Positions 1 to 64,000 of a DNA stretch of 64,000 nucleotides are shown piece by piece. Position numbers and translations under genes: made by a program. Under the pieces are notes generated by a model that was not told the DNA's origin, searched no databases, and worked only from the letters and a program-made list of their open reading frames with translations. Every line of letters begins with the position of its first letter. Position 1 is the stretch's first letter. Source of the stretch: Pseudisothecium myosuroides (taxonomy: Eukaryota; Streptophyta; Bryopsida; Hypnales; Lembophyllaceae); NCBI GenBank assembly GCA_951799445.1, contig OX637297.1, positions 4,960,001 through 5,024,000 of the forward strand. The letters are read 5' to 3'.

Positions 1-773
1 TGCGGGACTTCACCCACCTCCTTGAACAGGTTAGTTCATCGTAGTCCAACCTCAAAACCTGCATTTTGATTTTGTAGTTCTCTGGCGGTGAGGTTCATTA
101 TTTGACTTCTTCGTTGTAGAATTGTAATCGCATGGAGGTGTGTGTTTGCTCTGGAGTTTAGCTTCTAGGCTTGGAAGGAATTGATCCCATTAAAGCTTGT
201 CAAATGAATCTAGTACATGGATACAATGGCTGTATGGCACTCGCTCTCCTTGCAGGTGTAGGCTCTCCTCACGCATTGTAGTTCACGGTTCATCATTGTA
301 GACCCTAGAATGGTAACCTTGATGTAGTTCACGAACTAGAGTTCAATCATGTGTATGATTGGACTGTTGTGAGTGTTTGAATTGAAGCAAAGTGAAGTAA
401 GGAACGGGAATGTTGCTCCCAAAGAGGAATGGAGCAAAGAGTTCATTGTATATTATTTAGTTAGACAATACTCATTTGTGAATGATATTAGGAACATGGT
501 TTGTGCAGGGATTTTATGACTATGATCAGACACGCTTGTTTTCTATGCGATAGGCTACTTAGTCCGTCACTTTAGATTTAAGTTTACCTTCTCTTCAATT
601 AAATTCACTTGGCTAGTCATGAAGAAACAAGTTAGGAGTTTGTGATTCTCAGTGGATGATTGAAGTTACAATTTCTACTGCATTTGAATTTCATGCAGCA
701 GTCTTTCGAAGAGCGGAAGGGCATTTTTGTAGTAGCTGAAAACAAGGTCTGACCCGTGCAAGCAGAAGCTACG
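1..773. other. Leading region without confident gene
   Basis: No convincing coding region is seen. The sequence has moderate AT content and is probably upstream or intronic sequence of the small gene whose first recognisable exon starts at 774. An earlier exon ending near the left edge (an AACAG/GTTAGT donor-like site near 28-35) is possible but cannot be supported. Confidence 0.4.
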
Positions 774-2317
774 ATGGCAACAGGTCCATCCCAGCATACA
801 ACAAACCTCCCAGTTTGGAAGGACCCGTAAGTTACTTTGAACTATATTCTCATTACTTTCCGTTTCTTGCTTGCAATGTCTAGGTTACAAACATTGCTAA
901 TAATTAGGGTATGGTTGTTTGCAATTGCATTGTACGCACTCCGCTGAAAATGAGGGTAACAGAGCCTCTGTCATAGTCGCTGTTATAAACATAGCTAAGA
1001 AATACGGTAGTACATATGCCGAGAAGAACACACGGTAATGAGTACGTGACCCTGTTACCGGGGATAGTGACCCTAAAACCGTGCATCGTGGGATCCCACG
1101 ACAGGGCAATCCCTGTGTAGATTCGAGCATCGTAGGATCCCTGACTTGAAACCCTAGCCGCCCACCACTGCGCGGCCACACGAGTTTTAGGGTTTGTGGC
1201 CCATCGTGGGATCCCCCGATGATAAGATGTGAAGACGCAATCTAAACCCAGACCACATATTAGGCACAGACCAGGCAGCGGATTAGTAATCCATCGTGGG
1301 ATCCCCCGATGGAGGATAGTAAAGACCGCGCCTGACCCAAACTTAACAATTAGAAGACCACCTACATAAAGCATTCAAGTACTAAACCGTCGTGGGAAAT
1401 CACGACGAGAAAGTCTAGCGTGGGTAGAGAAATTGAGATGAAGGCGCGTTAATAAATAGCACTGATTATGTGAACAATCAATCGTGGGATCCCACGACAG
1501 ACAGTAGTTTCACAGATCATCACCGATCACCTTCTAAGATATTCCAATATCCATTCTATATTATTTGGTGCCGTCGTCATATGCCGGGACGCCTTCAGTT
1601 AGTGAGTTGAGATGCAGTAACCTCCTGCCCACTACTGTTTGTGAATGTAACCGATCGTGATATCCCACGACAACGGTAATTTGTGAAACCAGATCATCAA
1701 AATGATCACGAAACCATTCCTTCTCTTTCATAACATCTGTCGTGGGATCCGACGACTAAGGATAAAAATTAAAGTTAGAATGGGAATAATATCGCACCAC
1801 CATCTGCTCTAACGGACAATGTGGAAACTAACATCTCTTTCTACCATGCTGCAGTGAAATGCAAGTCGTTGAAGGTCCAGAAGAACTGACACCCAGGAAG
1901 CTTGGTACCTTCATCGACTGCTACATTACGTCTTTGGAGTACACAGGTCCACATCCACCACAAGCCTTTTTCCGATGCAACGAGCAGATTACGCATTGGA
2001 GAATCGCCTGGAAAGCAGAGAGTGACGGCTCCGCCACTATTCTTCCCACGCTGGTGAATGGGACAATGGGGCACCCAACTGCCGGACTGAGGGTACTTGA
2101 AATGAAGGGGCTTGACGACGACACAGCGCTCCTAGTTGTAGAGGAGAAGGTTCCCCTTTCCGGGGAGATCATAACGTTTGGGCTGATCCTTGACTACGTG
2201 AAGTTCAACCTCACTCTGTGCGAGTCTGTGACTGCAAGGTCACATCTGATGTGCAAAGACACGTCTAAGCCTCGGTGGAAGCCGGTGAGCTCCCAATTTG
2301 TCACTTGGGACTCGTAG
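774..2317 (+). CDS. Two-exon gene, hypothetical 172-residue protein
   Basis: I propose exon 1 at 774-826 and exon 2 at 1855-2317, with an intron at 827-1854 (donor GTAAGT, acceptor TGCAG). The ATG at 774 opens 17 codons. The split codon CC|T joins them in frame to the second exon, which runs to a TAG at 2315-2317. The product begins MATGPSQHTTNLPVWKD and contains the segments GTFIDCYITSLEY and THWRIAWK. I recognise no family. The intron carries at least seven copies of the ATCGTG..CACGAT palindrome that also fills introns of gene A (37750-45061), so the gene probably belongs to the same element type. Further 5' exons are possible. The splice model is inferred from signals and frame continuity only. 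Confidence 0.55.
1084..1756. repeat. Class A palindrome cluster 1 (intronic)
   Basis: Dispersed copies of an 18-bp palindrome with core ATCGTGGGATCCCACGAT lie at about 1084-1102, 1202-1221, 1292-1311, 1388-1407, 1481-1498, 1653-1671 and 1738-1756, with a decayed copy at 1127-1145. Spacing is irregular (about 85-180 bp) and the intervening sequence is unique. Copies vary in the central bases and in the outer bases, often in a compensating way. Confidence 0.85.
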
Positions 2318-3599
2318 AATTATTTTTTTGGAAATTTGCAATTGAAAGTTGATAAAAGTATACAAAAATCCATAAAAAGAGTGTAGAACCGAAATAGGGT
2401 TGTGTCATACCCATTATAGTATTTGGTCTAGATTTGTGTTTTTTACTTAGAATCCCCCAAACCTTGCCTAAAAATGGTATAAAAATAACGAAAAGGTTAG
2501 ATTTGGAGGATTCGAGTCACACAGCCCCAAAAGGGCTAAATCCCACTATGAATGTGGCGATTCAGGGCTAGGTTGGTCCGAGGGATCCACAGCGAGGCCA
2601 CTAGGTCGGGTCCTAGAGTTAGATTTAGAATTCCCCATTAGATCGACGAATTCCCAAAATCCCGATTGTTAGCATGCAAGAGCCACTCACGCAAGACCGG
2701 GGCCGTGGAGGAATCTACAGCCCAAGGATGGTGTTCTAGGGTGAATCCCATGCCAGGAGTCCAACGGCGAAATCGGTTTGCCAAGATTCCTCCACTTGTA
2801 GAAGATTCCCGCACCGTCGCTAATTCGAGGAGATGGCTAGTTTTGAATCTCCATTGACCAATCGTGCCAGGTACGGAAATGCACCCGCACGTCTTTCATG
2901 TGACTTCCTGAGAGGTCACGTGAAAAATCCCGGCATCTTCCAACTTGCAGAAGAACCTTTTTCTGGATGGTCAACCCTCCTAACCTCCAACGGGAATTTC
3001 ATAGAAATTACCCAGGTTACAATAAAATCTCACTAAAAATTAGACTAGCTTGTTTTATGTTAATAATGCGCTCTGTGAAGTTTCACGACATTTCGATAGT
3101 GGCAAGTATCCGAACCGGCGAGATTCCTCGGGAATTAACCACGTGGCGGGGTCCCCGCCACGTTGACCGGCATTCCGGGACCATACGATGGCGAAACGAA
3201 GTCAATCAAAAGTTGTTCTTGACTCTCTCGCACCTACCGGAGACCCTAGGCTATTCACATTTCTCAAAATAGGAGACCCCCAAGATTTAGGATTTTACCA
3301 CGATTTGGTTTTTAAACTAAATTAGCCTACGATGGGTTTTTTGGCCTCAGTACGGGGGGCAAGGGGATTTAAGACTAAACACGGCGATCTGGATCCAACG
3401 GCGCAATCCGTTCGGCGATTGGAGCTAATCTCCAAAAGTTAGGATGTTGGTCCAGCATAGATGGTAGAAGTAGAAATTTAGGATGTAGGATGAAAATCTT
3501 TGAGGATGAGGATGAAAATCCCCGTTGATAAGGTTACCTTAGAACTCTAGAGGGAGGGGTGAGCCCTTGGAAACCTATATAAGGGCCCCATTTCTCTTG
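2318..3599. other. Intergenic stretch, no supported gene
   Basis: Short reading frames here lack recognisable domains. The stretch contains two G-box cores (CACGTG near 2915 and 3140). A TATA-like run (CTATATAAGG near 3571-3580) precedes the end of the family C tail. It could be a promoter or part of an older element, and the evidence is weak. Confidence 0.35.
3141..3163. repeat. Perfect 11-bp inverted repeat with G-box
   Basis: An 11-base arm (ACGTGGCGGGG) is followed by one T and then its exact reverse complement. The left edge overlaps CCACGTGG, a G-box core bound by bZIP/bHLH factors in plants. It could form a hairpin or bind a dimeric protein. Confidence 0.7.
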
Positions 3600-3813
3600 T
3601 CGTACGCGTAATCTAGGCGTAAGTATTTTTAACAACAAAACGTGCTAAAATGACACAAGTTATCGTCCCAGGAGATTCCGGACGTTGCTTCAAAATTAGT
3701 GTTTCTAGACCTCTAAGTTTTCGGACTTTGACCACCTCGAGAGGGGTCCTTTCAACACATGAACTCTTTTCCGGAACTACTTCCTTTCCGGATTCTCTTC
3801 CGGATCCGGCTCT
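3600..3813 (-). mobile_element. Family C copy C1, distal 3' tail (severed by insertion)
   Basis: Read on the minus strand, this piece matches the 3' tail of copy C2 at about 57240-57434. The shared segments include AATCTCCTGGGACGATA and ACTTACGCCTAGATT, ending near GCGTACGACAA, beyond which the two copies diverge. It is the continuation of the family C copy that resumes at 31142. The 27.3-kb hAT element lies between them. Confidence 0.75.
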
Positions 3814-3821
3814 ATCCAATC
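3814..3821. repeat. Left target-site duplication ATCCAATC
   Basis: This eight-base sequence is directly adjacent to the left inverted repeat and is repeated exactly and in the same orientation at 31134-31141. Eight-base duplications are characteristic of hAT transposition. Confidence 0.88.
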
Positions 3822-3878
3822 CTGGGTTGTCAGGACGTTCGGACGTTCGGACGTTCGGACGGACGTCCAAAGTCCGGG
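3822..3878 (+). repeat. Left terminal inverted repeat and subterminal repeats of giant hAT
   Basis: CTGGGTTGTCA is followed by three tandem copies of GGACGTTC (3833-3856) and then ACGTCCAAAGTCCGG. The order and sequence mirror the right end, where the reverse complement reads CTGGGTTGTCA, a GAACGTCCGG segment, then ACGTCCAAAATCCGG. Confidence 0.8.
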
Positions 3879-3939
3879 GACGCTGCCCCCCCAACGTCCT
3901 GTGACATTCACTTTTTATGTTTTTTACCTACATGGTAAA

Positions 3940-4571
3940 TTCCGCGACCGAAAAACCGACCGAGAGAAACCGACCGAAAAAACGACCGAGAGAACCCGAC
4001 CGACAAACCGACCGAAAAACCGACCGAGGACCCGACCGACTAACCGACCGAAAACCCGACCGACCGAAAACCCGACCGACCGTAAACTCGACCGAAAAAC
4101 CGATCGAGAGAAACCGACCGAAAAAACGACCGAAGACCCGACCGAAAAACCGACCGAGGACCCGACCGACTAACCGACCGAAAACCCGACCGATAACCGG
4201 ACCGACCGATAACCGGACCGACCGAAAACCCGAGCGACCAAAAACCCGACCGCCCGAGAACCGGACCGTCCGAAAACCCGACCAAAAACGCGTCCGAGAA
4301 CCGGACCGACCGAAAACCCGACCGAAAACCCGTCCAGAAACCGGACCGACCGAAAATGCGACAGACGACCGAAAACCAGACCGACCGAATTCTTGACCGA
4401 AAACCTGACCGAAAACCAGACCGACCGAATTCTCGACTGAAAACCGGACCAAAAACCGGACCGACCGACCGAAACCCCGACCGAAAACCTGACCGTCCGA
4501 AATCACGACCGAAAACCCGACCGTCAACCCAACCGATAACCCGTCCGAAAGTCCGACTGAAAACCTGACCT
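3940..4571 (+). repeat. CCGACCGAAAA tandem array (left)
   Basis: About 630 bp of short degenerate units with consensus CCGACCGAAAA or CCGACCGAAAACC. The long open frames crossing it on both strands (Arg/Pro/Thr or Gly/Phe/Arg repeats) come from the repeat and are not genes. Each unit contains ACCGAC, the core of the plant DRE/CRT element. An inverted counterpart lies at 14026-14700. Confidence 0.92.
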
Positions 4572-7179
4572 GACCCCAATCCCGACCCGTTTTTACAAGT
4601 TCTCCGAAGAAATTAATAAACATGCTTCAAATCGGTTGTTAAAATAATGTGAGCTTTGGGATTGTTGTGTTCTGTTTTTCTCTTTTTTTTAAAACACATG
4701 AACAATTTCCATTGATAAAAAGGATACAATACACCGAACCAAAGGGAGTTGTGTTCCAAGTTCCACTTTCATAATAAATGTATTAATGATTTTTTTTTTT
4801 CCGGGATTCTGAAACCTAGTTCCACTTACCAATTTTATAATGAATGAAAATTTAGTTATATTTTCCTAAATTTGTTTCCTAAATTTTTCACTCAAATATT
4901 TAAGAGAAAAAATTTAAGAAATGAATATCAATAGTTAAAAACTTATAAGCTTAGAAGGCACAAAGTGACAAAGCCAAATAATCTTGTCATACAAATTGTA
5001 CAAAATTTTTTTTTTTCCTTTTTTTTTGGTTTACAAGCTACTGAATGTTATAGGAGTAATGGGACTAGGTCACTAGGAACTCAACAATGAATGTACGCGG
5101 GTGTTTGAGTGGAAATAGAATTTTGCGTAAGGGTCCTTGAGAAGTTTTGGCTATGGTAAGAATTGCTTGGTGTGATGTAAATGATTGAAATGAATTAAGG
5201 ATATTTTGAAGAGTGCTGATTTTCATTGAAAGAAATAACAATTATTAGGAACAAAGGTCATCCCACGATGTCATGCAACTGCTTGCTATGAAAATGCGAC
5301 TACCATTGCGTTGAAGTAACCAAACAAGAACAATAGAGAAGTTTGGATTACCAGAAGAGAAGATCATCAATTTGGAACAATCAAAAATAAGAAATTTTAA
5401 TAGGTGTGGCATTTTTGGTTTATTATCACATCCTACTTTTGTGGAAAGACACTTCAATCGGTGTAAAAAGAAGTTCCTCTTTTTACACATTACTTTCAAG
5501 GAGGGGGGAAAATAACATTGTCTCAATATGGTTGTTGTACATTTTTTTGAAAGTTATTTTCACACCATCTTATTTTGGGTAAGATACTACGACTTCTATC
5601 AAAGTCTCAATTTAATCCACAAGGCATTGAACATGCATTTTGGTCTTTGGAGAACATAGCATTTTTGGGCAACTTACTACAAGCAGAGTTTTTATTTTTT
5701 TTAGTTCAAATTTTCACAAGGCATTTTCAGGAGGAGTAGCTTTAAGGTCCAACTTTTCTTCATAACTTCTAACCTAGAGATTAAAAAGTTATTGTATGAT
5801 ATATTGATATGTGATTTTTAATGCTTGGTGGGCAGCTCAAAAATTCTTAAAAATCGCTTTAAAAAAAGAATAAAACTTCAAACTAGTTCTCTAGATCTAT
5901 ATATGCAAGTTTAGGTTTGAATTTTTTTTTTTTCATTTATGAGATCAGAAGTACGCGGTGATCTAGTTTGCGGGCAATTCTGGATTCCTTGCTCAGAAAT
6001 AAACTTTAAAATCCTTTATTCAATTTAATTTTCAATATCTTTTGAAAAAAAGAAAAAAAAGAATGTAGATACATTACTACAACATTATAACCATTGGGAT
6101 TGGCATTTTCCAATTATATAATTAAATTCTTAACAATTTAGTGGTTTGAATCATTCACTACTTCTTTCTGTTTGCTATTTTTTTTCTATATGTTGTACAA
6201 TTCCTAATGTTTTGGAAATTTTCAAGCACAGAGCCAACTTCACCTTGAAAATGAATCCAAATGAAACCACCATTATTGATACTTTCCGATACAAATGAGA
6301 CCTTGTGAAATGCAGTTGTCCGGTTTTGGCCCGGACCTAAAAAACATTTCTGTCGATTCAAATGTTGTTACCCTGCAATATACATGGTGGACAATTCTGA
6401 AAATTTTTCTACATCTTCTTAAACCAATTCACTACAAGATCCTATGATTACATGTGTCCTAAAATATTTTCTTTCTAAAATTTGGGTTATTTTTTGGAAA
6501 TGGCAGTTTCGGAATGTTTTGGGTGAATATATACTCAACAACCTTTAGGGGTTAAGCTCACACCCTCAATTTTTCAAAAACAAACTTTTCGCAGCGTAAA
6601 ATTTTTTTTTTACATTGACACCTTTTCATCTTCAATTATGTACTATCATTGCTTTCGTTTTCTACCTCTCTTTTCACACCCTATTTTTTTGTGGGTAGGG
6701 GATTTGTATCCATGAAATGGTAAAAACCTTCAATCCTTATGAATCTTTTGAATGATATGAATTAAAATTTCCTTCCTAATTTAGACTTCACTTTCTGGCC
6801 TTTCGGATCTTGAAATTTTTCTAATATTCCTTTCACCCTACACATGTGTCCCTTGACGCCTAAGTTCAAAATATCCAAATGTCATATATCATTCTATTTG
6901 TCATGCAACCGCAACAATCCAATATCCATTAACAAGGAGTACTGCACTTCTCATCCACACAAAGCATACAATTTGTATAGTAAACATTTGTATTCATTAC
7001 AATTTGAAAAACACACAGAAAATCAAATTGTATATCCAATTCCACATACATTGGTATAGATTATATGTGCACACATACTACGTCTTCTACACACGATAAA
7101 TCCTCATATCTAAATTCATCCCCTAGTCCCCTACTTATGTACCTCTATAGATTACGGTAAGTTGGTAACCTACTGATAT
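4572..7179. other. AT-rich spacer 1 of giant hAT
   Basis: Very AT-rich with many A/T homopolymers and no supported gene. It contains one copy of the dispersed spacer module (5640-6545). The downstream part (about 6550-7170) shows nothing recognisable. Confidence 0.6.
5640..6545 (+). repeat. Spacer module I, copy 1
   Basis: Diverged repeat also found at about 9735-10700, 15735-16660 and 23972-24915. Landmarks in order are a CATAG..TTTTGGGCAACT-like start, GTAGCTTTAAGGTCCAAC, ATTGGCATTTTCCAATT, TAACAATTTAGTG, TGTACAATTCC, GACCTTGTGAAATGCAG and a terminal AACCTTTAGGGGTTAA. Confidence 0.7.
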
Positions 7180-8664
7180 TTAGTATGATTGCCGGAAATA
7201 TTCATCGGGCATAGGAAACTTGAAAGTAGTGCAGAATCGATTCACGACGTGAGCCAAAGTGCTTTCTTTTCTGATGACCCGTTGTAAGTACTCGTGAAAC
7301 GCCAGTCCCAATGTGTGGTGTTCGAATCTGCTGCATTGTGGAGTTTCCTTCTGCAATGCAGTGTAAGCCTCGGACATGCACTGCCTGCTCATCCTCTGAG
7401 CTATTTTAGCAACCGCATATGCTTCCGTTTCACATGATAACCTTGGAATGACGTCCTCATTCGCATCAATTTTGTGCAAGTAGGCGCTACTGGGATCCAA
7501 CCACCACCTCTGTGTCAAAGTTTGATCCCTCTGAATGGCAGATGTGAATGTGTACAAGGATTTAGGACGTTCACTAGCTAAGCTAGTTAAGCCCCAATCA
7601 CAAATTCCAACATACACACGTGACTCATCGTCGGGAAAGTGAAACATGATGTTGTCTGGAGAAATATCATTGTGGAGATGTCCAGCAACATGCACTGCAT
7701 TCATAATGTGCACGAACGCCCATGTAAGTTCCGTTCGCTTCTTCCTGAATCGAGCGAGGCGGAAAGCGTTAATCACCTCTGCTTCCGATGGATTGTCATA
7801 CATCAACCGAACCTGTATGTTGTCTGGATAATCATTATCCATGTTCAGCATATTTCGCAGTGTCCCACCATTCCACCAATAGGAGTACCCTTCATTCCTT
7901 GTTGCATGCACTGCAACAAAACGTATTACTCCAGGGTGCGCAATCCTCACTGCCATTGATTCGTTCAGGTGTTCCAACTTCGCTAACTCAGGCCTTTTAT
8001 TGTGTTGGTGAGATCTCTTTGCTGCAAACTCCCAAAACGGTACTATAGGAGCACATCCTTCAATTCGGACCCTCCGAATAGTAGCATATCCACCCTTTAT
8101 AATTTTATCATCTTGGGCAATCACTTGTGCCGTATCTAGAAGTGCAATGAGATGTCTCCTGCCATGGTACAATTCATCCTTTCCATCATCGCTATTCCAC
8201 CATGTCATTGATTTCCTTCTATTGCGCGTGTTAGCAAATGGCTTGCACCGCTTCGTGAATAAATTAGCTCTGAGGATAACTTCTTGAAAGGCTTCATCAT
8301 CGGCGCGGTGTTGCTTCACATATTTTGCGAGAACCACTTTGGAATTCCACAACGCATCATACGCCCTGTTGTGAAGGAATTTCACAAAGCCCTTCTTCTC
8401 CATTTCATGATGCCATTCAGGAACGTGAAGGGCTTCCATCATCTTCTGCGACATATCATCCATGAATTTCTTTGGGCACTCCTCTTGGTATCTGATGTAT
8501 TTATTGTCCAAGGAAAGAGTGGTTTCAGACTCAAAGAATTTCAAGGTGAATTCAATGAGAAAGTTCTTGCATGCATCAGAGGGAATTTCCTTCAACTCTT
8601 TGATACTTGGTTGCCCTGATTGCACCCCGTCTCGCCTCTTTGCAGCCTTCTTTGCCCTTGGCAT
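7180..8664 (-). CDS. Protein kinase-like protein (atypical HND/DWG), 494 aa
   Basis: The single-exon frame starts at an ATG (8664) and ends with TAA. Residues 1-20 are basic (PRAKKAAKRRD), a possible nuclear signal. A kinase-like fold is readable from about residue 188: a glycine-loop-like KGGYATIRRVRI (about 190-201), a candidate ATP lysine in EFAAKRSH (about 216), AHPGVIRFVAVH (strand 4), GGTLRNML (hinge), HNDISPDNIM as catalytic loop (about 331-340) and CDWG in place of DFG (about 355-358). HRD has become HND with the aspartate kept, so activity is possible. The first 180 residues are unrecognised. A GC-rich promoter with a TATA box at about 8917-8923 lies 250 bp upstream. It is the first cargo gene of the giant hAT element, and its role there is unknown. 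Confidence 0.8.
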   Translation of the reverse strand: MPRAKKAAKRRDGVQSGQPSIKELKEIPSDACKNFLIEFTLKFFESETTLSLDNKYIRYQEECPKKFMDDMSQKMMEALHVPEWHHEMEKKGFVKFLHNRAYDALWNSKVVLAKYVKQHRADDEAFQEVILRANLFTKRCKPFANTRNRRKSMTWWNSDDGKDELYHGRRHLIALLDTAQVIAQDDKIIKGGYATIRRVRIEGCAPIVPFWEFAAKRSHQHNKRPELAKLEHLNESMAVRIAHPGVIRFVAVHATRNEGYSYWWNGGTLRNMLNMDNDYPDNIQVRLMYDNPSEAEVINAFRLARFRKKRTELTWAFVHIMNAVHVAGHLHNDISPDNIMFHFPDDESRVYVGICDWGLTSLASERPKSLYTFTSAIQRDQTLTQRWWLDPSSAYLHKIDANEDVIPRLSCETEAYAVAKIAQRMSRQCMSEAYTALQKETPQCSRFEHHTLGLAFHEYLQRVIRKESTLAHVVNRFCTTFKFPMPDEYFRQSY

Positions 8665-8889
8665 CTTGATGAACTACCGGTATTTAATTACAATCGGTAA
8701 TGAAAATTACCAGTCGCGATTTCACTTCACTCTGGAGTACACGTAATCTGCAATCAAGTTGTCAAAAAAATTGGCAATAAGTAGCCCCCAAAACCGGACT
8801 CTTGCTTTCCCAAGGAGAGGAGCCAATGGAGGACAAACCACCAAGCTCTCCGCTCCACGCTTGCACAAGGCAAGGGGGATAGCAAAAGT

Positions 8890-9085
8890 GAGGGAGCGGT
8901 CTGGCCGTCCGCCCCTCTTATAGTTTGCGGTCGCCCCGACCGCCGAATCGGACGGCCCGACCGCTCCATCGAGCGCCCCGCCGCATCAGACGGCCCGACC
9001 ACTCCATCCGCCGCATCGGACGGCGGTGACAGATTAGGGTTCGGCTCGCGGTCGGCACAGTCGGCGGTCGGCAGACTGGGCGGTC
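8890..9085 (-). promoter_or_regulatory. CCGACCG-rich promoter of kinase-like gene
   Basis: A GC-rich tract with repeated GACCG/CCGACCG stands in an otherwise AT-rich spacer. At its gene-proximal edge the minus strand reads CTATAAGAGGGGCGGACGGC. This closely matches the CTATAAGAGCGGACGGC at 18842 upstream of the RING gene. The TATA box is about 255 bp from the ATG. Confidence 0.75.
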
Positions 9086-9239
9086 GGCGGGGAGTCGCTG
9101 GTTTTCTTAAGTTCGTAGAAAGATGGAAATAGAATTTTTTTCGCAACCGTGCCTACATTCCGGAAATCCAAAGTTCTGCTGAAATAAGCTGAAAATAGGG
9201 AAGAGGAGGGCTGAGGGCAGCCCAAAAGAAAGTTTTTTT

Positions 9240-12200
9240 GAGTGGATTTTTTTCCCATTCGTGCTACTGTTGTCTACCTAGAAATCTTTCATTCATTCCA
9301 TTTCAATTGGTTACAAATAGTTTTACACAATCTTATTTTCAAGGCACTTGAGAAAACGAACTTGTAGAATTTCATTGATGAATGCAATTTCTTCAATTTT
9401 TTTTTTCACAGAAACAGGTCTGTGTGGTTCATTTTTTTGGGCTACAATAATCTTACCATTGAATTACCCTAGTCTTATTTAATGCAAAAGATATTAAAAT
9501 TTAATGATTCATTGTATCCACTTTGGCACTTCCATATATGAATAATAAAAAATTTTGACAATTAAATTTTTTTTTAATTTCCTCTCGGCTAAACTACCAA
9601 CACAATTCTCCAACTTCCAGATTCAAAGCTCACAACTCACTATTGCAAAAATTTCAAGTGCGAAATCTTCAAAATCAAAACACTGCTTTCCATAATGTCT
9701 TTAAGAACTTCTTTTCTCTACTTTAACGCCTATAGGCCCAAATACTATTTTTGGGCAAGATATCAATTTTGGATAGTTTATTATGCATAGAATTTTTATT
9801 TTCATTATTTCAAATTTTCACACACGATGTGCTCTCCGAGTAGCTTTCAGGCGGATTAGGCCCAATAATTTCATAACATCTAACCACAAGGTCAGAAAGG
9901 TTTTGCATGATAAGTATTTTTTTTTATCTCTAGGCAGCTCAGGCAGCAAGAAAACGTCTTCAAAAATCACTTGCTTCAAAAATTAAAATTTAAAATTGGT
10001 TCTTCAGATTTGTATAAACAAAAGAAGCTTTGAATCATTCCATTAATCCATTCCGATCACCAAGCCAAAACTCAAGCGGATCTTTAGTTTGACGATATTT
10101 TTTCAATCCTTACTCCCAAAAAAAAATCAAAGTCATTTGTTTAATTCAAATTTCAGTATTTCTGGGAAAAAAAAAATATATTGGGTTTCAAGATTCTTTA
10201 TTTCAACATCACAACCATTGGGACTGGCATTTTTCAATTCCTTCATCAAATTCCTAACAATTTAGTGTTTTCAATCATCCTCTACTTTTTTCTATTTTGT
10301 ATTTTTTTCCTATGTGTTGTACAATTGTAAATGATCTGAAAATTGTCAAGCATGGACCGAACTTGCCTTCAAGAATGAATCCAAAGAGTTACCCCAATTT
10401 TCGTCATTTTTTAAAATGAATGTGACCTTGTGAAGTGCAGCTGCCCCGTTTTCCGGAGGGACCAAAGAAGCACTTTTGCGGATTGAAACACTATTATCTT
10501 ACAATCTAGATGGTGAAAAATTCTACAAGTTTTCCCGCATCTTTTCTAACCAGTTTACTACGAGATCCTACGGTTATATGTGTCCAACATTAAAAAGTTT
10601 ATAAAATTTGGTACTTATACTGAATCCAATAGTGCTACAGTAGTTTTGGTACAAACTTAGTCAAAAATCTTTAAAGGCTAAACACAAATATCTTGCAATA
10701 TGTGTGGTCCAAAATTATGTCTAATGCTCCACAAATTCTTATACTAGTTGGGTATAAGATCCTATGGCTACATGTGCCCAAAAATTAATTTTCTAATTGT
10801 TCTCTTCTTTCCTATAGAAATGGCAATTCACAATTGTAAGATTTGTTGCCAAAAATAAGGCCTTCGGCCTTGCGGGTTTAGGAATGTAAGTCGAGCTCTA
10901 TCTTCCTTAGAAGAGTTTTTTAAGTTTTCAACTGCATTCCTGGGGATAAGAAATTGTACAGTAAAGATCCATGGTGCGAAATATTTCTCCTAATGATAGT
11001 CCACTTGATGGAGCCCAAAATGCACATCCAATGTTGAACCCCAGAACTTCCATTGTCCCGTTCCAAGACAAAGGGAATTTTGAGCGGTTACCTCTAACCT
11101 CAATTTGTAATAAAACGTTCTGAAACTTTCCTATTTCATAGGAAAGTTGATTAGCTTTGTCATAATATGCTTTTATTTCAATTGGTGCCTGGGAGTAGAA
11201 GTTACACCAAAAAAACTCTGAAATTGAACTTGACGGGAAGCACAAATTATTTGGCAAATAGACAAAATGATTTTTTTTCCTTTTCTTCAAAATTTTTATA
11301 ATTCTCTCTATATGCGAACCTTCCATTCATTCTGTTTGGATTAATAATGGAAAAGTTATGGAGAACTTTGCTTTTCAGGGAATTTGAGCATCTTCTTAGG
11401 AAAATGACTTGTAGAAGTGTAGAACTCTTTTATCAATGCAATTCCCACAATTTTTCAATTTTTTTTTTTCAAAATGTTGTGTTTTCTAGCTTAAATAATC
11501 TCACCAATGGGATCATTATACTTCAACCCTATGTAAGATCTACTAACAATTTTTTTTCTTTCTTGTCTTCGACGTACTTCTATAGTTCTATTTAATAATT
11601 CTTAAAATAACGAAAATAAAGTGTTCCTTTTTTAAGAAAAATATAGACTTTCAACTTACGTCTCCAACACATAAAACCTTAAATTCAATGTTTGTATTTC
11701 AAAAATATTCCACAACTAGCGATCAAATTCACCAAAAACTGAAAGCCAGTATTCAAAAAAAAAAACTTTTTCGACTTCGAATGCTAATAACCTCAACCTA
11801 TACAGTGAAACTTCATGAAATTTTGACAACATCATCTACAATAAGTGAAGTACAAGATCGTACGCTTAGATTGGAAAAAAAAAGAAAAGAAAAGGGTTCA
11901 TGGGTGAATGCAGTAAAAATGGCAGCTTCGGGTGTTTGTAAACCAAAAAATGACCTTCGAACTTCAAGGGTTGAAAACACCCAATTTCTCCAACTTCAAA
12001 TGTTTACACCTTCCTTTCATGCAATCCGACTTTGTACATTCACATACAACACCCAAGTAACTGAAGACAAATGCAGCCAAGGTGACAATTTCTAATTTTC
12101 TATAGCTTTTTGAAAAAATGATAGACTTAGGATTTCAAGGTTTAAAAGCAATTCAATGTTTTTGTTGTATATTTGGACTATGCTTTTCATTGGAGAGTCT

Positions 12201-12430
12201 ATATTGACTTGAACATGAGATGATGGGAGAAAGCGATCCGGTACAATATTTATATTAATAAAAAAAACTGGTTACACAGAAAATGGTATTCAATAATAGT
12301 AATCTCAAATACCTACCAATGTCTCACATATTCTCAAAAAAGGCCATTCTATCTATAGTGCGAAATACAGTACTACAATTCAACAAGATCATTGTACTAC
12401 GCTTGGCATGAAAAAACATTGCATGTACAT
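9240..12430. other. AT-rich spacer 2 of giant hAT
   Basis: No supported gene. It holds one copy of spacer module I (9735-10700). It also holds two copies of a second module (about 9255-9660 and 11295-11690, landmarks CATTCATTCCATTT, AAAGTTATGGA, GAGCATCTTCT and ACTTGTAGA). That second module recurs at about 17870-18300 and 29700-30180. Short frames near 11000-12100 lack recognisable features. Confidence 0.6.
9735..10700 (+). repeat. Spacer module I, copy 2
   Basis: Same landmark order as the 5640-6545 copy: TTTTGGGCAAGAT, GTAGCTTTCAGG, GACTGGCATTTTTCAATT, TAACAATTTAGTG, TGTGACCTTGTGAAGTGCAG. Orientation is the same as the other copies, and point and indel divergence is substantial. Confidence 0.7.
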
Positions 12431-12482
12431 TTAACAATATACATGATCGTATTCTAAAAGAAAGTCGTTACAACAATACACA

Positions 12483-13589
12483 CTATTCCTCCTCGGAATC
12501 TGAATCGGTGTCATCTCTCTGACTTGGCCCAGTAGAAGCAGACCCATAAATCCCAAGATATGGACCTCCACCATAGATGTCTCCACGTCCACTTGATGCA
12601 CCTGTTTGTCCATAATTGCCGTAGCCAGGACCTCCAAAAGTTGGTGGAGGAGCTGAAACGTTGTAGTCAGAGCGATCTTCGTTTGGACGACTATAATAGG
12701 AGCTCCCGTGATGTTCATATGACCCACCTCCAGTGGTTCCACCGTAGTATTGTGAGCCTCCTTCGATGGAACCACCATACTGTACGGTTCCATGGGTTCT
12801 TTCTCTGCCTTCAGATTCACCTCGGGAATCATTAGCATATTGAGAATGACTTCCGCCTTGTGGTGGGCCATATGCACCACGGTCATGTCCGTATGACCTA
12901 TCGTGCCCAGGCTGTCGACCATGATCTTCTAGGCTCCTTCGCATTGCCTCATGCATTTCTTGTTCGTATTGTATGTTGTCTCGTTCTTCTTGGCGTTCGT
13001 GTCTTCCTCCAAATGTTACGGGTGCAAGAGCATCATCATCTTCATCATCGAGTTCGTCCTCTGCATCCGGCAACACAACTGTGGGAAGATGGCCAAATCC
13101 TCGATTAGACCACTCGTACATACAATCGCTCGGACCTTCCCAGTTCGAATCAATCACGTGGGCGCTGCGATTCAATTTGTGCACATCTTTTCCCGGAATA
13201 GTGCGCCAATCCACTTCTTTGTGGAGTACAATCTCTGCCCAAATCATGGCCATGACACCATACAACATTATATTTGGTTTGTTGTTTGGTAAACCTACTG
13301 CTTTTTGGATTTCCTTGTACCGTTGCACAAAGTGCTCGCTCTTACATGTGCTGATTTGACCTTCCCAACGGGGATGTTGATAAAGCGTGCGTTCACGTGA
13401 CCAGAGTTTGGAGACGTGTGTCATTTTCACGTACTTTTTGCACATTGTGGAGGTCCACAATTTCTCCTCCTCATCATCCCATCCAGGCTCAGCTACACAA
13501 AATGAGTTAGCCCAATCATCCCAATTTATGTCCTGCGATATTCCCCTTTTGGCCTTCTTGCCTTTGCCCCTTGGTGTTCTGTGTGACAT
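12483..13589 (-). CDS. Gly/Tyr-rich protein with N-terminal domain shared with RING gene, 368 aa
   Basis: Single-exon frame from ATG (13589) to TAG. Residues 1-15 are basic (RGKGKKAKR). Residues about 33-137 form a domain homologous to residues about 46-143 of the RING-H2 protein at 19072-22005. Shared positions are GW(D/E)(D/E)E, W-T-S-x-x-C-K-x-Y-V-K-M, K-L-W-x-R, C-x-S-x-x-F-V-x-R-x-K-E, and a final AE-x-x-L-x-(K/R)-x-VDW-x-T. An acidic stretch follows (DAEDELDDEDDD). The C-terminal 140 residues are low-complexity Gly/Tyr/Ser/His, resembling prion-like or RNA-binding tails, and the chain ends DSDSEEE. I recognise no known family. A TATA box lies about 285 bp upstream, after the common CCGACCG promoter. 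Second cargo gene of the giant hAT. Confidence 0.75.
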   Translation of the reverse strand: MSHRTPRGKGKKAKRGISQDINWDDWANSFCVAEPGWDDEEEKLWTSTMCKKYVKMTHVSKLWSRERTLYQHPRWEGQISTCKSEHFVQRYKEIQKAVGLPNNKPNIMLYGVMAMIWAEIVLHKEVDWRTIPGKDVHKLNRSAHVIDSNWEGPSDCMYEWSNRGFGHLPTVVLPDAEDELDDEDDDALAPVTFGGRHERQEERDNIQYEQEMHEAMRRSLEDHGRQPGHDRSYGHDRGAYGPPQGGSHSQYANDSRGESEGRERTHGTVQYGGSIEGGSQYYGGTTGGGSYEHHGSSYYSRPNEDRSDYNVSAPPPTFGGPGYGNYGQTGASSGRGDIYGGGPYLGIYGSASTGPSQRDDTDSDSEEE

Positions 13590-13859
13590 GATGATCTTTT
13601 GAAAATTGAAAACAACAAATCGTAAATTTCAATTTCGATTGTGCAACGCGTGGTCCAAATACTCGAGAATTTTAGTGAGTGAATTATTAATTGAAACGGT
13701 ACAATAGTCACTCAACCGCAACACATAACTAGCACTGAACTACTGAAAGCACTTCAGTGTCCCAGCCCAGTCCCTCACACACCAAGCCGGAAGGGGCGCG
13801 CAGATACCCAAAGGCGCTGGATCTGCCCACTCCGGTCGGGAAGGAACTGTGAAGAAATG

Positions 13860-14025
13860 AGGTTCCGCCCCGCTATTTATGCGTTCGGTCGGCGGAGCAG
13901 CCGAGGCGGTCGCGTACGTCCGAATCGGACGGCAGGCCGACCGACCCCAAGATCCTGCGGTTCTCATCTGTCGGTCTGCTGATCGCACGGCCACCGACGA
14001 AGGAGCGGACGGAAAAGGCGGACGG
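13860..14025 (-). promoter_or_regulatory. CCGACCG-rich promoter of Gly/Tyr-rich gene
   Basis: The GC-rich tract reads, on the minus strand, CCGACCG-type repeats and then GCATAAATAGCGGGGCGG (TATA at about 13873-13881). The TATA box lies about 285 bp before the ATG, matching the layout of the other three promoters. It runs directly into the tandem array at 14026-14700. Confidence 0.7.
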
Positions 14026-14700
14026 CGTGGACGGAGTCGGTCGGGTTTTCGGTCGGTCAGTTTTTCGGTCAGTTATTCGGTCGGGTTTTCGGTCGGTCCG
14101 GTTATCGGTCGGGTTTTCGGTCGGTCGGGTTCTCGGCCGGGATTTTGGTCGGGTTTTCGGTCGGTCCGGTTATCGGTCGCGTTTTCGGTCGGGTTTTCGG
14201 TCGGTCACGTTTTCGGCCAGGATATCGGTCGTGTTTTCGGTCGGCCCGGTTATCGGTCGGCCCGGTTATCGGTCGGGTTCTCGGTCTGGTTTTTGATCGG
14301 TCAGGTTTTCGGTCGGGATTTCGGTCGGTCGGGTTTTCGGTCGGGTTTTCGGTCGGTCAGGTTTTCGGTCGGGTTATCGGTCGGGTTCTCGGTCGGGTTT
14401 TCGGTCGGTCAGGTTTTCGGCCGGGATTTCGGTCGGGTTTTCGGTCGGCCCGGTTATCGGTCGGGTTCTCGGTCGGGTTTTCGGTCAGTCAGGTTTTCGG
14501 TAGGGATTTCGGTCGGTCGGGTTTTCGGTCGGGTTTTCGGTCGGTCAGGTTTTCGGTCTCCGGTTTTCGGTCCGCATTTCGGTTGGTCAGCTTTTCGGTC
14601 GGCTTCTCGGTCGATCAGTGGGGTTTTCGGTCGGTCACGATTTCGGTCGGCTTTTAGAGCGGCTTTTAGAGCGGTCGTCCGAGCGGTCTGGACAGAGGTC
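14026..14700 (-). repeat. CCGACCGAAAA tandem array (right, inverted)
   Basis: About 670 bp with plus-strand units GGTCGGTTTTC or GGTCGGGTTTTC, the reverse complement of the array at 3940-4571. The open frames through it (VFGRSGFRS-type repeats) are repeat artefacts. Confidence 0.92.
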
Positions 14701-14859
14701 GGGAAATCGGTCGGTGGCTTGGCACATTGGTCCGGAGAATAAACCTGAAGCGAAAATGCACCACATATGGACTCATGAAGTTCACGTGGACCAGAAATAA
14801 GTCACTAACTCAAAGTTCAAACGAGTTCTTTAAGTTCCTCATTCGATATCAAATGATTG

Positions 14860-17740
14860 TGTACTTCAGATGTGCCTCAAGTAAACATGAAGCACACCTC
14901 AAGCACACTTATACAATTATTATTGCTTTTAAAAAATAATCACCTCAAAAATAAAAACGTTCTTTGAAATTTCAAAATTGGACTATAAATGTTTGGGTGG
15001 GTTTAAGGTATGCTTGAGGTTCACGTCAAGAACACATAAAGCACACTTGAAGCGCACTTCGTGACTTCGTCTAATGAAATTGCCTTGGAATAAGAAGCTA
15101 TGAAAAATTTAACTTGGATTAAAAATACTTTGCTTATGCATGAAGTAACCTTGAAGCAAAATTGAAGTATATTTCCACTATTATCTTATGGTTGGTCGGT
15201 TGGATCATAAAAATAATTTCAAATTGAAACCTTCTACTAAGTGTACTAAATGAAATCATAAGGTTCTCAAAGTGCGCTAACAATAGACGTCACGCACATC
15301 TACAAATCATCTCTTCTATTTGCATTGCTTTGAAATGATGATGAATTTTAAAATGAAATGCTAATTTCCAAAATGAAAAGCATAAGTAAAAGTGATTGAA
15401 GTATGCCTGAGTTCTAGTTGAAGCATATTTCAAGCAAATTCCATCTTGTCAAGATACCTCGAATAATTTATATATTTTGTTGAATTCAATTCTTTTCATA
15501 TAAATGCCAATCGAAATCATGAAAAGTTTGAAGTGTGCTTAAATAGACTTATAGACCTAAGGTCGAACGGGCAAAATACTTCCTTCATTTTCAGTGCATT
15601 ATAAAGAAGTCAAAAAAAAAATCAAATGTACTAGGGAAAAAAAAAATAATGGCGTGTGCTTCAGATAGACGTGAAACACACCTCAAGCACATTTGTATCG
15701 TTTAACCACTAAAGCAACAAACACCATTTGTTGGCAACATAGCGATTTTGGACAGCTCCGTACAAACGCAATTTTTATTTTTTTTCTTTAAAATTTTAAC
15801 ACAAGATGTGTCGAAGGAGTATCTTTAAGGCCCAACAATTTTTATAGCGTTTGACAACAAGGTTAAAAAGTTACTACATGATAGGTAGTTCTGTTTGATC
15901 TTTGGGCAGCTCGGGCAGCCAATAAACTTCTTTAAAAATCACTTTTAAAAAAAATAGAAATTAGAAATTGGTTCTTCAGATGTATATGTACGCGGGAAGC
16001 TTTGAATCATTCAATTCCAATAAATGAAGAAAAAATTATGAGGATTCTTACTTTAAGGGTACTTATGGAATCATTAGTCTAAAGAAAACTTTGAAGTCAT
16101 TTATTTAACTCAATTTTGAATAACTTCGAAAATAAAATTAAAACATTGGGTGTACATTATTTACTTTAATATTACAACCACTTTGGATTGGCATTTTTCA
16201 ATTTGATAATTAAATTTGTAACAATTTAGTGAACATTTGAATCATTCTCTACTTCTTTCAACTTACAATTTTTTTCCTGTACATTGTACAATTCCAAATG
16301 ATCTAAAAATTTTGAAGCATGTGGCCAACTTGTCTAAGGAAAAGAATCCAAAGAGTAACTACCATTTTGGACATCTTTTCATATAAATGTGACCTTGTGA
16401 AATGCAGGTGCCTGGTTTAGGGCAGGGACCAAAAAAGCATTTTTGTCATTCCAAAGTTCAAACGCTATTAATCCTATTATCTTGCAATCGACATCGTGGA
16501 AAATTCTGATATTTTTTCCACATCTTCTCAAATTAATTTACTACAAGATCCAACGTTATATGTGTCCAAAAATATTTTTATTTCAAAATTTATTACTTGT
16601 ACCAGAAATGGCAGTTTTGGAGCAGTTTTGGTGAAAACTTAGTCCAAAAAACTAAGGGGTCAAATTATGTTGGATTATAAAGACAACTTTAAATTGAAAT
16701 CTTTTACAATAAAAAGATCGAATTTCAAAAAATAAATAAAAATAGCGTAAGGTGTATTTCATGTGTACTTCAAGCTCACCTAAAGGTTGAAGCACGTTTT
16801 TACTGTTCAAAGTAGTGTGGATCCTAAAAATGATTTTAATTTAAATCTCTTATTGAATAATTCAATATCAACTCATCAAAATACCAAATGCTTAAATTAT
16901 GCTTGAAGTACACCTCAAGCACATCTAGTATACATTTTCACTATTTCCATTCATTTCAAATTAAATAAATTTGAAGATAATAGAATCTTCTTTTCAAAAT
17001 TTCAAAATTTACAGTATAAATGAAATTGCTTGAGTTGCGTTTGAGGTCCACCATCAGTTCACCTCAAGCAAATTCCTACTACTTAGATTTCTTCATATTA
17101 AAAGAATAAAAATTTGAATTTCTTCTGGTTTAGAAATTCAGATGTAGTAATACAGTGCTTAAAGTGTGCTCCTACCATGCTTAAGGTTTATTTCAATTCT
17201 TCAAGCAACTTTCAAGTACATTCTTAAAATTTCTTGAATTTATGAAGAACAAAAAGTATAGTTATTTGAATTTATGATTGAAGGGGTGGAAAATAAGGTG
17301 CCATGCATGTAAACTTTAAGTTCATTTGAAAAATTCTCTCCTAATTTGAAATGCATTCAATATGAACTCTTAATAAACTATTTTTTTGAATAAAGGAGAT
17401 CATGAATTTCTAAAATAGTAAAATTGAGGTTCAGTTGTGATTGAGGTGTGCGTCAGGTCTATCTACGTGTCTTTAGTGTTTTTGTTTCATTTGAAAACAA
17501 AGAACTGCTGATTCAATTTTTTCAGATATAGTTTTCCAATGTGTGTTTTATGTGTGCTTGAGGTTTATTAAGCAAAGTTGTTTGCTCTTCATTTGTAAAA
17601 TATATTTTTGGTTGCCAATTTTGGGGGAATTTCTTATTCAAATGAAATGAGAAAAGTAATGGTGCCCTTTTAGTTGAGAGATAAACCTTTCACCCTATAT
17701 CTAAAGACTACAAGAAGTACACGTCAAGTGCACTTGTGAA
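14860..17740. repeat. Dispersed TGCTTGAGGT / ACCTCAAGCACA motif cluster
   Basis: Degenerate half-sites such as ACCTCAAGCACA, GTGTGCTTGAGGT and CGTCAAG..CACATAAAGCACACTT recur near 14872-14910, 15008-15060, 15655-15700, 16745-16795, 16897-16925, 17030-17075, 17415-17460, 17545-17570 and 17700-17730. They are often arranged as two inverted halves around a short centre. Confidence 0.6.
15735..16660 (+). repeat. Spacer module I, copy 3
   Basis: Landmarks are ACATAGCGATTTTGGACAGCT, GAGTATCTTTAAGGCCCAAC, TTGGCATTTTTCAATTTG, TAACAATTTAGTG, TGTGACCTTGTGAAATGCAG and AACTAAGGGGTCAA. It embeds within the motif cluster of the same spacer. Confidence 0.7.
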
Positions 17741-18654
17741 ATTGCCCCAAAAATTGAATATAATTGATAGTTTGAATCCTAATCGAAGTGCAATGAGAGA
17801 AGTAAAAAATAAAAAATAAGAGAAATTCAAAGTAATTTTTTCTTCGAATGTTTTTCTTAAAGATTACATTTTTGTCTACATGTGAAGCTTTGTTCCCTTC
17901 AATTTGAAATTTTGGATTAATAATGAAAAAGTTCTTCAGAATCTGATTTTTTCGGACAATTTAAGAATCTCAAGGAAAAAAAAATTTGAATGATTCACTA
18001 TTGGATGTTATTTTTAGAATTTTACCAAGGAAATTGTTGGACAATCTTAGTCTCTTAGATTTCCTAGCTACAAGAATCTCACTGTTGAGATTATTGTGAT
18101 CCAATTCCATCTAAAAGTTATTACCAATTTCGTTTTTTCTTCCATCCTCCATCCAATTCTACTTGACAATTTTATAATGAGTGAAAATCAAGTGGTTTTT
18201 TTCCTAAATTTTTTGGGTACATTATGAATTCAACTACTTTACGTAGATAAGTGGATAATCAAAATCATTAGTGTTAAAAACTTGAACTACAAAGATTCAA
18301 AGCCAAAAACTATAGTCAAGCAAGGTGCCTCTAAACTAATTTTCTTCCTTCTAAATTCATATATTTTATACTATACACAGTTTAGTTTTTGAAGCTTTCT
18401 TTTACGTATCCATATACTAGTTAAGAATAAGATCTTATAGTTTGATATTCCCAAAAAGAAAGGTTTGATGGTTCTTTACTCTTTGAAATAGCACTGAAAA
18501 TTTTTAGTTGTTTTTTGATAGGAATATCACCTTCCTCCTCTAGGGATTAATACAATTGGTCCTTCCATTGGATCCAAAATAAAAACTGAAGAATCATTTG
18601 ATTATATCACATTGCAGTGTTTTGAATTTAGGATTTGTAGCATACGGCTTCGTA

Positions 18655-18870
18655 TGTTGGTTCGGGCGGTCGGTCAGTTTGGAGCGGTCGCTGGGGTCGG
18701 TCGGTGAGCGGTCGGCAGAGGTTCGGGGCGGACTGCGGCTTCGGCGACCGCCGCGGAGGCGGAACGCGTCGGTCCGGGGCAGGTCCGCGAGGTTCGGGGC
18801 TGGTCCGGCGGCAGACGCGGCTTAGGTCTGGGGTCGGTCGGCTATAAGAGCGGACGGCCTCCTCGGACCT
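18655..18870 (+). promoter_or_regulatory. CCGACCG-rich promoter of RING gene
   Basis: The GC-rich tract (GGTCGGTCGG, GCGGTCGG repeats) stands out from AT-rich surroundings. It ends in GGCTATAAGAGCGGACGGCC with TATA at 18843-18848, 229 bp before the chosen ATG. It matches the kinase-like promoter nearly base for base around the TATA box. Confidence 0.78.
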
Positions 18871-19071
18871 CCTCACTTCAACTCCCCTTCGGCGCCAAGT
18901 CGGCTGATCTCTATTGCTTTATGCGCCAGTTGCTCCTACATGGTGGAGAGTTGAAGTCATTGAGCTTTTGATACGGGAACTTTTTGAATTTTTTACTTGT
19001 GCATATACATTGGACGTCACTTGCGGAGTATTTCTTGAATTGGAGGTGAAGGCAATTTCAAATTGCCAATC

Positions 19072-22005
19072 ATGACTGGTGAAGGTGATGCAACTACCGA
19101 TGGGATGACTTCAGGTGGTGATAACACGAAAAGGATTAAACAGAAGGGAGCCAAACATGAGCTTCATTATGAGATTTTAGATAATCCTGACATCAAAGCC
19201 GAAAGCGGATGGGAGGAAGAGGGAGCAGAGTATTGGACCTCCAAAATCTGCAAGCAGTATGTTAAAATGTACCACATTGGCAAGTTGTGGCCTCGAGATT
19301 TTCACCCGGTCCACACACGGGCTTTCGGTTGCAAACCAGGGAGTTGCCAAAACTCGCAATTTGTTTGTCGATCGAAGGAGGTCTGGCGGGCGCTTTTTGG
19401 AGACAAGGGAATGAGTAAGGGGTACATCAATTATACCTTGGCATCTATGGTTTATGCGGAACTCATACTGGGCCGCAAAGTGGATTGGAGTACGTTTCCG
19501 ACAATAGCACAGTGTCCACTTCTGATTGGAAGAAACCAGAAAGATATTCCCCATTGTCCCCCCAGGCCTCAGGCAAAACCCAAAGAAGCATTACAAATTA
19601 CTACAACGCATACAACGGAGGTTGGGGAGGGGACAAGTGATGCAGCGCAGTTGGGTTCATTGCATGCCCTTGCGGAAGTTGGCAATGCCCTCGCGGGAGG
19701 TACAATAGAAGAAGTCTTACCAACTCCCCCAGTGAAAGTGAGCAATACCGCTTCGGGAGGCGCAAAGAGACTGGTGTTTCTGACTCCTCAAATGTGTTTG
19801 ACTTCCAAACCGATTTTGAGTACTGTGTTAGGTCGAGAGACTGCTCCAAACAAACGCGGCCCCGCGATAGGAAATGGGGCACCTATTTTGCCACGAAAGG
19901 AGGTTGGCGACAAAGAAGTTGCAAGGGCCAATGCTAGAATTGATAGTCTTCTAGAGAGCAATGCTCTACAGCCCTTGATGTACACACCTCTTCCGCCTTC
20001 GTCTTTACCGTCAAGTCCAATCCTAAGTCCAGAAATGGAAGTACAACCGACACGAAGACACGGAAAAGAACCCCAGGACGATGCCGTGAACCTTTTTATT
20101 GATGGGATAGAGCCTGAAAGCGAGCATCCACATTTGTCACCACCAGGTGATGACCCAGTGGAGAACCTTGGTCTAATGCAAACTACCAAGGAAGTGGAAT
20201 TCCTGCTAGACTGCGACAATCGGTGGAAGAAGCATCAAGAAGAGCTTCAGAAAAATGACCCCAACCACGAGGCCAGCAGCTCTGGAGTGCATTTATGGGG
20301 AGCTATCAAGCCATCGGTTGTGGAAACTGCTTTCTCGCTAACTTCTTCAGCTCGACTTGTAGCTCAAATTACGCCAAGGATTATCGAGATGGCGCAAGAA
20401 TTTTCTAGAGTCTCTCCAGAATTGATGACTGGTGCCTTGTCTTTCTTGGATTTCACAAAGTCCATGGTACCACTTCTCGACGACAATGTAGGCAAAGCAA
20501 GCGAGGTGCTTCTCTTGGAGTCAGAAAACATGAAGTTGAAGGCAAAGTGCAAGGACTTGGCCCGACAAGTGCAGATGGAGAAAAAGCTTGTGAAGGCAGA
20601 AAAGCGCAGGAATTCATTAATGCTTGTCCGTGTGGATGAGAATGAAAGATTAGAAACTGAACTCATTAAATTCAATCGCATGCATGAAGGGGTACCCATC
20701 ACAGACAATGTGAAACCCCCGTCTGTGGAGCCAAGTCAAGAAAGTGAGGATAAACTCTCTCTTCCTTTCGATAAAGTTCAAGCAGTGCAGGAGACCGAAG
20801 TTGTGCATTTGGATGACGAGGAGGAAACCCGTAGATGGGAAGTGCAGGTACGACCCTCCACCAATAACCCTACCCCGACACTGATGGATGCTTCCATGCA
20901 AACTGAAGGTCAGGAGTTTGAAGAGCTGAAACAAAAATTGAATGAAACAATTCGAGAAAAAGCCCTTCTTCAGTCGGACTTGGAACAAATGAAACAGACA
21001 ATGGACTTGCGTCACTATATGCCCGGGTACAGATTGGAGTATCGGTGGTTGGCATGGATGCAGATTCTCCAAGACAGGCCCTCCGTGGTATCCCAAGCAA
21101 TGCAAGGGCTTCAAAAATTGGCAATGAAGTCGGCTGAAGATTGTACTGCCATTGAGACCTCTTTAAAGAGGTTCCAAAATGCGTTCCATCAAGGAATTAG
21201 GGGGTATACCGAAATTACATGTTGGGGAGACATGGATGTCATGTTTGAGCACTTGAATCACACGAAGAAGGAATCACCAATTAAGAATGTGAATTGGACC
21301 TTCGAAGCAGAGGAAGGATGGGTGCCTTACAATACACTTTCAGCACACATCAAGAAGCATGAGAAGGTTGTAGTGCACGCTTGTGATCCGGCTCCGGGCA
21401 TCTTGGAGGGTCATTGTAGTGTTTGTCAAGGCCCCTTTGGTCCTGAAGGAGCTCTAACTATGGGCCAATGTCGTCACACTTTCCATGTAACATGCATGGT
21501 TAGAGCATCGCTCATTCGTTCAGTTTGTGCGGAGTGTCGCTCTCCTTTGAGTCCTAGGTTCTATGAAATGCTTGGGATTTTGGAAGTGATGCCCCCTGGC
21601 CATGAATACAATCGTTGGAACCTTCCATTGGACCAAGGACCATACAAGTTTTCGAATTACTTGCATTGGGGAAAACCTCTGACATGGGATGCAAATGAGC
21701 GAAAGCATGGACTTTACGAGGAGTCCCAAGAACCGGTAGATGATCTCATGTGGATGACTATGAATAGAGAGGTGGAGTTGCGAGCACGAGTTATTGAAAA
21801 TGAAGAGGGTCGTGAATTATTTTGTCGCAACATGGGGGGGCATTGGAGCTTGCAGCACCAGAAATTCTTCCGATTTCCTGAAAAGGAGGTGAAAAAAGGG
21901 CCAGATGGCAATTGGGAGGAGGTGGAGGGTCCGAAAGAGTTTAAGGAGCAGTACGGCGCGTATAACCACACTTTGATTGGCAGGGCCTTCTTCTTGTCCA
22001 AGTAG
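19072..22005 (+). CDS. RING-H2 / coiled-coil protein, 977 aa
   Basis: Single-exon frame. I chose the ATG at 19072 because the preceding in-frame TTG (19063) is not a standard start. Residues about 46-143 are homologous to the N-terminal domain of the Gly/Tyr-rich protein (12483-13589). Predicted coiled coils lie at about 477-510 and 613-643. A zinc-binding RING-H2 lies at about 781-825: CSVC, eleven residues, then QC-R-H-TF-H-VT-C and finally CAEC. RING-H2 domains usually recruit a ubiquitin-conjugating enzyme, so an E3 ligase role is a reasonable inference. The last 150 residues are Trp/charged-rich and unrecognised. The C terminus is SK followed by TAG. The sequence just after the stop is unusually Gln-rich if the in-frame TAGs are read through. 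Third cargo gene of the giant hAT. Confidence 0.82.
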   Translation: MTGEGDATTDGMTSGGDNTKRIKQKGAKHELHYEILDNPDIKAESGWEEEGAEYWTSKICKQYVKMYHIGKLWPRDFHPVHTRAFGCKPGSCQNSQFVCRSKEVWRALFGDKGMSKGYINYTLASMVYAELILGRKVDWSTFPTIAQCPLLIGRNQKDIPHCPPRPQAKPKEALQITTTHTTEVGEGTSDAAQLGSLHALAEVGNALAGGTIEEVLPTPPVKVSNTASGGAKRLVFLTPQMCLTSKPILSTVLGRETAPNKRGPAIGNGAPILPRKEVGDKEVARANARIDSLLESNALQPLMYTPLPPSSLPSSPILSPEMEVQPTRRHGKEPQDDAVNLFIDGIEPESEHPHLSPPGDDPVENLGLMQTTKEVEFLLDCDNRWKKHQEELQKNDPNHEASSSGVHLWGAIKPSVVETAFSLTSSARLVAQITPRIIEMAQEFSRVSPELMTGALSFLDFTKSMVPLLDDNVGKASEVLLLESENMKLKAKCKDLARQVQMEKKLVKAEKRRNSLMLVRVDENERLETELIKFNRMHEGVPITDNVKPPSVEPSQESEDKLSLPFDKVQAVQETEVVHLDDEEETRRWEVQVRPSTNNPTPTLMDASMQTEGQEFEELKQKLNETIREKALLQSDLEQMKQTMDLRHYMPGYRLEYRWLAWMQILQDRPSVVSQAMQGLQKLAMKSAEDCTAIETSLKRFQNAFHQGIRGYTEITCWGDMDVMFEHLNHTKKESPIKNVNWTFEAEEGWVPYNTLSAHIKKHEKVVVHACDPAPGILEGHCSVCQGPFGPEGALTMGQCRHTFHVTCMVRASLIRSVCAECRSPLSPRFYEMLGILEVMPPGHEYNRWNLPLDQGPYKFSNYLHWGKPLTWDANERKHGLYEESQEPVDDLMWMTMNREVELRARVIENEEGRELFCRNMGGHWSLQHQKFFRFPEKEVKKGPDGNWEEVEGPKEFKEQYGAYNHTLIGRAFFLSK

Positions 22006-22064
22006 ATGCAGCAACAAGTACAGAGCATGCATTAGTAGATGTGGCAGGGGCATTCGACAGGAGG

Positions 22065-22430
22065 ATGTTCGACATTATAATTCAATGGAGGGCATTCTTG
22101 TTGCAAGGAGATCGACCGAACAATTTGCAATCCGAAGACGATGATGTGGCAGTGAACGCGATGGTAGATCGAGTGGATGTTGCTTTGAGAGCTCTGAGCA
22201 CCGGCGAAGTAGATTTGACTCCCGCGAGGAAGAGGAAACGTAGGGTTGAAGATGAGGATGACCACTCTCCGGAATCAAAGCGGTTGTTTTCCAAGGTTGA
22301 CGAAGAAGTGCAATCCGGAGGGCGCATTGTTCGAGTAAGTCAACAATGCCAAACTCGACAAGCTGCTAGAAGACTCTTGGCTGGAGAAGGGACATCTCCT
22401 GTTTCGGGAGAAGGTAGTGGCAGGTGCTGA
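22065..22430 (+). CDS. Small basic hypothetical protein or 3' exon of RING gene
   Basis: The open frame continues upstream to a GTG at 22041, and the first ATG is at 22065 (121 residues). It carries a strong nuclear-signal-like run (PARKRKRRVEDED) and an Arg-rich end (RVSQQCQTRQAARRLL), ending TGA. It starts only 60 bp after the RING gene stop, in another frame. It may be a last exon joined by an intron near 22000-22040, or a separate small gene. I recognise no family. Confidence 0.5.
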   Translation: MFDIIIQWRAFLLQGDRPNNLQSEDDDVAVNAMVDRVDVALRALSTGEVDLTPARKRKRRVEDEDDHSPESKRLFSKVDEEVQSGGRIVRVSQQCQTRQAARRLLAGEGTSPVSGEGSGRC

Positions 22431-25317
22431 AGAATGATGTAGTTGGACTTTGGTTTTTTTAAAGTAGAAGTATATGGATTAGAGAGTGTCGTTTGGATGT
22501 CATGAGGAATTGAGGATTGACGTTCAATATTTCATAGTACTCTTGGTATGTTATGAGCTGCTTATAAAATGCAAATATATATGCAATACAAATATGTTTT
22601 GATTTTGCTATGACTTTATGGTACTTTTGAATGCACCTTCAAACAATTTTGTAAAATATATGTTTTGCGTGATTACATTGCAAGATAATGTTGTGTTTAT
22701 GATTTGTCAATGTCTATTATTCCTTGCATATGGAACGGAGAAGTTCATTCATTTTTTGCGACTCTAATTCATAGAACCGTAAATGCCCTTGGCTTCAAAT
22801 TTGGGTGGGGACAAAACTTTGAATTTTTAAAAAAAATAACAAAGTCGCTCTAATTAACAATGAACATGCCAAAGAAATACCGTATGAAGTCTAATTTTAT
22901 GGCCAAAAAACCCATTTTGGAATGATCGACTATGATTTTGCTATAAATGATTTTGTACAAGGGTACCAGTTTCAATCTTGATTTTCCTTATTATTCAATG
23001 TTCTTCAAAATGAGCGCTCGAAACAGTAGACGTTGGAAGCAAAAGCACATTAAAAATTCATTTAGAGAAATGTAGAGTACAATTTAAGAAGCCGTGAACT
23101 GATTGAGATTGTGCATGTGATAAACCCCTAAACCTTAATGTTTTTGCTTACTAACTTCATAGATTTGGAAAGGGAAAAGAGGCTCGGAAGACTTCAACTT
23201 TTGAAGTCATTTTTGCACTTAAAACACCTTCATGAATCATGATTATATAATCTTTGAATAGAAAAATTTTATTGTCATGAATTTTGTTCGCAGTAGGTCC
23301 TTTAATCCATAAGGTCTTCAACGTTCAGGTCTTGAATGATAATAGATTCAAACTTTTAGTCTTTTTTCATTTTGCTTCGATGATAGTGAACTTCATTTGT
23401 GGAAATACTTTTGTTATCACTTTGTTTCCATATGTGTTCGTTAGAGTTGGTGTTATTAGAATACATATTTATCTAATTTCGCTAGAATTACAAATGTACA
23501 AGTATACGAAGTGGTCAAGTGGTCAAGTGGCTGTCCAAGCCAAGACAGCCTTGAATCCTTGAATGTAGTTTGAAGTTGGACTTGCAGAAATGAGGTCATA
23601 GATATGAAGAACACAAGAATATTAGGAATTCATCATGCCAGAAGAATGTCCATTCAAATGCAGTCCAACAAATTTTTAATAAAGAAATGATGGTATTTTG
23701 CTTGTAGTTGAATGTAGAAGAAATTTCAAATTTTTCCTTGCTATCGGTATAGAAAAATATTAGAGACAGCATTGTTGACTTTAAATGTATTAGGCGGAAT
23801 GTATAATTCAGAATGCAGAACTTGAATGTGTATATTAAAGCCGGAATATTCTTTGAAGTAGTGCTTTGTAGAAATTTTCCTCGCATTTAAAATTGTAGAG
23901 AATAATCTTGATGTTTAGGGGTTCGTATGCAGAAATTGAATTTATATAGTGAATCCCTGAAGTACAAGACATGGTTTTCTGGAAACATAGTGATTTTGGG
24001 CAACTCACTGTTAATGAAATTTTATTTTTTTTCCTTTGAAATTTTCACACTAGATGTATGATGTATCCAAGGACTCAAGGAATATTTGTAAGGCGGTAAG
24101 GCCCAACAATTTTCATAACATTTGGTAACAAAGTGAAAAAGTTATTGCATGATATGTACTATGTAGTTTTCTTTGATGTTTGGACAACCCGGAAAGTAAA
24201 AAAAGGTTCTTCTAAAATCCCTTTTTATTAAATCAAAAATTTGAAATTGGCTCTATAGATTTATATATACGCGGGAAGCTTCAATCATTTATTTCAAATG
24301 AGTGAATCAAAATTTATAAGGATTCTTAGTTTGAAGGTAGTTATAGAATCCCTACTGTAAAAAAAGCTTTGAAGTCATTTATTTAATTTAAATTTCAATA
24401 TTGTTGGAAGAAAAGAAAACATTGGATGCAAATTATTTATTTTAACACTACAACCGTTTGAATTGGCACTTTCCAATTCTATAATAAAATTCGTAACAAT
24501 TTAATGATTTGATTCATTCTCCACTTCTTTCTACCTACTATTTTTTTTCTAACAATTGTACAATTTCAAATGAACTTAAAAAATTTCAAGCACGTGGCCA
24601 ACTTCTTTAGGAAAAAGAACCGAAAGATTTACAATCGGTTTTGTCATTTTATTATATAATGTGACTTTGTGAAGTGTAGGTGCCTTGATTTTCGCAGGGC
24701 CCAATAAAGCGTGTTTGTCGATTCAGAAGCTATTATCTTGCAATGTACATGGTGAAAATTTGAAAAAGTCTTTCCAGAATTTGTTTGAATAATTTACTAC
24801 GAGATACTCCGGTTATATGTATGGTGGAATTTTTTTTACCAGAATTTGCTACTTGTACTGGAGATGGCATTTTTCAAACAATTATGGTGAAAACATAGTA
24901 AAAAACCTTTAAAGGTTAAAGTTCAAAGAAAATGAAGTTCACTTCAAAAAAATATTGAGTTTCTGTTCAATGTAGAGCAAAATTTTTAGAAGATCTGAAA
25001 AAGACTTTGGCATTTGTGGATTAAATTGAAAATATGATAAAAAAAAACATTGAGGCCTAGTTAAAAGCACTCATAAATAGCTCTAAACCTCTATAGTACC
25101 CCATTTCAACTTGAAGTGGAATAGAAGTTTAGAACAACTATTTATAAGCGCCGGATAGAGTAGGATTCGAACTCGTGACCTCGTCATGAGCAATAATGAA
25201 ACAAACCTTTAAGTGCCCCCAATTGCAATGGCGGGTCAATCATCTACTAAATCCTCTATGCTCTGAATCCGTTATCCTTCATATTAAAGTGATGGGTGGA
25301 CGCCGAATTCCTCCTGG
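22431..25317. other. AT-rich spacer 4 of giant hAT
   Basis: No supported gene. It contains spacer module I copy 4 (23972-24915) followed directly by the 430-bp repeat (24905-25340) that recurs near the right end of the element. Short frames near 23284 and 23596 show no recognisable features. Confidence 0.6.
23972..24915 (+). repeat. Spacer module I, copy 4
   Basis: Landmarks are ACATAGTGATTTTGGGCAACT, GTAAGGCCCAAC, AATTGGCACTTTCCAATT, TAACAATTTAATG, TGTGACTTTGTGAAGTGTAG and AACCTTTAAAGGTTAA. It has the same order and orientation as the other copies. Confidence 0.7.
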
Positions 25318-25340
25318 CAATTGCCCAGCTCCGCCGACCG
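24905..25340 (+). repeat. 430-bp direct repeat, copy upstream of hAT gene
   Basis: It aligns along its length with 30414-30830. Shared blocks include AGTACCCCATTTCAACTTGAAGT, TATTTATAAGCGC.GGATA, TTCGAAC.C.TGACCTC, and the approach to the CCGACCGCCCCGAC tract. The two copies flank the transposase gene. The reverse strand of the middle (about 25164-25195) reads GAGGTCACGAGTTCGAATCC, a good match to a tRNA T-arm/B box. Confidence 0.8.
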
Positions 25341-25610
25341 CCCCGAATGGCCGACCGCCCTGACTTCCCCGACCGCCGCGATTGGCCGACCGCCCCGACT
25401 TCCCCGACCGCCCCTAATGGCCGACCGCCTCGAACGGCCGACCGCCCCGACTATCCCGACCGGCGGTTCCGGCCGACCGCTCCGAACGGCCGACCGCCCC
25501 GACTTCGCCGACCGCCTTGATCGGAAATCGGACGGCAGAAACTGACTGACCGTTGAAAGCGAGCAGATTTCCTCTACAACGGTCGGCAGCAGTTCAGGAG
25601 TATAAGTGCA
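25318..25610 (+). promoter_or_regulatory. CCGACCG-rich promoter of hAT transposase gene
   Basis: About 200 bp of CCGACCGCCCCGACT-type repeats (25330-25520) precede GAGTATAAGTGC (TATA at about 25600-25606). The TATA box is about 250 bp before the ATG at 25854. It has the same architecture as the cargo promoters. Confidence 0.75.
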
Positions 25611-25853
25611 AGGAAGAAAGTTTTTAGAAGCACTCCTGAGAAACTGAACGCTAAGATTTCCGAGGGCTAGGAGCTGCAATTTTTTGTGTCCCTTGCTTGG
25701 TAATGCATAGTTCAGTGGACGGGGGGGCCTTGATTTTCAAGGCTTTGTACACATCATGCTAAACTGATTTTGGACACTGTTGAGATTCTGACATTGTGTG
25801 TGCACTTTGTGATTTTGAATTGGTTCAATTATAAGGAATTCAAACTTGTCACT

Positions 25854-28800
25854 ATGAGCAAGGACTTCTCTCCTTGGTATGGCCTCGTGCCACCGAGTAA
25901 AGTGCAGTGCAAGGCTTGCAACTTGTTGTTTGCTAAAAAGCCTGCGCGAATGTTGAGCCATCTAGGATATGAAGGCGCATCTGGTGCTCGTGATATTGGA
26001 GTTTGCCTTTGTCCGAAATTGACATCAGAGATTCGAGGTCTATTTCGTCGTTGTGAAGGGAAATTCCCATGGAGATCGGGTGTGGACAATGTGGATAGAA
26101 ACAACATGCCCACGGACGGGAGTGACCTCTCCAATGGCAGGGACAGATCACATTCTACACAGGAAGATTCATGCACAATACCGCAAGAAATTCTTCGTGT
26201 GGGTTCGGAAGGGAATCGAATTACTGAAACATCTGGTGAACGTGGAACTCCCAGGGCATCCAGCAGTAGGCCGTACAAACAGAGCAGGCTAATAGATGGA
26301 TTTGAAGAAGCACACAAACGCAAATTGAATGCAGTGTGGGCCAATTTTTTTTATGCGGCAAATATACCATTTGCTGTAGCCCGAAATCCAGCCTTTAAAG
26401 AAGCAGTAAAACTCACGGTAGAGTGGAATAGGCCGTACACACCACCATCATATCATAATCTACGATGCAAATTGCTTGATGAAGCAAAGACGGACCTTCA
26501 AGCAAAGCTCCTGAGGAGAACCGAAGATAGCATAAGGAAGTTTGGAGCAACATTGTCTATTGATGGATGGAGCTCGGTTACAAACCGCCCATTGATAAAT
26601 GCCATGCTCGTATCTTCTGCCGGAGAGGAATTTGTTGGATCGGTAGATACAAGCGGGATGGAAAAAAACGCAGAGTATATGGCATCTGTCTTGGAAAAGT
26701 TTATAGAGCACGTGGGTCCCACCAATGTGGTACAAATCAGCGCTGATAATGCTCCGGTAAATCAAGCGGCATGGAATTTGGTATCCAGTAAGTATCCACA
26801 CATTTATTCTCAAGGATGCGTGGTGCATGCCTTGAATTTGTTGTTGAAAGATTGGGGGAAGGAAAAATGGATTGATGAGTATCTGAAGAAAGCCCATGCC
26901 ATTGTGAAATTCTTCAAGAGTAGGCAGATGCCGCTTGCTATATTTCGAAAGCACGAGACGAAATATAGCTTGTTGTTGCCGGCCAAAACGAGGTTTGCCT
27001 CGAATTTTATTATGATTCACCGTTTGTTGAAGGTCAAAGTAGCATTACAACAAAGTGTGGTGGATCCGCAGTGGGTGGAGTATGTGCGGAAGCTAAAGGA
27101 CAATCGGAAAACACAACCCCGGTCTGAGTCTCGAGATGTCAAGAAATTTGTTCTTGATTTGCATTTCTGGAATCGTTGTGTCAATATCCGAGATGTAGTG
27201 GGTCCAGTTGTATTTGCTCTACGCGACTTGGATGCGAAGACACCATGCATGGGAAAGGTATTGCATATTATGAAGGGTTTAGAGAAACATGTGATGGACT
27301 TGGAGAAAGAGCCATTTTCTTTGCCTGCAAATCGAGCAGAACGACTGCAGGCCTCATTTGTGAACCGACGAAAAATGGGGGAGACAGATCTACACTATGC
27401 AGGAGCTCTTCTGAACCCGTACTTGCTGCACGATAAAGAACTAGCTGACGACACAAATGCAACAGAGGCATGCAAGCGAGTTATAATGAAAATTTGTAAA
27501 CCCGAAGATTACGCAATGGTCGTGAGGGAATTTGTAGCCTTTCGACATAGAACCCCTCCGTTCCATAACATGTTAGACCCGGGCGAACAGATGTTGTCGG
27601 CACATGCTTGGTGGGATTTTGAAGGTACATGTGGGAAGCTCATTGCTCCAATTGCAAAGAGGATATTGGCCCAACCAGTATCATCATCTTCATGCGAACA
27701 AAATTGGAGTAACTATTCATTTGTCCACAACAAATCTCGGAACAAGTTGAAGCCACAAAGAGCAGCAGATTTGGTGTATGTGTACAGCAATTTGAAAGTT
27801 TTAACGGCATCAAAAGAAAATGATGAGAAGAAGTGGTACCATGAGAACGTGGAGTCAGAAGATTCAGAGGGGTTTATCTCGGAAGACGAGGAAGTTGACG
27901 AGGATTATGGGCCACAATTCAGTGAGGAAAATGCCATAAACGACGACATGCAGGACTATGACAATGGACCGCTTCAGAGCCCTAATCGCAGTAATGAAGA
28001 CTTTGGGGTCAATCATCGAGACGCTTATGAGTTCGATGAATCGGACGAGGACATCAATATGGACAATGAAGATAATATTCCCCTAGCTAGATTTTGCGAT
28101 GGGACCGGATTTTTGAATAGCCAAAATATTGTATCGCAAGGGGAAGCGGCTTACGTAGAAGATCCGGAGGCGAATGGGACAAGGAATGTCAATGATGACA
28201 CTCCAAAAGCGGATGAAGTTCTTCAAAGTTTGAAGTGTACATCCATGACAATGGTAGAAGTGCAAGAGAATGAAGAGTACATTGACAAAGGAGGATGTCA
28301 GTTGAATGTTCGAATGAATGTGGGCAATGCAAGTGTTCAATCCATTGTGGTATTGGCAAATGAGAAGAGCGGGGAACGAAGTCATGAAAATGACAAGCCA
28401 AGCGAAGTCCAAAGAAATGTTGATGGAGGTTTGATACATGGGTCTGAGAGCCCAATTTCTTTGGACCATGATGAAGATAAGAAACAAGTCATTGAAGAAT
28501 GCAGAGGAGCACGATATAGCGGTGTTCTTCCTGTAGCACGCGAAACTCCTAGTGTAGCATTGGATGGCTCAGAAAGTTCAGGTGTAGGAAGACGACTTGT
28601 CCGAATTTCCAAAAAAATGCAACCTCGTATCAATTCATCTCCAATCAATTTACCATCGACCGATGGTGAGATGAACGAGACATTGGAAGAAATGTTTATT
28701 CGGGAATCTGGTCATGCACCACCACGGCGCTCAACAAAATCGTCAGCTCCTACAACGTTGTCTTTGAATGCAATGAAGGTAACTATTCAAGGAGGAGCTG

Positions 28801-29183
28801 GAGCAGTGAAATTGGATGCCCAACACTCCATAAAATCCAAAAGGAAAAGGAAAATGGAGCCTTTTGCAGCGAGCCCAACCAAGAGACAAGGTGTAGGTAG
28901 AACTCCCCTTGATGCATGTCTTCCTTCTTCGAAGGGGAAAATGAAAACAATTCCTTCCCTTCATGAAGATAGGAGGAACGCCATATTAAGAGTAAAAAGG
29001 GAAAAGAGTAAGGACCAACCAAGGAGATTATCTACATCAAGGCAAGTACAGCACGAAGGAGTGAGAACTTTGTATTCTTCATCTGACGACATGGAAGTGA
29101 CATCCGATGAAGATGTGGAATGGAGAAGTAGAGGAGATTGTAGTGGGGCTGAGGTAAAAGGGGATAGTGATTATAAGCCTTAG
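25854..29183 (+). CDS. hAT-superfamily transposase with long acidic C-terminal tail, 1109 aa
   Basis: Single-exon frame. I use the ATG at 25854, since the preceding in-frame TTG at 25770 is not a standard start. An N-terminal BED-like zinc finger is seen at about 10-57 (VQCKACNLLF...HLGYEGASG). A DUF659/RNase-H-like core follows, with candidate catalytic aspartates in SIDGWSS (about 237) and QISADNAPVN (about 301). The hAT C-terminal dimerisation motif SSSCEQNWSNYSFVH is at about 611-625, with the likely catalytic glutamate, then NKSRNKLKPQRAADLVYVY. These order and spacing features fit plant hAT transposases. About 430 extra residues follow: acidic (SEDEEVDEDYG), then a basic signal-like KSKRKRKM. 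hAT transposases are usually 600-800 residues, so the tail is unusual. The reading frame is intact. It probably mobilises the 3822-31133 element. Confidence 0.9.
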   Translation: MSKDFSPWYGLVPPSKVQCKACNLLFAKKPARMLSHLGYEGASGARDIGVCLCPKLTSEIRGLFRRCEGKFPWRSGVDNVDRNNMPTDGSDLSNGRDRSHSTQEDSCTIPQEILRVGSEGNRITETSGERGTPRASSSRPYKQSRLIDGFEEAHKRKLNAVWANFFYAANIPFAVARNPAFKEAVKLTVEWNRPYTPPSYHNLRCKLLDEAKTDLQAKLLRRTEDSIRKFGATLSIDGWSSVTNRPLINAMLVSSAGEEFVGSVDTSGMEKNAEYMASVLEKFIEHVGPTNVVQISADNAPVNQAAWNLVSSKYPHIYSQGCVVHALNLLLKDWGKEKWIDEYLKKAHAIVKFFKSRQMPLAIFRKHETKYSLLLPAKTRFASNFIMIHRLLKVKVALQQSVVDPQWVEYVRKLKDNRKTQPRSESRDVKKFVLDLHFWNRCVNIRDVVGPVVFALRDLDAKTPCMGKVLHIMKGLEKHVMDLEKEPFSLPANRAERLQASFVNRRKMGETDLHYAGALLNPYLLHDKELADDTNATEACKRVIMKICKPEDYAMVVREFVAFRHRTPPFHNMLDPGEQMLSAHAWWDFEGTCGKLIAPIAKRILAQPVSSSSCEQNWSNYSFVHNKSRNKLKPQRAADLVYVYSNLKVLTASKENDEKKWYHENVESEDSEGFISEDEEVDEDYGPQFSEENAINDDMQDYDNGPLQSPNRSNEDFGVNHRDAYEFDESDEDINMDNEDNIPLARFCDGTGFLNSQNIVSQGEAAYVEDPEANGTRNVNDDTPKADEVLQSLKCTSMTMVEVQENEEYIDKGGCQLNVRMNVGNASVQSIVVLANEKSGERSHENDKPSEVQRNVDGGLIHGSESPISLDHDEDKKQVIEECRGARYSGVLPVARETPSVALDGSESSGVGRRLVRISKKMQPRINSSPINLPSTDGEMNETLEEMFIRESGHAPPRRSTKSSAPTTLSLNAMKVTIQGGAGAVKLDAQHSIKSKRKRKMEPFAASPTKRQGVGRTPLDACLPSSKGKMKTIPSLHEDRRNAILRVKREKSKDQPRRLSTSRQVQHEGVRTLYSSSDDMEVTSDEDVEWRSRGDCSGAEVKGDSDYKP

Positions 29184-30780
29184 AGATTGAAAGGCCTTGA
29201 ATCGCTTAGATGTTTTGATGCTCATACATAGAGCACGTAATGGTAATTGGTTGGTAGAACATTATATTGTGGTACTAGTTGTCTACTTTGCTTAGTGATG
29301 TACAAAACACCACTAAGATGGTTTGATATTCAAACTGTTGGATTATAATTCAATAAAGTTTGATTGTATGTTTTCTTACTTCAATGAAGCATAATATATT
29401 GCAAGAATTGTATGTAGTGAAGAGTTTCACCTTCATAGTTGTCCTAATTTAACCCCTAAAGGACCATTGTCCGTTTGGCGGACATTTGGGATTTTGGGCA
29501 GGTACCTACAGGCTAAATTTTTGTCTTCATTTTTTGAAACTTTTTTTGAAGATAGGAAAACTGATAAGCTTCATGGGAATATAATTTTTTTTTCAATTGG
29601 TGCCCGGGAACAAAAGTTACGCCCAAATAAGCTCAAAACAAGGGAGAGGGGGCAGCAAAAAAAATGTTGCAAATTTCATTTTATTTTATTTTAAATTTTT
29701 TTCCCATAGATTATATTTTTGTCTATCCCTAAAGCTTTGATTCATTCCATTTGGATTTGTTATGAGAAAGTTATGGACAATCTATTTTTTCGGGCACTTA
29801 GAGCATCTTCTGATCTTTCTGAAAAAAAACACTTGTAGGATTCATTTTTGAATGCAATGTTTATAATTTTAAAAAAAAAAAAATTCCGCGTGATTTAGTG
29901 TTTTTGCTAGAACAATCTCACCGTTGGGATTAGTTCATTTCAATTCTATGTAAAAGATATTAATATTTTAGATTTTCCTTCTATCTCATACCTATTTCTA
30001 CTTAACAATTTTTTTAGTAATGAAAATTAAGTTTTTTTGATTTGATTTTTTTTGCTAGACTCTCAACTCAATTATAAAATATATAGATTTAAAGCTCAAA
30101 ACTCTGTAGTGCAGAAATTTCAAGTTAAAAATGTTCAAAGTCAAAAAATCTCGTCCCACAATGTGCTGCAAAACTTGTTTTTTTCACTTTAAACGCAGAT
30201 ATCTTGCAATCAGTGTGGTCAAAAATTTTGAAATATTTTCCACGCATTGCCATATTAGTAAAGTATAAGATCCTATGGTTATGTGATAAAAAAAATAATT
30301 TTCAATTTTTTTTACCCTTAAACCTAAAAATGGCAGTTTTGAGTGCTTTTTGGCCAAAAAATGGCCTTGAAACTTTAGGGGTTAATATGTGTAAATTAAA
30401 TTTATACAGCTAAAATTCAAAAAGAATGAATGTGACCTACAAAAATGTTGGATTTCTATTCGATGTAGATCAAAATTCCTAAAAGTTCCCAAAAAGACTT
30501 CGGCATATTTGAATTAAGATGAAAAAATGAGTCAAAAAACAATGAGGCCTGACTAAAAGCGCTTATACCTCTATAGTACCCCATTTCAACTTGAAGTAGA
30601 ATAGAAATCTGTAACTATTTATAAGCGCTGGATATTGAAAATGAAGAACAAGGTACAAAGTAAGTTTCGAACCCATGACCTCTTGAACATCAATAATGAA
30701 ATAACTCCGCAAGTGGCTGCAATTGCAATAGGCCAATAGCTGATGTACCATGTATGTTCTAAAATTTTTTCCGTCCCTGT
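29184..30780. other. AT-rich spacer 5 of giant hAT
   Basis: No supported gene. It contains spacer module II (about 29700-30180), a partial module I end (about 30180-30410, with ATAAGATCCTATGGTTA and AACTTTAGGGGTTAA) and the second copy of the 430-bp repeat. Confidence 0.6.
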
Positions 30781-30830
30781 TAAAGTGACAGCCTGAAATC
30801 CTGAACCCCTCCGGCCGACCGCCCCGACCG
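30414..30830 (+). repeat. 430-bp direct repeat, copy near right end
   Basis: Second copy of the repeat at 24905-25340. It likewise leads into a CCGACCG tract, but no gene follows here. The tRNA-like B box is also present on the minus strand (GAGGTCATGGGTTCGAAAC, about 30666-30690). Confidence 0.8.
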
Positions 30831-31083
30831 ACTCAACGCCGACCCCGATTACCGACACCGGCAGCCGACCGACGCAGTCAGCTCACCGACAGCGAAAAGC
30901 CGACCGACCGGCGTCCGCCGACCGACGCGGTCGTCAAACCGACAGCGGAAAGCCGACCGATGCGGTCGTCAAGACGACCGCCGACCGCGGCGTCCGAATT
31001 ACCTGAGGTAATTTTTTTTTACGGCAGTTTTACCCACCCCGTCCGATCAGTCGCTGCGTCCCGACGTCCGACCGTCCAGACGT
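30795..31083. repeat. Right subterminal CCGACCG-rich block
   Basis: GC-rich tract with repeated CCGACCGAC, GCCGACCGA and GTCCGACCGTCC. It resembles the gene promoters but lies between spacer and right terminus with no downstream gene inside the element. It may be a transposase-binding subterminal region or an orphan promoter. Confidence 0.65.
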
Positions 31084-31133
31084 CCGGATTTTGGACGTGA
31101 TTTAGTCCCGGACGTTCAGTTTTGACAACCCAG
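31084..31133 (-). repeat. Right terminal inverted repeat of giant hAT
   Basis: The last 11 bases, TGACAACCCAG, are the exact reverse complement of 3822-3832. Further in, CCGGATTTTGGACGT (31084-31098) matches the complement of 3864-3878 with one mismatch. Confidence 0.85.
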
Positions 31134-31141
31134 ATCCAATC
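31134..31141. repeat. Right target-site duplication ATCCAATC
   Basis: Exact repeat of 3814-3821 in the same orientation, directly abutting the right inverted repeat. Confidence 0.88.
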
Positions 31142-32033
31142 TTCCAGTTCCGTCTTTCTAACAAGTTGGTTTTTGATACCTTTGTTTTACCCTAAGAGGG
31201 TTCCTCACTTGCTCTTTCCGAGGGGTAGGGAACTGCACCACTCCGTATCTGACATAAACATAAAACAAAACACAACCCAAGAATAGATCTAGTTGAGTAA
31301 ACAGGGTGGTATCCTCACAACATCCCGGATGGCCTATCCGGAAAGCTGGTGACACAGGGTAGCGTTAGGTCCTCCTTACTACAATGACGGATACCGGACT
31401 TCCGGAACTAAGGGAATGACTTCCTAGCTCTCGACCGCTCATGAGGTTGACTAGCCTTCCGGATGGGTGGAAATATTCCTCTGGCGGTTGCCTATCTCCG
31501 CACGGAACCGCCCCTGCGAATTTCGAACTAGCTTCCGGACCACTCTTTGGTCCCCACCGGATTACCGTACCAGCAATTTAAAGGCGCCACTTTCTCACTG
31601 CGCAAGTCTAAAAACTCATCCGTAAAACACACTCAGCCTAATCCAGCAATCCAAGAATCCGGACTCCTCCCCCTTGCACACTCTCACTTACACATCCACA
31701 CAAGTGACTATAGACGCGATACGCAAGAGAATAATCCAACGAGTGCTTTCCTGAATGCTTCAGATTAAATGAACAAGGAAAAGGAATGACAGGCCAACAA
31801 ACCGGCCCGCCCTTAAAAACCCACAAAAAGGCAGCCCAAACGGCCACCAGAAAAACCGGCCAACGGCCAACCAAAAAGCAAAAAGGCAACGGCCCTAAAG
31901 ACCGTTCCGGCAATACTGGAAAACCGTTTAACTCCTAAAAGTCCGGAACTACTGGCTCCACATCCGGAAAATCCGGTTCCGGAACTACCATCTTGGTAAG
32001 AATCCTAACTATTATTACGGCTACCCTAGATAG
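31142..32033 (-). mobile_element. Family C copy C1, 3' non-coding region
   Basis: Read on the minus strand it aligns with the region after the C2 coding sequence (about 56640-57240). Shared landmarks are CCTTTAAATTGC.GTAACGGT, GCGGAGATA.GC.ACCGCCAG, GGGATGTTGTGAGGAT-like and ACCCTGAGGGTAAAAC-like. It is rich in TCCGGA. No gene is supported here. Confidence 0.7.
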
Positions 32034-33929
32034 TTACCTATTTCTCTTAGCCTTCTTTATAGAAGTGCCACCCTGAGATGGCGATCCACCTGTCTTCTTG
32101 GGCGGGGTGTTCTTTGTTTTTGACCTGGTCCGGGGAGGCTGCAACTCTTCTTCCTCCGATTGAGTCGTCTCCTTCTCCTCTTCCGATTCCGGATCCGTCT
32201 CGCTCAGTAGCCGCCGTCCCCTTGGTTTCGGAACAGTAAGATCAATGAGCTGGGATGGCGGTGGTGTCTAGAGAAGGGGCTGGAGCATGTGAGTAAAACT
32301 CACCGGATCCGTCCGAGCTGGGTTCAACATCGTTCCGGGTAAAGCTGGTTCCCGGAAAGTGGAAGCAACCGGTCTATCGAGGAAGAGATTCGCCACCGAC
32401 GCAGTTCTTCCGGCTGGAACGCCTAAGACAACGTCCTTTACCGGAGTCGAGGCCGCAAACTGCTTCACCATCGACCTCCTTTTCTGAGCCGATGCTGTTC
32501 CGGCTTGCGACGTTCCGGCAATCATTTTACTCTTTGCCGGAGAAGGCTGGTTTTGTGCTCCTCCTTCTTGGAGATCCTGACCCAGGTCAAAAAGGCCTTG
32601 GTCTAACCCCTCAAGCGGATCCAAGTTTTCCAACAGTTGCTGGACTTCCTTGAGCATTCCTTCAATCCGGACTTCAAAATCTACGAGGATGCTCACCACC
32701 TTCGATCCGGCCACGTGACCATCCTTCACCATCTGATTATTCCAGAGTGTAGCTCTGGCAAGAATATCCGCCGGATTGTCAAACAGGCTCCTGACATTCC
32801 GGACCAGATCGAGGGCTTCTCCCTCCTTTGCTTCAGCGGCCATCCGCTCTTTCTCCAACCACGCAGCTTGTTCTCGAAACCGGTCCCGTTCTTGCTCCAA
32901 GGTCAGAATCCGGTCCTCCAGCTGCTTCACCGCTTCCGGATCTGGCCTTTCTGTCAACGCCACCAAGATTTGGGTTTCTTCCTTCACACCCAATTTCTCG
33001 CACATCTCCCGCATCAACGCCGACATCCGCTCATTCTGTGCCTGGGTAGCTAACGGCCATTTGATGGTGGCCTCTAGCTGATCCGTTTCCGGAAGTGGTT
33101 CTCGGGGCTTCTCTACCTCCTCGGCTTCTTGCTTCCCTCGCGCACCCTGATCAGTTGATTTCCGGCGCGTCCCTCCAACGTTAGGTGATGCCTGCTCCGG
33201 TTCCTCTTCTTCCGGCTCGAGCTCATCCGGTTCATCTTCCGCGGGAAGTCCGTACTTCAACAAATTCTCGCCCTTCCGGTACACTGTCATTTCCGGTCCG
33301 GCCAGTGCATCCTCGGAGTGATACAAATGGAAAAGATAGGGGCTAATCGGACTTGACTTTTTGTTCGCGATATTGACCGCTAACTTTTTGACTACGGAGT
33401 GAATGATCACTCCCCAACTGACCGGCCTGGGAGCCGGATTCTCTCTATCTCCCAACGCTCCGAAAATAGTGTTTGCCACAGTCATTGTAATCCGGGTGGG
33501 CTTTTCCGGATACAAAATAGGGATGAGGAATGCTAACAACTGCCCATCCCGGGGACTCTTACAGTCACTCGCGGCATTCCCTTCCTTGGAATCCACATGA
33601 CTCCGGAATACCTCCACGGCGTAAGTGTCCGTCCAGGACGCCATTCCGGAACCCCTGCTTGGCGTAAAGTATGCCTTCGCCCACAACTCCGGAGTCTAGG
33701 CCCTAGATCAACCCCTAATCGTCAAATCAAACTGATTACCCACTCCGGAAACCAGCTCGTCAATCATCTCTTCACTCCGGACGTTCCATGGACGTTTTAC
33801 CAATCCTAAACACCCCATGATTTCTAGATCTTCTTCTAACTCCTTAAGGCGCTCCGGATCCGACGGGATAACCGGACGTACGCCACGGGCTGTCACTACC
33901 GACCTCCGGGATCTGCTCGCTTCCGCCAT
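32034..33929 (-). pseudogene. Family C protein, copy C1 (three in-frame stops)
   Basis: Start ATG at 33929 (MAEASRSRRSVV) aligns with MVKAEASEESP of copy C3. The frame is continuous to TAA at 32034-32036 but has TGA at 33708-33710, TAG at 33696-33698 and TAG at 32268-32270. A gapless alignment to C3 over TIRG-x-SRA-x-TPELW versus TIRSLPTGWTPDTW puts the TGA at a Leu and the first TAG at a Trp. The last TAG is followed by 77 sense codons of a typical Lys/Glu/Pro-rich family C tail (TPPPSQLIDL...). Domain order is an N-terminal conserved region (VANTIFGAL, SPYLFHLYHSE), an acidic linker, a coiled coil and then GSKVVSILVDFE. Function is unknown. A resemblance to gag-like or 'putative plant transposon' proteins is only a guess. 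Confidence 0.7.
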
Positions 33930-35375
33930 CTCACCGACTGCTAGGACAATCCGGTGCAATCGGCACCTTCCTCCCTTTCTCTCCCTAACACACCCTAACT
34001 CACCACTCTTTCTCTCTTCTAACGCACTGTGGAAGAGCACGGGTAAAAAGAGACTGAATGAGGCTGGCGGTGGGGTTTAAGTACCTGTCGGAACCCTAAG
34101 TTCTCGCCGCCGAAAACGTTCCCGTAAGTTCCCTAGCCGGAACCTAGGCGGTAGGTCCCTACGATCCGGAATTTTCCGGCTTTCTGGCTTTCCGGCTATG
34201 GTTTCCGGCAGACTGCATAACCTATTTAGAGTTTTATCTTTTCTACGTAGAAACTAATTTCTATTTCTAATATCTAAGTCCTAACTTTGTATTTAAATGC
34301 AAAAATTGAAAAAGTTCTGCTATTTTTACCTTCACTAAATTGTTAATTGGGACTTTCCGGATGATACGTACTTCCACATCTCTCTCTAGAACACCCCCAA
34401 TTCTTGTTTTGGGTTCGAGGATCCAAGTTATTTTGGATATTTTGGCGTTTGAAGCCAAAAACCTCTACGATGTTTTTGGAGCACTTTTGGCTCCATTGTT
34501 GCTTATTTTCAAGCTTTGAAGGTCCTTGGGGGTCCTTCTACCTTGCTTTGTGTACTCTTTTGTGAAGTTTTTGGTACTTTGTTGTGAGTGGAGAGCCTCT
34601 CTCTCCCTCTTGTACGTGTTGTGATCTAACTTGTGAAGTTTAAGAGTCCTTTTTTTTGTATCTTGCAATAATCCTAAAGTCACCCCCCATCGTACCTTAG
34701 CGATGTCGCTTTGGAGGGCCTTTAGCGTGTGAGCTTTGTGTTTTTCGTGGTCTAACTTGTGTGTTTCTCTTTGTGTTTTTTCTTACACCCTCATCTAACC
34801 TTCTCCTTGTTGAGTGGACCCCTCTCCGGGACGGCGAAGCTTTGAACTCACGTGTGGTTGTTTTCTTTAAAAGTTTAGCTTTTCCCTCTTCTAAAGTCTC
34901 TCTCACTGTGTGGACCCCCCTTGGGAACGGCGAAGCTTTGAACTAGTAACAAAGTAGAAGTCCTAAAGCGTATGTTAAAAGTTTAGACGGCGGAGCTTTG
35001 AACCCCCGGGGAGTCTAGAAGTCCTAAAGTTGGTGTTAAAACCAATTTCACGGCAAAGCTTTGCACCTCCCCCGTGTTTAGATCCAAAGTCTAGTTTCCA
35101 AGACCTTTGTGGAAACCTCCAGAGTTTAGCTTCCAAGATATGTAGGTTCCTTTGCACTTAGTAAAGTTTAGTCATTTCCCAAAATTTAAGAGAGTTTAGT
35201 GGTTCCCCAAGTTTTATTTAGTTAGTTGTATCCCAAAAATCTTAGTAGATCTAGCACCCCCCAAAGTTCTATCCCCCTCTAGGTTAGCAAGAATCTAGTC
35301 TTTTTATTTGGCTTTAGCCAAATTTCCAGTCTCTTTAGCCTTAGTCAGAAATCAAGTTCCAGAACCAGCATGCGG

Positions 35376-35495
35376 CCAGCCAACATCAGACCAGCATAAC
35401 AAGCCAGCCAACATCAGACCAGCATAACAAGCCAGCCAACATCAGACCAGCAAACGAGCCAGCCAACATCAAACCAGCAAACGAGCCAGCCAACA
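35376..35495 (+). repeat. 27-bp tandem repeat
   Basis: About four units of CCAGCCAACATCAGACCAGC plus a short variable tail (ATAACAAG or AAACGAG). Confidence 0.88.
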
Positions 35496-35595
35496 AACAA
35501 AACCAGCAGCCATAACCGGGAAAAAAAGAGAGAAATTAATTAAAAATTTTGGCCGACCCCCCAGCCAGCCAGCCGGGAAGGCCAGCCAGCCGGAG

Positions 35596-35745
35596 GGCCA
35601 GCAGCTCTCCCGATACAGCAGCTCTCCGATACAGCAGCTATCCCGGTACAGCGGCTCTCCCGGTACAACAGCTCTCCGGTACAGCAGCTCTCCCGGTACA
35701 GCAGCTCTCCGATACAGCAGCTCTCTCAGTCCAGCAGGGGAGGCT
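35596..35745 (+). repeat. 18-bp CAGCTCTCCCGGTACAG tandem repeat
   Basis: Eight or so imperfect units alternating CCCGGTACAG and CCGATACAG. Open frames across it are repeat artefacts. Confidence 0.88.
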
Positions 35746-36410
35746 GGGGCCATTCGGGCTCCTCTCCAAATTTTGGACTCTCTCGTGTTTTTTTATTTAT
35801 TTTTGGTTCTCCCCAAATCCGAACACAAACAAAGGCAAAACAAACCAAAAGCATGTTGGACTAATTTTGTGCTAAGAGGGGTTGAAGTAGGACTAGGGCT
35901 AAAAATACAAAAGGGAGGAGGGAGAAATAGAGGTTGCCATTCCACACGCCACCTGCACAAAAACATCCAGTTCAACCTGCATCACCACTCACACTTACAC
36001 ACAATGGAAGGAAATTAGGGAGAAGGATGTGTTATAGGAGTGGAAGGGAGAGAGACGATGAATAGTGCCTATTTAGGAGATTAGGTAGGAAATCTAGAAG
36101 AACTCCTTGCAACCGTTGGGAGGAGGATTAGGATGACACAAAGCAAGGTTGCGTAAGAGGGTAGGAAGAACATTTAAACCCTTCTCGTAATTTGAAACCA
36201 TAGTGTAAGACTCATAAAAGCTTAGGTGGAATAGTGCTAGTGTAGAAGAAGGAGGAGAGAAAGAAAAGGAGAAGGAAATGGGGTGAAAGGGTTAGAACAT
36301 CATACGTGTAACGTTTTCTTTTCTACAAATTAAGCCGTGGGCCTTGAAAAAAATAAAATAAATAAAAACCGTAACGCAAGAATAAAACAAGACAATCGCG
36401 AGTGGTCACC

Positions 36411-36473
36411 ATGGAGCACGAGGACGCGCATGTCGACGGGAATGACGTCATTTCCGACACTAGCAGTAACGAG
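36411..36473 (+). CDS. Candidate first exon of gene A
   Basis: ATG in a favourable context (CACCATGG) opens 21 acidic codons (MEHEDAHVDGNDVISDTSSNE) ending at a GAG|GTGGGT donor-like site. A long A/G-rich stretch then separates it from the first recognisable gene A exon. The link is speculative because no unique acceptor can be chosen between 37560 and 37760. Confidence 0.3.
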
Positions 36474-37748
36474 GTGGGTCATTAAACTAATCCTAGTCGT
36501 TTCTCCCTAATTAGCAATTGTTTTCCTAATCAGCCCTTAGAACGTGATTAGCATCCGAGATTAGTGTAAATTAGAAGTTTAGATTCAAAAGTTGATAGAT
36601 TAGGAATAGAGGTTTCCGAAAACATCTTATAACTAAGATTTGACCGTAAACTGACCGCGTTAGGCTAAGTTAAGCGGTAGGGGGTAGAACGGAGGAATTT
36701 TAATTAAAAGTGAACCACAAGAAACAATGGACGGAAATTAGGATTAGATTAGAGGGAGGATTTAGGATTAAAATTAAAGATCAAATAGCGAGTTAAAAAC
36801 CTAGGATTAAATTGAGATTTTAATTAGGGAAGTTAAAATTCAAAAGTCGAAAGTTGGAGTTAACTTTGGGAAGTAAAAAGTTAGAGTGAAAAGCTAAAAG
36901 TAGAAGTAAAAAGTTAGAGGTAGAAGTAAAATTTTAGAGTTAGTTGGAAGTAGAAAAATCTAGAGTCAAACCCAGAGGTTAAAATGGGGGATTAATTTTA
37001 GAAGTAAAAATTTAGAGTTAAAAGTCAAAAACCTAGAGTTAAATTAGGAATAAGAATCTACAGTAGAAAGTGAAGAGGTAGAGTTAACTTTAGAGGGTAA
37101 ATCTTAGAGTAGTTTAGAAATGAGAACATAGAATTCAAGGGTAAATCTTAGAGTTAATTTAGGAGTAAAACCTTAGAGTTAAAAGTTAAAACATAGAGTT
37201 AAAATTCAAGGGTAAATCTTAGAGTTAATTTAGGAGTAAAACCTTAGAGTTAAAAGTTAAAACCTAGAGTTAAAAATTCAAGGGTAAATCTTAGAGTTAA
37301 TGTAGGAATAGAAACCTAGAATTAAAAGTCAACACCGAGCACAAGTCAGTAGTTAAGAACCAAGTTAAAGAAGTAAATCTAGAGTCACATTCCAAAGTTG
37401 GAACTGTAGGGGTAGCTTTAAAAAGTAGAACTTCTAGGTGGAGTTTTAGAAACCCAAGATAGTCTTACGAGTTCATGGAAGGAACATAAGGGTTCCTCTT
37501 TTTACGTAGTTAAGGACGTTATAAATGGCACCCACTACTCAGTCGACCCTCGACATAGGATAGATAGTTAGGGAGTTAGGATTTCACCAACACTCTGAAC
37601 ATTGCAGTTAACTTGTGAGTTGCTACATGCATTACTAATTATTCGCTGCCATCCACGAAACTTAGGAAACGTTAGCAAAAAAGATCCATTGCTTGGAAGG
37701 CACAGTGGATCGTGCTCACATCACCTCCATATATTAAAAAATGTGGAT
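36474..37748. other. Purine-rich, low-complexity stretch
   Basis: Repeated TTAGAGTTAAAA-type words. From 37133 to about 37330 they form roughly 2.8 copies of a 71-bp tandem unit starting ATTCAAGGGTAAATCTTAGA. No gene is supported. It may be a long first intron of gene A. Confidence 0.55.
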
Positions 37749-38774
37749 AAAGGCATAGAACCTGGTTGGTGTTCGCTTTATTACCAAGGGTGGGTAATCT
37801 TGCGCCCACAAAGCCTATAGAGCTGAAGAACCAGTGGGACATAATCCTGGAAGACTTACGAGATACAAACGCTTCCCCCCAAGCCATGATAGCGGTTGCT
37901 CCCACGCCGTCCCCCAAAAAGAAGACCAGGAAGACAAAGTCTGCAGTTGGTGCTCCCGGGGACGAAGTTGAAGCCGCAGCTAGGACATCCAGAAAGAAGA
38001 AAAAACCGGATACCCCACTCCCGCTTCACAGGGCTGTTGCTCTAGGGGAGGCAGACGTGAAGAAGATGACACCGGAAGAGATGAATGCGATGAGGACCCT
38101 GTACGAGAACTCTTTCGGTGGCCTGTACAAATGGGGCAGGAAACCAATCTGTGACAGCAGAGGAGAGCTCATCCGCGTGCACTATGACTATCTGCACCAG
38201 GCACCTGTAGCACTGCTCGTGTACAGGGGAATTCAGGCAGAGCGGCTTGATTCGCTGACGAGGAAGGCACGAATCACACCTGATTATGACTCGGAGAACA
38301 GAGTCATAACAGTGCTTCCCCTTAAAGCGGGACCCTACGGCCCGGCGAAGGTAGTGTCGCACTATGAGAAGTAAGCGCCGAAGAAGGAGATCTTTGAAAA
38401 CCCCAAGACGCACTACTACATAATAGGGGGCCAATACACTGTCCAGGCATTCAAGGACCTGATTAGGCTTGGTGTGATTCCCGAGAAGGACAAGAAGCTC
38501 GCCTCCACCTTCAATATTTTACCTGTGTGGACGGACAAAGATCACCACGGAGACCTAGTGCACTTCTCGCGGGCACTGAACCAGGATGGCGTTGGCGAAC
38601 AGAAGGAGCAAAACTTCACGAAGCAGCTGCTGAACGCAAGAATCAAGTGGCGGAGTATGGGAAGTCCACAGCCAGCACTATTGGGCAGATCACACTCAGT
38701 AGAGTACAATGTAAGAATGCCGCCGGAGTTGACATATTTTTTTTTTGGAGGTCATCAGAGTGCGCTCTATCTAA

Positions 38775-39097
38775 CCATCGTGGGATCTCCCGATGGTCCT
38801 GCACTACACCTCAGACCTTCATTACGTTAAAACCTCTTCATCGTGGGATCCCACGACTAAGTCCTGGCTTTGAGATACGGGGTAGTTCTACGTTAGAATG
38901 AAGAGATCGTGATTTCCCACGACGTTAAGTTATGAAATACCAGATGTCGCTAGTTTAGTCTTTTGTGCTGGGGGTTCAGTGCGTGGTGTTTTCAAATTGT
39001 GCATGTAGAAGATAGTGGCTCATCGTGATATCTCACGACTGCCTGTTGCCTAAACGACTTCCTCGTGGTAACTGACTGATCGTGGGATTGCACGACT
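38775..39097. repeat. Class A palindrome cluster 2 (intron 1 of gene A)
   Basis: Copies lie at 38775-38796, 38838-38857, 38905-38923, 39021-39039 and 39078-39097, all variants of ATCGTGGGATCCCACGAT. All lie inside the 38711-39170 intron. Confidence 0.88.
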
Positions 39098-41591
39098 GTT
39101 TATTGGACGTCTTGTGTTCACGTGGTCTGTCTACGGATCGCGTACTGACTATTACTCCTTTGTTGGGCAGGCGTTTTAGCCGTCGGTGGCATCAATATTT
39201 GCGGGAGCAAAGGCGAAAGACATCGCTGAACTGAGAATCCCTCTACTCTTCATGGAGAACGACGCTGATGTTCAGAGATGGATCAAGATAGAGGAGAAAT
39301 TCATGGCAGGTCTCCTTCCCGACACGGCGGGGCTGGTCGATGTATCCGAGAGTACGGATCGCAAACCGTTGGCGGCATACGACTTCAAGCCCCTTTACGG
39401 ACTTAGACCGGAGGACATCAATTTCCTTGCGGATCAAGTCGAAGCCCAAGTTGTCAGCATGAAGACCTCCGTCGCAAAGTCAAAATCACAGAGAGGTGGA
39501 AAACGCATTATCTCTCTTGCTGACGCCGGCGCCAAAATTCGGTTGGTCAGGGCGATGAAGAACGAACTCTTGTCACACTACAAGGGTCATCTGCTGCCGG
39601 CAAGGATGTTGGAGTACGAGCCTTACCCGGATTCTTTGTGGGTCGAGTTTGCGACGGAGAGGAACATTCAGCACGAGGATGTGGATATGTGGGTGAACAA
39701 GGCAATGGAAACCCCTGCTGGAAAGAAGTGGTTGCAAGACCGGACGAGAAATCTCAGCAAGACGTTCGACCCAGCTGACCTTCCGCAGTCGGTGATCCAA
39801 ATGTGGGAGTCGTATTTCAAGCTGACGGCGGAGGAGGAATCGGTGCAGGCAAATGCACGTGGTTTTTCAGAGCACTATCTCTGTAAAACCATGGACGAAA
39901 GCAGCTGGGACACCAGCGCCACCTTGGTGGCAGGGGACGTCATAGCGTGGAGGGGAAAGAAGAAGCAGCACCTGTACTTCTGGTTCATGTTCGAGGCAAC
40001 GTCCTGCGGGCGTCGCGCCAAAATTCTTGAAGAGCGAAAGTTGAAGAGACTCTTTGTTGCTCTGGAGTACTATGATCCGCAGGACCAGACAATCGTAGCC
40101 CGCTCTGCCGCCGTTCTCCTCACAGATGCCGAAGGGTTCCACATGATTGTGGCTCACATAGAGAAACGAAGGATGGAAGTCAAAGCTAGGTTGTGGGACT
40201 GGCACGTTGTGAACTACATGGCAAGGCCCGAAGACTTCTTCCCTCAAGCTCCGGCCGGAGACGGGTACAATGTCTTTGTTGTCTTCATTTTTGGGCACAG
40301 CGAAGAGCACGAGCGGCGGACTTGCTTCAAAAGCTTCTTCCCGGGATTGGACCGCCTGACTCAAGTGTACAAGGCGGAAGATATGCCGGACGACTACCCT
40401 TACTGGCGTCGGCAGTAGATGCCGTATCTGAAGATCAGCAGTGCGTTGATTCTATTCGAAGGATTAGCTTGCACCGACTATGTCTTTGTGAATGTCAACG
40501 GGGGTTCGGAGTTCACATATCTGGGCTTGGTATGCACTACAACGATTGTCTTTTCTTTTGTTCTTCTGATAATCTCATTTCGATTTCGGGGATTTGAATG
40601 TCACTAATTTCCGGTTATTGTATTTCAGTATTCGGAAGGTGGTAAAGTGCTGGAAGTTGTCGATTCAGCGGAAGCTAAGACGTTAAGTCAGGTCTTTGCC
40701 AAGCAGATTTGGGACGACAAACATGCGCAGGCGGCACCCCTTCCTCTTCCGGAGGCCGAACACAAGGACGAAGATGTTGAGAGTGATGATGAAGCTGCTG
40801 TAGTTGAAGACATCACCCAACACAGACCGGGTTTAGGAACAAGGTCGGTTGAGCACCCTAAGGTTAGTGTGCATTATTTGCTGAACCATTGTGATATCTC
40901 CGGACGTTGGGCAGCGTATATCTCTCGCATGCTAATCTAGGAGGGCAAACTGAGCTCAATTGTGGTGGGATATTGCTTTTCTCGCAGGCGAAATCTCCGA
41001 CTCCCTCCCCCCGGCAAGAGCAACTGATTGATCCGCCAAGTGCAACAGAGGATGCAGACGAAGTTCTCGAAGTTCATTTGGCGTAGGCGGAGCTGGCAGA
41101 TTTGACAGAGGAGCATGAGAGTAATCCAGAGCTGTTACCAGCCGAAGAAATTGTAATTCCAATATCGAGCGGGTCGTCAGGCGAAGTGAATTCAGGGATC
41201 CAATTAACGGACCCATGGATATCCAAGAGGAAGCCGCGTGAGAAGCCGGTCAAGGAACCTGACACTGCAAAAGATATCGGGAGCACAAAGGCGGCCAAGC
41301 GAGCGCGGAAGACAGCAGCCGAAAATCGGAAGGGGGGGACCTCAAAGTGGATTCCAAGTAAGTCATTGGTGCAGCGCAAACAGTCGCCAACGAAGCCGAC
41401 TGGGAGTCCCAATCCCGAAGCATCAATCGCGGCAGAAGCGCTTCTGACTTGTGCCTTGGGACCGTTACCATCGAACTCTGACAAGTCGACTCAGCCGCAA
41501 CAGGAGGATGCGCAGGCATCTCGTGCTTCAGGAGCTGACAGACAGCTTCCGGACCTCGACTTATTAACCCTGGGGGACACTCACCGACCAG

Positions 41592-41935
41592 CATCGAGGG
41601 ATCCCACGATGACGAACGAGTCACTGGTGAGGAGCGGGGAGGATGCGGCCGACCTCAACGAGGGGAGGAAAGAGTCGAAGGGGGATGATGACCACCTCGT
41701 ATCGGGGGATCCCACGACAAGCCATGCATTACCTGTTGAGACTAAGTTAGCTGTCCCTCGACGTGGTGCAGGGAAGGATGACCAAGGCCGGACACCGAGA
41801 CCTGAAGGATCGGGGGATCCCACGATCGTTGAAGAGTCAGTGGTCTCAATTCAACATGGCGATCCGGCAGAGAGCGAGGGGGTTTTACACCAGGAAGGAC
41901 TGGTTGCATTGTCTTCGTCGGGGGATCCCACGACG
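41592..41935 (+). repeat. Class A palindrome copies inside a coding exon
   Basis: Four copies (41592-41611, 41701-41718, 41808-41827, 41916-41935) lie in exon 4 of gene A, all in the same frame, encoding S/G-(R/G)-D-P-T four times. Spacing is about 108 bp each time (109, 107, 108), so all remain in phase with translation. Confidence 0.88.
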
Positions 41936-42754
41936 GTGCCAGAGCGATTGCTCCCGCCGATGGGCATCACGGTTGCTGTACTGAACGACACCCTTGTTGA
42001 CTTGGTCCCCCTGAGTCCCAAACCTGTTCCTGGAAGGAAGAGTAAACCTGTGATAGGGCGGGCGAGGATTGTCGACATTGCTTCACTGGCCTCCAGTGTT
42101 CCACTGGAGGTTGCAAGAGAGGTGGTTCCTGATGACGGTGAGTGCAATTCTGACGAAGTGCTAGAGGCCTTACCTTACGAGGCCGAAGAAATAATGAAGT
42201 TCTGTCTTGTCGATCGTATGAGAGCATTTGGTCATTTACCGAGTCTAAACCACTATGGGAAGAAGTGTCTCGATACCAACAAGGAAATTCATTTGGAATC
42301 CATAAGGCGAGCGAACCGTTTCCTTTACAAGCCCGTCTTTAAATGGATATTTCAGGATGGTCCTCGTGCGGTGTATGATGGAGGGGATCCACCTGATGCA
42401 GACGAAGAGTGGGAGGCAGTGGAACGCGGCGTTAGAGGGAGGAGGGTGGTGCCTTTGAGCGACGACGAGCTTGAGCCGGGATCTTTGAGTGGTGACTAGG
42501 GGGAAAGAGGACCAGTGAGTGCCGACGAGAGAGGAAAGGGGCAAATGCTCGTCGAGAGGAGGGGGGAAGGATCAGTGAGCGGCGGCGAGAGGGAAAGAGG
42601 ACGATTGGGCGACGAAAGGAGGGCGGAAGGGTCGCCAGCTTGTAGCGTCCGAGCTCCCGCAGGTAACATGCCTACATTATTGTCAATGTTCATACGAGAT
42701 AACGAATCTTGAATTGGCCGGTCACTGACTCTGTGCTTCTCTTGTATTCTGCAG

Positions 42755-43398
42755 TTTTTCGAGTGCCTGCTGAACCGGTGGCGAAGTCGTCGAATCAGGT
42801 AGAAAGGCGGCGGTATTATGTGGTCCTTGACCTTAATGGAGTTCTTGTTCACAGGTCATTCAATGAGTTGAACAGACGCGTCGTAACACTTCAACCGAAT
42901 GTTGGTCAGTTACTTGACTTTGTGCATAGACATGCAAACATTGCATTCTGGAGCAGTATGACACCGGCAAATGTGACGAAGGTATTGAATCAAATGCTGC
43001 CAGGGACGTCTGTTAAGGCGAAGGACGTGCCTGTTCTCACGCAGGAAGACTGCACAAAGTCGTCCTACAGAGACCCCAAACACCCGGACAGGCCCTACTT
43101 CCTGAAGGATCTAAATCATTTCGCCACTAAGCTGGGTTTGAGGTCAACCGAGAATGTTCTCCTCGTTGATGACGATCCACTTAAAAACCTCCTGAACGAT
43201 TGTCATAGCGCCATTTTCCCCCGCAAATTTGAAGGGGACTGGAAGGAGCAGTACCTTGTATGGATGCTCAGTCCTTGGCTCGCAGGTCTGTTTAAGTCAC
43301 AGGAAGCTGTGCCGGCGTATGTCAAGAAGCATCCGCTCCACAATGGTCTGCCACCAGCGGTCCCGTTGACCAGACCGGGGTCTGACATTTTGAGGGCA
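42755..43398 (+). CDS. Gene A exon 5: FCP1-like (HAD/NIF) domain 1
   Basis: The exon encodes YYVVLDLNGVLVHR (HAD motif I), FWSSMTP (motif II-like serine), KDLNHFATKLG and VLLVDDDPLKN (motif III). That is the order of FCP1/SCP-type phosphatase domains. The second aspartate of the usual DxDx(T/V) is Asn-Gly, so catalysis is doubtful. The donor GCA|GTAGTT at 43399 removes the TAG at 43405 and joins in phase to 44579. The preceding intron is 42663-42754. This is the best-preserved part of gene A. Confidence 0.75.
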
Positions 43399-43437
43399 GT
43401 AGTTTAGTTTTGGTTTTTCTTCCTCGACGGACTTCAT

Positions 43438-44520
43438 CATGATATCTCACGATCTCCTTATGGCGTGCATATTATTGCTTGTAGCTTAAAACTCTTGAAC
43501 ATACTGTAAATATTGTAAATGCATTTTCGAAATACTGGACATTCTTTGTTTGTAGGAGGCATTGATTCTACCTCGGTAGTAAATGTGAAAATAAATTTTT
43601 TTCCTAAATGCCTTTGATTAAGATAATTATGAGTTCGAAGGGATCACCTCGACCTTGACTATTAATCCGTGTGCATGCACATCTAGAGATCTAATGGTAT
43701 ACCGTGGAAGTGGATTCTATCGGTAAATCGGACTGTTCTGGGCATTTATCCTTGTCTTTTAAATCTAATGTGAATGCATTTCCGGTGCATGACCCTCACT
43801 TAGAATTGTTTTCTTACTCTTCGTTCGCAGCTTTAATCTAAATTTGGTTCTGAAATTGTTTATCATATTACTCGGAAGAGTGGAATTTTTTGAACACCTC
43901 ATTAGATTTTAACACTGGGCGTCATCATCTTGCGTGGCAAGCTTCATCAAGAGATCGCACGATACGACGTGACGTGTGAACATTGAAATGTCGTTTCCGT
44001 CCTTGTATTGTCTCATGATATTGTTTTTGTACTTGTGGATGACAGTGAAGTTGTAGTTGTGTTTCTACTGTTTGTTTGGGAGTTCTCCTGCAGTTCCGGT
44101 TTGCTGAAGTACGGATTTGAAATTGATAATTTTGTCCTCTGTCTTCGGCTTGATCGGAAGATCTCACGATCATTTTCCCTTGCATCAAATTATTAGTCTT
44201 AGGCGGATTATGTAATGTCCATTTTTGTTGCTTCAATCGAATACAATTGAATTTCTACTGCGTAACTTCCTTTGCTCGAGTATTTTCGGTCTTCTAGTAT
44301 GTCACCCTAAACCTTTTTTTGTATTTGACGCGAATTCTAAATCTGCATCCCTTGTTAGTGCTGTATTCTGGGCTGCAGTGACACCGTAGAAGTATTGCTA
44401 ATTTCCTTGCACTATGCAGCAAATAAGACATTCAGTCGCTGTTCTTCAAATAACTACCCATGCGTATTTTCAATTAGCGGTTCTGTTGTATTGCATATTG
44501 GTCGGGGGATCTCACGATCA
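43438..44520. repeat. Class A palindrome cluster 3 (intron 5 of gene A)
   Basis: Diverged copies lie at 43438-43453, 43944-43963, 44152-44171 and 44501-44520. Further diverged copies after the gene lie at about 45379-45395 and 45462-45480. Central variants include GATATC, AGATCG and AGATCT. Confidence 0.75.
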
Positions 44521-44578
44521 ATTGACGTCGTTTCTGTATGTTAATGTCTGCGTGCTGAGGCTTACTTGGTCTTTGCAG

Positions 44579-45061
44579 AAGGCGATGCTCTTAGTACTAA
44601 CAGGGGATCTCTGCGTGAAGGGCGGTGTGGCGGATCTCCCACAGAATATCAAAATTCGGCCCGGCTTCCGTGGTCTTCTCCAACATTTCGTTCAAGAAAC
44701 TCACTGTGGTTTGTGGTCCGCAATGCAACCTTTGACACTGGCCGCTCTTCTTCGACGTATTCTACCATCGGAAATTCTGTCAAGGTTTCTATTTTTTGCC
44801 GGGTCTGACAATCCAAGGAAGAACCAGGTGTATCCCCATTGTCGTGCAATACTGAAGACTGTCTTGAACATTCCTCGGATGCGCAGGGTACTCTTGAATA
44901 ACAGTGTTGTAATGCTTGTCCTAGATCCTCTTGATTGGGCACGTCCGCACTTGCTTCGACCAGCGTTGCATATGAGGGATGATGTAGATCCTGTAGAGTT
45001 AGATCGTCCGCACATTATAGCACCGCCTTTTGATTGGTCTTGGGCCCCAAAAAACATGTAG
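44579..45061 (+). CDS. Gene A exon 6: second, degenerate FCP1-like domain
   Basis: After a TTTGCAG acceptor the exon encodes AMLLVLTGDLCV, IKIRPGFRGLLQHFV, GLWSAMQPLTLAALLRRILP and VVMLVLDPLDW, ending KNM-TAG. This parallels exon 5 (VVLDLNGVLV; LQPNVGQLLDFV; FWSSMTPANVTKVLNQMLP; VLLVDDDPL). Motif I has lost the DLNG order, so it cannot be a normal HAD active site. Tandem duplication of the FCP1-like exon followed by decay is the simplest reading. It may instead be the end of a separate gene. Confidence 0.6.
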   Translation, partial: KAMLLVLTGDLCVKGGVADLPQNIKIRPGFRGLLQHFVQETHCGLWSAMQPLTLAALLRRILPSEILSRFLFFAGSDNPRKNQVYPHCRAILKTVLNIPRMRRVLLNNSVVMLVLDPLDWARPHLLRPALHMRDDVDPVELDRPHIIAPPFDWSWAPKNM

Positions 45062-46079
45062 TTGGAAGTGGACTAGCTGGGTTATATATCACCTGTTTGT
45101 TGCATCCAAATGATTATATAAGTGGCGAATCCACCTTTTCTATCTGACTGTGATTACACCTTACCAAATGTCTGTAATTGCATTATGTTGCTTCATCCAT
45201 TCTTTTGTGTTATGTGATACTTTGGGAAGTATCTTCTGAGCTCTCCCGATCTGTGATGTTGCATATTAATGCAACCCCGGATACAAATGTACCGCTTACA
45301 GCAAATGTCGGAGTTGACATCATCTCAAATTCATTGATTTGTTCGAACACTCTATCTCGAAGGAGTATATTTCCTTTCATCGGGAAATCTCCAGACCACT
45401 TAGCATCCCAAAGCGATTTAAATCTCCTTTGAAAGGCATTACGGACTCATTGTACATACCATTGGGAAGATCTCCCGATGGACAGGACCTTCACAAAGTC
45501 CAGAATTCCCCGTAACTTCCAAAAGTAGTTAAATATGGCATGAATTAGCAATTGGGTCTCCTTTTGCATGTATTATGGAAGACAAACAATTTTAAATTAG
45601 GCCAATACTGTTATTCAATGTGTATTCTTGCAATTTGATCCCAAATGTGTTTAATGTGCAAAGTACTTTTACATCAAATAAATGAGCATTAGTTGTTTTC
45701 AAGAAATCAGTGGATAGTGTCACTCATTATTAGTAAACAAACTTTCCACGGTCAACAAGTAGGTGTTCAAGGGTGACAGATTGACATTCGGATCCCTATC
45801 AAATTTAGGGATTTGAATGTGCTCCATACAATACATTGTTAAACTAGATTCAATAAGTCATGAGAATTAGGGTGCCTTATACCAAGAAATATATACTTTT
45901 GGAAGCCATTGACGTGAATACAGAATACTGTAGATACTTCAATTTCTGTGGCTGCAGGTTTATGATATAATTACATCAATATTTAATTCAAAAGTACAAC
46001 GTACTTATATATAATAATATTGACCTATTTATGGAATGTCAATTTCAAAAAGAAAAACTAGCTCGCTTGTGTAGGATGA
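45062..46079. other. 3' flank of gene A, no gene seen
   Basis: AT-rich, with two more diverged class A palindromes (about 45379 and 45462). No coding signal or RNA gene is recognised. Confidence 0.5.
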
Positions 46080-46338
46080 ACTACACAAAATAGTGAAACT
46101 AAATTGCTTTGTCAATTAGGTTGCCGTACTTCCAGAAAATTACTTTACAAGAAATTAAAGTCAACAAATCTTTCTACAAAACTTTTTGTTTGTATATTAT
46201 ATGGAGGTTCATCAGTCCCAATTACAACAATACTTAATTCCGAAGTAATCTATTCTTGTAGAGAAACAATAAATGTTTATATAGTGTAGACTGTCAAGAA
46301 ATTTGTAATGGGCAACCTAATTTACTATTTTGTGTAGT
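46080..46338. mobile_element. MITE-like element with 15-bp inverted repeat
   Basis: ACTACACAAAATAGT at 46080-46094 is repeated exactly inverted at 46324-46338, enclosing about 230 bp of AT-rich non-coding DNA. A second inverted piece (TTAGGTTGCC / GGCAACCTAA) lies further in. No clear target duplication is seen, so the superfamily is unassigned. Confidence 0.5.
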
Positions 46339-47739
46339 AGGGTGAAGGTACTAGAGTTTAGGGCAACATTTGGGCTTGGTGTGGTTCAGGGCCGGTTATC
46401 AATGGAGAAGGCGTGTATTTAGAACCGGTTACAAGTACGGGTCCAATCGTGGCCAAGCGGGTATCAACCGGATATCTGTAGGAGAGGGCTAGGGTTTTGT
46501 AGATTGTGGTTAGGGTTTGGCACTCACTTTTGTCAGCGTAATTTTCTCCCGTCTGTGCTTAGCGGTTCTTGAGATTGAGTTTTGGCTTGTCGTTTTTCCC
46601 TGTTTGCGTGCAAGCCGGAGTTCTAGAGGAGCGTGGATTTCGTTCCATTCTGGAAACTTGCAGTGCGAGTGCAACGACGTAGGTTTTTTTTTTGTCACTT
46701 GCGAGTGCTTGTCGGCTGACAACAGAGCTTCTTCCTCGCGGTGACAGCCTGGTGCGTCGAAGCTTCTTCCTCGTGTTGACAGACTTGTGCGTCGAAGTTG
46801 CAATGGGACGACGGAGGTTCTTCCTCGCGGTGACAGCTAGGTGAGGGGCTTCCCATCTTCATTTTTTTCCTCTTGTTTCTTGTGTTACTCTTCTCTCCAG
46901 TACTTGCTGTTTTGTATTAGAGTTTGTTTTGGGTGGAGGTTGTGGTGGCGGGAGGTTGAGCATGCATTCAGCAAGTTGTACCGTGTATTACATGAGTGGG
47001 GACGTGTTTCTAGGGTTCACTGCGATCTTCTTCATTTTGCTTTTCAGTCGTTGCAAATGTAAAATTGAGGTGTCTAATTGAGTCCACCAGCAGGTTCCAG
47101 TGAGCCTTTGTGTGGCTGAGGTTTTCTTACCCTGAATGTGGTGCTTCGTTGATTGTGGGAGTTCCCTGTCAGTCACGACTTTAGAGCCGTGTTTAGGACC
47201 TCATTTGAAGCGGTGTATTTTGGTTCCATTTTGCGATGACTAACTTTCTGTTTGCGGTTGTAGTTTATAGTGACGACTACTGGATTTGTATCCGACCTCG
47301 GATCTCGTGAAGCTGGCTTATGAAGCCGGCTCGGGGGAAGAAGTATCGTGGAGTTTACGATGAGTTTGTTCTCATCAATTGTTAATTGCTCTTGAATTCT
47401 GCTTTGCTTGATTGGCTTCTTTAAGATTGTTTGTCATTGTCCGTTGGAAATGCATTTTGGAATTCCAGAGTTTGCAGTTGGCTAAGTTTGTTGTTGAAAA
47501 GTATACGGTTCCTAGGGTTTCCACAGTTTTATGTTGCTGGAATTGCTTGCAATTAGTAGGTTTCATAAGGAATGTACGTGATTAGGGCTTGAGGGTTTAG
47601 TAAAGGCTGCATTCGAAGGCATTTCAGTTCTCATGTGTGATAATGCCATAGATCTGTGTGACTGTGGATTCTATTAGTATCGAAAGCTCTGAATTTGAGC
47701 CTAGTTCAGTTCTGTAGGTCAAAATGAAAACGTGAATGT
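46339..47739. other. Upstream region of gene B, no supported gene
   Basis: GT-rich sequence resembling transcribed leader/intron DNA (TAGGGTTTTG, many GT/AG signals). A spaced repeat of CTTCTTCCTCGCGGTGACAG occurs three times (about 46728, 46763 and 46819). Short frames lack domains. It may include the 5' end of gene B. Confidence 0.45.
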
Positions 47740-47742
47740 AAT

Positions 47743-48070
47743 CACTAGAAGAAAATTGTGTTGTATTTGACAAAAACTGCGTTGTAACTCAACACAAAGT
47801 GTGGGGTGGATTTTGTTGAATTCTCCGTTCATAACACAAAATTCTGCGTTCTAATACAAAATTCTGCGTTTTACTTGTCAAATTTTGTGTTGAAATGGTG
47901 GAACGCAGAATTTTGTGTTATGAACGGAGAACTCAACAAAATCCACCCCACACTTTGTGTTGAGTACAACGCAGTTTTTGTCAAATACAACACAATTTTT
48001 GTCAAATTCAACGCAGTTGTGACAAGTTAAATGCAGTTTTTGACAAGTTAAACGCAGTTTTCTTCTAGTG
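47743..48070. mobile_element. CACTA-type MITE, 328 bp
   Basis: The ends are CACTAGAAGAAAA and its perfect inverted copy TTTTCTTCTAGTG, flanked by a 3-bp duplication AAT (47740-47742 and 48071-48073). That matches the CACTA (En/Spm, CMC) signature. The interior is a long imperfect inverted repeat built from AACGCAGAATTTTGTGTT-type words, with no coding capacity. Confidence 0.88.
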
Positions 48071-48330
48071 AATAGTAGTGGTGCTTGGATCTTAAATTTT
48101 CGCCTACAGAAGGATTTGGGCATGTGCTTGGATTACGCAAGTTGTGGTTAGGATTCACATTCAGGATTGTGCTGGGGTTTTAGTTTGTAATGTCTATAGG
48201 GTCTGGTTAGGGTTGGGGTTACTTTTGCTTCAAGTCTGTAGGGTCTGAGCAGGATTTCTGTAGGGTTTGTGTCGATACCCCTGTTCCCTGAACCCCCCTT
48301 GCTTCGAAGAGTGTAGCTCGAAGCACATTT

Positions 48331-49320
48331 AGCTCGAGCCGAGCTAAATTTCAGTAACCTGATTTATGAAATTAGCTTGACCCGAGCTGAAATCAACAAA
48401 ACCTGGCATGAAAATACAAAATATGCGTTAGCGGCCCTGAAGACACAATAAAATTGAACAAGGCTCGCCCATATAAAAGGCAGGACACCCTGAAAATCAT
48501 CTCGAATCGAGCTAATTTGTAGCAATGCAGCGCGCGGAGTAGCTAGGGAAGAGGACCATTTCATCAAATAGAGCACCACGAACATAAAAGATATAAGAAA
48601 CCACTCATTCAGCTCGACTCGAGCTAAAAAAATGACAAGATTATAAATAATACACAGTAAGAGAACCAAAATAAAACAGCTCAAATCGAGTTGACAGTAC
48701 AATATTCTAAATTATAAACAAGATATAAATAGGAGAGAAGAAGTCACCTAAGTGCTGAACATGAAGCAAAACAAAAAAAGAGCCAAACGAACAGATGCAT
48801 GAGGAAGGACCCAGAAAGATTTAGCTTGATTCAAGCTAAAGAGGACAAATAACTTGAGTTAAGTAGAAAACGCAAACAAAACTAACAAAAAAAACATAAA
48901 TGAATAAATAAGAGGTCAACAAGTGGATATGAACCTCGATCAGTAGGTATAACAACAAAGCTCAACCTGTCAGCTCGACTTGAGCTACATACATGAGACA
49001 AGTAGAACATGAAAACAAAACAAGAGCTGAATACGGAAGCTCGAATCGAGCTGAAAAGATAATATTCTCAGACAAAAACAAATACAGAAAAAAGGCCAAA
49101 CCCGTAGCAAGCTAACAGCCAAGGCGAAAGCGAACATAGAAACAGTCAGAGAGGTAGACATAAGTAGGGCAGGTAGGAAGAAGTCAGCTCGATTCGAGCT
49201 AACGGGACGGCAATCTAGAAGCAAGTGCAGAACGAAGAGTGTGGCATTCAAGAAACTGGAAATTTATGGGGAACAATGTGTGGCCGCTCTAAGGGAGGAT
49301 ATTCAGCTCGAGTCGAGCTA
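48331..49320. repeat. Class B palindrome cluster (5' of gene B)
   Basis: About ten copies of a 15-16-bp palindrome AGCTCGA(A/T)TCGAGCT and variants (AGCTCGAGCCGAGCT, AGCTTGATTCAAGCT, AGCTCGACTTGAGCT). They lie near 48331, 48371, 48500, 48611, 48678, 48822, 48971, 49038, 49186 and 49304. The host sequence ends in TGCTGCAG just before the first gene B ATG, so it is probably an intron or leader. Many substitutions are compensated in the opposite arm. Confidence 0.85.
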
Positions 49321-50820
49321 ACATCGACTATAAAGCTAAGCAATGTTTGTCATGCTGCAGAATGGAGAGGCAGGTCGAGAAACTCGCGCACTACTACAAG
49401 AAGTCTGAGGTCCAGAGAGTTGAAGATGATGGGGAAGGAGATGACTTCCTCAATGACGGTGAGTACTGGGAGTTTGTGTTCCCAGAGAAGGTGGATAGCT
49501 GGACTCTCCTCATGATCCCATGCTCTGAGCAAATCTGCTTCCCCATGAAGTACAAAGGGACGGACACCTACCTCCCTCTCTTGTATGATGAAAGAATAAA
49601 AGACGTTGTGGAGGACGTCTTCCCCACCATCAAGGTCCACTGTATTACCACCCAGAACGACCTTCCTCTAGAAAAGCAGTACAACTTCACGTTGCACTTC
49701 GACTCCCAGCTGATTCCCTTCCACGTAACCCACTTCATGGAGTCCCTGGCGACGACGTCGTTCCAGGATGAGATCAAGGAACTGGAGGAGAAGGTTAACA
49801 AGAAGTGCTTCCAGAAAACAAAAGGAGAGCCTCTCACTGGTCGGAGGCTATGCACTAAAATCAGGGCTCTGTTCCAGGACTTCGCGGTCCTGAAAACTAA
49901 AATACAAATCGACCGTCAGAGCAAGGCTGCTAGGAGCGTCTCACTGAACGCCGGAAGTCAAGGACCCAGTCAGGTGTCTATTGACAACCAATCCCCTAGG
50001 GAGTCGTCAAAGCGGGGAACGCACAACCGGCAGTCGACGACAACACCAAACTGTCCACTTGCAAAGAGCAATTTAGCGACAACGTCAGCGGCGGTACCAG
50101 CTGAGAAAACTGGAGAGCACTCTGTTGTGGACGACATCAGTCAGGACATGAGTATAGTCCTAGAGTCATTGTAGACAAATCGAAACCCGGACTATGAGGA
50201 GTCCAATGAATCGTACAAGAATTTCTAGAAAACCTGCGCAGATGTGTTTCTCTACAAGATGGAGAAGAAAGAGCTCACCATTGACAAGCTGATTCAGGCT
50301 CCGGCCTCTCTAAATATCCGAAGCAAGGAACAAACCATCATTGAGGGCATGATGCACTATCTCTGCAATATGCCAAACCACAGCAACCGGCAAACGCTGT
50401 GCGTCATGCCCACAAAGAAGCCAACAAGGGAAGGTGACAACTCCTGGACCAAGATCAAAGACGGAGAGTTCTACATCATTAACGGGCAGCACAGTGTCTG
50501 GGCCAGCAAGCTCATGGAGGACCCGAAGTTCAACATTGACCCGGCCACAGTGAAGGACTTGAGGACTTGGAATTGCTACATTGCATGGACGGAGGACAAT
50601 GAGACACTTCGTTCTATTTCAGCCTACTTCAACAGAGTCAACCATTTCCAAGCTATTCAGCCGTCGTGGGCAACTAATGTACTGGGCGCCCGACATGTCT
50701 GGGAGGAGATGGGATCACCGCACAATCCGAAAGAGGACACAGAAGCCGGAGCTGTCACCAAAGCGAGGCGCACTAAAGCTGCATTCGAAAACAAGAAGAA
50801 GTGGACGGTAAGTGATTCAC

Positions 50821-50914
50821 CTCGAGTCGAGCTGAACTACGCTATGCTTGCTATTGTGAAGTAGTTGTTCACTGCACGGTCATTACCTTCTCGCTGATCA
50901 GCTCAAATCGAGCT
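50821..50914. repeat. Class B palindromes in intron 1 of gene B
   Basis: CTCGAGTCGAGCTG at 50821 and AGCTCAAATCGAGCT at 50900 lie within the 50808-50953 intron. It is the positional equivalent of gene A intron 1, which carries class A palindromes. Confidence 0.8.
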
Positions 50915-52318
50915 AATAAGGATCCTGACGTTGGTTGTCCGGTGTTGATGCAGGAATTCACTAAGGCCATGCAGATGCGTTTCTCTATGATTGACGTTAT
51001 GAAATCGCATCAGAAGTCCAAAGCCAAGGACTCAAAAGGCAGCACCACCATCACAAATGAGATTAGGCTCATCACCGCTTCTGCAGATGTGTTCAATCTC
51101 TAGAGCAAAGTCATCTCCAGTGCTGCGCATGGCAAGCTCATTGATGCGGACACCTTGAAGAAGTTCAATGTCAGATCGTCCTGGAAAACCGAGAACGGGA
51201 TGCTAAACAAGGAATTCTTCAAGTTCTTTGGAAATCTCACAAACGACGACCTCACTGTCTTGGCTAACCACATTTTATACAAAACGGGTGACAAGAGGAT
51301 GTATCCTCACCCGAAGGTGACGATTAAGCAGGCAATGTCAGTTCTCGAAAGTTGTTACGCTTCGAAGGATTGGATTGAGAGGCGCAAACGAAAGGCGTTC
51401 GTAAAGAAGGAGTTGAACAAGATTGATCTGACATTGGGTTTGCTAAACGCGGTGGGGGAGCCTGTGGCGGAGAAGTGGAAGGACTTTAAGAAGAAGTTCA
51501 ACGTCACATCTGCGACGATGAATGTAATCCTGGAACAGCCGGGGGAGGCCTTCTTCTCCGACGTGAAGCAGAAGAAGTCGAAGAACAAGTCTACGGAAGA
51601 AATTTCGGACCAGGCTGCTAAATTCTTCAAAGTCTTCTTACGACAACGAAAGAATTTCGTCCCGCCATCGGCAGTGGCGCACTACGCGCCATACAACATC
51701 GCAAAAGACCAGAACGCTCTGTGGCCAAGGGGTGTGTGGATAGTTGACAGCCCTGGAGATCTTGGTCTCGGCGTTTTCGACTTTTGGTACATTTTGGGGG
51801 TGCTTTCGAAGAAAGACGGGACAATTGCAATTCCTTACTTCAACACCGTCATATTGTCTTTGAGAGGGAAGCAGCAGCCCAAATTTGAGGACGTCCCGGC
51901 GTGGCTATTCATATGCGCAGACATGCAGGAGCAGACGTAGGTGATCGCCTTCGTTGAGAACAATGATGTCCTCAGCAAGTACAAGTGCATGTTCGCGGAC
52001 TACATACTAGCATAGTACGAGCGGATGGGGGACATGGCCTCCGCCAAGGCAAAGTCACACGACAAAGTGCTGTTGACGTTTTTGACGAGTCCAGCGTGTA
52101 CGAGGGGAGGCAACATTCCGAAGGTGTTTATGGCTTCGGACAATGATACTTTTAATAAGCCCAGGGGGTACAACGAGTTGGAATTCCGTCTCTACAACAC
52201 GGAGCTTCGCATGGAATTCTATCTGTGGGTGGTGAAGAAGTTCTACTCTCCCGGGATGAGCGTATTCTCTGTCTTTGCAGGAGGAAAAGTGACCTGTGCA
52301 GTAGTGGTAAGTTCCTTA

Positions 52319-52465
52319 CAGCTCAAATCGAGCTGATGTATCACATCCATTTGTAGTGTTTCCTTCTGTTGCAATAAGTGTGACTCTTGGATGATCTGAT
52401 TCGTTATGGAAGGAATTAGCTCAACTCAACTTGAATCAACGATTGGTTTAGCTCAAATCGAGCTG
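52319..52465. repeat. Class B palindromes in intron 2 of gene B
   Basis: Copies at 52319-52336 and 52449-52465 (AGCTCAAATCGAGCTGA), with a decayed one near 52418, lie inside the 52307-52519 intron. Another (TAGCTTGACTCGAGCTGA) is in the next intron at 53519-53536. Confidence 0.8.
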
Positions 52466-54183
52466 AAGCTATCGTGTACTCTCCAAACTAATGCTCGAAG
52501 TGAATTTCTTAATGTGCAGATGAGTTCAGTGAACGTCTGGGCGGCTGGAGTTACCAACGACACGGGGTTCTGGAATGATATTTCCATAGCGGCCATGAAG
52601 CTGGATAGGGCGGACTTTCTGGAGGGGGGGTATAAGGTGCAGGCTTCTGCGTGCAAGAAGCCTCCAATGCCTCAATTGACTCCTTCATTGTTGCGCAAGA
52701 GGAAGCAGTCACCCTGGGATTCGCCTTCCACTAGGCAGCGCGAGAAGGCGCCAACTGCAGAGCCCAAAGTCCTCTCTGACGATGAAGGCGACGAGCAGGA
52801 CTACTATGTCTAGCAGGTGCTGGATGAGCAACTTCTGGTGGACGCCAGCACTCCAGTTCCTCCCACTCCGACTGAACATCGGGGATCGTCGGCCTCGAGC
52901 AATCACGTGCAAGAGGAGGAGCCCTCAAGCACGCCTTTGTCTGCCGTCACGCCAAAGAAAAGAAAATTATCGAAGCGGGACGAATACATGGAGTGGAGGT
53001 TCGCGGAGCTAGAGAAGAGACAAATGGAGGACCACGCGGCGAATCTACAATTCCAGTACCAGCATAACACGAGGATGGATAAACTGCAGACCTACATCTT
53101 GGTGGACTCTGCAAACAACACCAATAAGCTGGACTCCATCATCAATCACTTGAGGGGTGCGAGACCAATCTCTTCATTTGAACCCTCGACGCCGAGGCCG
53201 CAGCTGCTGCTTGAAGGTTTGCCTCCCTTATCATGCGATGTGGCTCCACTGGATCCTCTGGGTCTCCCTGAGTTTGCTGTCTCGGCACTCCCTTCGCAGG
53301 CTCCTCCTCCTCCCCCGTTGCCCCCGCCATCATCAGCTGACGCGCAGGCGACTCCTGCCGACGTTCAGGCCACGCCAAGCCTTCTAATCGCGGGAGGTGC
53401 TGAGCATCAGCTACCGGCCGAGCAGCCAACGCAATTAGATCTGTAGAGTCCTGCGGTGCCTAGCCTGGACTTGGGCACAGGTGCTCTTCAATAATCACTT
53501 GATGTCACTTGTACAGTTTAGCTTGACTCGAGCTGATTTTTGCCATAGGTTGTATGTAGTTGTAGTCGTTTTGCAGAGACTACAATCATTTTGCTAAAAC
53601 GGAACTTCTAGTGGACTGAACCATGGAGTTCATACATTTTGCAGCTCATTCATGTAATTATATCTCATTTTATAAGGCTCTAATATACGGATTTCTTACG
53701 AATATTTCCTTGTACATTCTTGACATGCAGGCACTGCAAATATTGTAGAATGTGTTTCTCCTCCCGTCCCTGAACCTGTGAATACTACTGCTCAGCCTAT
53801 GCTTGGTCCGGTGGAAAGTGATCAAACTAATCCCATTGAAAGCAATGACCTCGTGTCCGTCCTTGAGCCTGGACCGTCCACATCTCTGACACCGGCGGCA
53901 GATGACGTTGTCATCTCAGATGCGGACCTACTGGAGATTCACATTCCAGAGCCGGCCGTCGTGACGAAGGACGCTTCCGTGGAGACTACAGAGGCGTCGC
54001 AGCAGAAGGTATAAATCATGCTGCTGATTTGGAACCTTTGGGGGTATTCTTTTTTTGTGTTCATTTTTGTTTTATGAATGATTTAGTCACCTTGAATATG
54101 AGCGTCCCCGTCATTTTGCGTGAAGTTCCAAATGTGCCAGTACAGGGTAATAACTGGCTGCACATTTGTCTATTGTCTAGCAG

Positions 54184-54849
54184 GAATCCGGTCCTTCTTG
54201 TGATGTAGGAGGAACTTCGGAGGTAGTCGATCTTCCATTGAAGTCCAGGGTGGTGGAGAAGCAGATCAACGTCGTCCTGGACCTCAATGGGATATTATGT
54301 GTCTGTGAAGATTTGAAGTTTAAGGGTTGTTTCAAACGCATCCCCGATGCTGTTCAGCCGCACTCGGCTATCCATCCCGCCGTAGTGGGACCCAAGCTAG
54401 TTTACGTTCGCCCAGGATGTTCTGAGTTCCTACGTCAGTTAGGCAGGATAGCTTCCATTTCTGTGTGGAGCTTGATGAAAAAGTCCACCACCAAAGAGGT
54501 GGCGAAGTATCTCTTTGACGGGCTAGATAGGCCTTTAGTGATTCTCGAACAAGACTCCTGTAAGACACTTAAGTGCAGAGATAGGATGGGAAGACCGTCG
54601 ACGTACAGGGAGCCAGGCACGGAGAAGGAGTTGTTTCTTAAGAATCTAAATAACCTGTTCACTGGCATCCGGGGTAGATTCACTGCTGAGAATACAATCG
54701 CCGTGGACGATAGTCTAAATAAGCACATTCTCAACAACTCTGAGAACGTCATTCTGCCTGAAACGTGGACGAATAGGGGACATGGTCCAAAGGACACGTT
54801 TCTCTTGGATGTCCTGCTGCCTTGGTTTCAGGGCCTTCACCTTGCTTGA
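54184..54849 (+). CDS. Gene B last exon: FCP1-like domain, truncated and joined to family C
   Basis: The exon encodes INVVLDLNGILCV (HAD motif I, same Asn-Gly substitution as gene A), VYVRPGCSEFLRQLG, SVWSLMKKST, FLKNLNNLF and IAVDDSLNK, then LLPWFQGLHLA and TGA. Gene A continues about 40 residues past the equivalent point, so B is cut short. Immediately after the TGA, in the same frame, the sequence reads EVTVANTIFGAL, the middle of the family C protein. Confidence 0.75.
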   Translation, partial: ESGPSCDVGGTSEVVDLPLKSRVVEKQINVVLDLNGILCVCEDLKFKGCFKRIPDAVQPHSAIHPAVVGPKLVYVRPGCSEFLRQLGRIASISVWSLMKKSTTKEVAKYLFDGLDRPLVILEQDSCKTLKCRDRMGRPSTYREPGTEKELFLKNLNNLFTGIRGRFTAENTIAVDDSLNKHILNNSENVILPETWTNRGHGPKDTFLLDVLLPWFQGLHLA

Positions 54850-56303
54850 GAGGTTACGGTGGCCAACACTATCTTTGGAGCTTTAGAAGAAAAGGTAGTC
54901 CATTGGGAGAAAGTCCTAGCAGGTATAGTGAAGAAACTGGTGTCGCACGTAGGGAAGGGGAAGCCAAGTCTTCTCAGTCCGTATCTGTTTCACCTATACC
55001 ACCATCAGGAGGTGCTGACTGGTGAAGAGGTGGTGACTTACAACACCGGATTAGAAATAGTTAAGTATGGTCTCACGCACAAAATTCCACCGGATACTCC
55101 AATCGAGGGAGAGGAGGAGGGAGAAGAAGAAGACGAAGACGATGAAGAAGAACTGCAGCAGCAGGACCTGGTCGACAAACGGGAGAAGATAAGGAAGTCG
55201 ACTGATCCAAACTCGAGGGTGGAACAGTCGACCCCGGAAAAAGGAGAGCCGAGTCAGCCCCCGGGATCGGAACTGCAGTCAGATTTCTTCGACGTCGGAA
55301 CACAGTGGATGGAGGAGGCTAAGCACATGCATTTCGGGATGTCAAATATGATCCTAGGGATTGCTGCTGAGCTGAAGGTGGAGCCGGAAGATATTATAAA
55401 GGAGATCTGGCGACTACCGAACCCGGATCTGCTTCGTGAGAAGGACGAGCGGATCAAGAGCGTGGAGAAAGAAAGGGATGACCTGTTAGGTCGGGTGAAT
55501 TGGGTGGAGACGAATGCCGCAGCTGCACGGCAGAAGGAGTCGGAAGCTCTCCAACTCGTCCACAATTTGACCGCGTTGGTCAAGCAACCAGCGGAAGCTG
55601 TGATCAAATCCCGACTCTTCAGCAATCAGCTGAGTAGCACTGGCCGCTTATCCGGGTCCAAGGTGGTAACTATCTTGGTGGACTTCCAGGCCTGGATGGA
55701 AGGAATTTTGAAGGACATGGCGCAACTGTTGGGGCACCTCGACCTAAACAAGCCCTTGGACTTCACCTACTTTCCGGAGCTGCCCAACGTCGACTTGTTA
55801 AAGACGCCCCAGAAGCCGGGGCCGGAGATCATTCTACGGCCATCCCCAAAACCGACTTCTAGTCAGACACGGATCCAGATGAAGCTACTAAGTTGGGCCA
55901 TACGAGGAGTATCCAGTCAATTCCGGTAGTAGCAGGGAGTACCGTTCCGACATTCGGAACATCCGTCCGGAGCGATTTAATCCACCGGATGGGGGCCTTG
56001 TCAAACCCGGCTCGGACCAATCCGGTCGACTTCCCTCATATGCAGAAGGTATCGCCCAAGAAGAATACAACACCGATTCAGCTGGACGATTCACCAGAGA
56101 GAGAGACTAGAGTGGAGATGATCCAGGAGTCCGAGAAGGGGGAATTCACTTCCGGGGATGAGACAGCTTCGGATGACGACCCACCGCCGATCAAACGGAA
56201 GATACCAACCCGGGCTGCAACAAAGACCACTCCACCGAAAACAAGCAGGAAACCACCTGCAGGGTCGAGTAGCAGTGCGAAGAAATCAAAGCGAGGAAAG
56301 TAG
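54850..56303 (+). pseudogene. Family C protein, copy C2 (5'-truncated, fused to gene B)
   Basis: It begins at EVTVANTIFGAL; the roughly 150-residue N-terminal region found in C1 and C3 is missing. It continues through SPYLFHLYHHQEVL, a Glu-rich linker, a coiled coil, and GSKVVTILVDFQ. The first frame ends with tandem TAG TAG at 55927-55932. The usual C-terminal part (ALSNPARTNPVDFPHM, then a Lys/Pro/Ser tail) continues in another frame from about 55890 to 56303. A frameshift near 55880-55930 or an unrecognised intron is needed. Confidence 0.65.
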
Positions 56304-57434
56304 TTAGTTAGTATGTTTGCAGCAGTTAGGATTTTGAATCTGGAGCGGATTTTCCGTGCATGGGGCCCGGTTCCGGATTCTTAGGAGTAGTTGAACTTTC
56401 CGGATAATGCGGTTAGTTACTGATTAGTCACCTGGATTTTCAGGTGTGCCCTTTTTGGCTTTTTGTTTGGGTTTTTAAGTGGAAGGCAGCTTGTTGCCTT
56501 CTCATTCTATCCTTGCCCATTTTATGTGCGTTAGTTTATGTTCATATTCCTTTTTCTCTAATCTGAGCCACTAAGTGGACATTCGGATTTCTGGCTATGT
56601 GTGCGTTTTCTTGAGTCGTTTATGGAGTGTCAAAAGTGTGAAAGAGGGCGGGTGAGGGGGAATCCGGGTTGAGAATTAGTTGGACCTGATTTGAGCAAGT
56701 AAGTTTGTAAGGAAACTTTACTAGACTTGTGAGTAAGGACTTGAGCGTGGTACCTTTAAATTGCCGTAACGGTGATCCGGTTCTAAGGAGTGGTGCGGAT
56801 GCGAGTCCGGAATCCAGGGAGGGTTCCGAGCGGAGATAAGCGACCGCCAGCGGAAAATCCCCACTCATCGAAAGGTCTGCCAACCATAGGATCAGTCTGG
56901 TAGATAGATGCACGAATCTCTTTCAGTTCCGGCTGTCTTGATCTGTCGTTGTAGTAGAAGCGGAAGGATGCAATTCTGAGTGACCTGTTTTTCGGGCAAG
57001 CTACCCGGGGAATTGTGAGGATTATTACTTTCTCTATTCTACAATAAAAACTCGGTTAGGATTGTTTTGTGTGAAGTTTTGTGCAAAGAAATAGATTTCT
57101 ATGAGTGGTGCGTTCCTACCCCTCTAAAGATCAAATGTGGACACCCTGAGGGTAAAACAGGAGAATAGAAAACCAGTCGCAATTAAGAAGTGAGACCCGG
57201 AATCCGGATCAAATCAGAAACCGGAAAGGGATAGATCCGGATTGGAATCCGGAAGACCATTGTGTCAGAAATAGAAAAAGAAAGAGGTGTTGCTTGGGGT
57301 TTTGTTGTTTGGATTACGACCCGGATATTCCTTAGCTTGCTGAAACATACTAGAATCTCCTGGGACGATATTTCGTGTTATCTTATCATCTTTTTGGTGT
57401 TAAGGATACTTACGCCTAGATTGCGCGTACGACA
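56304..57434 (+). mobile_element. Family C copy C2, 3' region (empty site for the hAT element)
   Basis: It aligns with the complement of 31142-32033 and then, without interruption, with the complement of 3600-3813. The place corresponding to the hAT insertion is near 57235-57250 (CCGGATTGGAATCCGG). Similarity between C1 and C2 ends at about GCGCGTACGACAA. It is rich in CCGG. Confidence 0.75.
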
Positions 57435-57483
57435 ATCCCAACTCTCTAAAGTAATGAAGGGAGTTAACTCTACACAAAACCGG

Positions 57484-57743
57484 TAGGCCACCAAACCTAG
57501 TGCACTAGCATTAATGCACTGCGCCCTTGCCAAATCCGCACGCCACACCTCCCAAAACTCTGGCTCATGATCTTGAAGTCCTCGTGGCATTGGCACTCGC
57601 TCTTGGATGATGGTCAGTAATTCTGCGATGAAATCGGCCTCATGCAACCATTGCTCTACCTCTGATAGCTGGGAAAACACTGTTGGAGGCCTATACCAAG
57701 TCCTGTTGTATTGGCGTGCCGCTTGGGCCCTCGTGGTCACCAT
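57484..57743 (-). pseudogene. gag-like fragment
   Basis: Minus-strand frame from ATG at 57743: MVTTRAQAARQYNRTW, WLHEADFIAELLTIIQERVP, PEFWEVWRADLARAQCINA. The TTRAQ start followed by a helical charged region resembles retroelement gag N termini, but the match is weak. The frame runs into the family C tail below about 57484, so it is truncated there. Confidence 0.35.
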
Positions 57744-58154
57744 AAGCAACTTATGCTTTGGCCACCTATAACTACTCAAGTTTTGGATTTAAAAATTTAG
57801 GGTTTAGGGTCAAAACCAAAATCTCCCCTAAGATCACCCCCAAATCCACTCAAAACACTCCTCAAACCACCTATGAATGCTTCTAATCCATAGCACCCAT
57901 TTTCCAAAGCCAAATTTGGATTTTTGGGCTCCTAAATAGGATTTCTAACCCTAATTAAGGTGCTGAAATTTTAGGGTTTGAAGTCAAATTCCCCCTATTT
58001 GACAAATTCTACACCCCAAATGGCCTCTAATCCACCTTACCTTTCTCTAATGCAAACTTCAAGATGTCTAAATTTTTCAAATTTGACTCTTTTTTTTTTT
58101 TTTTTAAATCCAAAAATGGACCCTAAACCCCCTCGGGAGCAGGCTGCAGCCCCT

Positions 58155-58242
58155 CGGTGACCGACTGAACCGGTCACCAAGCCCCTAATGACCGGTGACC
58201 ACCGGTCACCAGGTCCTAACTACCGGTCAGTCCGGTCACTAG
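58155..58242. repeat. ACCGGT palindrome cluster
   Basis: Overlapping palindromes of the GACCGGT / ACCGGTCA type occur five or six times in under 90 bp (for example TGACCGGTGACCACCGGTCA at 58189). Confidence 0.75.
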
Positions 58243-59630
58243 CCCCGTAACACACAAACAGATCCACGATAAGTTTTCTATCAATCTTGCCGTCCAAATC
58301 ATTGGTCTTTACCTTCAGGTGAGAATTCGCATGGAGCTTGCAAGCACTTTTCCCTCAATGGCTTCATGGCTAATACAAGCTGCTCTCATGCCTGCATCTC
58401 GAAGAGGGCTTCAATTTGTCGGTAAGCCCAAGAGAGCGGAGACTCCACCTCGATCGACAAGCATCCACAATAACTGACACCCACTTGCCACTGCCGAAAG
58501 GCCCACGTTTGTACATTCAATAGGCTTCACCAAGTACAATACTTGAAAATTACTCCACCAATGTAGGTTTGCATAAACTCAGCATTAATATCAATGGCAA
58601 GAGGCCTGCTCTTGATCAAGTAGGCAGCCACCTGATCTTCATCAATGTTTGTGAAATTGGAGACCTTGGCTGCGACCTTGTTTGAGTTGAAGCTGCACTC
58701 AAACCCAAATAGCTTCTGAACCCCTCGCTAGAATGCACCCTCTCGATTCAGTACCAACTGGTAAACCGTGAATTGAAGATCCCGTCGCCAATGATCACAA
58801 GCATACAAAACTCATTCTGCCGAGACTCATGAACTGCAAGAAAGTATCAAAACAACACATTCTAGTCCATTCACAGCATACCGCAACTCACTCCATGCTA
58901 ACCAATTCTGGACTAACAAATTTCAAGAATTCGAGATGCGAGCGCGCAAGCTCATGAGTCGCTGCAAAAAAGGTGCGCCCACAGTTCGGGACAAAGATTG
59001 CTGGATCTGAGCGACGAGTGAAGTGGCCCTCAAAACCCACAAGAACGTAGTTCTCGTGCCACCAAAAGAGACTTTCTTCTCTTCAAAAAAGTTTGACGAA
59101 GCTCTAGGTTTGAGATCTTCTCGGAGAACGTGCTCCCTCCGAATCTCTGTCACTTCTCCAAAGCAATGCAGGATCGACGAGTCATTCCAGATTCCTCGAT
59201 CACAAACTCCCCTCCCAAACTCTTGATCACGTACTCCCTCTCTAAGGGAGGTCCACAGAGACCAATGTTGCCCTCAAAGGAAGCTTTGCTGAACATTGCC
59301 CCGAGGACAGTGGGTATCTCGCCATATAACTCATTCCAGGATACGTCCAGCAGTCACGTCGCCATGGGTGCCCTGATCCACCTAGGCATCTTGCTCATGC
59401 TTCAGAATGGGATGGTCTTGGTCAGCACTGGGATCACCCATGCACTTCTGCACCGCAATAACGAACTCCAGCCCCTACAAAACCAGATCTGCTATTCTCA
59501 ACCTCAATTCTCAGTCTCAGCTACGAGAACAAACCCAGAACAAACCCAATTGGCCTCAAAACTTGAGCAAACAACCTCCCCCCCCCCAACTCCAAGTTTT
59601 TGCTTAGAGAAATTTTAAGAGAGAGAAAGT

Positions 59631-59666
59631 CTTTAGCCTTTAGCCTTTAGCCTTTAACCTTTAGCC
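59631..59666 (+). repeat. CTTTAGC heptamer tandem repeat
   Basis: Five units of CTTTAGC, one with a G-to-A change. The length matches plant telomere heptamers, but the sequence differs from TTTAGGG. Confidence 0.88.
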
Positions 59667-62016
59667 AAGTGAATAGTGTTAGGATTCCCTTCGGTGGCTC
59701 ATTCCTAACCCATCCTTTTCCTATCCTAATCTCCTAGCCAAGAGAATAGTGCACTCAACTTCCAAGTACGGGTTGAGGACCCATTTCTAAGGCTAAAACA
59801 CCCAAAAATCGTGGCTATGGTGCTAAACCTTCAAGGTGTCTTGCAATTCCAGCACACGCAAAACACCTCAAAAACACTCTACAAACTCAATTTTGAACTA
59901 CTTTAGGTGTCAAATTTCACTATGCATACACTCATGAACGCAATGAGATCTTTTTCAAGTAATAAATCGTGAGGAAAAGTTTCTAAAGAAACTGGAAAAA
60001 CCTCACAATCAAACTACAACAGTCAAGCCAATGCCACTCTTGAAGAATGGTTGCATGTTTGGATGAAGTGTACGAGGCTAAACCTCTCACTCCATCACAT
60101 GGAAGACTCAACTTGAAAAAGATGAGTCTCCAAAACCTCCACGTGGAGGTTAAGGGGTTTAAGGTCCCCAACTGAGATGTCGGGACCTTGTTGACGTCTC
60201 GGACGCTCCAAACCTCCCTTACAACCTCCACGACTCCACAACCACCATCCGATGTAGAATCCAAACCCACGCGACTCTCATGACAAGCCTCTTTCTAACC
60301 TTCTCCTTTTTTTAATAGTCTCTTCTAGCTTGACTAAGATTCCTCCTAATCTCCCAACTTCACTTCTTCTATTCTCCTCTAACTTCTATCCTAATTTATC
60401 CTTCTTCTATCCTATTAACTATGGCTAATTAATTCTCATGAAATCGCAACTTTTTCCTTATATTTTGTTCTCCGAAGGGGGGGGGGGGTAGAACCTAGCC
60501 TAATTCAGTTCAAAACTAGGGCCGAGCTGCCGGGGCCAAGTTGCCTGGGGTAAACTTTGGTGAGCTGCAGGGGTTAGCGCCAAGCCAACTGCCGGGCTGG
60601 CTGCCTGAGCGAGTTGCTGGTCGAGTTGATTGGTGACTTGCTAAGCGAGCTGCCGGGCCTTTTTTGCTAAATTTGGTGATGGATTGCGCCTTGACCTCCA
60701 CGGTCTCCCCTTGGGATTTTCACAAAAAAAAAAAGAGAGGTTGGTAAGGATTAACCCTGGGGGGGTCAATAAAACAACAAACTAATTATTTGTGTCACTA
60801 ACTTAGCTCTCTCGTCCTTGAGTGGATATTTGGAAACAAATGACAACTCCACTTGTGTGGATATTTAGAAACTAAGTAGGAGACTTGGGTTCCACTAAGG
60901 AGGGCTATGAGATATTTTGTATAAAAAATACCAAACTCTTCTAACAGTCGAAGCTTTGCCGTCCTAGGATTTGTTACATTCTTCTCTAACTCCCTCCTAA
61001 CACTTAGGATTTTGACATCCCGTGGGACTGTAAAAAAATCGAAACTCTTCTATGGTAACTAAGCCCAAGCTTTGCCATGCTTAGGGACACGAGGGCCAAG
61101 GGTACCAATAAGTCACACTGTTTATCGGTTCATTAGTTAGTACAATACATCTCACGTGGACAAGACCCCAAATGGTCATACATGAGAATAAAAGGCAAGG
61201 GACTCAAGTTAGTACAACCTCACAATTACTTTCGGTCAAGAGTAATCCTAAAGGCCACCCAAAGCGGCAACACCAAGGTACGATGGGGGTGGCTTTGGGG
61301 TTAGTACACACACCTCAAATCACTCACAAGAATCTACAAAGGCTAAGTCCAAACACCATAAAAGCAGAAAGATAATCACAATGCTTGGAGGGACCTGTCG
61401 GAGCCCGGAATGCCAAATTCTATTACTTTGTAATGGAATTAGGTTAAAGATATTTTATTTCCAATTTTTTTCGTTGTTTTATAGGTTTATGTCCATATTT
61501 TAGTAGAGTTTTAGATTAGTAACCATCGGATCTTCTAAAAGAGATAAAATGGTTAAGACGGATCTTAGTTGTTCCTGTCTTGAACCGGAAACCGGAAACC
61601 TAGGTTGGATCCTAACCGGGATTCTAGGAGTTCGGGAACGGTCGAACCGGTTATCGGGAACGGAAACCGGAGCCAACAATCACTAACGGGAAAACTAGAG
61701 AGCCGTTGAACATAAATCATTTTCCGGTGTGGATGGGAACGGATAGTTCCAACGGCGGGGGAACCGGACGGTCAGGAGAGAAGTAGGGGTCAAGTAGAAG
61801 CCTCCACATTCTATCTTTTCATTCTGGTGTTTTCTGGTTAAGAGTGAATGTCTGCAATAGAGTTTGGAGCTCAGAGCTTGGAGGAGTGCAAGTTTGAGAT
61901 TCCGGTTAAGCAGTTGTGAGGCTGATTGTTGTTGTGGGAGAGAGCAAGTAGTGCACAATTGTTTAGGGCAGGAAGAGCTCAGAGTTTGTAGTCGATCCAA
62001 GTTGTTGATTAGAGTC

Positions 62017-63777
62017 ATGGTGAAGGCTGAAGCAAGTGAGGAGTCACCTTCATTCAAGCTCCGGTCAGTGGTACCCGGACTGCCGAAGAATGTCAAGGAG
62101 ATGGCGTTCTTGAAGGAGGATCTGAAGGGACTGGGTTGTGATGGATTCCTGCGGAGGCCATGGAACCTGAAGAACGAGTCTATGGTGGGGGAGCTGCTGA
62201 AGGAGCAATCGAGTGAATGGCACCATACGATCCGGTCGCTGCCAACCGGATGGACTCCGGATACTTGGAGCGAGGTCTACAACTTTCCGAAGGACGGGGA
62301 AGGATTGGTCGGACAACAACATGAGTTTGATGGGGGTAAGTTTTGTAACCCTGTCCACCCCAAGGATGGCTATGCCGTGGCGGATTGTATCAATCTAAGG
62401 CATAGGAGGGTACTAGAGTTCCTAGTTCCGATTTTGAATCCGGAAAGTCCTACCCAAGCCAATCTCACCATAGCCAAGACAATATTTGGTGCGCTGACCG
62501 GAGGGAAGAAAGTTAGTTGGGGACTAGTGTTGAAGGAGGTGGTTGTGAAGATGGTAGCGATTATAGGGAAGTCAAGGCCTTCCGGTTTGTCTCCATTTCT
62601 CTTCCATCTGTATGAGCATAATGACTTGTTGAGAGGAAAGGAGGTAACTGAGTACAAGTCCGCAGTCGTCATGTTGCAACACGACATCAGTCCGGAACCG
62701 GAAGAGCAGAAAGAGATGTCTATAGACGAGTAAGAACCGGAAGTGGAATCGGAGAAGCCCCAGAAGAAAGGCAAGGAAGTAGCGAGCAAGGGGGCTAGTA
62801 AGGATCCGGTTTGGGCAAAGTCTACTGACCCTCTAGGAGTGATTATAAATGAACTAAAGGGCATCAGAGAGAAAATGTTGAGTGATAAAGAGGTGACCCT
62901 GAAGTTAGAAAACCGGATAGCTAGTCTAACCGGTCAGATAAAGGATCTGAAGAAGGAGTTAGAGAAGAAGTCTGAGAGTGAAGGTAGACAGCTCTCGGTT
63001 GAAGCCTTAGAAACTCTCAACCGGATCCGGAAATTTGTGGCAAATTCGGGCGAGGTGCTTAACAAAGCCCAAATTTTTGAGGCTGAGGTTCTCAAGGAGG
63101 GATCTCAGATGGGACCCAAGGTTGTTTCAGTCTTGGTGTCGTATCATGAGAAGATGGAGAGTACCTTTTTTGAATTGAGGGAGGTCATGGACAATGCGGG
63201 CTTCCAGTTGGAACCGGAACCGGTAAAGGCAACCGGAAAGGTGAAGAAGGAGACCTCAAGTAGGGCAACACCGTCCAAGGGTTCAGCTGACCGGAAGTCG
63301 AAGGAAGAACCGGAGGAGAAGACTACACCATCCAGCAAGACCAAGTTGAAGATTGACACGGTAACCGGAAAAGGGCTTTCATCCGCATCCCAGACCCGGA
63401 GCCAGAGCAAGTTTGCAGAACCGGACCAGGGAACGCCACAAAGTACCCTTTCCGGTCGATCGAACAAGCCTTCATTCGGGACACGAAGGAAAGAAACTTC
63501 CAAGCGAGGAAGGGAGGCATCACCCACAATCGAGATCGAATCAGAAGAAGGTGAATCGCCAAAGACCTCGGAGAAGGAGGAGGACCAGTCCGAGTCAAGC
63601 GAGGAGAGTGAGGAAGGTGAAGAGGAATCGGAACCGGAATCAAAACCGGCGCATGGAAAGGGCAAAGGAAAACCGCCAACTCCGCCAAAAGGGAAAGCTT
63701 CCAAGGCAACTGGAAGTAAGCCGCAGTCAGCAAAGAAAGGAGTAGCCAAAACCACACAAACACCAACCAAGAGGTAG
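62017..63777 (+). pseudogene. Family C protein, copy C3 (one in-frame TAA)
   Basis: Most complete copy. The ATG at 62017 gives MVKAEASEESPSF, and the frame runs to TAG at 63775 with one internal TAA at 62731-62733 (586 codons including both stops). Order: N-terminal region (FLRRPWNLKNESMVGELL, TIRSLPTGWTPDTWSEVYNF), conserved core (LEFLVPILNPES, IAKTIFGAL, LSPFLFHLYEH), acidic linker with the TAA, coiled coil (LKLENRIASLTGQIKDLKKELEKK), GPKVVSVLVSYHE, and a long Lys/Glu/Pro/Ser tail with nuclear-signal-like runs. No known domain is recognised. Because the rest is intact, it could be two ORFs or a single recently damaged gene. Confidence 0.65.
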
Positions 63778-64000
63778 AAGAAGTAGATAGAGTTTAAATT
63801 TAGAAGTTAAGTTAAGGAGTTAAGTGGAACTCCGGTTTTTGTAGTTCGAAAGTAAAAATAGATTTCAGTTGAGTTCAGTTTTGAAAAGTTAAAGATAGGA
63901 GGAGTTCAGTTTTGGAAAGTGAAAGATAGTTGGAGTTCAGTTAAGTAGAGGAAAGTAAAAGAAAGTCACTGTTAGTTACTTTCCGGCTGCATGTACTTGG
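63778..64000. other. Start of C3 3' region
   Basis: Short AG-rich stretch with two similar GGAGTTCAGTTTTG(A)AAAGT segments (about 63851-63925). The window ends before the expected C3 tail. Confidence 0.45.

What the first reader, a model, noticed from the sequence alone, without database searches (positions are those of the whole stretch)
3814..31141. A 27.3-kb hAT transposon with perfect ends and multi-gene cargo
Seen: an 11-bp perfect inverted repeat (3822-3832 / 31123-31133), an 8-bp perfect direct duplication outside it, extended imperfect inverted subterminal similarity, and an intact hAT transposase frame inside. Known: hAT elements make 8-bp duplications and have short inverted repeats starting C/T-A/N-GGG. 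Inferred: the whole interval moved as one unit carrying a kinase-like gene, a RING-H2 gene, a Gly/Tyr-rich gene and a small ORF. An intact giant hAT with regulatory-type cargo would be a new class of plant mobile element, comparable in idea to the fungal Starships.
Basis: partly seen in the sequence, partly recalled or inferred. Interest (0 to 1): 0.97.

Follow-up and report, generated by a model that had tools for sequence, protein, structure and literature searches.

The report
Giant four-gene hAT transposon family
A 27-kb stretch of a plant-like genome is a real, recently mobile jumping gene that travels with three extra genes besides its transposase, much larger and more complex than the hAT jumping genes usually described from plants.

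Summary
The 27,312-bp interval has the stated 11-bp ends and 8-bp duplication and belongs to a multi-copy family in its own 388-Mb genome. Of ten further end pairs with family ends, eight have their own different, perfect 8-bp duplications. Six copies fetched whole match 97-100% of the window element collinearly; the seven differ by 0.5-1.7%. All 38 close transposase hits scored have the kinase gene upstream on the opposite strand and the RING gene upstream on the same strand: a fixed gene set rather than chance cargo. All 664 CCGACCG/CGGTCGG motifs of seven copies lie at the ends or upstream of the four genes. Corrections: the 'small ORF' is the frameshifted RING tail, from a 37-bp deletion seen only in the window copy among the seven compared; the gene set is constant, so the Starship analogy holds for size only. 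Copies decay mainly by C-to-T at CG and CHG, as methylated plant DNA does (recalled). What the three accessory proteins do, and that the motif arrays are binding sites, is inferred.

The parts
3814..3821 (.). left 8-bp target site duplication ATCCAATC
3822..3832 (+). left 11-bp terminal inverted repeat CTGGGTTGTCA
   Evidence: shared by the other copies
3833..4800 (.). left-end zone with 29 CCGACCG/CGGTCGG motifs, presumed binding sites
   Evidence: binding is inferred
7180..8664 (-). protein kinase-like gene, 494 aa
   Evidence: Pfam Pkinase below cut-off; K216, D333, N338, D356 invariant in the 17 rows aligned
8665..9265 (.). zone upstream of the kinase gene with 5 motifs
12483..13589 (-). 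Gly/Tyr-rich gene (GY), 368 aa, N-terminal domain shared with the RING protein
   Evidence: no Pfam family
13590..14790 (.). zone upstream of GY with 37 motifs
18300..19062 (.). zone upstream of the RING gene with 4 motifs
19063..22005 (+). RING-H2 gene, frame cut short by a 37-bp deletion
   Evidence: C3H2C3 residues invariant in the 14 rows aligned; deletion absent from the six other complete copies
25150..25856 (.). zone upstream of the transposase gene with 12 motifs
25857..29183 (+). hAT transposase, 1108 aa, DUF659 and C-terminal dimerisation region
   Evidence: D236, D297, E614 invariant in the 23 rows aligned; their role as the DDE triad is recalled
30700..31122 (.). right-end zone with 9 motifs
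31123..31133 (-). right 11-bp terminal inverted repeat
31134..31141 (.). right 8-bp target site duplication ATCCAATC
5608..6556 (+). AT-rich module A; further A copies 9714-10683, 15693-16665, 23942-24921
29449..30383 (+). AT-rich module B; further B copies or parts 11034-11972, 17797-18547, 9122-9740 with 10678-10878, 4763-5020
56722..57435 (-). outside the element: uninterrupted relative of the target site (empty-site paralogue)
   Evidence: joined flanks align across the junction, 72.8% over 668 positions; shuffled maximum score 20 against 181

Best explanation
This is a giant autonomous DNA transposon of the hAT superfamily whose unit of inheritance is four genes. A DUF659-type hAT transposase cuts the element at its 11-bp inverted repeats and inserts it with an 8-bp target duplication. 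A RING-H2 protein, a protein kinase and a Gly/Tyr-rich protein that shares the RING protein's N-terminal domain are fixed accessory genes. Shown: ends, duplications, many similar copies, collinearity, co-occurrence of transposase, kinase and RING, low dN/dS of RING and GY between subfamilies. Inferred: the cut-and-paste chemistry itself (from the family); that the CCGACCG/CGGTCGG arrays at both ends and upstream of all four genes are binding sites of the transposase or a host regulator, so that mobilisation and expression are controlled together; and that the accessory proteins act on the transposase complex or on host silencing (RING as ubiquitin ligase, kinase by phosphorylation).
For: Own-genome copies: 11-mer 178 times against 62 for the reversed control; 8 of 10 fetched family pairs with perfect, mutually different 8-bp duplications; six whole copies collinear over 97-100%, pairwise divergence 0.5-1.7%; empty-site paralogue. 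Gene set: kinase upstream of 38 of 38 and RING upstream of 38 of 38 close transposase hits; GY in the seven complete copies, partly deleted in one. Depth: GY-RING-transposase order kept in a second subfamily; dN/dS 0.30 transposase, 0.31 RING, 0.44 GY; transposase with RING on L001 and, by equal contig length and source, on two database contigs, with kinase on a third. Arrays: 664 of 664 motifs in six zones.
Against: No transposition was observed. Accessory function is untested. RING is open to its end in only 1 of 7 complete copies, GY in 5, transposase in 4, kinase in 6; genome-wide more RING copies are free of stops. Among the seven copies the N/S ratios are near neutral, 0.83-1.15, so they say nothing for function. 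Two of ten family pairs lack a perfect duplication. Two of four distant transposases had no kinase within 45 kb among the rows given. Many kinases at 53-63% were left out of the linkage count. The zones were drawn after seeing the window. GY was not counted genome-wide.
Confidence: 0.75

Rival explanations
1. A hAT element captured unrelated host genes once and then amplified. Kinase, RING and GY are passengers without a role in the element's life cycle.
For: Many copies have broken RING frames, and N/S among copies is near neutral. DNA transposons with added genes such as TET/JBP or alpha-kinase exist in fungi, and the TET/JBP genes there seem passively transmitted (PMC12730594, passages).
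Against: RING and GY persist beside a transposase 66% identical, with dN/dS 0.31 and 0.44. RING sits next to a distant transposase on L001. RING and GY share a domain, which points to duplication inside the element. Motif arrays serve all four genes.
Confidence: 0.17
2. Nested or composite origin: several smaller elements and MITE-like modules inserted into one another, and the outer pair mobilised the pile as a unit.
For: Internal AT-rich modules have inverted ends and one A copy lies inside a B copy. B-like sequence flanks two copies outside the element. Subfamily 2 has no A or B module.
Against: No second close TIR pair lies inside the window element. The four genes keep order and orientation in subfamily 2 without the modules. 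So nesting may explain the modules, not the gene set.
Confidence: 0.06
3. Assembly artefact or collapsed repeat that only looks like a mobile unit.
For: Copies are similar, the assembly has 222 contigs and its completeness is not given.
Against: Flanks end at the TIRs and differ between copies, with eight distinct perfect duplications outside the window; joined window flanks match an uninterrupted relative.
Confidence: 0.02

Closest known systems
Plant hAT elements such as Ac/Ds and Tam3 (recalled) and algal Gulliver
   Same: hAT transposase, short TIRs, 8-bp duplications.
   Different: Single-gene elements (recalled). In a survey of 276 plant hAT sequences the longest consensus was Gulliver, 7144 bp, and no Physcomitrella hAT was found (PMC6027215, passages). 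Here 27 kb and four genes.
Fungal hAT7 transposons with a TET/JBP gene, and IS3EU with an alpha-kinase gene
   Same: DNA transposons that carry an enzyme gene besides the transposase.
   Different: 7-bp duplications in hAT7, a different added gene, fungal hosts (PMC12730594, passages).
Starship elements of fungi
   Same: Very large transposons that carry several genes.
   Different: Starships are led by a tyrosine recombinase with DUF3435 (PMC12506042, passages); their cargo is variable (recalled). Here a hAT transposase and a constant gene set.
ToxhAT, renamed ToxTA
   Same: Was described as a 14-kb hAT-like transposon with a cargo gene.
   Different: It has a 2-bp TA duplication and 74-bp TIRs, and its authors now place it near Tc1/Mariner (PMC12506042, passages).
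Teratorn
   Same: A giant DNA transposon made of a transposon core plus many other genes.
   Different: piggyBac-like and fused with more genes, 180 kb, in medaka (PMC10175614, listing and start of abstract).

Membership tests
hAT superfamily | 8-bp target site duplication | tested here: met
   window and 8 of 10 further family pairs perfect, one with 2 mismatches, one without
hAT superfamily | short terminal inverted repeats | tested here: met
   11 bp, shared between copies
hAT superfamily | transposase with hAT C-terminal dimerisation region | tested here: met
   Dimer_Tnp_hAT 36.1 bits, cut-off 21.4; DUF659 121.2 bits, cut-off 34.7
hAT superfamily | DDE catalytic residues in an RNase H fold | tested here: inconclusive
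hAT superfamily | cut-and-paste transposition | not testable with these tools
   only its traces, duplications and an empty-site paralogue, were seen
Starship | DUF3435 tyrosine recombinase as captain gene | tested here: not met
   Pfam scan of the five ORFs of the element shows no such domain
Pack-type transposon with captured gene fragments | variable gene fragments, no own transposase (recalled) | tested here: not met
   whole genes, kinase and RING beside all 38 close transposases scored
RING-H2 proteins | C3H2C3 zinc ligands | tested here: met
   eight ligands invariant in 14 rows; Pfam RING scores are just below cut-off
protein kinases | catalytic lysine, HRD-type Asp and Asn, DFG-type Asp | tested here: met
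   K216, D333, N338, D356 invariant in 17 rows; Pfam Pkinase 23.3 bits, below cut-off 31.7

The most novel reading that the evidence does not exclude
A deep lineage of hAT elements in plants has become a self-regulating multi-gene genetic parasite: transposase, RING-H2 ligase, kinase and a Gly/Tyr-rich partner under one shared promoter motif that is also the end-recognition motif, so that the element controls its own expression, protein turnover and perhaps host silencing, much as a virus does. The repeat contains RCCGAC, the core of the plant cold and drought element (recalled), so the whole set could be switched on by stress.
Probability: 0.4. Interest if true: 0.92.

Novelty: new variant of a known kind. 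Interest (0 to 1): 0.85.

Why it matters
hAT transposons are known mostly as single-gene elements (recalled). A 27-kb family with four genes, three of them tracked across at least 38 close copies and two kept in a more distant subfamily, shows that this superfamily can grow into large multi-gene parasites. With dozens of copies, many open frames and mapped insertion sites, two old questions become testable: what limits the size of a cut-and-paste transposon, and how plant transposons work against silencing. It also warns annotators that kinase and RING families can be transposon genes; the related moss proteins named in public databases (Ceratodon) may have the same origin.

Tried and rejected
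Chance TIR: rejected. Nested or composite origin: rejected for the outer boundary and gene set, left open for the A/B modules. Fungal Starship: no such domain in the five ORFs scanned. Viral or phage origin: three viral-contig scans (transposase alignment, kinase, kinase alignment) gave no relative; phage collection no match for the transposase. L002 and L003 of the genome-contig scan show hAT pieces without a recognised partner gene on contigs of under 4 kb, too short to judge. Host: not identified. Twenty flank ORFs were scanned; the only Pfam matches above cut-off are two NIF phosphatase domains; no Rfam match, no tRNA. A bryophyte host is inferred from two Ceratodon kinases, 48% and 42%, and from CG/CHG decay; a 62% relative is filed under a Bacilli MAG, which I take for contamination. 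Module B and GY genome-wide: not answered. Ten paper searches listed no giant multi-gene hAT in plants; I looked at the listings, and the library holds open-licence texts only.
Full report
What was claimed and whether it is there. It is the only pair in the window with 11-bp arms directly inside an 8-bp repeat. At 8-bp arms the window has 4 such pairs; 12 random windows had 8 in all, and none at 11 bp. Beyond the TIR the inverted similarity of the ends is weak and smaller than their direct similarity.

Other copies decide the matter. The own genome (387,930,709 bases, 222 contigs, unnamed) has the 11-mer 178 times against 62 for the reversed control. The listing showed the first 100 of these places. 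The nine have ends 89-99% identical to the window's over the aligned parts; seven carry perfect and mutually different 8-bp duplications, one has two mismatches, one has none. The 32.6-kb pair has a perfect one. So 8 of 10 family pairs, and the window, are perfect. The 33-kb pair has more distant ends (71-77% over parts) and one mismatch; a kinase at 87% and a RING gene at 81% lie inside it. Six further 11-mer sites (L006-L011) show no similarity to the family ends: the 11-mer alone is not diagnostic.

The interior moves too. Six copies fetched whole are collinear with 97.1-100% of the window element; pairwise substitution divergence of the seven is 0.54-1.66%. One lacks 12052-12828, part of GY. 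The joined window flanks align straight across the junction with an uninterrupted repeat at 57435-56722 on the minus strand, 72.8% over 668 positions.

Gene set. The transposase has 42 scored hits out of 424 first-look candidates, so counts are lower bounds: 38 at 96% or more, 12 of these full length without a stop; 4 at 66-68%. I gave 56 of the 87 kinase rows to the linkage count (31 rows at 53-63% left out). Each of the 38 has a kinase upstream on the opposite strand within 45 kb, 23 of them at 18.0-19.6 kb; 38 of 41 kinases at 93% or more are so linked. I gave 43 of the 51 RING rows (8 rows at 57-61% left out). Each of the 38 has RING upstream on the same strand, 24 of them at 6.78-6.88 kb, the farthest at 20.6 kb; 38 of 43 rows are linked. 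Of the five unlinked RING rows, three lie near the three unlinked close kinases, one near the 87% kinase, and one is the other part of a split RING gene on C4. A direct look at the expected kinase place of 23 further copies had found kinase DNA in 14, other element DNA in 7 and nothing in 2. GY was seen in the seven complete copies but not counted genome-wide.

Second subfamily. On C8 (transposase 66%) the order GY(-), RING(+), transposase(+) is kept, with motif clusters upstream of each of the three and one motif elsewhere; no A or B module was found, and no kinase in the stretches fetched. RING lies there in several frames. A 67% kinase lies 37.6 kb upstream. On C11 a kinase, a RING gene and a transposase of this level lie within about 16 kb. 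For the other two of the four distant transposases no kinase was found within 45 kb among the rows given. dN/dS between the window and the C8 copy is 0.30 for the transposase, 0.31 for RING, 0.44 for GY; the RING and GY counts hold some codons twice, because alignment pieces overlap.

Outside this genome. Transposase and RING relatives share contig lengths of 17,649 and 8,444 bases, transposase and kinase relatives 27,639, each with the same source; this implies but does not prove one contig. L001, filed under a cyanobacterial MAG and by its genes eukaryotic, has the C-terminal part of a transposase followed by a RING gene on the same strand. The kinase's named relatives include two Ceratodon clusters, one of 126 member sequences.

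Proteins. The kinase's Pfam score is below cut-off, but the catalytic lysine, the HND-type Asp, the Asn and the DWG Asp are invariant in 17 rows. The RING protein keeps C3H2C3 in 14 rows. RING and GY share an N-terminal domain, 33% over 123 residues, E 6e-19. The small ORF aligns with the C-terminus of RING relatives; the window lacks 37 bp that the other six complete copies have. Open to the end in the seven: kinase 6, GY 5, transposase 4, RING 1.

Motif architecture. All 96 CCGACCG/CGGTCGG motifs of the 64-kb window lie inside the element. Over the seven copies 664 of 664 lie in six zones, the two ends and the stretches upstream of the four genes, 4,685 of 27,312 bp. The zones were drawn on the window; the six other copies are related and not independent. 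That these are binding sites is inference. RCCGAC, the plant cold and drought core (recalled), is part of the repeat: 48 of 61 in the window are inside the element.

Modules. A and B, related AT-rich modules of about 1 kb in one orientation with imperfect inverted ends, cover 7,548 of 18,025 noncoding bases and none outside the element in the window; the reversed window gave no match. An A copy sits inside a B copy. L001 has a one-mismatch copy of the end motif and a B match, E 6.5e-10. B-like sequence flanks two copies. Whether the modules are MITEs or part of the element is open.

Decay. Of 745 private substitutions in the seven copies 67% are C-to-T or G-to-A, at 0.103 per CG, 0.083 per CHG and 0.020 per CHH site; N/S ratios against expectation are 0.83-1.15. 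That CG and CHG decay marks plant-type methylation is recalled; near-neutral ratios fit decay after insertion.

Judgement. hAT membership is met on the duplication, TIR and domain tests; fold and chemistry were not testable. New are the size and the constant gene set. The longest plant hAT in a 276-sequence survey was 7,144 bp (PMC6027215, passages); fungal hAT7 with an added TET/JBP gene is the nearest published idea I saw (PMC12730594, passages).

Noticed in passing
window 32268-63777: Flank ORFs form repeated sets: three related copies of one unknown protein (32268-33695 minus, 54850-55929, 61861-62733) and two NIF phosphatase ORFs (42703-43407, 54181-54849). They may belong to other large mobile elements.
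   Followed up: partly
window 9122-10878: A module A copy (9714-10683) lies inside a module B copy, as if inserted there; the A/B ends read like imperfect inverted repeats TTTAACCCCTAAAG.
   Followed up: partly
L024/L025, C3:37380492-37408254: This copy sits in a B-like repeat, with CCCTAAAG as duplication, which is part of the module's end motif.
   Followed up: partly
own genome: Thirty-one kinase relatives at 53-63% identity were not linked to any transposase here; they may mark older subfamilies.
   Followed up: no
L001 6145-6291: A GC-rich 21-bp tandem array of another motif lies downstream of the RING gene and runs off the contig, perhaps a subterminal array of a distant relative.
   Followed up: no
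window 47787-47965: A 65-bp inverted repeat, 98% complementary, with 49 bases between the arms.
   Followed up: no
L001, L002, L003: hAT-bearing contigs of apparently eukaryotic origin are filed in prokaryotic MAGs (Synechococcales, Halorubrum, Lachnospiraceae).
   Followed up: no
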